Shown here: piece after piece, positions 1 to 34,223 of the stretch | Position numbering within the stretch: the stretch's first letter is position 1 | Layout: each line of letters begins with the position of its first letter | Source of the DNA: Candidatus Melainabacteria bacterium | GTDB taxonomy: Bacteria; Cyanobacteriota; Vampirovibrionia; LMEP-6097 | NCBI GenBank assembly: GCA_018695135.1 | Contig: JABHOV010000079.1 | Span: 1 to 34,223, forward strand | Reading direction: 5' to 3' | DNA length: 34,223 nt | Made by a program: the position numbers and the translations under genes | The notes under the pieces: model-generated | Told to the model about the DNA's origin: nothing | Seen by the model: only the letters and a program-made list of their open reading frames with translations | Databases searched by the model: none

Positions 1-1155
1 AAGAGCGTAAGCAACCAATGAACCAGCAGCAGAACCACGTCCGGGTCCAACAGGAATATCATTCTCTCTTGCCCATTTAATAAAGTCCCAAACAACTATA
101 AAGTAAGATGCAAAACCAGAGTTGTTCATGATCTCAAGTTCAAAATCTAACCTATCAATTTGCTGCTGGTTAAGTTCACCACCAAAACGCATTTTGGCGC
201 CTTCATAACTCAGTTCACGCAAATAAGTTTCAAAGCTGTGTCCCTCTGGCACCTTCGGATCAGGCATATGCATCTTAGGTTCGCGCAATAATTCATAGTC
301 CTCAATCTTGTTAAAGATTTCAGTTGGCACATCATAAACTGCCTTGCGTATCAACTCAGGATCGAGGTGATCTGCAAATAGCGCTGCCATTTCTGGTCCC
401 GTCTTCAAGTACTCATGAGACGAAAAATGCATACGCGGAAAATCAGCAACATACTTTTGTGTTTGCAAGCAAAGCAAGGCGTCATGAGCGTTTGCGTCCT
501 CACTATTAGTGTAGTGGCTATCATTAGTAGCAACAATTTTGATATCAAGTTCTTTGGCGATATCAACGAGCTTGGGGTTCACATGCCTATCTTCGGCATA
601 GTTATGATCCATTATCTCCAAGTAAAAATCCTCACCAAAAATATCTTTGTAATTAGCAGCTGCGATTTTGGCATCTTCCATTTGATTATTCAAGACTAAG
701 TTGTTCACCTCGCCACCAAGACAAGCAGACATAGCAACCAAGTCAGAAGAATATTGGCGCAAGAATTCTTTGGAGACACGTGGTTTGTAATAGAATCCAT
801 TAATGCAAGACTCTGAGACAATTTTGATTAAGTTAAGGTAACCCTGGTCATTTTTGGCAAGTAAAACCAAATGATAAAGCTTAAGTCTATGTTCTTTGCC
901 TTTGAGTAAATGGTCACCATTAATTACGTAAATCTCACAACCAACAATTGGTTTAATTCCATTTTTAGTAGCTTCGGTATAGAACTTATAAGCGCCAAAC
1001 ATCGTGCCGTGATCAGTAAGTGCCAAACCCGGCATGTCGTTTGCTTTGGCTTTGGCACAAATATCTTCAACACGACTGGCACCATCCAAAAGAGAAAACT
1101 CTGTATGAAGGTGTAGCGGAATATGTTTTACTTGATCTAGCGTCTCTGGGGACAT
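1..1155 (-). CDS. dnaE: DNA polymerase III subunit alpha, N-terminal part (truncated by the window edge)
   Basis: This is the replicative DNA polymerase catalytic subunit. It is not in the ORF track because it runs off the window, but the minus frame is open for 385 codons from ATG at 1155. The N-terminus reads [20 protein letters not shown] then SLLDGASR, and further on [12 protein letters not shown], which is the PHP domain of bacterial DnaE. The last visible residues are [20 protein letters not shown], the conserved start of the polymerase palm region. The remaining C-terminal part lies outside the window. Several small plus-strand ORFs in the track (324-1202) are shadows of it. It is divergent from deoC. 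The DNA before the ATG is an AT run (TATATATA), so I cannot choose one -10. Family assignment is certain; completeness cannot be judged. Confidence 0.97.
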
Positions 1156-1216
1156 ATATATATAAATTCTATAATTTCTCAGGCGCTAAGGTAATTAAAT
1201 AGATTTAAGTTAAGGA

Positions 1217-1225
1217 TGCTAAAAT
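1217..1225 (+). promoter_or_regulatory. Extended -10 of deoC
   Basis: TGcTAAAAT sits 7 nt before the ATG at 1233, so the transcript should start at or next to the start codon. There is no Shine-Dalgarno sequence and no convincing -35. The same TGcTAAAAT hexamer context precedes thyX and nrnA. Confidence 0.55.
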
Positions 1226-1228
1226 ATT

Positions 1229-1259
1229 AAAAATGGAGACCCCGGGTATCTCCATTTTT
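1229..1259 (+). promoter_or_regulatory. Hairpin covering the deoC start codon
   Basis: AAAAATGGAGA and TCTCCATTTTT form an 11-bp perfect inverted repeat around a 9-nt loop. The first in-frame ATG (1233) lies in the left arm and a second in-frame ATG (1260) directly follows the right arm. The hairpin could hide the first start codon or act as an attenuator; the function is inference. Confidence 0.5.
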
Positions 1260-2015
1260 ATGAAATTCACCAATAAACTAGTTGATTACACTAATCTCAA
1301 GCCAGATGCCAGTCATCAAGACCTCACTGAACTTGCCCAAAAAGCCAAAAAGCAAGGTTTCAACTCAATTTGCATCAGAAGTGACAGAATCAAGGAATTT
1401 GCTGAGACATACCGCTGCTCAGCTACTATCAACTTTCCAACGAAGGTCTATTACTGCAACTCAGACGAGGATAAAAAATCAATCATCAAAGAAATTGGTA
1501 ATCACAGCCTTGAAGAAAAACTAGCCGAAGCCAAGCAAGCTCTTAATGATGGAGCAGTAGAACTTGATCCGGTAATCAACCTTGCAAACGTCTCCAAACA
1601 TGATTTCAAAAAACTAAGAGCCGAACTGAATGGCTATATTGAATTGATGCAAAGCTATGACAAACCACTTTGGCTTAAACCAATCTTCTCCTGTGAATTA
1701 CTCGAGGACTACAGTATCGAATTTAGCATCGATATTTTAGCTCAAGTTGTTGCAGGCGCTCAACTAAACAAAATCAAAGTAGCTTATAAAAACTCAACTG
1801 GATTTATCAAAACAGAAAATGACTACCCACTCAAAACAACAAGCCAAGAATTAATTTCACTTATTACAGAAAACCTAAACGAATACGATCAAGATGCAAG
1901 AATTAATATCAAAGCCGCTGGTGGAATCAAAGATATAGAAACTGCCGAAACAATTATTGAAGCTGCTGCTGGCAGACTTAGTCACATTGGCACTAGTTCT
2001 GACATGTCTTACTAA
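1233..2015 (+). CDS. deoC: Deoxyribose-phosphate aldolase (DERA), DeoC family
   Basis: A class I aldolase that cleaves 2-deoxy-D-ribose 5-phosphate to glyceraldehyde 3-phosphate and acetaldehyde in deoxynucleoside catabolism. The protein has 260 residues, normal for the family. Near the N-terminus YTNLKPDAS matches the conserved D(H/Y)TxLKPDA segment. ELDPVIN carries the catalytic Asp (D112). YKNSTGF holds the Schiff-base Lys (K186; usually KTSTGF), and IKAAGGI holds the second active-site Lys (K227). Two starts are possible: ATG 1233, 7 nt after a good -10, or ATG 1260 (MKFTNKLVDY), which fits the usual family N-terminus and follows the hairpin. Neither has an SD. I kept 1233 because of its -10 spacing. 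The 3' end converges on rnpB across a large palindrome. Confidence 0.9.
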   Translation: METPGISIFMKFTNKLVDYTNLKPDASHQDLTELAQKAKKQGFNSICIRSDRIKEFAETYRCSATINFPTKVYYCNSDEDKKSIIKEIGNHSLEEKLAEAKQALNDGAVELDPVINLANVSKHDFKKLRAELNGYIELMQSYDKPLWLKPIFSCELLEDYSIEFSIDILAQVVAGAQLNKIKVAYKNSTGFIKTENDYPLKTTSQELISLITENLNEYDQDARINIKAAGGIKDIETAETIIEAAAGRLSHIGTSSDMSY

Positions 2016-2018
2016 GTT

Positions 2019-2092
2019 AACACCGGGTCGTAACGCTGTAACGCTTTGTCAATGCGTATTAGCAAAGCGTTACAGCGTTACGACCCGGTGTT
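2019..2092. repeat. 30-bp perfect inverted repeat between deoC and rnpB
   Basis: Arms 2019-2048 and 2063-2092 are exact reverse complements (AACACCGGGTCGTAACGCTG and onward), with a 14-nt loop. The arm itself contains GTAACGCT twice in tandem. It lies between the convergent ends of deoC and rnpB and could stop transcription from both sides. Neither side has a proper U-tract after the stem, so it is not a textbook intrinsic terminator. Confidence 0.85.
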
Positions 2093-2102
2093 GATAAAAA
2101 TC

Positions 2103-2554
2103 GAGCTGATAATAAGCCGGGTTTTGTTTCTCGGACGATCATCTATCTGGGACTAGAATCACTTCTAGCCTCAAGCGGAATTGAGATCTTTCTTTTTGCT
2201 ATTGAAGCATTTGCAAAAAGCAATAGATCTGGACCTTGCAGCTTCGCTGGGGTTTACCTAGCCTAAGCCTCTCGACTTAGCTGGTAGGCTCTTACCCTAC
2301 CTTTGCACCCTTACTTTGTGGCAGTTTTCAACTTCAATTTCGGTGTTAGACTTGTCCTCATTTGCGAGAGCAAACTTCGGATCAACCTTGCAGGCAAGTC
2401 TGCCTTGAACTTGAAGCTGAGAACTGCCACATAGCGGTATATTTCTGTGGCACTATCCTCACGTTCACACGCACCAGCTCTTAACTGGCAAGCTAGCTTC
2501 AGTGCTGCCCGGACTTTCCTCTGCCACAAGTGACAGCGATCATCTAATCAGCTC
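2103..2554 (-). ncRNA. rnpB: RNase P RNA, bacterial type A
   Basis: This is the catalytic RNA of ribonuclease P, which removes the 5' leader of pre-tRNAs. On the minus strand the diagnostic blocks are present in order: GAGGAAAGTCCGGGC near the 5' end, then AGTGCCACAGAAATATACCG in the middle, then ACAAAACCCGGCTTA near the 3' end. The ends GAGCTGAT (5') and ATCAGCTC (3') pair as stem P1 and define the limits to within a few bases. The length of about 452 nt is longer than the roughly 380 nt of E. coli. Part of the excess is a long hairpin (TGGCAGTT...AACTGCCA, about 2320-2433), probably an extended P12. The 72-aa ORF at 2311-2529 in the track is a shadow of this RNA. Confidence 0.95.
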
Positions 2555-2562
2555 GGCTGTTG

Positions 2563-2568
2563 ATTATA
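2563..2568 (-). promoter_or_regulatory. -10 of rnpB
   Basis: A perfect TATAAT on the minus strand lies 7-8 nt upstream of the predicted RNA 5' end (about 2555). It starts just past the stop codon of the upstream 195-aa gene, so rnpB can be transcribed from its own promoter. No good -35 is visible. Confidence 0.7.
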
Positions 2569-2573
2569 GCTTA

Positions 2574-3161
2574 TTAGGCTGCCTCATTTTCTTGATCCAG
2601 ATCACGAGACAAATGATCTTCAACTTCAAGCTCATTAACTATCATTGCATCTAATAAATCAGAGACAACATGTTCATCAATATCAGCTTTATTTACAACA
2701 TATTCAACTGCAGCAAGGGCATCACGCTTATCAAAGCTATGTTTATTTTCATCATTAACAAAAGCCATAATATTGCTAACGAATTGCTCATTAATATCAA
2801 ACTGATCTTCACTCAGGTTAACCAAGTCTTCTAAGCAAAAAGCACCTGTCTCATCTAATAAACCTTCTTCTTGTGCAAAGGTATTCAATGTCTCATAATC
2901 ATGAAGTATCTTGCCTGCTGGATCAGCTTCAAACAAAAGCACGTCTCCAGCCCTTTCTTGACTCGCTGGCTTAAGAACGGTGTCTGACGCAAATAAAGCC
3001 AATAATTGAGGATCAAGGTCAGATTCTCTTGGTTTAGTCCCTTGCAGTCGCGCATTGTCTGCATCTCTAGACACTAGTTCCCTAGTGCCAAAACGCTCAT
3101 AAAGTCTCTTGACTCTTGGCTCTGGCCAAAATTTGCTTATTCTATCTGTATAATCCACCAT
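2574..3161 (-). CDS. Unrecognised acidic protein (195 aa)
   Basis: I do not recognise a family. The protein begins MVDYTDRISKFWPEPRVKRL, a basic N-terminal stretch, and then becomes strongly acidic, ending DLDQENEAA. There is no signal peptide or membrane segment, so it is probably cytosolic. The second half looks like regular helices rich in Asp, Glu and Leu. The track starts it at 3173, but that ATG overlaps the -10 hexamer TAAGAT (3172-3177). The ATG at 3161, 10 nt after the hexamer, is therefore the better start and gives 195 aa. It follows the histidine kinase gene on the same strand and has its own promoter overlapping that gene's stop. A role as partner or output of the kinase is possible but unsupported. 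Confidence 0.7.
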   Translation of the reverse strand: MVDYTDRISKFWPEPRVKRLYERFGTRELVSRDADNARLQGTKPRESDLDPQLLALFASDTVLKPASQERAGDVLLFEADPAGKILHDYETLNTFAQEEGLLDETGAFCLEDLVNLSEDQFDINEQFVSNIMAFVNDENKHSFDKRDALAAVEYVVNKADIDEHVVSDLLDAMIVNELEVEDHLSRDLDQENEAA

Positions 3162-3171
3162 AATACAAATC

Positions 3172-3201
3172 ATCTTAACACGAGCATTGACGCATTGTCA
3201 A
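3172..3201 (-). promoter_or_regulatory. Promoter of the 195-aa gene
   Basis: TTGACA (3196-3201) and TAAGAT (3172-3177) are separated by 18 nt. The -35 overlaps the stop codon of the kinase gene. Transcription should start within about 3 nt of the ATG at 3161, which rules out the longer start in the ORF track. Confidence 0.65.
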
Positions 3202-4163
3202 GATAATCTTATTGAAAAACGACTACCAGTCTTCAACTCAGATTCAATAGCAATAGTCCAACCATGCAAATCTACTATCGCTTTGACAATAGCAAGTCCC
3301 AAGCCAGTACCTTGAATTGCACTACTTGCTTGCACTCGATAAAACTGATCAAAAACCTTGGCAATATCTGTTTCGGGAATCCCAGTGCCAGTATCTTCGA
3401 CAATCAAAACACCTTCTTTGTAGTGAAGCTGCACACTACCACTATCTTTATTGTATTTAATTCCATTATCAATTAAATTAGCAAGTAAATGATCCAGGTA
3501 TTTTTTATCCGCCTGGATCTTGGTTCCTTTAGGAATATCACTCATGAGTTTAATCTGGCGACTAGTAGCTCTTGACTCAGCCGAGCTAATTAATTTATCA
3601 ACCAACTGTCCCAAATCAATCTCAATTTTGTTTAATTCAACTGAACCACTAAGCACATGCGAGAGGCTGAGCATATCCTGAACCATAGTCCCCAAGCGGT
3701 CCGCCTCATGGTCTAGTTTCTCAAGATACTCCAGTGATTTAACGGCGTCGTCTTTGGCACCAAGCAAAAGAGTTTCAACAAGAGTTTTGATATTTTGTAT
3801 CGGTCGCTTGAGCTCATGTGTACTTTGTTTCATGTCCTGATAAATAATCTGACTAAGTTCAAGCATATAATCATCTTCAAGCTGTTGTAGGTATAAATTA
3901 AAATGCTGACTATTAATTTTGATTTCAATTCGTTTTGATTTGCTTTGTTTAATCTCTTCTCTCAGCTCATCAGATTTTAGTGAACGAATTAATTTGGCAA
4001 GGGCAGCAAGTCCTTGACTTAAAGCACCAAGATCATTGATATTGTCATTCAAGCTCGACAAATCCCAGCCCAAAATCTTTTGTGCTGCAGGGTTTAATTC
4101 TTGGATCTTTAGAAGCTCGCTATCAAATAGCAGAACTCCAGTGTTGAGTTCGTCTATATCCAT
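3198..4163 (-). CDS. Soluble sensor histidine kinase
   Basis: A two-component sensor kinase that should autophosphorylate on His and pass the phosphate to a response regulator. Residues 1-100 look like a small PAS-like sensor (GVLLFDSELLKIQELNPAAQ). The dimerisation/H-box at about 110-172 has STHELKRPIQN with phospho-acceptor His116. The ATPase domain has the N box LIDNGIKYN (Asn233), the G1 box VEDTGTGIPE (257-264), the F box FDQFYRV and the G2 box GTGLGLAIVKA (285-295). The 321 residues contain no membrane segment, so it senses something in the cytoplasm or through a partner. No response regulator lies next to it, so it is an orphan here. The immediate upstream DNA has no clear -10 or SD. 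Confidence 0.92.
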   Translation of the reverse strand: MDIDELNTGVLLFDSELLKIQELNPAAQKILGWDLSSLNDNINDLGALSQGLAALAKLIRSLKSDELREEIKQSKSKRIEIKINSQHFNLYLQQLEDDYMLELSQIIYQDMKQSTHELKRPIQNIKTLVETLLLGAKDDAVKSLEYLEKLDHEADRLGTMVQDMLSLSHVLSGSVELNKIEIDLGQLVDKLISSAESRATSRQIKLMSDIPKGTKIQADKKYLDHLLANLIDNGIKYNKDSGSVQLHYKEGVLIVEDTGTGIPETDIAKVFDQFYRVQASSAIQGTGLGLAIVKAIVDLHGWTIAIESELKTGSRFSIRLS

Positions 4164-4241
4164 TAATTAGATTGTTCCACAATTTAGTTCAAATCGTCCC
4201 CCTGACCCAAGATACAAGATATCCACAACTGTTTATCAATC

Positions 4242-4274
4242 TATAAATACGCCCAGCTTTATAAATACAGCCAG
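4242..4274 (+). promoter_or_regulatory. Two direct repeats with TATAAATAC cores upstream of the 131-aa gene
   Basis: TATAAATACGCCCAG (4242-4256) and TATAAATACAGCCAG (4260-4274) differ at one base and start 18 nt apart. Each holds a TATAAA -10-like hexamer. A related TATAAAATACAGC precedes the next gene (4720-4732). This may be a doubled promoter or a regulator site shared by the two paralogous genes. Confidence 0.45.
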
Positions 4275-4313
4275 GGAAATCAAAGATCACTTATCGGACC
4301 AAAAGGAAGTCTG

Positions 4314-4709
4314 ATGTCAAATTGTTGTTGTCACGACAAGGGTGATCACCATTGCAGTCCAAGTCATAACGCAGAGTGCTACAGAGTTCACAAAATCGCA
4401 AGCCGTTTAGGTATTAATAGCGGCATGATTGATTTATGTAGTGCAAGTTTAAACGATATTATAGTGATGGCTCTTAACCGGGCACATCAGAATCCATCTC
4501 TATGGCTATATTTGATGTCAACTCATCAAAGTATCAATGCCAGTGATGCCGTCAATAAACTCATGAGAACAGGGCATTCTAGTGCAATTCCACGCCTCAT
4601 TCAACTAGTTAATGCCAGTCATTCATCATCAGCAGGGCAAAGCTTCGCCGATAACTTAGAAAAAACAAGCCAAGAAATGCAACAAAGAGCTCAAATAGCC
4701 CAGGCTTGA
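4314..4709 (+). CDS. Unrecognised small protein with Cys/His-rich N-terminus (131 aa)
   Basis: No known family recognised. The N-terminus MSNCCCHDKGDHHCSPSHN with a following EC has five Cys and five His within about 22 residues and probably binds a metal. The remainder is helical: KIASRLGI, LNDIIVMALNRA, NPSLWLY, NASDAVNKLMRTG. The body aligns with the C-terminal part of the next gene product (KLASRYGV, NPSLGYNRALREYASN), so the two are paralogs in a shared domain. It starts at ATG 4314 behind an AGGAAG site, with a leader of roughly 40 nt or more. The next gene starts 69 nt after its stop. There is no signal peptide. The function is unknown. Confidence 0.75.
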   Translation: MSNCCCHDKGDHHCSPSHNAECYRVHKIASRLGINSGMIDLCSASLNDIIVMALNRAHQNPSLWLYLMSTHQSINASDAVNKLMRTGHSSAIPRLIQLVNASHSSSAGQSFADNLEKTSQEMQQRAQIAQA

Positions 4710-4719
4710 AGCAAATCAC

Positions 4720-4732
4720 TATAAAATACAGC
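4720..4732 (+). promoter_or_regulatory. TATAAAATACAGC motif before the 251-aa gene
   Basis: It resembles the doubled TATAAATAC elements upstream of the paralogous 131-aa gene and contains a -10-like hexamer about 53 nt before the GTG start. Confidence 0.35.
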
Positions 4733-4778
4733 ATTTATCCTGCTTTGTAACTACAGGGACAAGGAAAAGGGACAAAAC

Positions 4779-5534
4779 GTGGAAGCATTCACCACAGCAC
4801 TAAGAAGATCAGCACTATCACTTATACCAGGTGGTGGATTAGTTAATGCCAGCATAGAAGCAACAGATTGGCAACAAATCAAAGACTCAACTAAACAAAT
4901 ACTTGAGCAGAGTTTTAAACCTAAGCAAAAAGAAATCGCCCAAAGCAAAGTGACGGAAGTCATTATACAAAAACCTGAAAATAAAGAACTCAAAGACAAA
5001 TCACCAAAAAAAATCCAGAGAGCACGTGTCTCAAAAAGCGACAACAATTTATTACAAAAACTTTGGTATGAGCAACAAAACTATTACCACGAGATGGTTG
5101 AACAGATGGACAAAGCAAGGCAGCAAGCACAAGAATATTTAAAAAGAACCAGAGAGCAGCACGAAGAGAGAAGAACGGCAGAAGCCACAAGACAAAAAGA
5201 ATCAGAACCAAAACACAACTGCAATGATCTCTGTGACAGCAAACGAAGACTACTTAAACTAGCAAGCCGTTATGGAGTTGCAGTTGAAGCAAATTTGTTA
5301 ACGTTGAGCACAAGTGATCTAGAACAAACTATCAAAGCCAGAATTCAACACAATATCATTGGCTTTATAGCATTTGCCAAAGAGAACCCTAGCCTCGGTT
5401 ACAACAGAGCATTGCGAGAATATGCCTCCAATTCAATAGATAGTAGTGTTAGAGAACTAGTCGCCAATGATGTTCAATTGGGCGCCAGTAGTGATATACT
5501 TAACCCCCATGAAAGAAGTCTCGCCCAAGTCTAA
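4779..5534 (+). CDS. Unrecognised protein with coiled coil and C-terminal domain shared with its neighbour (251 aa)
   Basis: The start is GTG, supported by the purine-rich SD AAGGAAAAGGGAC just upstream. Residues 1-30 are mildly hydrophobic (ALSLIPGGGLVNASIEATDW) but are not a clear signal peptide. Residues about 90-145 are charged and predicted coiled coil (LWYEQQNYYHEMVEQMDKAR, then QQAQEYLKRTREQHEERR). The last 100 residues begin KHNCNDLCDSKRRLLKLASR and match the 131-aa protein upstream, including an HN..C element before the KxASRxG helix. The gene overlaps the 5' end of tsaC by 26 nt. It is a paralog of its neighbour with an added N-terminal half; the function is unknown. The pair may form a complex (inference). 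Confidence 0.75.
   Translation: MEAFTTALRRSALSLIPGGGLVNASIEATDWQQIKDSTKQILEQSFKPKQKEIAQSKVTEVIIQKPENKELKDKSPKKIQRARVSKSDNNLLQKLWYEQQNYYHEMVEQMDKARQQAQEYLKRTREQHEERRTAEATRQKESEPKHNCNDLCDSKRRLLKLASRYGVAVEANLLTLSTSDLEQTIKARIQHNIIGFIAFAKENPSLGYNRALREYASNSIDSSVRELVANDVQLGASSDILNPHERSLAQV
5473..5500 (+). promoter_or_regulatory. Promoter of tsaC inside the preceding gene
   Basis: TATACT (5495-5500) ends 8 nt before the ATG at 5509. TTCAAT (5473-5478) lies 16 nt upstream of it as a weak -35. This supports the start at 5509 and not the track's start at 5467. Confidence 0.45.
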
Positions 5535-6093
5535 CTGGCAGATCGCAGTCACTGCAACCGATACAGTTTGGGGATTAATCGCAAAGCCAAACCAAGCAAA
5601 CACAGAAAGAATTTATCAAATCAAAGGGCGCGACAAAAACAAGCCACTCATTATTTTTGTAAAATCAATAAGCAAACTCAAAGAACTTAGTGAAGGCTGG
5701 GACCCATTGATAGAAGCTATTGCCCGCGAGCATTTCCCGGGAGCATTAACAATAGTAATGAAACGTTCTTCCAAGCTAGATTCTTTTATCAATCCAGAAA
5801 TCACAACTATCGGCATGCGCATCCCTGATTCAAAACAAGTTTTAGATTTAATCAACGACGATGAGTTTCTTTTAAGCACTAGTGCCAATCTCTCCGGACA
5901 AGAGCCCGTTACTAATTACCAAGAAGCGCAAGCACAGTTCTCTAATCAAGTAGATTTAATACTAGATATAGAGCAAGCTAGTTCAGGAGAAGCCAGTACT
6001 ATCATTAGTTATATAGATGGCAAAATTGAGATACTACGCCAGGGCAAACTGTCTCAAAGCCTCATAGGCAACAGTTTGCACAGTGCTAGCTAG
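5509..6093 (+). CDS. tsaC: L-threonylcarbamoyladenylate synthase (Sua5/YrdC/YciO family)
   Basis: Makes threonylcarbamoyl-AMP from threonine, bicarbonate and ATP, the first step of t6A37 modification in ANN-decoding tRNAs. YrdC-domain landmarks are present: TATDTVWGLIA near the N-terminus, IYQIKGRDKNKPLIIF (KxRxxxKPL), FPGALTIVMK, TIGMRIPDS and LLSTSANLSGQEPV (the SxNxSG block). The start at 5509 gives 194 residues, single YrdC-domain size without the extra Sua5 domain. The track start at 5467 adds 14 residues that only read through the upstream gene's 3' end. The last 60 nt overlap trmL on the opposite strand. YciO-type paralogs share the fold, so the exact activity is likely but not proven. 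Confidence 0.88.
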   Translation: MKEVSPKSNWQIAVTATDTVWGLIAKPNQANTERIYQIKGRDKNKPLIIFVKSISKLKELSEGWDPLIEAIAREHFPGALTIVMKRSSKLDSFINPEITTIGMRIPDSKQVLDLINDDEFLLSTSANLSGQEPVTNYQEAQAQFSNQVDLILDIEQASSGEASTIISYIDGKIEILRQGKLSQSLIGNSLHSAS

Positions 6094-6513
6094 GTTTAAG
6101 CTACGTGAGTTTTTGCTCAACATCGGCAGCGTAATCGATTGAGCTGGAATCATCAGCTCCTCAGGCAGACCTCGAGTTTCTGGACCAAAAACGAAATAGT
6201 CACCGTGCTCAAACTTGATATCCCAATACACTTGAGTTGATTTAGTGGTAAGAAACCAAAGTCTTGAAGCTTTAGTCGTATCTAAAAACTCTTGCCAGGA
6301 ATTATACACTGTATAATTAATATACTGCCAGTAATCAAGCCCAGATCTTTTGAGATATTTATCTGTCAGTTCAAAGCCAAGTGGCTTAATTAAATGCAAA
6401 TGCAGGTCGTTAGAGACACAGAGCCTCGCTATATTACCGGTGTTTTGCGGAATCTCTGGTTGATAGAGAACTATATTTATTAAACTATTTGCTTGAATGA
6501 TTTTGCTCTCCAT
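6034..6513 (-). CDS. trmL: tRNA (cytidine/uridine(34)-2'-O)-methyltransferase, TrmL/SpoU family
   Basis: A SAM-dependent SPOUT methyltransferase that 2'-O-methylates the wobble nucleotide of tRNA-Leu in E. coli. The 159 residues match the usual single-domain TrmL length. Motifs in order: NIVLYQPEIPQNTGNIARLC, then KPLGFELTDKYLKRSGLDYW, FGPETRGLPEEL (knot motif 2) and SLNLASTVQTVAYEALRQF (knot motif 3). The start at 6513 lies 29 nt inside the 3' end of the upstream aldolase-like gene, so the two are translationally linked. The 3' end overlaps tsaC by 60 nt tail to tail. Two wobble/anticodon-loop modification genes therefore share their 3' DNA. Confidence 0.93.
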   Translation of the reverse strand: MESKIIQANSLINIVLYQPEIPQNTGNIARLCVSNDLHLHLIKPLGFELTDKYLKRSGLDYWQYINYTVYNSWQEFLDTTKASRLWFLTTKSTQVYWDIKFEHGDYFVFGPETRGLPEELMIPAQSITLPMLSKNSRSLNLASTVQTVAYEALRQFALA

Positions 6514-7240
6514 TTGCGCTCAGCCTTGTTGCAACAAAATCATAACCTGTTAAAGACTGCAACTGTGCTTTATCCCCGCCCAAACCAGAAACTATTACTT
6601 GAGCATTAGGCACTAAGACCTTGATGTAATCAATCACAGACTGCGGGCTGCGCTGCTCGGGCTGAAACTCCCAATCTTGTTTTTTCTTGCGAAGTTTCTG
6701 AAAGTCGCGCGGTGAAGTGATAGTGGCAAGCTTCTTGCCCTTTGCTTGATAGTCACGCAACTCCGGATAAGGTCCTTGCAAGGAATTAAAGAAATCGCTC
6801 GAGCTTGATGGATTCAGAGGATAGATCTTGAATTTGTTACTCGTATAACCAGCTCTCAATAGAGCATTGACATCAGCTTGGCAATAAACTCCAGGGATAT
6901 ACCGCAAGTATTGAGACATCCATGGGTCTTCTTGAATCGTTTTCATGATTTCAGTATCCAATGCTGGCGCAAAAACTTCGATAGTTTCTTGAAGCCAAGG
7001 CTCAGCTATTTGTTTTAAAGAGGATAATTGAGTTTTATCAATCAAGCTAGCCAAACCGACTTTAATTCCTATTTGCTTGCAATCAGCAAAAATCGCCTTG
7101 AGATCATCAAGTAAACCAGGACAAGCAAAACTAAGCTCAAGTGCTTCAAGTTCGATATCACTAGAACTAAGCTGAACTACGGCTTGATTAACTTGCTGGC
7201 GCAAGTCTAAAGCAGAATTAATGATGGGATAGTATTTCAC
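6485..7240 (-). CDS. KDPG/KHG aldolase (Eda)-like protein, divergent
   Basis: It resembles 2-keto-3-deoxy-6-phosphogluconate aldolase. IPGVYCQADVNALLRAGYTS with following NKFKIYPLN corresponds to the PGxxTxxExxxAxxxGxxxxKxFP block, where the Lys forms the Schiff base. LQGPYPELR corresponds to the GPFP phosphate region. LEALELSF near residue 35 may hold the acid/base Glu. At 251 aa it is about 40 residues longer than typical Eda, and a Lys/Gln-rich insert (LRKKKQDWEFQPEQR) follows GPYPELR. The usual (V/I)GAGT and PTGG motifs are altered to VGLASL and VSGLGG. The start is GTG at 7240; a TAATAT hexamer ends 8 nt before it. The substrate is uncertain. Confidence 0.6.
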   Translation of the reverse strand: MKYYPIINSALDLRQQVNQAVVQLSSSDIELEALELSFACPGLLDDLKAIFADCKQIGIKVGLASLIDKTQLSSLKQIAEPWLQETIEVFAPALDTEIMKTIQEDPWMSQYLRYIPGVYCQADVNALLRAGYTSNKFKIYPLNPSSSSDFFNSLQGPYPELRDYQAKGKKLATITSPRDFQKLRKKKQDWEFQPEQRSPQSVIDYIKVLVPNAQVIVSGLGGDKAQLQSLTGYDFVATRLSANGEQNHSSK

Positions 7241-7248
7241 CTGTTATA

Positions 7249-7254
7249 ATATTA
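7249..7254 (-). promoter_or_regulatory. -10 of the Eda-like/trmL operon
   Basis: TAATAT on the minus strand ends 8 nt before the GTG start at 7240. The tract is AT-rich (TAATATTATAAC), so an overlapping TATTAT is also possible. Confidence 0.35.
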
Positions 7255-7266
7255 CATAAGTAAGGG

Positions 7267-7282
7267 TCACTTGTGCAAGTGA
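7267..7282. promoter_or_regulatory. Palindrome TCACTTGTGCAAGTGA upstream of abiEi (first pair)
   Basis: Two 7-bp arms around TG, 80 nt before the antitoxin ATG. AbiE antitoxins are known to repress their own promoter by binding inverted repeats, so this is a candidate operator. It lies between the eda-like gene and abiEi and could touch either promoter. Confidence 0.4.
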
Positions 7283-7295
7283 TGATTTATTTCAT

Positions 7296-7345
7296 TAAGG
7301 TTACAAAATCGCAACTTGGTGGAATATTTCCATAAGATTACAAAA
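7296..7345 (+). promoter_or_regulatory. Direct repeats TAAGRTTACAAAA at the abiEi promoter
   Basis: TAAGGTTACAAAA (7296-7308) and TAAGATTACAAAA (7333-7345) are 37 nt apart. The second copy sits just before a weak -10 (TAATGT, 7349-7354) that ends 7 nt before the ATG at 7362. The position fits a repressor site for autoregulation. Confidence 0.4.
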
Positions 7346-7361
7346 AAGTAATGTTGTAGAA

Positions 7362-7979
7362 ATGAAGTACGAAATACTAAGAAAGAAATTTAAAAACACG
7401 TTGGTTTTTGATCAAAAATCTATTAAGATCGTTGATCCGTCATTCAACCCAAAGTTGTTATTTGATTGGCAAAAAAAAGGTCTCATCAAAAAAATTATTC
7501 GAGGCAAATATATATTTTGCGAGAATGAACTCAAAGATCTTGAAAAATATACTATTGCAAATCTGATCTACGAACCATCCTATCTCTCTTTAGAATCGGC
7601 TCTTTCAATTTATGGAATCATTCCCGAAACAGTTTTTGCCATAACTTCCGTTTCAAGCAATAAAACCAAAGTCTTCTACACTGACATTGGACCATTCTCA
7701 TATAAACGAATCAAACCTTCACTCTTTTTTGGTTACACAGTTATTAATCAAGCCAAGATTTGTTACCGAATTGCTGACCTAGAAAAAGCTTTACTTGATT
7801 TCCTTTATCTCAATCCTAAAATCAAGACTCAACAAGATTTTGAAAACACAAGACTAGACCTAACTTTGCTTCAAGAAGAATTGAACCAAAACAAATTTCT
7901 TGATTACTTAGCCAGATTCTCTGTCAAATCACTAGACCAAAGAGCCACAAACTTATTAAGGAGTATCAATAATGCTTGA
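7362..7979 (+). CDS. AbiEi-type antitoxin / transcriptional regulator (first pair)
   Basis: The antitoxin of a type IV-like AbiE toxin-antitoxin system. The 205-residue protein has an N-terminal winged-helix-like part with LLFDWQKKGLIKKIIRGKYI, the typical 'G.I.RI.rG.Y' turn. The AbiEi core follows: EPSYLSLESALSIYGIIPET, then AITSVSSNKTKVFYTDIGPF, and SYKRIKPSLFFGY. It overlaps the toxin gene by 8 nt (7972-7979), the usual antitoxin-first order. The start at ATG 7362 sits 7 nt after TAATGT and has no SD. Flanking repeats are candidate operators. It differs clearly in sequence from the second AbiEi in this window, so the pairs are not a recent duplication. Confidence 0.85.
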   Translation: MKYEILRKKFKNTLVFDQKSIKIVDPSFNPKLLFDWQKKGLIKKIIRGKYIFCENELKDLEKYTIANLIYEPSYLSLESALSIYGIIPETVFAITSVSSNKTKVFYTDIGPFSYKRIKPSLFFGYTVINQAKICYRIADLEKALLDFLYLNPKIKTQQDFENTRLDLTLLQEELNQNKFLDYLARFSVKSLDQRATNLLRSINNA

Positions 7980-8748
7980 CCTTGCAATACTAAAACAAAA
8001 TTTCCCACCTAATACCCATCAAGACGAACAAAGTATTTTGCGCGAATACTTACAGTGCCATGTACTCAAAAGTATCTTCAGCTCAAATCAAGCATCCAAA
8101 TTAGTTTTCATTGGTGGCACTGCACTTAGAATTGTTTACCAAACACAGAGATTTTCAGAAGACTTGGATTTTGACAATAAAGGTCTTAGCATCGAAGACT
8201 GGACTTCAATCGGAGACAAGATTGTATATGACTTAAGCAAACTTGGTTTCAAATTAGAAATCACCAAGACTCGTTTAAATGACACTGTTTTTCATCACAA
8301 TATAAAATTTCTGGAATTACTATTTCATTATGGAATTTCTGGACACATTAATCAAAAGCTAATGATTAAAGTAGATTCAGAGAATCAAGGGATCGAATAT
8401 AACTATGATAGTTTTGATCTAAATAGATTTGATGTAAGATCCAAGATCAAAGTTATGCCAATTGACATTGCACTTTCTCAAAAATTCAGAGCATTTTTTG
8501 ATAGGGCAATGGGCAGAGATCTTTTTGATATTAGCTCTTTGATTTCTCGTACCAAACCTAACTATAACTACCTTAAACAAGCCCTTGGTATTAATGAACC
8601 AGCAGAACTGAAATCAAGAGTTTTGGCTCGCTGCGATGAATTAGAACTAGCAGACTTAGAAAAACGTGCCTTACCATTCTTGTTCAACAAAGATGACCTC
8701 AATAGGATTAAGTTTTTTAAAGACGAGATGCAGCAATATGAGTTCTAA
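7972..8748 (+). CDS. AbiEii-type nucleotidyltransferase toxin (first pair)
   Basis: Toxin of the AbiE pair; AbiEii proteins are GTP-binding nucleotidyltransferases (DUF1814), and relatives modify tRNA 3' ends. Motif I is intact: VFIGGTALRIVY (48-56), then RFSEDLDFD (60-68), the GG(T)xLR...RxSxDxD signature. Later motifs include LMIKVDSE and the K/R...D block LSQKFRAFFDRAMGRDLFD. The length of 258 aa is normal. It starts inside the end of the antitoxin gene and ends before a strong hairpin (8788-8810). All visible catalytic residues are retained, so it is probably active. Abortive phage defence or plasmid/element stabilisation are the known roles of the family. Confidence 0.88.
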   Translation: MLDLAILKQNFPPNTHQDEQSILREYLQCHVLKSIFSSNQASKLVFIGGTALRIVYQTQRFSEDLDFDNKGLSIEDWTSIGDKIVYDLSKLGFKLEITKTRLNDTVFHHNIKFLELLFHYGISGHINQKLMIKVDSENQGIEYNYDSFDLNRFDVRSKIKVMPIDIALSQKFRAFFDRAMGRDLFDISSLISRTKPNYNYLKQALGINEPAELKSRVLARCDELELADLEKRALPFLFNKDDLNRIKFFKDEMQQYEF

Positions 8749-8787
8749 GACAATTCTCCAGTAGACTAACAATCAATCTCGTGCCTG

Positions 8788-8810
8788 CTGAAGCAAATCA
8801 TTTGCTTCAG
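8788..8810 (+). terminator. Hairpin terminator after the first AbiE pair
   Basis: CTGAAGCAAAT and ATTTGCTTCAG are perfect 11-nt arms around one base (a realistic loop takes the inner AAATCATTT), followed by ACCTTTTG. It lies 40 nt after the toxin stop. Confidence 0.6.
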
Positions 8811-8824
8811 ACCTTTTGTATGCC

Positions 8825-8857
8825 GCTCAATCTACGTATCTTCGATACTTGTTGAGC
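8825..8857 (-). terminator. Hairpin at the 3' end of the radical SAM operon
   Basis: GCTCAA...TTGAGC with an inner GTATC-TTC-GATAC pair overlaps the last base of the radical SAM stop codon. It could end the minus-strand operon. No strong U-tract follows. Confidence 0.4.
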
Positions 8858-9735
8858 TAACGCTTATAAACATTAACTATCTCAAGCCCCGGCAAAGTAT
8901 CAGCCAAAAGCTCTCTAAGCCTAGCTTCAAGCGCAAAGGCTTGCTCCTTAGTTATCACTGGCAATTCAGTAAACTCAATAAAATCTGGTTTAATATCCTC
9001 TGATTCACCAGGTCCGTAATGATTACCTCGAGTGTCAATCCAATAGTCTCCTGTTGTAGAGACTGGTTTGGCTCTAGTTGGAGTATTGATTTGTAATTTG
9101 TTAATGCCAAGCTCTTTAATCACAGCCGCCATCTCAGCAAGATATTCGTCCTTCTCAAGCCATTTGGGCATGATCATGATTTGCAGCTGTAGAGTCGTGT
9201 CAGCCTGGCAATCTAATGCAAGCATTTTAATCCCACTAACAATAGTCGCTACCGTAACCCCTTCAGCAGGCTGATTGACAGAGCGCAAGACCTCATCATT
9301 CGGCGCATCTAGCTTGAGAGAGATCAAATCAGCGTGCAAAGCTCGCTCTCTGACAATTGGATCGTTGAGCATAGTGGCGTTAGTCAAAATAGAAATAGGG
9401 ACTTGTTTCTTGCGATCAGCATAAAGCTCACGAATCGCATCAATCATCTGGGCGAGGTTCTCTGCTAGTGTAGGTTCTCCAGAACCAGCAAAAGTAATTA
9501 CATCTAGATCTTCATAAACAAATCCACCACCAGCTTCTAGTGCCCGCAAATCCTCAATCACTTGCTCAGTTGGCACATAGACCTTGACCTCAGTTGTGAC
9601 TTGTTGGATCTTGCCTAGCTGACAGTAAGCGCAACTAAAGGAGCAAGTACTCGTCGAGCCAATTGGATCGATACCAAGTGAAGTGCCTGAGCGCCATGAG
9701 CGCACTGGACCGTAGACATAGCTTACTCTTTCCAT
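8857..9735 (-). CDS. Radical SAM protein, COG0731-like Fe-S oxidoreductase
   Basis: A radical SAM enzyme of unknown substrate. YVYGPVRSWRSGTSLGIDP is the N-terminal hallmark of COG0731, followed by the [4Fe-4S]/SAM motif CSFSCAYCQLG (CxxxCxxC) and TFAGSGEPTLAENL. The C-terminal half includes LQINTPTRAKPV. The track begins at 9744 with TTG; ATG 9735 is better because it overlaps the preceding toxin stop as TAATG. The product is then 292 aa. That overlap makes it the third gene of the second AbiE operon. Archaeal relatives include wybutosine (tRNA) enzymes; most bacterial members are annotated only as radical SAM. A tRNA link alongside a toxin family that targets tRNA is tempting but inferred. 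Confidence 0.85.
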   Translation of the reverse strand: MERVSYVYGPVRSWRSGTSLGIDPIGSTSTCSFSCAYCQLGKIQQVTTEVKVYVPTEQVIEDLRALEAGGGFVYEDLDVITFAGSGEPTLAENLAQMIDAIRELYADRKKQVPISILTNATMLNDPIVRERALHADLISLKLDAPNDEVLRSVNQPAEGVTVATIVSGIKMLALDCQADTTLQLQIMIMPKWLEKDEYLAEMAAVIKELGINKLQINTPTRAKPVSTTGDYWIDTRGNHYGPGESEDIKPDFIEFTELPVITKEQAFALEARLRELLADTLPGLEIVNVYKR

Positions 9736-10409
9736 TAAAAACAATTCTCCAAGCTATCCAAACGAATTCTCAATTGCATAATAGTATCCTGTTTCATCTT
9801 CTCTTTGACCCAGGTCTTTTGTTTGTGCTCAACTAGTTCTCCCAAAGCATCAAGTAAATCAAAATCAAAGTTGTTTTCTACAAAGTCGATTGTTTTGCGA
9901 AGATACTCTATCAAATTCAATCCTGTTCTACCTTCTATAATACTTTCAGTAATATCTATTTTGTTTTGCAAAATAAAATAAGCATCGAAAACATCTCTTG
10001 CAGCTGGTACTTTGCGCTCCGTTAATGCCAGTAACTTATTAGCTGCCATATCTTCTAATTGCATAACCAAAATCGGAATCCCCAAAAACAACTTGGGCTT
10101 ATAACTAGAATTAACAGTGCGGTGTGAAACATCAATCTTGAGATGATGTAAACCTTTTTGATAGGACATTGCAATCAAGCCTCCAAAGTGCTTGAGAGCC
10201 TGATCTTTAATCACACCATAGTTTGAACAAATCTCCAACAATGTTTCATGGACCAACAATCCCTTCTCTGGATCAAGTAAATCAAAATCCAGATCTACAG
10301 AAAATCTATTGAGCTTATAAAAAAAATATAGAGCCGTTCCACCTTTGAAACCCAGATGTGGAGCTATTTTGGAATTACTATAAATATCAGTTAGAACTGA
10401 TATCATCAT
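9735..10409 (-). CDS. AbiEii-type nucleotidyltransferase toxin (second pair)
   Basis: A DUF1814/AbiEii family nucleotidyltransferase of 224 aa. GFKGGTALYFFYKLNRFSVD with following LDFD (residues 20-43) is the GGTxL...RxSxDxDFD signature. HHLKIDVSHR is the second acidic motif, and MAANKLLALTERKVPAARDVFDAYFIL is the conserved K...RD..D helix. The N-terminus before the GG motif is short (22 aa) compared with the first AbiEii here. The gap to the antitoxin stop is 30 nt, and its own stop overlaps the ATG of the radical SAM gene (TAATG). It is only distantly similar to the first AbiEii. Confidence 0.87.
   Translation of the reverse strand: MMISVLTDIYSNSKIAPHLGFKGGTALYFFYKLNRFSVDLDFDLLDPEKGLLVHETLLEICSNYGVIKDQALKHFGGLIAMSYQKGLHHLKIDVSHRTVNSSYKPKLFLGIPILVMQLEDMAANKLLALTERKVPAARDVFDAYFILQNKIDITESIIEGRTGLNLIEYLRKTIDFVENNFDFDLLDALGELVEHKQKTWVKEKMKQDTIMQLRIRLDSLENCF
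10384..10403. promoter_or_regulatory. Palindrome at the start of the second toxin gene
   Basis: ATATCAGTTAGAACTGATAT has 9-bp perfect arms around AG and lies in codons 3-9 of the toxin. It could be an internal operator or an mRNA hairpin limiting toxin translation. Confidence 0.4.
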
Positions 10410-10439
10410 ATCTCTATGTTTATTAGTATCTAAGATAAA

Positions 10440-11027
10440 TTACTCCTCGTCTTCTTTGTAAATCCGATAATAAGACTCAAGCCGTTGGTTCATTGCCTTT
10501 GATGAATAAATCTCCACCAAATCAAAACATTTATCCCAATCAAGTGGTCTTAAATTATCAAAATAGTACTCTCGATATAAGTATAAAGCATCAAGGAATG
10601 CTCTTTCTTTACTAGCGCGAAAATAGAATTCCTTATCTTCTAAGCCTCTAGGATTCAGCAAAATATCCTTTGAGATCTTCTTGTAGCGATATCCCTGCTT
10701 CTCAACTTCAATGTCACGACTAAGGTATGAACAGAGGTATATGGTTTCATAATACTGAAATATCATCGCTTCTTCTCTCAGCACCGTAATTAAGCTGATA
10801 TAGGAAGGCTTAAATTGCTTAGTAGCAAACTCGTATCTATTGTAATTAAGATCCTTGGCGTATAAGCCTTGTTTAATGCGTATAAGCTTGCCACTCTTGC
10901 AATAGTAAGAAAGCCTTCTGTAGATATTGGCTTTATTATCGTCTCTCCACAATAGTGAGAGTTCGTTTGGAGTAAACACCGTATTTTGAGATTTGAGTAT
11001 CTCGTATATGTAAAAATCTCTATCCAT
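10440..11027 (-). CDS. AbiEi-type antitoxin / winged-helix regulator (second pair)
   Basis: The 195-residue protein starts with a winged-helix domain (FTPNELSLLWRDDNKANIYR, then RLSYYCKSGKLIRIKQGLYA). The AbiEi-like core FKPSYISLITVLREEAMIFQ follows, and later KERAFLDALYLYREYYFDN, a typical antitoxin C-terminal helix. It precedes an AbiEii toxin by 30 nt in the same operon, which supports the assignment. Unlike the first AbiEi, its start has a 30-nt leader containing an inverted repeat (11039-11055), a likely autoregulation site. The extended -10 TGgTATAAT is at 11065-11073. The antitoxin role follows from family and context. Confidence 0.78.
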   Translation of the reverse strand: MDRDFYIYEILKSQNTVFTPNELSLLWRDDNKANIYRRLSYYCKSGKLIRIKQGLYAKDLNYNRYEFATKQFKPSYISLITVLREEAMIFQYYETIYLCSYLSRDIEVEKQGYRYKKISKDILLNPRGLEDKEFYFRASKERAFLDALYLYREYYFDNLRPLDWDKCFDLVEIYSSKAMNQRLESYYRIYKEDEE

Positions 11028-11038
11028 GAACTGAATCT

Positions 11039-11073
11039 AACACTGTATGTGTGTTCCAGTTCTCATTATACCA
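11039..11073 (-). promoter_or_regulatory. Promoter and candidate operator of the second AbiE operon
   Basis: TGgTATAAT on the minus strand (-10 hexamer at 11065-11070) is an extended -10. The inverted repeat AACAC-N7-GTGTT (11039-11055) covers the start of the predicted transcript and fits negative autoregulation by the AbiEi protein. Confidence 0.5.
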
Positions 11074-11140
11074 CAATCAAACAAATCCAAGCCCAAAACC
11101 AGCAAAATACTAAGCTTGAGTTCCCCACATCGCCCCAAGA

Positions 11141-11212
11141 TTAGCAAATTTTAATATTAAAGTGTCAATATATTTTACAAAAGGGTTGGGAAATCTATAT
11201 TGACATTGGTAA
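11141..11212 (+). repeat. Upstream copy of a 72-bp duplicated promoter region
   Basis: It matches 11367-11438 over 72 bp with 6 mismatches (offset 226 bp). Two of the changes destroy the first TTGACA box (TTGGGA here) and the -10 equivalents are poor, so this copy looks like a decayed promoter. It lies in the 566-nt gap between the AbiE operon and the 953-aa gene. Confidence 0.85.
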
Positions 11213-11236
11213 CAGTAGAATTCTTAACTGATAGCC

Positions 11237-11337
11237 GTCATTGCGAGCCCGAAGGGCGCGGCAATCTAATGCAATATCATACTGAAACGAAATGTATTTG
11301 CATTAGGTTGCTTCGTCACTTTGGTCCTTGCAATGAC
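11237..11337. repeat. GTCATTGCGAG dispersed palindromic repeat, copy 1
   Basis: It begins GTCATTGCGAGCCCGAAGGG and ends TTGCAATGAC, with inner arms GCAATCTAATGCA and TGCATTAGGTTGC. It is closely related to copies at 21087-21194 and 22194-22295. It sits exactly between the two copies of the 72-bp duplication. Confidence 0.85.
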
Positions 11338-11366
11338 AGCTAAGTTGTTTCCATAATTTACGAACA

Positions 11367-11438
11367 TTAACAAATTTTAATACTAAAGTGTAAATATATT
11401 TTACAAAAGGCTTGACAAATCTATATTGACATTGGTAC
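11367..11438 (+). repeat. Downstream copy of the 72-bp duplicated promoter region
   Basis: This copy carries an intact TTGACA at 11412-11417 and a second at 11426-11431 and serves the 953-aa gene. The GTCATTGCGAG element lies between it and the upstream copy. Confidence 0.85.
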
Positions 11439-11454
11439 TATAGTATCGTAATAC
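11412..11454 (+). promoter_or_regulatory. Overlapping promoters of the 953-aa gene
   Basis: TTGACA (11412) with TGgTACTAT (hexamer 11436-11441, spacer 18), and TTGACA (11426) with TAATAC (11449-11454, spacer 17). Both would give a leader of about 130-150 nt, unusually long for this window. A hidden control element in that leader is possible, but I see no known riboswitch. Confidence 0.6.
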
Positions 11455-11593
11455 AGATTAAGCTTAAGTTAAGAGAAAAAGCGAATCTATATTATGTATC
11501 ATTTATTAGAGATAAGCTCATAATACCTATCAAATATGTATTTAACAGGGCTTTTTATTAAATGAGAGATCAGCAAAAACAAAGGAAAAGCTA

Positions 11594-14455
11594 ATGGCAA
11601 CACCAATAACAGGATTAAATAATCAAAACGTTCTTCAAGATAGAGAAGACGGAGGTTCTACAACATCAAAATCATCTAACGGTGCGGATGCTTTATTGAA
11701 TCTATATGCTGACGGCGGCAAAAGAGAGGGCATGGAAAATGCTCCAAAAACAATTAAAACAATTGGCTCAGTTGAAACTGACGAAGCAAGAGTTCAAGAG
11801 ATTGAAGCCAAATTCAAATCAGCACTTGATGAAGCAATGAGTGCAAGTAACGACAATGGTCTTAAGGTACTTGATGATCCAGATGGACTAGTTGCAAAAA
11901 AACTAGTAGCACTTTCACCCAAAGCAGTTGAGTCATACTCTACATTAATTAGAGAAGCTCAAAAACAACTTGGAGAATTAGGGCATGATGCACCTGTACT
12001 TAAAGACGAAGAAAATCTCAAAAGATTTTTCAACATTGCAAGTATGAATGTTGGTGATGATGAAGATGGTGTCAAACTCAAGGATCAAGCCAGACAAGTC
12101 ATTAGACAAATCAGAGAATACAAAGGTGGCAAAAGTGTAGATCCATCAATCGAAAAACTTCTTTTTGCTAACGATGCAACAGATTTTATTGACCAACTTA
12201 AAAACATGGTTAAATCCGGTGGGCTTAAGGTTTTCTCTAGAGAGAATGATGGAAGCGTTGGGCGCAAAGTAGTTAAGCTTGTCAAAGGTTTTGGAGATCT
12301 GCAAGAACACGCAGCATCAGTATTAATGGCCAAAGTTGATGAATTACTTACTGGTTCGCCAGATAGAGAACTTATTGATAACTTAACCAAAACTGAGGTT
12401 GATGCTTTATTCTCATTAAGACATACTATTGCTAGAGATTTCAATGCAATTAGTAGTAATGAGCTTTCTAAAAAATATGACGGCATAGATCACCTAACTG
12501 GTGCAGAAAAAGAAAATGCTGAAGCAAGCCTCGCTAGAATTGCTGATATTCAAAGAGGAATTGGCGCTCTTTATAACGCCAGAACTAGAAAAGAATATCA
12601 AGATGCTCAAGCAAGCCTTGCAAAAATTCACGTAAGCAACTTTAGCGAAAAATACAAAATTGCTCATGGTGTTGCTAGAGCTGATGATGTGCTTAGACAA
12701 CTTAAGTCAGTTGAGAAGAGTGATATACCACAAACAGTAGTAATCCCAACTTCTTTCCTTTCAGATTCACCTGAAAACAAGATTGCTTTTATTAGAGATA
12801 CTTATAGTAATGCAACCAAGACTCTTAATTTTATTGAAATAGAAAAGCCAGATAGAACTAAAATCACTTCTGATCAAGCACGTACACAAGCACTGGCTTT
12901 AGTTGAAGCCAACAAAGCACAAAACAATGATCACACAGTACAGCTGTCTGATAATACAGTAGTAAAATTATCAACTTTGAGAGCTTTTGTTGATGCAACA
13001 GCAACATCAGCAGAACCAGATGAAAGAGATAAAACAAAATGGGCTGATGATGATTCTTATACTAACCTATTGAATAAAATCCAAGATGGAATATTTGGCA
13101 AAGAAGATAAGGATTATCAAGCGAGAAAGAAAGATGCAGAGGACACACTCAACTCAATCAAAAGTAATTTTAATGCAAATATTTATGAAGAAACTCAAAC
13201 TGCCTCAGAGATATTGGCTGAATTAACTGATGAACAAAATCAAACACTCATAAATAAATTAGAAGATACAACGGCAAGCTTTGGGGCTTGGACTATGGTT
13301 CTATCAAATGAGAACGAAGAAAAAATTGCTCAAATCCGATCATTAGTAACCGATGCTAAGAATGATTTATTACTAGCAGACAACGATATCAAACGTAGAG
13401 AAGATGATGAATACAAAATCCTCTATAGACCACTTGGCAAGAATGCTGAAACAGTGGCTTTCGCTGTAAGAAATGCAGTGATGGATTACTTAGTAAGTGA
13501 AGAGGATAATGAATTTACTCAGCAAGCTCGAAATCTTTTAACAAAAGAGACCAAGGATGCACTTAAAGATGAACAAGTTGCATACTTACAAGCAATGCGT
13601 AATTCAAGTGAGTCATTGATCAAGGAAGGCTATAGTATATATCAAAAAGAAGAAAGCTCAGAATTATTCAATAAATTAGGGATGACTTCTGATCTTGATA
13701 TTAACAAGTTCTACACTGAAGACAATGGTGGCTTAAAATCGATCATCCAAACAATAGATAACTTAGCTGGCATCACAGGGGAAGGCACTAAATCACAACA
13801 TTATTCTGGGTCTTATACATTTAGTTCAACTGAACGAGCTCTACTCACAAGAGACGATAATTTAGAAACAGATCAAGCTACACAAATCAAGTCAAGAGCA
13901 GAGAAATTAGTAATCATAACTACTAAGTTACAAGAACTCGCAAGAACAACTGCTACTCATGATGAATTAACAGCTGCTCTTAAATCAGACACTACTCTCA
14001 GCAACATGTTTAGTAATCTAGTTACTAGCAAAGAGAAGGTTGAACCTATTCTTAAACGCTTAGAGTCAATTGGTGAGCAAGTTAAAGACGAAGAAAAGTC
14101 ACTTAAAGAAACTAGAAAAGAACTAGAAGCTTGGACAGCATCAGGTAATAGCGAAGGTATTTTTGGATATTCAACAGGCAAAAGCTTTTTGACAGGATCA
14201 ATTAAATACTTACAAAATATCGTAAGCAGAATGTTCTCACATGCTAGTGATTCTGTTAAGAAACAACACACAGAAGAACTTGGTAAAAGGATAGAAGGTG
14301 CTGTTAAAGACCTTGATACTACTAATCCTTTTGAAGAAGCAGCAGCAAGTGCTCTAAATCAATTTGCAACAGTTGATAAAGTAGCAACTTACCAAAAAGC
14401 TAGAAATTTAGCTAGAGAGATTGCAGCAACTTCAGACAGTACTGATTCAGTATAA
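11594..14455 (+). CDS. Unrecognised large helical protein (953 aa), first gene of the unknown cluster
   Basis: I recognise no family. The first 60 residues are polar and disordered (ATPITGLNNQ, DGGSTTSKSSNGADALL). The remainder is nearly all charged helix with no signal peptide, membrane span or cysteine cluster. A clear coiled-coil stretch spans about 810-847 (EPILKRLESIGEQVKDEEKS, LKETRKELEAW). A Gly/Phe patch follows (GIFGYSTGKSFLTGSIKYLQ, then NIVSRMF), the most hydrophobic part. The start at 11594 is backed by the SD AAAGGAAAAG and a strong doubled promoter. An intrinsic terminator follows, so it is a single-gene unit, though next to the B-C operon. A structural, scaffold or secreted-effector role are all possible; none is shown. 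Confidence 0.85.
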   Translation: MATPITGLNNQNVLQDREDGGSTTSKSSNGADALLNLYADGGKREGMENAPKTIKTIGSVETDEARVQEIEAKFKSALDEAMSASNDNGLKVLDDPDGLVAKKLVALSPKAVESYSTLIREAQKQLGELGHDAPVLKDEENLKRFFNIASMNVGDDEDGVKLKDQARQVIRQIREYKGGKSVDPSIEKLLFANDATDFIDQLKNMVKSGGLKVFSRENDGSVGRKVVKLVKGFGDLQEHAASVLMAKVDELLTGSPDRELIDNLTKTEVDALFSLRHTIARDFNAISSNELSKKYDGIDHLTGAEKENAEASLARIADIQRGIGALYNARTRKEYQDAQASLAKIHVSNFSEKYKIAHGVARADDVLRQLKSVEKSDIPQTVVIPTSFLSDSPENKIAFIRDTYSNATKTLNFIEIEKPDRTKITSDQARTQALALVEANKAQNNDHTVQLSDNTVVKLSTLRAFVDATATSAEPDERDKTKWADDDSYTNLLNKIQDGIFGKEDKDYQARKKDAEDTLNSIKSNFNANIYEETQTASEILAELTDEQNQTLINKLEDTTASFGAWTMVLSNENEEKIAQIRSLVTDAKNDLLLADNDIKRREDDEYKILYRPLGKNAETVAFAVRNAVMDYLVSEEDNEFTQQARNLLTKETKDALKDEQVAYLQAMRNSSESLIKEGYSIYQKEESSELFNKLGMTSDLDINKFYTEDNGGLKSIIQTIDNLAGITGEGTKSQHYSGSYTFSSTERALLTRDDNLETDQATQIKSRAEKLVIITTKLQELARTTATHDELTAALKSDTTLSNMFSNLVTSKEKVEPILKRLESIGEQVKDEEKSLKETRKELEAWTASGNSEGIFGYSTGKSFLTGSIKYLQNIVSRMFSHASDSVKKQHTEELGKRIEGAVKDLDTTNPFEEAAASALNQFATVDKVATYQKARNLAREIAATSDSTDSV

Positions 14456-14483
14456 TTAAGTAAATAATATAGTTAAATTCATT

Positions 14484-14510
14484 AAAACAGCCCTAAATAG
14501 GGCTGTTTTT
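14484..14510 (+). terminator. Intrinsic terminator after the 953-aa gene
   Basis: AAAACAGCCCT-AAAT-AGGGCTGTTTT followed by TG is a perfect 11-bp stem with a tetraloop and U-tract, the best classical terminator in the window. Confidence 0.92.
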
Positions 14511-14536
14511 GTTATTAGGTATTGTCAAATCTCCAC

Positions 14537-14542
14537 TATAAT
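14537..14542 (+). promoter_or_regulatory. -10 of the 740-aa gene
   Basis: A perfect TATAAT lies 26 nt before the ATG at 14569. The expected -35 position has no good match. The promoter follows directly on the terminator of the 953-aa gene. Confidence 0.5.
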
Positions 14543-14568
14543 TTGCTTTGTATATGTGAGCTATAAAG

Positions 14569-16791
14569 ATGATACAAATCAGCCCACAACAAATATTCGC
14601 CGGCAGAGCAGCTAACGCTAACAGTGCAGCTATTGATGCTTCAATAATAAATGATCAATTTGATGCAACGAAAACATTGCTTGGACTTGTAGAGCGTCAT
14701 GGTCAAGGTGCCAGAGTAAGCAACAGAAAACCAGAGAATATCGAACTAATTAAAAAAGCATTGAGTAACTTAAGTACTGAATTACTAGAGAAGAAATCAA
14801 CGGCAGGTAGATTAGTTGACACTGGTCTAAGCTATCTGCCAGGAACAAGCACAAGTAGACTAAGAGCAGCAACAAGAGCGAATACTGAATCGTCATTATT
14901 CAATAACCAAGAAGTCTTAACACTAATTACTGCTATGGCTCGAGAAGCTAATAACAGCACAAATCTTCCAATGGATATTCGAGATGAAGCTAGAAAAACT
15001 TTAAATACTTGGTTAAATACAACTCGCCTAGCAGGGTCCGCAATTGAAAAAGATAGCACCGAAATTAAAAGAAGAGAGCAAAGAGCTTATACAGCAACTG
15101 ACGCTGTTAAACAAATCATTACTGGTACCAACCAAACTGAAAGGCTAAGAGGTGCAGCCACAATAATTGAATTAGCAAGCAAAACAGGTAAAAAAGAAAA
15201 CAGCCTTAGCCATTACTTAGATAAAATAGAAGACTCTTTTAGCCCCAATGGTCATATAATTCGAGAGATAGTGGGCAAAGAAGTTAATGACGCAATTGCT
15301 GGACTACCTGACTTGATGAAAAACCCTGACTTGGTTATGAGCGAAGACATTAGTCTAGTACATGATCTTAAGGCTTCAGTATCACAATTAATCCAGCATA
15401 CTGGTAAATCTAATAGAATAACATCTGCTTTTATTGAATTACTTAACACAGACTTCGACACTAAGCACCACAAGCTTGCCTTAGATAAAATACACGAGAT
15501 CATTCAAGATTTTTCTGATCAGCATAGTAAATTCGATAAACTCCATAAAGGTTACATGCAGATTGAAACAGAATTGAACTCTAGCGAAAATGACAACTCA
15601 ACAGTTAGGTATGAATTCATGACCAAGAAGCAATTACAAGAACTTGCTACTGTTCACGGACTCTCTGTTACTGGTCAAACCAGAGCAAGATTAATTACTC
15701 AATTAAAAGCCAGTACTTCAACTAATGCTGCAACCATTTTAGTAACAAGAGACAATATTGATATCGCCAATAGGCTTAAAGTAGATGCGAAGAATAAAAT
15801 GGACCTCATTACCAATAGTTTTAAAAAAGAAACAGACAAACTCAAAAAGGCATTTGTCGAGCTTCCAAGCTTAGCTACTGCGTTTTATGAAATGGTTGGC
15901 CCAAGACTTGGTATGGGCATTACTGGCACTGACGAATATCATGAAATATTTCCAGAACAAAGAAAAACACTTGAAGCAAACATCAAAAATGAGTTTAAGG
16001 AAGAAAAGAAAACGCTGACTGACAAAATTGACAGCCTTGAAGCTCAAAGCAGAACAATAAATACAAAAGCACAAGGTCAAAGAACCAAGCTTTTGTCTTA
16101 TATCAAAGATGATTTGAAACTTAATGAACCAGGAACTACTCAGTCATGGCTTAAAGCATTAGACAGTATTAGAAATGAAAGATCGAATCCTCATTTAGAT
16201 CCTCTTTACGAAAAACTACTTTTAATTAAACAAGACATTGAAAGCAATGGAACTGTTGACGATGACACTCTTGTTAGCACTTCTCATTTATTAATTAGTT
16301 TTGTTCAAGCGGAAAAAGAATTAGATCAATTGGCATCTAAAACTCCTTTATCAACTTTCAAAGCTCATGCTGGCAATATTGATCCAACATCACCAATGTC
16401 TACAACTGACGAATTATATAACGCCTCTATTACTGTCACTAACTTAGAAAGAGAACTCGCTAACTTATCAGCAAAAGCAGAAGACGCACAGACAAGAATA
16501 GATAGAATCAATAAGCCCGAGCAATTAGAGGAAATGGTTAAGTCTGAAATGGAAGCAAAATTCAGTAGCAGAGTAGTTAATTCATATAATGCATTAGTTC
16601 ATATTGGGATAATCACCGAACAGAATCTAGATAAAGTAGTTACAGATCTTGAACAAACAGCAACCTATTACAGAACAAATCAAAGTAATTTTGAAACAGA
16701 GTCAATAGGAGAAGTAATACTTGCTGCCTTTAATTACATTGTCAATTTATTTAAAAACGGATATCAAGGTGCACTCAAAGAAAAAGAATAG
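14569..16791 (+). CDS. Unrecognised large helical protein with SAP-like motif (740 aa)
   Basis: No full-length family recognised. Residues about 349-381 (EFMTKKQLQELATVHGLSVT then GQTRARLITQLKAS) match the SAP helix-extended-helix pattern (LkxxeLkelaxxxGLxxxGxKxxLixRL), which binds DNA or RNA. The rest is charged helix: an N-terminal Ala/Asn-rich segment, a basic loop around 80-105 (YLPGTSTSRLRAATRA) and coiled-coil stretches near 465-505 and 625-660. The final 30 residues are amphipathic (GEVILAAFNYIVNLFKNGYQ). No catalytic motif, signal peptide or membrane span is evident. The start ATG 14569 has only a weak GAG-type SD. The 129-aa gene follows 18 nt later. A nucleic-acid-associated structural role is a reasonable guess. 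Confidence 0.83.
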   Translation: MIQISPQQIFAGRAANANSAAIDASIINDQFDATKTLLGLVERHGQGARVSNRKPENIELIKKALSNLSTELLEKKSTAGRLVDTGLSYLPGTSTSRLRAATRANTESSLFNNQEVLTLITAMAREANNSTNLPMDIRDEARKTLNTWLNTTRLAGSAIEKDSTEIKRREQRAYTATDAVKQIITGTNQTERLRGAATIIELASKTGKKENSLSHYLDKIEDSFSPNGHIIREIVGKEVNDAIAGLPDLMKNPDLVMSEDISLVHDLKASVSQLIQHTGKSNRITSAFIELLNTDFDTKHHKLALDKIHEIIQDFSDQHSKFDKLHKGYMQIETELNSSENDNSTVRYEFMTKKQLQELATVHGLSVTGQTRARLITQLKASTSTNAATILVTRDNIDIANRLKVDAKNKMDLITNSFKKETDKLKKAFVELPSLATAFYEMVGPRLGMGITGTDEYHEIFPEQRKTLEANIKNEFKEEKKTLTDKIDSLEAQSRTINTKAQGQRTKLLSYIKDDLKLNEPGTTQSWLKALDSIRNERSNPHLDPLYEKLLLIKQDIESNGTVDDDTLVSTSHLLISFVQAEKELDQLASKTPLSTFKAHAGNIDPTSPMSTTDELYNASITVTNLERELANLSAKAEDAQTRIDRINKPEQLEEMVKSEMEAKFSSRVVNSYNALVHIGIITEQNLDKVVTDLEQTATYYRTNQSNFETESIGEVILAAFNYIVNLFKNGYQGALKEKE

Positions 16792-16809
16792 TAAAATAAG
16801 GAACAACCA

Positions 16810-17199
16810 ATGTCATCAAAATACCAAGCATTATTAAAAACCAAAACCAATATTGCTTTAGCCGAAGCAGAAGACGAGAATGCCAAATTTGCACATCATC
16901 TAATTAAATGCTTAGATAAAGGTTCTGACTGGTTACAAATAGAAACTATTAAGAATCTCAAATACTTTAGCGAATTTGATTTTGTACGTAAATCATTAAT
17001 ATGTAAATATCAAAAAACAGATAGTATTAAAGTAAAACAAGCTATTAAAGATTTACATGATGGTTTATTAAATACATCAGACATTGATCAATTAATTCAG
17101 GATTATTCAGAACCTGAATTAATAGATGATTCAAAGGAAAAATCGCCTGAGCCAATGATTGACTCTCGAGAGCTCCAATTTAGAAAAAATCAATATTAA
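16810..17199 (+). CDS. Unrecognised small protein, HEAT-like helices and acidic tail (129 aa)
   Basis: The gene follows the 740-aa gene by 18 nt with the SD AAGGA and so belongs to its operon. The middle part (DWLQIETIKNLKYFSEFDFV, then KVKQAIKDLHDGLLN) looks like one or two HEAT-type helical repeats, which usually serve protein binding. The last 30 residues are acidic and Pro/Ser-rich (PELIDDSKEKSPEPMIDSRE), a likely disordered tail. It could be a partner or chaperone for the large proteins encoded before it; this is inference from position and size. Confidence 0.7.
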   Translation: MSSKYQALLKTKTNIALAEAEDENAKFAHHLIKCLDKGSDWLQIETIKNLKYFSEFDFVRKSLICKYQKTDSIKVKQAIKDLHDGLLNTSDIDQLIQDYSEPELIDDSKEKSPEPMIDSRELQFRKNQY

Positions 17200-17239
17200 T
17201 CAAAATTACACAAATCTAATCTACACCTGCACCAGCCAT

Positions 17240-17248
17240 TGCTAAAAT
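17240..17248 (+). promoter_or_regulatory. Extended -10 of thyX
   Basis: TGcTAAAAT ends 7 nt before the ATG at 17256, which predicts a leaderless transcript. No SD is present. Confidence 0.55.
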
Positions 17249-17255
17249 AATACAC

Positions 17256-18038
17256 ATGGCGCAAACAACAGACACTACCGAAAACAAATCTAACGAAATA
17301 ACGAAAGACACAAGCAATCCACTCTTTGCTGATCTTGGAGTACTCGGTCACATGGAACTACTTGATGTCATGGGTGATGATTTATCAATCGTCAACGCTG
17401 CTAGAGTTAGTTACCACTCTGAGTCCGATGAGTTTCAGCCGCGAGACAAAAAACTAATCAAGTTCTTAGCCAAGCACAAACACTGGACACCGTTTGAACA
17501 AAACTCCATCAAGTTTAGAGTTAAGTGTCCTATCTATATCGCTCGTCAATGGATGAAGCACAGATGCTGGGTCTTTAATGAGATTTCAGCTCGTTACACA
17601 GTTTTTGACAACACAGTTTATCAGCCAGCTGATTTTCGCGAGCAAGCAGAAATAAACAAACAAGCAAGTGTAGAAGCGCAAGATCTCAACCAGGACCTAG
17701 CTGCCGAGATCTACCATGATGCTTATAGCAAAGCTGTTGAGTCTTACAACAAACTACTCGAGATAGGTGTTTGCCGCGAGCAAGCACGTGGAATTCTTCC
17801 TGTAGGCTCGCACACAGAATTCATTACCACCGTCAACCTACGTAACTACATGCACTGGTACATACTGCGCGCACCAAGCGACGCACAATGGGAAATTCAA
17901 CAATACGCCAAAGCCTCACTAGAATTGGTTAAACAAAGATTCCCTGTTGCAATTGAGTGTTTTGAAGAGCTGAGAGCAGAAGAAGCGCAAGAAGCTATCA
18001 AACTAGCTGAGCTGAAAGCTGCTGCCAAGAATAATTAG
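17256..18038 (+). CDS. thyX: Flavin-dependent thymidylate synthase
   Basis: ThyX makes dTMP from dUMP with methylenetetrahydrofolate, FAD and NADPH. The 260-aa protein has a short disordered N-terminal tail (about 20 aa), then NAARVSYHSESDEFQPRDKK and HWTPFEQNSIKFRVKCPIYI. The ThyX signature RHRx7S appears as KHRCWVFNEISARYT: the first Arg is Lys (K101), with H102, R103 and S111 kept. Downstream blocks CREQARGILPVGSHTEF and NLRNYMHWYILRAPSDAQWE match the folate/dUMP-binding part. No thyA is visible here. The lysine substitution is conservative and does not argue against activity. Confidence 0.95.
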   Translation: MAQTTDTTENKSNEITKDTSNPLFADLGVLGHMELLDVMGDDLSIVNAARVSYHSESDEFQPRDKKLIKFLAKHKHWTPFEQNSIKFRVKCPIYIARQWMKHRCWVFNEISARYTVFDNTVYQPADFREQAEINKQASVEAQDLNQDLAAEIYHDAYSKAVESYNKLLEIGVCREQARGILPVGSHTEFITTVNLRNYMHWYILRAPSDAQWEIQQYAKASLELVKQRFPVAIECFEELRAEEAQEAIKLAELKAAAKNN

Positions 18039-18082
18039 ACCTGTTGTGAAAACATCGCTTGAGCATAATCAGGACTGACAAC

Positions 18083-18111
18083 TCTATTAAGAACTAAAGC
18101 TCTTTAATAGA
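18083..18111. terminator. Hairpin between thyX and the DUF4143 gene
   Basis: TCTATTAAGA and TCTTTAATAGA arms overlap the end of the DUF4143 gene between convergent genes. No U-tract follows, so its role as terminator is uncertain. Confidence 0.35.
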
Positions 18112-19256
18112 CCGACATGATTTGTAATTAGAGCAATGTCTCGATTTTGCTCTTGACTTGACGTTGTCACAAGAGTTTTATTAACACATTGCTTAGGAAA
18201 CAAAGCTTCAAAATACTCTAAAGAATCAAAAAAACTAGAACTTACAGTTTCTGCTGACTTGATTTCTATCGGTCTTAAAGTTTCCGCTTCTTTATATACA
18301 AGATCAACCTCTTTACGCTTATCTCTATAATAAAAGAGACTGGGTCTAATACCTTGGTTATAAAAATACTTAAGAAGGTCAACGATGACTAAGTTCTCAA
18401 ACAGAGAGCCTCTCATACTATGATTAGAGACTTGATCTGGAGACCTGATATCTAGCAATAAGCTTGCTAAGCCAATATCATAGAAATATAATTTCGGTGC
18501 CTTAACTAGCTGTTTATTAATATTGGCGTTATAAGAAGGATGTAGGTATATCACATAGCTCATTTCTAATAAATGAAGCCAAGACTTAACCGTAGGTTGA
18601 GAAACACCAAGATCTTCACTAATGTTACTCATATTCAATACCTGCCCAACTCTAGCAGCACACATCTTCATGAATTTGCGAAATAAACTTAGATCAGAAA
18701 TCTTAGCCGAGTCTCTTAAATCTCTTTCTAAATATGTTTGAATATAATCCTCTAAAATAATTTGAGCATCGACAGACTTATCATAAATCTTGGGATAGAA
18801 ACCAGTGAAAATTAAATTATCAACATCAAATAAATCTATCTTATAGTTTTTTTTTAATTCATTACAAGAGAAGGGTAATAGCTTCACTAAACCTGTTCTA
18901 CCAGCCAAGGATTGTGTTAATTGTTCTAACAAAGCAAAATTTTGACTGCCAGTAAGAATAAACATCGAATTCATCTTACGTTCATCAACAATCACTTGAA
19001 TATAAGAAAATAAATCTGGTGCTCTTTGTATCTCATCAATTACAGCCCCGTCTTTAAATCTTGCAAGAAAGCCTTCAGGATCTTCAAGAGCAAAGTCTCT
19101 TTCTCTTGGGTTTTCCAGATTTACATAAGGTTTATCCTTAAATATCTTTTTTACTAACGTAGTCTTGCCAGATTGTCTGGGACCCGTCAAGGTTATAACC
19201 TCATAGATCTTAGAAATTTTTTTGATATAAGTTTCAATATCTCTTAAAGCAGTCAT
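18087..19256 (-). CDS. AAA-family ATPase with DUF4143 domain
   Basis: A P-loop ATPase of the AAA_14/DUF4143 family, common in bacteria and archaea and of largely unknown function. Walker A GPRQSGKTT is at 25-33 and Walker B GAVIDEIQRAP at 70-80. The sensor block FILTGSQNFALLEQLTQSLA with GRT follows. A winged-helix-like stretch (NISEDLGVSQPTVKSWLHLL) then leads into DUF4143. The C-terminus has KEVDLVYKEAETLRPIEIKS, resembling a PD-(D/E)xK nuclease-like core. It is 389 aa and appears complete. A single-gene unit with its own promoter; a palindrome ACCACAGTGGT lies in the promoter spacer. A mobile or defence-type accessory role is possible but not shown. Confidence 0.88.
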   Translation of the reverse strand: MTALRDIETYIKKISKIYEVITLTGPRQSGKTTLVKKIFKDKPYVNLENPRERDFALEDPEGFLARFKDGAVIDEIQRAPDLFSYIQVIVDERKMNSMFILTGSQNFALLEQLTQSLAGRTGLVKLLPFSCNELKKNYKIDLFDVDNLIFTGFYPKIYDKSVDAQIILEDYIQTYLERDLRDSAKISDLSLFRKFMKMCAARVGQVLNMSNISEDLGVSQPTVKSWLHLLEMSYVIYLHPSYNANINKQLVKAPKLYFYDIGLASLLLDIRSPDQVSNHSMRGSLFENLVIVDLLKYFYNQGIRPSLFYYRDKRKEVDLVYKEAETLRPIEIKSAETVSSSFFDSLEYFEALFPKQCVNKTLVTTSSQEQNRDIALITNHVGLLKSFSS

Positions 19257-19262
19257 ATCTAT

Positions 19263-19290
19263 ATCCTACCACAGTGGTGGATAAATTCAA
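19263..19290 (-). promoter_or_regulatory. Promoter with embedded palindrome for the DUF4143 gene
   Basis: On the minus strand TTGAAT and TAGGAT are spaced by 16 nt, and the -10 ends 6 nt before the ATG at 19256. The palindrome ACCACtGTGGT fills the 3' part of the spacer and touches the -10, a typical repressor position. Confidence 0.5.
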
Positions 19291-19312
19291 ACCCCGACTT
19301 TAGATTTATCCA

Positions 19313-20212
19313 CTATTGAGCCATCAAACTAAGCAAAATAGCCTTCTGAGCATGCAATCTATTTTCTGCTTGATTAAGTATTGTGGCTTCGTGCTTATCA
19401 ATTACTTCAGTAGTAATTTCTTCACCACGATGAGCAGGCAGGCAATGCAAGACTATCGCTTCTGGTTTTGCGTATTCATCTAAAAGCTTCATGCTAATTT
19501 GATAACCGGAAAATATTTTTTTACGTCTAACAGCATCCCTTTCTTGTCCCATACTAGACCAAACATCTGTGTAAATAACGTCTGCGTCTTGAGTTGCTTC
19601 AGCGACACTATGGGTGAGAGTAGTAAATTCAGATCTAAACTCTTCACTCGGTTCATACTCTAAAGGAGAAGCTACTGACAATTGGATACCTAACTTGGTG
19701 CAAGCAAGCATTAGTGAATGCACAGTGTTGTTACCGTCACCGACATAAGCGATCTTGAGTCCTTTGAAGCTACCGAAGTGCTCTTTAATGGTGAGCAAGT
19801 CTGCCATGGTTTGGCAAGGATGTTCAAGGTCACTAAGTCCGTTGATAATTGGGATAGTAGCAAAGCTAGCAGTCTCAGTTAGAACTTCATGACCAAAAGT
19901 TCTAATCATCAAAGCATCAAGATAGCATGACATTACTTTGGCAACATCAGAGCGAGCTTCGCGCTCACCAATTTGAATCTCACTACTATTAAGTACAAGC
20001 ACCGAACCACCGAGTTGTTTCATGCCAACATCAAAACTAATACGAGTACGCAAGCTTGGCTTTTCAAAAATCAAACCAAGAGATTTTCCTCGAAGTAATT
20101 TAGTCTGATCCTTTCCTTTCTTGACCTCTTTTTTAAGTTCTGCAGCCCGGTCCAAAAGAGCAAGCAGCTCTTTTTTGTTGACATCATCTATACTCAAGAA
20201 ATTCTTTACCAT
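19313..20212 (-). CDS. argF: Ornithine carbamoyltransferase
   Basis: Transfers the carbamoyl group from carbamoyl phosphate to ornithine, giving citrulline in arginine biosynthesis. The 299-aa protein carries the carbamoyl-phosphate motif as KPSLRTR (53-57; STRTR in many OTCases), GGSVLVLNSSEIQIGERE, HPCQTMADLL (131-140), IAYVGDGNN, TDVWSSMGQE and the ornithine-site HCLPAHRGEEI (256-266). The DVWSSMGQE and HCLP motifs identify OTCase and not aspartate carbamoyltransferase. The start at 20212 lies 7 nt inside the end of mazG, so the two are coupled. No other arginine genes are in the window. Confidence 0.95.
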   Translation of the reverse strand: MVKNFLSIDDVNKKELLALLDRAAELKKEVKKGKDQTKLLRGKSLGLIFEKPSLRTRISFDVGMKQLGGSVLVLNSSEIQIGEREARSDVAKVMSCYLDALMIRTFGHEVLTETASFATIPIINGLSDLEHPCQTMADLLTIKEHFGSFKGLKIAYVGDGNNTVHSLMLACTKLGIQLSVASPLEYEPSEEFRSEFTTLTHSVAEATQDADVIYTDVWSSMGQERDAVRRKKIFSGYQISMKLLDEYAKPEAIVLHCLPAHRGEEITTEVIDKHEATILNQAENRLHAQKAILLSLMAQ

Positions 20213-21063
20213 ACTGTAGATCCTAACATAATTTTGGCTTCAGACCATAATCCTTCTAAGGTCTCTACCTCACATTCTTTCATGACCAATCCTTTTTTTT
20301 TACACAAGTCCTGCATTACCTTAAAACGATCTATGAATTTATTATTTACCCTACGTAAGGCATCTTCTGGGTCAATTTTGTACCATCTGGCGATATTAAC
20401 AACAGTAAACAAAATATCCCCAAGTTCAAGCTCAGCATCTATCCTGGTACGTTCATTATCATAGCCATCTTTGTATGGATCCTTGCCAGTATCCAATCTA
20501 TAATTCTCAATCACTTCTTTCAGCTCATGAACCTCCGAATCAAGCTGACCCCAGAGCTTATTTTCTTCATCCCACTCAAAGCTCTCTGTAACTGCCTTCT
20601 TGGATATTTTCCAAGCTCTAGCTAAAGCAGGCATATTGACTGGAATACCTTCAAAGAGTCCCTGCCTTGCTTTTTTCTCTTTGGCTTTTTCAGCGTCCCA
20701 TAATTTATCAACTTCTTCAGTTGTTCCAGCTGCATCACTAGCAAAAACATGTGGATGTCTTTTAATCATCTTGGTATCAATACTATTAACAACATCGGCA
20801 AAACTAAAGCGTCCGTTTTCTTCAGCAATACGAGAATGCAAAACTATCTGTAATAAAAGATCACCAAGCTCTTCTTTGAGGTTGTCAAAACCAGCTGCTC
20901 CATTTGATTCTTCCACCACATCAAGTGCTTCAAGCGCTTCGTATGACTCTTCAAGCATGTATCGCTTGAGCGAACCGTGGCTCTGTTTGAGATTCCAAAC
21001 ACAACCCTTCTTTGGGTCTCTAATTTCTTCGATTGTTTTGAGGAATTTATCGATTTCTTGCAT
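20206..21063 (-). CDS. mazG: Nucleoside triphosphate pyrophosphohydrolase MazG
   Basis: Hydrolyses NTPs/dNTPs to the monophosphate and PPi, cleaning aberrant nucleotides and influencing (p)ppGpp. The 285 residues hold two MazG-like halves. The first has GCVWNLKQSHGSLKRYMLEE, then EESYEALEALD and LKEELGDLLLQIVLHSRIAE, the ExxE...ExxD metal-binding helices. The second has WEEN-like SFEWDEENKLWGQLDSEVHE and ELELGDILFTVVNIARWYKI. The overall length and two-domain plan match the E. coli type. It starts at ATG 21063, 7 nt after the extended -10 TGtTATGAT, and overlaps argF by 7 nt. Confidence 0.94.
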   Translation of the reverse strand: MQEIDKFLKTIEEIRDPKKGCVWNLKQSHGSLKRYMLEESYEALEALDVVEESNGAAGFDNLKEELGDLLLQIVLHSRIAEENGRFSFADVVNSIDTKMIKRHPHVFASDAAGTTEEVDKLWDAEKAKEKKARQGLFEGIPVNMPALARAWKISKKAVTESFEWDEENKLWGQLDSEVHELKEVIENYRLDTGKDPYKDGYDNERTRIDAELELGDILFTVVNIARWYKIDPEDALRRVNNKFIDRFKVMQDLCKKKGLVMKECEVETLEGLWSEAKIMLGSTVW

Positions 21064-21070
21064 GAGCTAC

Positions 21071-21079
21071 ATCATAACA
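21071..21079 (-). promoter_or_regulatory. Extended -10 of the mazG-argF operon
   Basis: TGtTATGAT on the minus strand ends 7 nt before the mazG ATG. No SD is present. Confidence 0.5.
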
Positions 21080-21086
21080 TTTCAAC

Positions 21087-21194
21087 GGTCATTGCGAGCC
21101 CGAAGGGCGTGGCAATCCAATGCAGAGATAATCGTTCTAGCTTGAATTTATGCATTAGATTGCCGCGTCGGTCTTAAACCTCCTCGCAATGACC
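21087..21194. repeat. GTCATTGCGAG dispersed palindromic repeat, copy 2
   Basis: Termini GGTCATTGCGAG and CTCGCAATGACC are perfect 12-bp inverted ends. Internal arms GCAATCCAATGCA and TGCATTAGATTGC pair again. It fills the divergent mazG-nrnA promoter region, between both -10 hexamers. Confidence 0.9.
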
Positions 21195-21200
21195 AGTACC

Positions 21201-21209
21201 TGCTAAAAT
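21201..21209 (+). promoter_or_regulatory. Extended -10 of nrnA
   Basis: TGcTAAAAT ends 6 nt before the ATG at 21216. No SD is present. Confidence 0.5.
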
Positions 21210-21215
21210 AATCTC

Positions 21216-22229
21216 ATGACCCAAAGCCAAGACATAGTCAAAGCCATACTCTCTGCCAAAACCGCAGTGGTAGTTTCCCATGTCAACCCTGACGGAGACA
21301 CACTCGGCTCAATGCTCGCATTAGCTCAAGTACTTGAACAAGCTGGAGTCACTAGAGTAGATAGAGTGATGCACGATCAAGTTCCAGATATTTATAGATT
21401 TTTCCCTGGACAAGACAAAGTAACTTGCTCGCAAGACACTGATATCGATATCTTGCAAGAATATGACATGAGTTTTAGTTGTGATTGCGGTTCCGTTGCC
21501 AGGTTAGGCAGTGCCGGTGAGATTTGGGCAAGAGCCAAAATTACTTGCAATATTGATCATCATCTTTCTAATCCACTTTATGGCGACCTCAATTGGGTTG
21601 ATCCCAACGCCACTTGCACCGGGCAAGTAGTTAAGGAACTCGCCAATGCGCTAGCTGAGTCAGGCAAAACTATTACAACTGATGTAGATCTTGCTAGCCT
21701 CTACTATATAACTCTCTTAACAGACACTGGTGGCTTTATGCACAGCAACACCAACTCAGCTGTCTTCACTTGGGCAGCTCAATTAGTCGAACAAGGAGCT
21801 GAGCCAAGCAAGCTTTATCATGGGCTTTTTAATCAAATGCCATTTCGTGCAATCAAAATCATTGGTGCAGCACTCGATAAACTAGAACTAATAGAACTTA
21901 AGCCAGGACTCACACTCGCTTATACTTATACTCTTAAAGAAGAACTTACAAAACTATCAGCCAAAGACGAAGACACAGATGAAATTGTTGATCACATCAT
22001 GCGCATCAAAGGTATTCAAGGATGTTTATATTTACGTGAAGCCAAACAAGCTGGTTACTTCAAAGGTAGCTTAAGAAGCGCCATTGAAGGACTTGACTGT
22101 TCCAAGATTGCTTCGCAAATCAATGGTGGTGGTCACGCAAGAGCTGCTGGATTCAATATTGATGCTGGGTCAATGGATGAGTTGAAGGCAACTGTCATTG
22201 CGATTATAATGAAGCAATCTAATTCATAG
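21216..22229 (+). CDS. nrnA: DHH-family oligoribonuclease / pAp phosphatase NrnA
   Basis: A DHH/DHHA1 phosphoesterase that degrades short RNA oligonucleotides and dephosphorylates 3'-phosphoadenosine 5'-phosphate. Motifs in order: VVSHVNPDGDTLGSMLALAQ (N...DxD), SFSCDCGSVARLG, NIDHHLSNPLYGDLNWVDPN (DHH), LLTDTGGFMHSNT, and the DHHA1 substrate motif INGGGHARAAGFNID. The length of 337 aa is typical. The last 11 residues (VIAIIMKQSNS) are encoded by the start of a GTCATTGCGAG repeat, so the C-terminal tail probably came from insertion of that element. The start ATG 21216 follows a -10 by 6 nt. Confidence 0.93.
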   Translation: MTQSQDIVKAILSAKTAVVVSHVNPDGDTLGSMLALAQVLEQAGVTRVDRVMHDQVPDIYRFFPGQDKVTCSQDTDIDILQEYDMSFSCDCGSVARLGSAGEIWARAKITCNIDHHLSNPLYGDLNWVDPNATCTGQVVKELANALAESGKTITTDVDLASLYYITLLTDTGGFMHSNTNSAVFTWAAQLVEQGAEPSKLYHGLFNQMPFRAIKIIGAALDKLELIELKPGLTLAYTYTLKEELTKLSAKDEDTDEIVDHIMRIKGIQGCLYLREAKQAGYFKGSLRSAIEGLDCSKIASQINGGGHARAAGFNIDAGSMDELKATVIAIIMKQSNS

Positions 22230-22295
22230 ACAATAGTTATAGCTAGAATTTGTGCATTAGATTGCCGCGTACTGCTTCGCACTCCTCGCAATAAC
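22194..22295. repeat. GTCATTGCGAG dispersed palindromic repeat, copy 3 (overlaps the nrnA 3' end)
   Basis: It starts GTCATTGCG, continues GAAGCAATCTAATTCA, and ends GCATTAGATTGCCGCG...CTCGCAATAAC, matching copies 1 and 2. Its first 36 nt are read in frame as the nrnA C-terminus and stop codon. Confidence 0.85.
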
Positions 22296-22300
22296 CCATA

Positions 22301-22332
22301 AAAAATAAGAGAGCCTAAGTAAACTTAGACTC
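22301..22332 (-). terminator. Intrinsic terminator of the 118-aa gene
   Basis: On the minus strand GAGtCTAAGT-TT-ACTTAGgCTC is followed by TCTTATTTTTTAT, a stem with one internal mismatch and a U-rich tail. Confidence 0.8.
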
Positions 22333-22369
22333 CCTCCCCCACAAGAAAATTATTTATGTATTTATATTG

Positions 22370-22726
22370 TTAGCCCTCGGCTACAAACTTGGCTGGTATT
22401 TGTGTTAAAGACTCAATAATGACATCAGCTCTTTGCTGATCGCTCATCGTATCCAATGTCCTCCACATATACTTGACCCATTCCCTCCGCTCCTCATCCA
22501 AGAAATTGTCGTTCTCGACAATAAACTCATCAGAGCTGTTGTACTCCCTGTAATAGTATATTGCGGCAATCGTGTCCGCCATATACGAATAGGTGTAATC
22601 ATCTACTTCAACTTTATCAACGATAGACTGACAATCTGATAAAAACCTCTCCAATAACAATCCTGGATCCAATTGATCCTGGATAGTAAAATCCGCTTCG
22701 TACATACTTACCCCCAGTGAAAACAT
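22370..22726 (-). CDS. Unrecognised small acidic protein (118 aa)
   Basis: No family recognised. The protein is acidic and rich in Tyr, Asp and Glu (KVEVDDYTYSYMADTIAAIY, YREYNSSDEFIVENDNFLDE), with helices at the C-terminus (MSDQQRADVIIESLTQIPAK). No signal peptide or membrane span is seen. An alternative start, the ATG at 22705 (MYEADFTIQDQL, 111 aa), is preceded by GGGGGTAAGT and may be the real one. It stands alone on the minus strand with a good terminator after it, which supports it as a real gene. Upstream DNA contains a possible TATAAG but no convincing -35. Confidence 0.65.
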   Translation of the reverse strand: MFSLGVSMYEADFTIQDQLDPGLLLERFLSDCQSIVDKVEVDDYTYSYMADTIAAIYYYREYNSSDEFIVENDNFLDEERREWVKYMWRTLDTMSDQQRADVIIESLTQIPAKFVAEG

Positions 22727-22844
22727 CAGTTAATTTCTCTGTACTGCTTTCGTACTAGTCTTATAGGCCCAGATAGTTTAGAAACGGTTAAGTATTATTG
22801 TAATAACCAGTATTTTTCATTAAATAAAACTCATAAAGCCCGTA

Positions 22845-23143
22845 TCAGAAGCTGTCTTGAAAGTCCAAGAACGAGGCATGCCAGTACAAAAAGTCATATG
22901 ATTACTATGGTTTTTTGTATTTACCCGAAGTTTATTCGAAAGTAGCCGAAAACCAGGGAGCTTGCTCCCTCGGATGAGGCGAAAGAGAACCAAGGTTTTG
23001 CCGTTTATTTTCGAGGAAATAATCAATTTTGCGGATAAAACTCGGTGAGCTTGCTCCCGAGTGAGCAAAATTAAGGCAAAACGTTATTGTCATAAATAAG
23101 GGCGAGCGTAACAAAGTTATTGGACTTTCAAGACAGGTTCTCA
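22845..23143. mobile_element. MITE-like non-coding element with 24-bp terminal inverted repeats
   Basis: The ends 22845-22868 and 23120-23143 are inverted repeats with 2 mismatches in 24; the inner 16 nt (TGTCTTGAAAGTCCAA) are perfect. The 299-bp body holds two similar small hairpins (GGGAGCTTGCTCCC and GTGAGCTTGCTCCCG) and a GGTTTTGCC/GGCAAAAC pair. It encodes no plausible protein. Its right end includes the rsmE stop codon. I see no target-site duplication. It explains most of the 414-nt gap 22727-23140; the rest (22727-22844) holds nothing I can name beyond a possible promoter for the 118-aa gene. Confidence 0.7.
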
Positions 23144-23869
23144 TGCTTGGTTCCTGACCAAAAGACTAATCGCAGCCGTCTCTGCCTTCAGAAGTCTTGG
23201 TCCCAAACCAGTCGCTTCAAAGCCAATACTAGTTAAATGCTCGGTTTCATCATCAGTCAAGCCGCCCTCTGGACCAACCAGCAAAGTTATAGATCTACAA
23301 GACTTCTTAGAACTATTAGTAGTTTCTTGGTTAGCCAATCTTTCGTTGGCAAAATAGTTCAGATCTGAATTAGCTTTTATATCATCAAAGTCAATCAACT
23401 CTGCCAATTGAGCAAATCTAGCCCCTTCACACTGCTCAGTAGCTTCTTGAATTATTTTTTCAAAACGATTACGTTGTTTTTTGATTACTTCAATATATTG
23501 TTTTTGACTTCTATTAAAAATCACTGGTACAAATTTCTGCACGCCCAGTTCAACAAGCTTGCGTAGCATAAAAGCAAAAGATTCTGCTTTGATTATAGGA
23601 ACATAAAAACAATATTGGCATTTAAGTTCTCGTTGAGATGCTTCTTCTTGATTAATCTCAAACAAGAGCTCTTGCTTACTAGCTTCAAGCATCGTCACAT
23701 AGAATACTTTGCCAGAACCATCAATCATAGACAGCTCTTCCTTGTGTCCTGGCTTAAGACGCAAAACATTATTGACCTGGTGCAGCAAATCTGCATTAAG
23801 CACTCTAATTCTCTTTGCTGTTGTATCAAGCTGATCTTCAGTAGTGATAGTAAATCTGTAATTGCGCAC
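23141..23869 (-). CDS. rsmE: 16S rRNA (uracil(1498)-N3)-methyltransferase RsmE
   Basis: A SPOUT-class methyltransferase that modifies U1498 of 16S rRNA in assembled 30S subunits. The 242-aa protein has an N-terminal PUA-like domain (MRNYRFTITTEDQLD...), then the methyltransferase with YFYVPIIKAESFAFM-like strand (CQYCFYVPIIKAESFAFMLR), IIQEATEQCEGARFAQ, and the knot motifs LLVGPEGGLTDDETEHL and GLGPRLLKAETAAIS (usually LGxRILRxETA). It starts with GTG at 23869, 7 nt after TATAAT, a leaderless GTG start. The stop codon is inside the terminal repeat of the MITE-like element, so the extreme C-terminus may have been altered by it. Confidence 0.93.
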   Translation of the reverse strand: MRNYRFTITTEDQLDTTAKRIRVLNADLLHQVNNVLRLKPGHKEELSMIDGSGKVFYVTMLEASKQELLFEINQEEASQRELKCQYCFYVPIIKAESFAFMLRKLVELGVQKFVPVIFNRSQKQYIEVIKKQRNRFEKIIQEATEQCEGARFAQLAELIDFDDIKANSDLNYFANERLANQETTNSSKKSCRSITLLVGPEGGLTDDETEHLTSIGFEATGLGPRLLKAETAAISLLVRNQA

Positions 23870-23876
23870 AGATTAG

Positions 23877-23882
23877 ATTATA
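23877..23882 (-). promoter_or_regulatory. -10 of rsmE
   Basis: A perfect TATAAT ends 7 nt before the GTG start. No SD is present. Confidence 0.6.
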
Positions 23883-23884
23883 GC

Positions 23885-23932
23885 GTCATTGTCAGCGAAC
23901 CAAGTGCTTAGAGAAGCCACAATCCAATGCAT
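23885..23932. repeat. Degenerate half of a GTCATTGCGAG repeat in the rsmE-serS promoter region
   Basis: GTCATTGtcAGCGAA...GAAGCcacAATCCAATGCAT resembles the left half of copies 1-3. It fills the space between the two divergent -10 hexamers. Confidence 0.5.
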
Positions 23933-23936
23933 AAGT

Positions 23937-23942
23937 TATAAT
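23937..23942 (+). promoter_or_regulatory. -10 of serS
   Basis: A perfect TATAAT ends 7 nt before the ATG at 23950. No SD, no T-box-like leader and no room for one. Confidence 0.65.
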
Positions 23943-23949
23943 ATAGCCC

Positions 23950-25227
23950 ATGCTCGACCTCAAGCTAATTAGAAAAGAACCCGACAAGGTCAAAGAACTT
24001 CTCTCAAGAAGAGATACAAGTCTAGTAGCCAAGATTGATCAGATTATTGCAATTGATATAGAACACAGAGCGGCGCTTCAAGAAAAACAAGAACTTGAAA
24101 CCAAACGCAACCAACTTTCCAAAGAAGTCGGAGCCAAAAAATCTCAAGGTCAAACTGCTGACACTGAGATGCAAGAACTCGCTCAAATCAAAAGCAAAAT
24201 GCAAGCAATCTCTGACAAAGAGCCTGATTTATTCAATCAACAAATAGCGATTCTAGAAGGAATTCCTAATCTCCCAGCAGAGGATTTAATAGTGGGAGCG
24301 AATGAAGAAGCCAATCAAGAAATTAGTAAATGGGGAGAAATTCCGAACTTTAATTTCACGGCTTTAGAGCATGATGAGATCGGTAAGAATCTAGATATTT
24401 TGGATTTTGAACGTGGTGTCAAAATTGCCAAAAGCAGATTTACGCTAATACAAAAACATGGTGCCAAACTAGAAAGAGCATTAATTAATTTCTTTCTAGA
24501 TCAAGCTAGTCAAAATGGTTACAGAGAATGTGTGCCGCCAATCTTAGTTAATAGCACCTCTCTTTATGGTACGGGACAACTGCCCAAATTTGCAGAGGAT
24601 GTTTTCAAAGTAGAGAATGAAGATCTTTATTTAATCCCAACAGCCGAAGTCCCGCTGACTAATATCTACAGAGATGAAATTCTCAGCGAAGATGATCTGC
24701 CAATTTATCTTTGCGCTTACACTCCTAATTTTAGATCAGAAGCTGGTTCAGCATCAAAAGACACAAGGGGCATTATTAGACAACATCAATTCAATAAAAT
24801 CGAATTAGTCAAACTTTGCAAAGCAGAAGATAGCGCAGAAGAACACGAAAAGCTAACAAACAATGCTGAATCACTTTTGCAAGCACTCAAACTTCCTTAT
24901 CGCAAAATGCTACTTTGCACCGGCGACATGGGCTTTGGCGCTAGCAAGTGCTACGACCTAGAGGTTTGGTTTCCTGGACAAGCAAAGTATAGAGAAATCT
25001 CTAGCTGCTCCAATTTTGGGGATTTCCAAGCTAGAAGAGCGCAAATCCGTTTCCGTAGAGATAGTAAATCCAAGGCGGAGCTTGTTCACACGATCAACGG
25101 CTCCGGCCTTGCCGTTGGTAGAACAGTAGCTGCAATCCTGGAGAACTACCAAAATCAAGATGGTTCAGTCAATGTACCAGAGGTTTTGAGACCTTATCTT
25201 GGTGATTTAGAGAAAATAGAGGCTTAA
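23950..25227 (+). CDS. serS: Serine--tRNA ligase
   Basis: A class IIa aminoacyl-tRNA synthetase that charges tRNA-Ser (and tRNA-Sec where present). The 425-aa length is typical. The N-terminal coiled-coil tRNA-binding arm runs from [20 protein letters not shown] to about residue 100 ([20 protein letters not shown]). The catalytic core has [20 protein letters not shown] and [18 protein letters not shown], motif 2 [20 protein letters not shown], and motif 3 [40 protein letters not shown] is the serine-binding region. The leaderless start makes translational attenuation unlikely. The next gene follows 64 nt after the stop. Confidence 0.97.
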
Positions 25228-25291
25228 AAGCCCTGTCTTAACCTAGCTATAACCTGATTACTGTTTAATTACAATGAACAGGAAAGGATTT

Positions 25292-25741
25292 ATGGTAGAC
25301 GGCAACAAAATCAGCTTTGATAAACTCAGCCCGCTTAAAGCGAGCATCAAATCTACTATAGAACCAGGCAAAGGAATCAACGAAGGTTCAGTAATTAAAG
25401 AAGGTGGCTTAGCTCCTCTTCGTATTCAAGACGCTTGGAAAACTGGTGAGTCCTCTGAATTAGTAAAAAAATCTCAGGCAACAAATTATGCATCAAGACA
25501 AGAAAGCGTACTTGAAGGCGATATGTTCTCAATTGTTGAAGATGATGCTCAAGACCCAACACCCATAGACAGATTAGATTCAAAAGACACGATTTTAGCA
25601 GAAGCAGAGATTACTCAAACACTAGGTGAAGCACTTGATGGCAAAACAAAACCACCAGCTTATACTCCTCTAGGCAACACAGAAAAGACAAATCAACAAG
25701 TTGCTCAAGCAAGTTCTCAAATGGGTGATCTACAAGCTTAA
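25292..25741 (+). CDS. Unrecognised small disordered protein (149 aa)
   Basis: No family recognised. The track starts at 25274, but the purine tract AGGAAAGGA inside that version is an ideal SD for the in-frame ATG at 25292, so I use 25292. The protein is polar, low in aromatic residues, and rich in Lys, Glu, Ser and Gln (KLSPLKASIKSTIEPGKGIN, DDAQDPTPIDRLDSKDTILA). A short helix-forming stretch is AEAEITQTLGEALDG. It is mostly intrinsically disordered, with no signal peptide. It lies after serS and converges on lptF. In composition it recalls the N-terminus of the 953-aa protein; the function is unknown. Confidence 0.65.
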   Translation: MVDGNKISFDKLSPLKASIKSTIEPGKGINEGSVIKEGGLAPLRIQDAWKTGESSELVKKSQATNYASRQESVLEGDMFSIVEDDAQDPTPIDRLDSKDTILAEAEITQTLGEALDGKTKPPAYTPLGNTEKTNQQVAQASSQMGDLQA

Positions 25742-25744
25742 CAG

Positions 25745-26890
25745 CTACCTATTAGCTCTATAAAAATAACTAAACCAAGCGAGAGTTCCAATAATTATAT
25801 TAGGAGCCCAAGCTGCGAGCATCGGATTTAATCTACCAGAGTCTCCAAACGAGTCAAAGATAGTATGTGACATATAAAATACAAAGACCACTAAACCAAG
25901 CGCGATATAACCCCAGTTAACCACCTTACGCCTGCCTGAGATGCCCATACAAGCTCCAATTAGAGCAAGAAAAATACAAGAAATGGGATAAGCAAACTTG
26001 GCATGAAACTTAGTCTTGTAGTCATTGAGCTTATCAGTAAATATTCTATCTCCTTGATGCAAGTTAATCATTTGCCAGAGTCCGTAGAAATTAAGATTGT
26101 CGGTCTTGGTCATTTTTTTGAGCACTTCATTTGGGTTCAAACTACTAGGAATCAAAGTCGTTTCAAAATTGGAAACCAAATGCATAGAATTAGTATCAAC
26201 GCCGTCTTTGTCGGTAGACTCGGATTGAATATAACTACTACTACCATCCATAAGAACCCAGCCACCTTTGAGAGGATCCCATTTACCTTTCTTGGCAGTA
26301 TGTATCAAAGATAGATGTTTTTTAGAGAAGTCCAAAATCACCACATCACGCAAAAGCCCTTCCTTGAATTTACGCACATAAAAGATACGCTCTATTGTTC
26401 CGTCTGAGTCTTTTTCAAAATAACTAAAGCCTTTGACGATTTGCGTTGAAATCGGATCTTTATAAAGAGCAAGGGTATAAATCTTCTGAGCAAAGGGGGA
26501 GGTAATTGGCACGATGAATTCAGACAGTAAAAAAGTAACCACAACACAAATCAAACCTGAATACAAGACTGGTCGCATCAAGCGCGTAAAACTCGCTCCA
26601 GCAGCACGAATTGCAATCACTTCTGATTGTCCCGAGAGTTTTTGAAAAGCAAGAAATGTAGCAAGCAAGATCCCAATTGGAATTGTCGTTGAAAGTATTT
26701 GCGGAATTTCCAAACCAAGAACTACGATTCCGGTACTAAAACTAGCTCCTGATTTTGCTAATAGTTTAAAGACCTCTTTGAATTTATCAATCCCTAACCA
26801 GACACCAGTGATTATTCCGGCACCACTCATAAATGGCAACCAAAGCTCAGTTAGAATATATTTGTCTAATTTCTTGAGCATAAAATGCAC
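25745..26890 (-). CDS. lptF: LPS export permease, LptF/LptG (YjgP/YjgQ) family
   Basis: An inner-membrane permease of the Lpt ABC exporter, which extracts lipopolysaccharide from the inner membrane for transport to the outer leaflet. The 381-aa protein has the expected plan: the N-terminal LKKLDKYILTELWLPFMSGA with a first membrane helix, a second and third helix around residues 55-125 (STTIPIGILLATFLAFQKLS, GLICVVVTFLLSEFIVPIT), a periplasmic jellyroll domain (about 130-280) and three C-terminal helices (CIFLALIGACMGISG, WGYIALGLVVFVFYMS, MLAAWAPNIIIGTLAWF). Only one such permease is in the window, so LptF or LptG cannot be decided. ATG 26881 (MLKKLD) is an alternative start. It follows ycf23 by 15 nt. 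Confidence 0.9.
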   Translation of the reverse strand: MHFMLKKLDKYILTELWLPFMSGAGIITGVWLGIDKFKEVFKLLAKSGASFSTGIVVLGLEIPQILSTTIPIGILLATFLAFQKLSGQSEVIAIRAAGASFTRLMRPVLYSGLICVVVTFLLSEFIVPITSPFAQKIYTLALYKDPISTQIVKGFSYFEKDSDGTIERIFYVRKFKEGLLRDVVILDFSKKHLSLIHTAKKGKWDPLKGGWVLMDGSSSYIQSESTDKDGVDTNSMHLVSNFETTLIPSSLNPNEVLKKMTKTDNLNFYGLWQMINLHQGDRIFTDKLNDYKTKFHAKFAYPISCIFLALIGACMGISGRRKVVNWGYIALGLVVFVFYMSHTIFDSFGDSGRLNPMLAAWAPNIIIGTLAWFSYFYRANR

Positions 26891-26905
26891 TCGAGCCTTA
26901 CAGCC

Positions 26906-27664
26906 TTAGAGCCCTACAGCACTCACCTGAACTGTTTTAGCAAGAGCAGATCTCAATGCCGTTATCGCTGCAAGCATTTCAAGCTCAGACTCTAATTTAT
27001 TAACGTATTTGCCAACACCAATACCGTGAGCACCTGAAGCAATCGCAAGCTTGGCAGTGTCAGGGCTGATACCTGAAGCAGTAAGAATAAATGTATTAGA
27101 AACTGCTTTCGAAATCTCAAGAGTGTTAGCAAGGCTTAGTCTCGCTTTTTCAATCTGACCTAATGCACCTGCTGACGATGTTTCAACCAAAGAAGCTCCT
27201 TCAGTTTGAATCATGTCTACACCAAGCTCTTCAAGCTGGCTAGCGAGTTCTACTTGCTCTGCCACCGTTAGGTGCCCAGGCACTGTAATTGAAATCAATG
27301 CTGTAGTCTTGGCATCCATTATTTCTTTTGCCCATGCAAGTACTTCAGCAGCTGTCGGGAAGATACCCTCATCATGCAATGCTTCAAAATTGCCAAGCTC
27401 AAGCATATCTGCTCCAAGCTCTTGAGCTCTAATTAATTCACTTGGCTCAATGCTACTAACCATAATTGCAGTATCACTAGCTAAGGCAATTGCTTCAATA
27501 ACAATATCTTCTCTAGCTGAAATATCCACACAAGTCGCTTTCATTTGAGACGCTGCTTTGACTATCTGCAAAACACGTTCTTTATCAAAATTGTTTATAC
27601 CAGCTATAATTTTAAGGCAAGTTCTGGCTTCTAAATCTCTAAGTACTATTGATCTTTTATTCAT
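26906..27664 (-). CDS. ycf23: Ycf23/DUF561 family protein
   Basis: A TIM-barrel-like protein family conserved in cyanobacteria and red-lineage plastids; its biochemical role is not established. The 252-aa protein matches along its length: CLKIIAGINNFDKERVLQIV, KATCVDISA, ELGADMLELGNFEAL, ALISITVPGHLTVAEQVELA, ELGVDMIQTEGASL, AGALGQIEKARLSLANTLEI and IASGAHGIGVGKYVNKLESE. The alternating beta/alpha pattern and the VSSIEPSELI and GISPDTAKLA loops are typical. It starts at ATG 27664, 7 nt after TACAAT. The 72-bp inverted repeat lies between it and hisZG, so it probably has its own transcript with lptF downstream. Confidence 0.85.
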   Translation of the reverse strand: MNKRSIVLRDLEARTCLKIIAGINNFDKERVLQIVKAASQMKATCVDISAREDIVIEAIALASDTAIMVSSIEPSELIRAQELGADMLELGNFEALHDEGIFPTAAEVLAWAKEIMDAKTTALISITVPGHLTVAEQVELASQLEELGVDMIQTEGASLVETSSAGALGQIEKARLSLANTLEISKAVSNTFILTASGISPDTAKLAIASGAHGIGVGKYVNKLESELEMLAAITALRSALAKTVQVSAVGL

Positions 27665-27671
27665 AGCTACA

Positions 27672-27677
27672 ATTGTA
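27672..27677 (-). promoter_or_regulatory. -10 of ycf23-lptF
   Basis: TACAAT on the minus strand ends 7 nt before the ATG. The -35 position falls inside the inverted repeat arm and has no match. Confidence 0.45.
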
Positions 27678-27688
27678 ACCTACCGACA

Positions 27689-27899
27689 AGCCACCCACGT
27701 CTCAACCTTGACCACTTTTTGAGATAAGATCCCACCCGCTGCGTGACATACGCCACTTTTTAGATAAATCCAAGACTAGAACGAATTAGTCTATGATTTC
27801 ACCTATTTGAACTTAGGTATTTATCTTAAAAGTGGCGTATGTCACGCAGCGGGTGGGATCTTATCTCAAAAAGTGGTCAAGGTTGAGACGTGGGTGGCT
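27689..27899. repeat. 72-bp perfect inverted repeat between hisZG and ycf23
   Basis: Arms 27689-27760 and 27828-27899 are exact reverse complements (AGCCACCCACGTCTCAACCT and onward). The pairing continues for about 8 bp inward after one mismatch. The 67-nt centre is AT-rich with no ORF. The right arm ends inside the hisZG stop codon (TAG at 27898-27900). It fills the whole gap of 233 nt. Confidence 0.92.
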
Positions 27900-29430
27900 A
27901 ACTCAAGTTTAGAAACTCGTTTTTGTAGACCTTGAATGAAGAGTTGTTTGCAACAAGCACAGCAGAGCAAGGCATGATTTCTTCAATAATTTCAAGACCG
28001 TTTTCTTTGAGAGTAGCTCCAGTAGCAACCAAATCAACTATCACATCACTTAGTTCAGTAAGTGGACCCAGCTCGACAGATCCATATAAGTTAATCACTT
28101 CAACCTCAAGACCCTTTTGTGCAAAAAACGCATTGGTCAGATTAGGGAAGGTAGTGGCGACTCTGGCATAATTCGGCAAATCAGCAACAGATTGGTATAA
28201 GCCATTCTTGGCGCAAACACAAAGCTTGCAATGACCATAATCCAAATCTTTTAATTTAACCAAGCTAGCATTAGAGTCAATAACTGTATCAAGTCCAACT
28301 ACGCCAAGGTCAGCAGCCCCATGCTCAACGTAGGTTGGTACATCATGCCCGCGCACCAACAAAAGCTCTACCTTATCAAAACCCAAGCCAGGACCAGCGT
28401 CTAGCACTAGCTTGCGTTTATTAGTGATTTCAGCAAGCAAGCCTTGTGTCTTGAGAAAATCAAGCGCACCTTGTAATAGAGTACCTTTGGATAAAGCAAT
28501 TTTGAGAACTTTGTTATTAGTAATATTTTTTTTGTTTTGCCCAGGTAACAAACATTGATCAGCCATCACTGACATCAAACGAGGTAAATAAAATGCAAAA
28601 CCAATAGCTGGTAGATCCTTACCGAATTCTTTCAGTAAGTTGTCGTAGCGGCCGCCTCGCGCAAGCAATTTGCCCTGCCCCTCAACATGTAAATTAAAAT
28701 GCAAACCAGTATATAAATTCAAATCAGGGCATTGAAGTGGATCAAAAACAATCGCATCATCCATCTTAAGCAAATCACGAATACCACTCAAGTCCAATCC
28801 CAGGGAAGCTTCAAGTGCATCAACATCAGACGTCAATAGCGCAAGTAATGGGTGATCAGCAAAAATATGTTTTTTGAAACTAATTAAATCACCAGCCAAA
28901 ACCATGTCATGAAGACGAGCCCCAATGTCAGGATACTTGTCAATTATCGCTCTCCAAATTCCAGCATCAGTGATACTTAGTCGATAATTCTTAATAGCTA
29001 ATTGCTTCACTGAATCCAGAACTAACTTAACGGTCTCAAGATCAGACTCAGCATCTCCAATATGTTCGATACCCACTTGACGAATCTCACGCGAGTCATC
29101 AGTAGCAACTCCTTTGTATCTAAAAATACTAGAGTCGTAGAATAGTTTAAGAGGAAACTCAAGCTCTGAAGCTCTTGATGCGACCAAACGCGCAATTGGT
29201 TGAGTCATCTCCGTTCTTAAGGCAAGCACCTTACCGTCTTTATCAACAAGCTTGAAAATCTCATTACTAAACTTGCTATTAGTCTTAGAAATCACTTGCA
29301 AATCTACTAAACTAGGGATTGAGATTTCTTCAAAGCCTTGCTTGGTATATAAATCAACCAAAGACGAGCTAACAAAATCTTGCTTACGCAATTCAGATGG
29401 TAGCCATGTTTTGATGCCTTTAAGATTCAT
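27898..29430 (-). CDS. hisG: Fused ATP phosphoribosyltransferase: regulatory HisZ + catalytic short-form HisG
   Basis: The first step of histidine biosynthesis (ATP + PRPP to PR-ATP). Residues 1 to about 290 are HisZ, a HisRS-like class II synthetase fold: MNLKGIKTWLPSELRKQDFV, LRTEMTQPIARLVA, DSREIRQVGIEHIGD, KLLARGGRYDNLLKEFGKDL, PAIGFAFYLPRLM. A Lys/Asn linker (NKKNITNN, about 299-306) leads to HisG-short, 308-510: LKIALSKGTLLQGALDFL, VEHGAADLGVVGLDTVI, and the PRPP site VDLVATGATLKEN (465-477). HisZ and short HisG are normally two proteins forming a hetero-octamer; here they are one 510-aa chain with no internal stop. The ATG overlaps the upstream SPFH gene's stop (TAATG), so they are translationally coupled. 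Confidence 0.92.
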   Translation of the reverse strand: MNLKGIKTWLPSELRKQDFVSSSLVDLYTKQGFEEISIPSLVDLQVISKTNSKFSNEIFKLVDKDGKVLALRTEMTQPIARLVASRASELEFPLKLFYDSSIFRYKGVATDDSREIRQVGIEHIGDAESDLETVKLVLDSVKQLAIKNYRLSITDAGIWRAIIDKYPDIGARLHDMVLAGDLISFKKHIFADHPLLALLTSDVDALEASLGLDLSGIRDLLKMDDAIVFDPLQCPDLNLYTGLHFNLHVEGQGKLLARGGRYDNLLKEFGKDLPAIGFAFYLPRLMSVMADQCLLPGQNKKNITNNKVLKIALSKGTLLQGALDFLKTQGLLAEITNKRKLVLDAGPGLGFDKVELLLVRGHDVPTYVEHGAADLGVVGLDTVIDSNASLVKLKDLDYGHCKLCVCAKNGLYQSVADLPNYARVATTFPNLTNAFFAQKGLEVEVINLYGSVELGPLTELSDVIVDLVATGATLKENGLEIIEEIMPCSAVLVANNSSFKVYKNEFLNLS

Positions 29431-30266
29431 TAGTTCTGCTGTAAGAGTTTATCAAGATTGACCAAGGTATTACCCTTCAGCCCCATAATAACTGGTACTT
29501 TCTTGTCGGAATGCTCAATCATATCAAGGTATTCAAGCTCAGCGACACTAGGATTGCCATGAATTGCGTTTCCTTTGATTTCAACTTGTTGAGCAATTGC
29601 TTCACCGCGAATAATCTCAATTTGTTTTTCTTTAACAGCGATTGCTTTTTTGATTTGTGCAAGCTGTGCTTTTTGAAGTGCTATTTGCTTACGTTCAATT
29701 GCATCTATATATTCTTGAGAAAATTCAATTTTGCGTAAAAATACATCCTTAAGTTCAAAACCAGATTGTTTGAAAGATCCAGAAAGATACTCAAGAAGCT
29801 CATGCGTTACAGTTTTTCTTGTCTCTTCGGTATAAAGTGCGTCAGCAACGTGACCGGCAATAATTTCTTGCATTACCTTACCAATCTTGGATTTAAGTAC
29901 TGGTTGATAATCGGTTCTTAGAGTTTGATAAACCTGAGGTGCTTGTGATTTGATCATTTGAGTAACAATCGAAGCTTCAATACCTACGATCTGACCATCC
30001 TTAGTTTTTGCCACTATCGGCTCACCCAAACGTGTCTCATCTTCGATATTGTTTGAAAAAGAATAAGTAATTATTCTGGTATCAAAAATAATTAGTGTTT
30101 GCACAAAAGGGATCAAGTAATGCAAACCTTCAGCTAGTGCCTTTTGTTGCACACCACCTTTGAGGTTAAATATCACCCCCGTCCTACCTTCCGGTATGAC
30201 TTTGACAGACTGGGATAGCCCTGCCAAAACTAAAAATACTACGATAATCGGAGTTTTGTTTTTCAT
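29430..30266 (-). CDS. SPFH/prohibitin-family membrane protein B
   Basis: A band-7/prohibitin-like protein. A short N-terminal hydrophobic anchor (PIIVVFLVLAGLSQSV, residues 6-21) is followed by VKVIPEGRTGVIFNLKGGVQ, then LAEGLHYLIPFVQTLIIFDTR, the classical SPFH start. The C-terminal half is helical (QIALQKAQLAQIKKAIAVKE, KQIEIIRGEA), the coiled coil used for ring assembly. Members form large membrane rings and often control FtsH-type proteases. It lies 12 nt after a second SPFH gene with SD AAGGAAA; the pair is reminiscent of HflK/HflC. Its stop overlaps hisZG. The 278-aa length is normal for prohibitins. Confidence 0.88.
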   Translation of the reverse strand: MKNKTPIIVVFLVLAGLSQSVKVIPEGRTGVIFNLKGGVQQKALAEGLHYLIPFVQTLIIFDTRIITYSFSNNIEDETRLGEPIVAKTKDGQIVGIEASIVTQMIKSQAPQVYQTLRTDYQPVLKSKIGKVMQEIIAGHVADALYTEETRKTVTHELLEYLSGSFKQSGFELKDVFLRKIEFSQEYIDAIERKQIALQKAQLAQIKKAIAVKEKQIEIIRGEAIAQQVEIKGNAIHGNPSVAELEYLDMIEHSDKKVPVIMGLKGNTLVNLDKLLQQN

Positions 30267-30278
30267 TGAATTTCCTTT

Positions 30279-31172
30279 TTATAATTGCTCATCAAAAATT
30301 AAAGTTGTACGGCTACCAAAAATCTGCGCCTTGCGGAATTTAATATATTCAGGGTTTCTGGTAAGTGCATTCACCTTGAGCCTAATTGCTTCAGCCTCAC
30401 CTTGAGCCTGCGTAATAACCGCATCACGCTTGTTTCTTTCTTCTACAATAATATTGTCTTTAGTGTCAAGGTCTATTCTTGCTCTTTGTTTTCCTTCAAT
30501 TGCACTTTGATAAGCATCAGAGAAAGTAACTTCATCTAACAAAAACTCTGTTACCACTATTCTATAGCTCTTTAGCTTCTCGGCTAAAGCAACTGAAACC
30601 TTGTTAGCAATTGTCCTACGGTCTTCACTATAAATAGCAGAAACAGTGTAACCAGAAACAACTTCACGTACAATACTTCTTACAACCGGGGTGATAATTT
30701 TGTCTACATAGGATGTGAAACTATCGTTACCAAGATTTTGATGTAACCACCATAGTTCTTTAAAGTCAGGTCTAGCACGAATAGTCACGTCTGCTGTAAT
30801 ATTTTGTCCATCAGCAGTGAGGGTCTGAATGGAATTACCCATAATGCGAGCACCACGTTTGGATCTTGCTGATTTATCTGAGAAAATATAACTAATTTCT
30901 CTTACATCATAAGTAGTAGCTTGCTGCATCAATGGAATAATGATCTGTACACCCTCTTCAAGAACTCTTTTTTCCATTCCTGTGACTCTATTAAAGATGA
31001 TCGCTCTTTGACCAGCACCGACCAAAATAACGAAATTGGGAACGATAAAGATCGCAAATATAATGATCAATATCGTCCATTTATTCTTCCCCAAAAAATC
31101 ATCGGGGTCAAAAGAGCCGCCATTCTTGAAATTGCGGGCATTGAAGAAATCAGGTATATCAGGTTTATCCAT
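30279..31172 (-). CDS. SPFH/prohibitin-family membrane protein A
   Basis: The 297-aa band-7/prohibitin-like protein has a cytoplasmic N-terminal tail (about 30 residues, FNARNFKNGGSFDPDDFLGK), one membrane helix (WTILIIIFAIFIVPNFVILV) and then GAGQRAIIFNRVTGMEKRVL with LEEGVQIIIPLMQQATTYDVR, the SPFH domain. The C-terminus has the charged coiled coil QARIDLD-like KQRARIDLDTKDNIIVEERN and AQGEAEAIRLKVNAL. First gene of the SPFH-A, SPFH-B, hisZG run. The ATG at 31172 follows the extended -10 TGtTAAGAT by 7 nt. The two SPFH proteins probably form a mixed ring, as HflK/HflC and prohibitin 1/2 do (inference). Confidence 0.88.
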   Translation of the reverse strand: MDKPDIPDFFNARNFKNGGSFDPDDFLGKNKWTILIIIFAIFIVPNFVILVGAGQRAIIFNRVTGMEKRVLEEGVQIIIPLMQQATTYDVREISYIFSDKSARSKRGARIMGNSIQTLTADGQNITADVTIRARPDFKELWWLHQNLGNDSFTSYVDKIITPVVRSIVREVVSGYTVSAIYSEDRRTIANKVSVALAEKLKSYRIVVTEFLLDEVTFSDAYQSAIEGKQRARIDLDTKDNIIVEERNKRDAVITQAQGEAEAIRLKVNALTRNPEYIKFRKAQIFGSRTTLIFDEQL

Positions 31173-31179
31173 TTAAGTG

Positions 31180-31188
31180 ATCTTAACA
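31180..31188 (-). promoter_or_regulatory. Extended -10 of the SPFH-hisZG operon
   Basis: TGtTAAGAT on the minus strand ends 7 nt before the ATG at 31172. No SD is present. Confidence 0.5.
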
Positions 31189-31233
31189 TAGAGGTTAAGG
31201 GAAAGGGGAAAAGGTATTAGAGAAAAGGAAATA

Positions 31234-31272
31234 TGAGTTAAGGATTTATTAAAACTACTATCCTTAAGCTCA
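31234..31272. repeat. Hairpin in the divergent SPFH-gap promoter region
   Basis: TGAGTTAAGGAT (31234-31245) pairs with ATCCTTAAGCTCA (31260-31272), with one bulged base and a 14-nt loop. A purine-rich tract to the left (GGGAAAGGGGAAAAGG) and TTCCCTATTCCC to the right may extend it imperfectly. Possible regulator or insertion remnant. Confidence 0.5.
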
Positions 31273-31297
31273 TTCCCTATTCCCTATTCCTTAGCTC

Positions 31298-31306
31298 TGT
31301 TATAAT
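31298..31306 (+). promoter_or_regulatory. Extended -10 of gap
   Basis: TGtTATAAT ends 10 nt before the ATG at 31317, leaving a leader of only a few nucleotides. No SD is present. Confidence 0.6.
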
Positions 31307-31316
31307 TCTTACTATT

Positions 31317-32345
31317 ATGTCAAAAGTCAAAGTAGGTATTAACGGTTTTGGAAGAATAGGAAGAAATGTATTCCGTACTCTCAATCAAAATTTTGCGGAT
31401 AGCATTGAAGTTGTTGCAATCAACGATCCAGTGTCTGACCCCAAAATCTCAGCTCACCTTATCAAATACGATAGTATTCTTGGTAGATACAAAGGTAGCG
31501 TATCAGCAACTGACAATGACATCACAATAGATGGCAAAACAACTAAGTTCTTAAGAGAACGTAATCCCGCAGACATTGGCTGGGACAAACTTGGTGTCGA
31601 TATTGTTCTCGAGTGTTCTGGTGTATTCACTGACGGAACCAAGGCTCAAGCTCATATCGATGCTGGTGCCAAAAAAGTATTAATCTCTGCACCTGCTAAA
31701 AACGAAGACATTACTATTGTAATGGGCGTAAATGATGATCAGTATGATCCTAAAATTCACAATATTATTTCAAACGCCAGTTGTACAACCAACTGTTTAG
31801 CTCCAGTAACAAAAGTATTAGACGACAAATTTGGTATTGAAACAGGCTTGATGACTACAATTCATGCTTACACATCTGACCAAAGACTTTTGGATAATGC
31901 TCACTCAGACCCGCGTAGATCAAGAGCTGCTGCTCAATCAATGATTCCTACAACTACTGGTGCTGCTAAAGCAATCAGCTTGGTTATGCCTCATCTTGCT
32001 GGCAAACTCAATGGTTTTGCAATCAGAGTTCCTACGCCAAACGTATCTGTAACTGATGTTGTTTTCACTTTCAAAACTGATGTAACTAAAGAATCAATTA
32101 ACGCTGCTCTTAAAGAAGCGGCTGAAGGAAAACTCAAAGGTATTCTTGATTACACAGAAGAGCCATTAGTCTCAATCGATTTCACATCTGATCCTCACTC
32201 ATCAATTATTGATGCTGCGATGACTACAGTTGTTGGTACTAGACAAGCTAAATTACTTAGCTGGTATGACAATGAATATGGTTACTCTAACCGTCTTTGT
32301 GAGCTTGCTATCAAAGTAGGCAACTTGCTTCCAGTAGCTGCTTAA
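31317..32345 (+). CDS. gap: Glyceraldehyde-3-phosphate dehydrogenase, class I
   Basis: The phosphorylating glycolytic/gluconeogenic GAPDH. The 342-aa protein has the Rossmann start VKVGINGFGRIGRNVFRTL, VVAINDP with YDSILGRYKG, the active-site SNASCTTNCLAPV, then TTIHAYTSDQRLLDNAHSDP, RRSRAAAQSMIPTTTGAAKA and the C-terminal WYDNEYGYSNRLCELA. All catalytic residues (Cys and His of the pair) are present. The N in AIND(P) after the second strand is compatible with NAD use; cofactor preference cannot be fixed by eye. A single-gene unit followed by a long nested hairpin. Confidence 0.97.
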   Translation: MSKVKVGINGFGRIGRNVFRTLNQNFADSIEVVAINDPVSDPKISAHLIKYDSILGRYKGSVSATDNDITIDGKTTKFLRERNPADIGWDKLGVDIVLECSGVFTDGTKAQAHIDAGAKKVLISAPAKNEDITIVMGVNDDQYDPKIHNIISNASCTTNCLAPVTKVLDDKFGIETGLMTTIHAYTSDQRLLDNAHSDPRRSRAAAQSMIPTTTGAAKAISLVMPHLAGKLNGFAIRVPTPNVSVTDVVFTFKTDVTKESINAALKEAAEGKLKGILDYTEEPLVSIDFTSDPHSSIIDAAMTTVVGTRQAKLLSWYDNEYGYSNRLCELAIKVGNLLPVAA

Positions 32346-32366
32346 TTAATTTACAAAAATCATAGA

Positions 32367-32448
32367 CTAGGAGCGTGTAACCCAGCCCATATTAACCAAC
32401 TGACGTCCTAATATTTAGGTGAAGTTGGGCTGGATGACAAGCTCCTAG
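32367..32448. terminator. Long nested inverted repeat after gap
   Basis: Arms 32367-32389 and 32426-32448 pair over 23 bp with 3 mismatches (CTAGGAGC...GCTCCTAG, CCAGCCCA...TGGGCTGG). Inside, CCAACT and AGTTGG allow a competing fold. It lies between the convergent gap and secreted-protein genes and probably ends both transcripts, although no U-tract follows. Confidence 0.65.
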
Positions 32449-32471
32449 AGAGCTTGTTCAACAGGGTCTTT

Positions 32472-33254
32472 CTAATAACTCAAAAACTTAATGGTGTCGA
32501 CGGTCTTAGAGATGGTCTGACCATCAACATCAAGCTCAAGTAATATTTCAAGCTTATCAAGAGGCTGCTCTTTTTTAAGAGTCAAATTGACTGCAATAAT
32601 TTCATCTGTTAAGAACTTGGCTTCCTGTCCATTGATGCGCGGCTTGCGAATTGTCTTTGCTAATGTAAAACCATAGGTCTCTATGTTTGCGATCGTAACA
32701 AACATATTTTCTGAAAATATACGCTCGTTGGGACCAAGCAATTCTGCCTTACTAATCCCCATAAAAGGTAAAGAGAATTCATTCTTCAACAACTCTATCC
32801 CTGAACTGATCTTGGAATTGTCTACAGTTTCTGCAAAGTCTGGAATTAAACTAACAGACTTGATACTGGCTTTAGCTTCACCACTATAATTCACTCGAGT
32901 TAGTGAACCATGAAACAACAATTCATCCTGACTTGGTTTTTTAGCAAAGAAAACTCTAATCAAAGAGTTGTTTTGATCAACAGTTTTAAACAAAATACTA
33001 TCCTCACCTTCAATGATATTTTTAGGGCAAAGTTCGGCACCATTACCATTTTCAGTTAAGGCAAAACTACTATGCATCGAAAATGATTCATTAATCACGA
33101 ATGCATTTTTTGGTTCAAATTCAAGTTCAATTTCGAGAGCTGCTATTTTTTTCAATTCTTCTCCGTGAAGCTTGATACGAAATTCTTCTGCATGTAGTGG
33201 CAAAGCCAATAATGTGAGAATCAACAAATGCACAGCGATTGTTTTATTTAGCAC
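32472..33254 (-). CDS. Secreted protein of unknown function, possible cohesin-like beta sandwich (260 aa)
   Basis: The N-terminus MLNKTIAVHLLILTLLALPL with following HAEEF is a clear Sec signal peptide (cleavage probably after HA, about residue 22). The next 130 residues alternate as beta strands: ELKKIAALEIELEFEPKNAF, ILFKTVDQNNSLIRVFFAKK, LLFHGSLTRVNY, KASIKSVSLIPDF. The strand pattern recalls cohesin-type domains (carrier/anchoring modules), but I cannot claim a family match. The C-terminal third is another strand-rich segment. It overlaps the 3' end of lpxC by 11 nt, so the genes are co-translated. Probably periplasmic or surface-exposed. Confidence 0.72.
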   Translation of the reverse strand: MLNKTIAVHLLILTLLALPLHAEEFRIKLHGEELKKIAALEIELEFEPKNAFVINESFSMHSSFALTENGNGAELCPKNIIEGEDSILFKTVDQNNSLIRVFFAKKPSQDELLFHGSLTRVNYSGEAKASIKSVSLIPDFAETVDNSKISSGIELLKNEFSLPFMGISKAELLGPNERIFSENMFVTIANIETYGFTLAKTIRKPRINGQEAKFLTDEIIAVNLTLKKEQPLDKLEILLELDVDGQTISKTVDTIKFLSY

Positions 33255-34050
33255 AACAAACCTCCTGTAATAATTTAGCAGCCCTAGAGTTCAGTTCATG
33301 ACCACCTTTGTGACTAGTAACATGCATTGCAATCTTGACTGGATTCATTCCAGAAAGTCTCAAGTCACCAATTAAATCAAGTGCTTTATGTCTGGCTGGT
33401 TCATTTGCTTGATGCAAATCATGAGTAAAATCATCTTCAGTCAAACCAATCACCCAACCACTAAGTCCAAGCATTTTATTTTCTTCTTCATTACTAAAAG
33501 TACGAGCAGTAGCAATATCATCAATTGATTCATCAATAGACCAAGTATATTCTTGCTTACCAATCTTGGGGTGTTTCCAATCAAGACAATAAGTCAATTT
33601 GAAATCTGGACTAGGTTTCAAAACAATATACCGAGAATCATCATTCTCATCAACAATTCGATATTCTTGTTCAAGGTGATATTGAATACCGCGATCACCT
33701 TGTCTTAGACCTGCCTGCTTAAAGAAATCGATCCATAGCTTTGCTGAACCATCACCAAAAGGTAATTCTGACTCACTAATACTAAGATCAAAATTATCGA
33801 GTCCATAGATTGATGCAGCAGCTAAAAAATGTTCAGTTAAGCAAAGACATTCACCTGCCTTGGCAAGCACTGTATTACGTTGAGTGCTATGTAAATTATC
33901 AATATGAGCCTCGATCAATACATTATTGAGTAAAAACCTTAATCCATTAGCATCATTAGCAGTAATCACAGCTTTGATTAGTTCTCGACTAATAATGCCT
34001 TTCGACTCTAATTCATTGTCTTTTATGTAGTATTGGGTGTTATTCACCAT
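33244..34050 (-). CDS. lpxC: UDP-3-O-acyl-N-acetylglucosamine deacetylase
   Basis: The zinc-dependent, committed step of lipid A biosynthesis. The 268-aa protein carries CLCLTEHFLAAASIYGLDN (TxEHLLAA, with a zinc His), LPFGDGSAKLWIDF (MDGSA-like; Met replaced by Gly), ATARTF, and NEPARHKALDLIGDLRLSG (the RHK.LDxxGDL block with the other two zinc ligands). The C-terminal SHKGGHELNSRAAK corresponds to the xSGHxLN catalytic His region. The sequence is divergent and a little shorter than the roughly 300 aa of Proteobacteria but keeps the ligands. The ATG at 34050 follows TATAAT by 8 nt. It shows the host makes lipid A, in agreement with lptF. Confidence 0.9.
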   Translation of the reverse strand: MVNNTQYYIKDNELESKGIISRELIKAVITANDANGLRFLLNNVLIEAHIDNLHSTQRNTVLAKAGECLCLTEHFLAAASIYGLDNFDLSISESELPFGDGSAKLWIDFFKQAGLRQGDRGIQYHLEQEYRIVDENDDSRYIVLKPSPDFKLTYCLDWKHPKIGKQEYTWSIDESIDDIATARTFSNEEENKMLGLSGWVIGLTEDDFTHDLHQANEPARHKALDLIGDLRLSGMNPVKIAMHVTSHKGGHELNSRAAKLLQEVCCAK

Positions 34051-34058
34051 ATAGGCTT

Positions 34059-34064
34059 ATTATA
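34059..34064 (-). promoter_or_regulatory. -10 of lpxC
   Basis: A perfect TATAAT on the minus strand ends 8 nt before the ATG. No SD is present. Confidence 0.6.
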
Positions 34065-34118
34065 GCCCGAACTAAGATTAAATATTCTTAATGTTTACTA
34101 CCTATCTATACACTTTGC

Positions 34119-34124
34119 TATAAT
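34119..34124 (+). promoter_or_regulatory. -10 of the gene at the right edge
   Basis: TGcTATAAT (extended -10) lies 43 nt before the ATG at 34168, with TTTACT 19 nt further upstream as a weak -35. Confidence 0.5.
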
Positions 34125-34167
34125 TTGTATTGGCGTATTAACCTTTTGTTTTACGTAAATAATAACT

Positions 34168-34223
34168 ATGCTTGGATCGCTGAAAAATACAGCATTAAGA
34201 TTTATGGGACGAGTGCCCTTAAT
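34168..34223 (+). CDS. Start of an unidentified gene (truncated by the window edge)
   Basis: ATG at 34168 opens a frame MLGSLKNTALRFMGRVPL to the end of the window. There are only 18 codons, too few to name a family. The upstream extended -10 supports a real gene divergent from lpxC. There is no clear SD. Confidence 0.45.
   Translation, partial: MLGSLKNTALRFMGRVPL

Follow-up and report, generated by a model that had tools for sequence, protein, structure and literature searches.

Extended -10 boxes next to start codons and predicted widespread leaderless initiation in a Melainabacteria genome

Boxes at the genes of the window

The window analysed here is a stretch of 34,223 nucleotides (contig JABHOV010000079.1). 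Its host is an uncultured, non-photosynthetic relative of the Cyanobacteria that belongs to the Melainabacteria (Vampirovibrionia). The first-pass annotation had listed 15 genes in the window with a -10 box just before the start codon, and direct reading of the upstream sequences found a -10-like hexamer at the claimed spacing, and no Shine-Dalgarno (SD) site, at all 15. A one-base ambiguity in the spacing exists at abiEi (TAGATT at 6 nt or TTAGAT at 7 nt) and in the eda-like case. The three boxes that had been called identical, those of deoC, thyX and nrnA, are so. Two more window genes, with starts at 20212 and 4163 on the reverse strand, fit the pattern and were absent from the earlier list. 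The boxes, with their posteriors, are as follows.

1217..1225, forward: extended -10 TGCTAAAAT, 7 nt before the deoC ATG (1233); direct reading, posterior 1.00
3172..3180, reverse: extended -10 TGTTAAGAT, 10 nt before the 195-aa gene (3161); posterior 0.94
4171..4179, reverse: weaker box TGGAACAAT, 7 nt before the gene start at 4163; posterior 0.69
5492..5500, forward: extended -10 TGATATACT, 8 nt before the tsaC-like start (5509); posterior 0.98
7249..7254, reverse: box TAATAT, 8 nt before the eda-like GTG (7240); posterior 0.57, conserved in congener G001
11034..11042, reverse: extended -10 TGTTAGATT, 6 nt before the abiEi start (11027); posterior 0.93
17240..17248, forward: extended -10 TGCTAAAAT, 7 nt before thyX (17256; Pfam Thy1); posterior 1.00
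19263..19271, reverse: extended -10 TGGTAGGAT, 6 nt before the DUF4143 gene start (19256); posterior 0.86
20220..20228, reverse: extended -10 TGTTAGGAT, 7 nt before the gene start at 20212; posterior 0.88
21071..21079, reverse: extended -10 TGTTATGAT, 7 nt before mazG (21063; Pfam MazG); posterior 0.99
21201..21209, forward: extended -10 TGCTAAAAT, 6 nt before the nrnA-like start (21216); posterior 1.00
23877..23885, reverse: -10 CGCTATAAT, 7 nt before the rsmE-like GTG (23869; Pfam Methyltrans_RNA); posterior 1.00
23934..23942, forward: -10 AGTTATAAT, 7 nt before serS (23950); posterior 0.99
27672..27680, reverse: -10 GGTTACAAT, 7 nt before the ycf23-like start (27664); posterior 0.98, kept in congener G002
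31180..31188, reverse: extended -10 TGTTAAGAT, 7 nt before the SPFH-A start (31172); posterior 0.98
31298..31306, forward: extended -10 TGTTATAAT, 10 nt before gap (31317); posterior 1.00
34059..34067, reverse: -10 GGCTATAAT, 8 nt before lpxC (34050; Pfam LpxC); posterior 1.00

The de novo motif mixture model assigns each gene a single signal, which partly builds in the exclusivity of box and SD site; under this model, the SD posterior is at most 0.03 at 14 of the 15 genes listed earlier and 0.13 at the DUF4143 gene. At the strict cut-off (posterior above 0.9) 13 of the window's 31 genes carry a box, and at the lenient one (above 0.5) 17 do, as against 0.8% and 7.5% of the 133 internal ATGs there. 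A model trained without the window returns 12 and 17 genes. The box and spacing of the rsmE-like gene are retained in both congeners used for conservation, G001 and G002, as is the box spacing of the gene at 20212, whose start overlaps the end of mazG. At the gene starting at 4163, the block from box to ATG is identical in G001, and the DNA further upstream differs.

The motif and its spacing across the genome

The gene-level set comprised 763 kb sampled in stretches from the window's own genome (597 genes), with start codons called computationally from coding score alone. The motif recovered de novo is an extended -10 box, TGnTAtAAT, that lies mostly 6-8 nt upstream of the start and is present at posterior above 0.9 in 27% of genes, compared with 1-2% of internal ATGs. 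The positional peak that the first-pass annotation had proposed looking for genome-wide is present: TANNNT/TATAAT boxes are clustered in position, centred about 12 nt upstream of the start codon, and TATAAT ends 5 nt before the start at no gene, 6 nt at 23, 7 nt at 13 and 8 nt at 7, over a background of about 0.5 per position. The 36 occurrences at 6-7 nt compare with about 1 expected. TGn precedes 63 of 164 TANNNT boxes (38%), against 37 of 347 controls (11%), and a weak TATG lies upstream of the extended -10 element. A -35 element was looked for upstream of the boxes, and no peak was seen.

At 38% GC, a genome in which TANNNT by itself is common might place TATAAT-like words before ATGs by chance, or the choice of starts might have made the pattern, but 200 column-permuted sets gave a mean of 1.8 and a maximum of 7 TATAAT at 6-7 nt, where 36 were observed. 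The peak was unchanged when the longest-ORF start or the first ATG served as the start rule, and AT-richer genomes run through the same caller had less of the signal or none (for example 12% in family f4 at 30% GC and 0% in f7 at 34% GC). Together with the internal ATGs, these controls already refute an origin in chance or start choice, to which we assign a negligible probability. An annotation-free count gives a similar picture, in that 38 of the 110 TGnTAWAAT sites in the 763 kb have an ATG 6-8 nt downstream, while every other offset holds 0-4.

Transcription units, mechanism and gene classes

Boxes occur at 130 of 399 free-standing genes (33%) and at 4 of 78 genes that overlap their upstream neighbour (5%; p = 7e-8), and the SD trend is the opposite, with 27% of overlapping and 14% of free-standing genes. 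Rarity at overlapping genes is to be expected if the boxes are promoters, but not if they are ribosome-binding sites. This bears on a very improbable alternative, in which the AT-rich boxes are translational signals, that is, non-SD ribosome-binding sites of the S1 type as in Bacteroidetes, and the true promoters lie at a greater distance upstream. Several phyla have AT-rich positions around -10 to -20 that may be S1 sites (PMC5397173), and two proteins with multiple S1 domains are encoded in the genome. A translational signal would, however, be equally useful at operon-internal and leading genes, and overlapping genes almost entirely lack the box; the motif is also TGnTATAAT in fixed phase, cut off sharply at 6 nt, which fits promoter geometry, and the annotation-free sites show the same link to a downstream ATG.

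We consider it highly probable that the boxes are compact promoters, read by the housekeeping sigma factor and set against the start codon, and that their mRNAs are leaderless or nearly so. From an extended -10 element (TGn-TATAAT, no -35), transcription would begin 7-8 bp past the box, such that at a spacing of 6-7 nt +1 would coincide with the start codon's A or G, and a spacing of 8-12 nt would leave a leader of one to a few nucleotides. With transcription starting at or near the start codon, the mRNA would have little or no leader, and its translation would have to proceed without an SD site. About a third of free-standing genes would be led in this way, with ordinary SD sites serving operon-internal genes and some unit-leading ones. 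We infer the 5' end itself, sigma recognition, leaderless translation and activity without a -35 element. RpoD keeps the H and E of what we take, from the E. coli protein, to be the TGn-reading helix, along with an intact region 4.2. The 16S gene was not found in the genome's own assembly; in relatives within the family, the 16S tail CCTCCTTT is intact and still carries the anti-SD.

Ordinary promoters that give very short, SD-less leaders (about 2-15 nt) are an unlikely but partly compatible explanation. Among the best-scoring genes, 39 of 161 (24%) have the box 9-12 nt before the start, and four of five seemingly unit-leading ribosomal-protein genes (four from the genome itself and rpsJ from G001) have it at 10-12 nt, namely rpsL, rpsD, rplJ and rpsJ. 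Spacings of 9-12 nt may therefore give short leaders and not strictly leaderless mRNAs. At the mode of 6-7 nt, by contrast, +1 would fall on the start codon's first base, and the 5 nt spacing is empty. Transcription may also start a few nucleotides up- or downstream, or from additional upstream promoters that give leaders. On the sequence evidence, the widespread leaderless initiation proposed in the first-pass annotation is well supported.

The same annotation had set leaderless housekeeping genes against SD-led, lineage-specific unknowns, and of this a weak tendency stands. In a random sample of genes not operon-internal, a Pfam family was assigned to 25 of the 30 proteins of leaderless type and to 16 of the 30 of SD type (Fisher p = 0.025). 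This sample counts as SD-led an rpoC fragment (L005:4446, reverse strand) whose start, inside domain 3, is probably wrong, and we build no argument on that fragment. A conservation search gave 45% and 34%, which is not significant; rpsG, rplK, tuf, ssb, an HU-like gene and an adenylosuccinate synthetase are housekeeping genes with SD sites, and the leaderless set includes genes of unknown function too. Transcription-unit position is the stronger correlate of box use.

Spread across the class and known systems

The congeners keep boxes and spacing while the DNA upstream is replaced. In G001, the extended -10 and the bases down to the start are 90% identical, compared with 69% in the 20 nt upstream, and homology breaks down above the box; the box stands at identical spacing in 10 of 13 genes of G001 and 5 of 6 of G002. 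Whole-genome counts made without gene calls set TGNTAWAATN{6,8}ATG (near) against N{20,22} (far, the spacing control) in the nine genomes of the family (G000-G008), and near exceeds far in all nine, by a ratio of 2.5-8.5: 75/11, 77/12, 79/13 and 35/10 in G000 to G003, 55/9 and 51/6 in G004 and G005 (represented by few genes in the gene-level data and judged on these counts), and 52/17, 37/15 and 13/5 in G006 to G008. There is little excess in most of the remaining class, and the ratio in Gastranaerophilales is 1.3-2.0. A strong signal in that order, drawn from a reversed-pattern control alone, was rejected, as the spacing control traced it mostly to a general abundance of the TGnTAWAAT word. 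The serS box is retained across the genus and in family f6, and orthologues in f4 have SD sites instead.

We tentatively suggest, at somewhat below even confidence, that one family shifted a large share of its genes, unit-leading ribosomal-protein genes included, from SD-led to leaderless initiation by way of -35-free extended -10 promoters. The gut order Gastranaerophilales would have kept SD initiation, so that orthologues such as serS would record the switch, and the group would then be a natural experiment on the spread of leaderless translation. For gene-start prediction and expression design in the group, a promoter-at-start model, and not SD sites, would be appropriate.

Leaderless starts are known in other bacteria and are probably unreported in Melainabacteria/Vampirovibrionia: a literature search of incomplete coverage, pairing Melainabacteria or Vampirovibrio with 'leaderless', found no paper, in line with the first-pass annotation, which knew of no description for this lineage. 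A survey of 953 genomes described TA-led genes, most of them unit-leading, in which TANNNT lies about 12 bp ahead of the start (PMC3160421), and about a fifth of bacterial species are predicted leaderless users, the GeneMarkS-2 leaderless group as cited in PMC9581028. The position of the box and its preference for unit-leading genes are the same here, while in those works Cyanobacteria figure as atypical or weak-pattern genomes (PMC3160421; GeneMarkS-2 via PMC9581028).

Our best reading is that the leaderless transcription predicted here belongs to the type already described from Mycobacterium and Deinococcus. For Deinococcus radiodurans, experiments on ORF-adjacent -10 boxes showed that these function in the absence of a -35 (PMC12340547). 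The likeness to Deinococcus-Thermus extends to a -10 a few bp before the ORF, at a specific spacing, mostly without a -35 and at about 30% of ORFs; those boxes are experimentally verified, whereas ours are predicted from sequence, and the extended TGn stands out here, while the word 'extended' is absent from the text of that paper (PMC12340547). The leaderless transcriptome of M. tuberculosis likewise covers about a quarter of genes, with a TANNNT box, no conserved -35, an intact SD system alongside and leaderless tRNA synthetases (half of them there, serS here), but TGn accompanies 7% of its TANNNT boxes against 38% here, and none of its ribosomal-protein genes is leaderless, whereas here rpsL, rpsD, rplJ and, in G001, rpsJ have boxes at 10-12 nt (PMC3898074). 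M. tuberculosis also belongs to a different phylum. The group adds an independent lineage, of 38% GC and near the Cyanobacteria, in which leaderless use differs between sister families, so that hypotheses of gain and retention can be tested on orthologous genes.

An extended -10 box at a preferred distance from start codons

Direct reading of the sequence upstream of the genes listed in the first-pass annotation agrees with the boxes reported there, and a positional peak of the box before starts is present genome-wide. We used 597 genes with 60 nt upstream, from 763 kb of the host genome, called on nothing but hexamer coding score and type of start codon, with upstream sequence unused. The spacing from the end of TATAAT to the start is 6 nt at 23 genes, 7 nt at 13 and 5 nt at none, over a background of about 0.5 per position elsewhere. 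These 36 genes compare with a mean of 1.8 and a maximum of 7 in column-permuted sets, and the peak is unaffected when starts are set to the longest ORF or to the first ATG. Independently of annotation, an ATG lies 6-8 nt 3' of TGnTAWAAT at 38 of 110 sites in the 763 kb, with 0-4 at any other offset. The positional box signal before starts is real.

A three-class mixture model (box, Shine-Dalgarno (SD) or neither), trained on the upstream sequences themselves, learned T.64 G.76 n T.94 A.96 T.48 A.74 A.83 T.93, an extended -10 element, at spacings of 6 (28%), 7 (22%), 8 (16%), 9 (10%) and 10 nt (8%). Box posteriors exceed 0.9 at 161 genes (27%) versus 1.0-1.6% of internal ATGs, and SD posteriors do so at 16% of genes versus 1-2% in controls. 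A -35 hexamer was sought at all spacings, and none stood out. Counted without the model, TGn lies 5' of 63/164 TANNNT boxes at 6-8 nt versus 37/347 control TANNNT words; in Mycobacterium tuberculosis, by contrast, 7% of TANNNT boxes carry it (PMC3898074). At two window genes the longest-ORF start is probably wrong: the box indicates internal ATGs at 5509 (+) rather than 5467 for the tsaC-like gene, and at 3161 (-) rather than 3173 for the 195-aa gene.

The primary sigma factor (L261) has a normal region 4.2 and retains the region 3.0 histidine and glutamate that in E. coli RpoD contact TGn. The genome encodes six proteins with a sigma-70 region 3 (L260-L265), of which at least four closely resemble the primary sigma factor.

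Transcriptional or translational signal

Among genes that start within their upstream neighbour, 4/78 carry the box, versus 130/399 among free-standing genes (p = 7e-8), and SD sites show the opposite trend (21/78 and 55/399), as expected of a transcription signal and not of an AT-rich translational one. The usual distance from a -10 hexamer to +1 is 6-7 nt, so a box at that spacing would make +1 coincide with the start codon's first base; for boxes at 9-12 nt (39/161) the predicted leader is a few nt long. Widespread leaderless initiation is very likely the right main interpretation of these upstream sequences. The 16S 3' end reads ...GGATCACCTCCTTT in six relatives from the host family, so SD initiation is still possible; the genome encodes two multi-domain S1 proteins.

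Operon position accounts for more than gene function in the choice between leaderless and SD starts. The proposed division into leaderless housekeeping genes and SD-led unknowns holds as a tendency, in that 25/30 leaderless-type versus 16/30 SD-type genes belong to a Pfam family (random free-standing genes; p = 0.025). It goes no further than that, given SD-led housekeeping genes such as rpsG, rplK, tuf, ssb, an HU-like gene and an adenylosuccinate synthetase, together with a small difference in tblastn conservation (45% versus 34%, p = 0.17). Ribosomal-protein boxes lie 10-12 nt before the start at rpsL, rpsD and rplJ, and at rpsJ in the congener G001. Three adjacent genes of lower GC at window 11594-17199 encode 953, 740 and 129 aa; a Pfam search of the three gave no match, and the first and third look SD-led.

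Conservation and distribution

Between the host and G001, the extended -10 through the start is 90% identical and the 20 nt further upstream 69% (small sample). TANNNT keeps its spacing at 10/13 genes in G001 and 5/6 in the more distant congener G002, again in small samples. For three genes (rsmE, serS and the one at 4163(-)), the conserved block sets in at the box or shortly ahead of it, with unrelated DNA further 5'. At eight leaderless-type genes a dispersed repeat (approximately AGATTGC..CGCCCTTCGGGCTCGCAATGAC, terminating in CTCGCAATGAC) stops 17-34 nt short of the start codon, directly 5' of the box and in the same orientation at all eight.

Dispersed repeat, copies
window 21088-21097, (-)
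window 21184-21193, (+)
outside the window: L016, L136, L140, L163, L167

The -35 region of those eight genes is therefore repeat DNA, which, together with the unrelated DNA 5' of the conserved block at the three genes above, fits promoters that need no -35.

The draft host genome (2.05 Mb, 124 contigs, 94% complete; the window is contig C120) belongs to family f1. The large family f4 is distinct from it, is of the same class and nests within Candidatus Gastranaerophilales, Candidatus Melainabacteria records in a seryl-tRNA synthetase tree, which puts the host in that class (GTDB Vampirovibrionia). With the host-genome model applied to relatives (internal-ATG controls 0-3%), genes scoring over 0.9 make up 30% and 29% of the sample in two congeners and 26% (G003), 22% (G007) and 16% (G006) in other f1 genera with good samples; G004 and G005 had too few genes in this sample. 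Elsewhere their share is 11% in f6, 7-12% in f4, 7% in f2, 2.5% in f3, 3% in Delta/Acidobacteria and 0% in f7, f8 and Bacilli. Whole-genome counts of TGNTAWAATN{6,8}ATG relative to an N{20,22} spacing control give 6.1-8.5 fold in f1 genera g1, g3 and g4, 2.5-3.5 fold in g2 and g5, 1.3-2.0 in f4, 1.2-2.8 in f6, close to 1 in both f7 and f8, and 0.9-1.8 across four genomes representing further families in the phylum (f19, f29); higher ratios in G009, G020 and G202 are on small counts and are set aside. At serS, the box precedes the start in g1 and f6, and orthologues of the Gastranaerophilales type carry AGGTGG or GAGG there. Family f13, of another class in the phylum, has ratios of 1.5-2.8 (G196, G200, G205, G214, G218) and is possibly a second, weaker leaderless group.

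Relation to known leaderless systems

In a search of mainly open literature, no paper on leaderless genes in Melainabacteria or Vampirovibrio turned up, which to that extent agrees with the earlier remark that no description is known for this lineage. Leaderless genes in 206 bacterial genomes plus Streptomyces coelicolor have been predicted from a TANNNT some 12 bp ahead of the start (PMC3160421), and with GeneMarkS-2 they are predicted for 21.6% of bacterial species, Cyanobacteria being listed as a weak-pattern group (PMC9581028). In Deinococcus, at about a third of genes, experiments showed the box to be the promoter, without a -35 (PMC12340547). Against these systems, the family described here would be a new lineage for an already known mode of gene expression, and of more interest are its extended -10 design, -35-free and unusually plain, and a distribution concentrated in one family.
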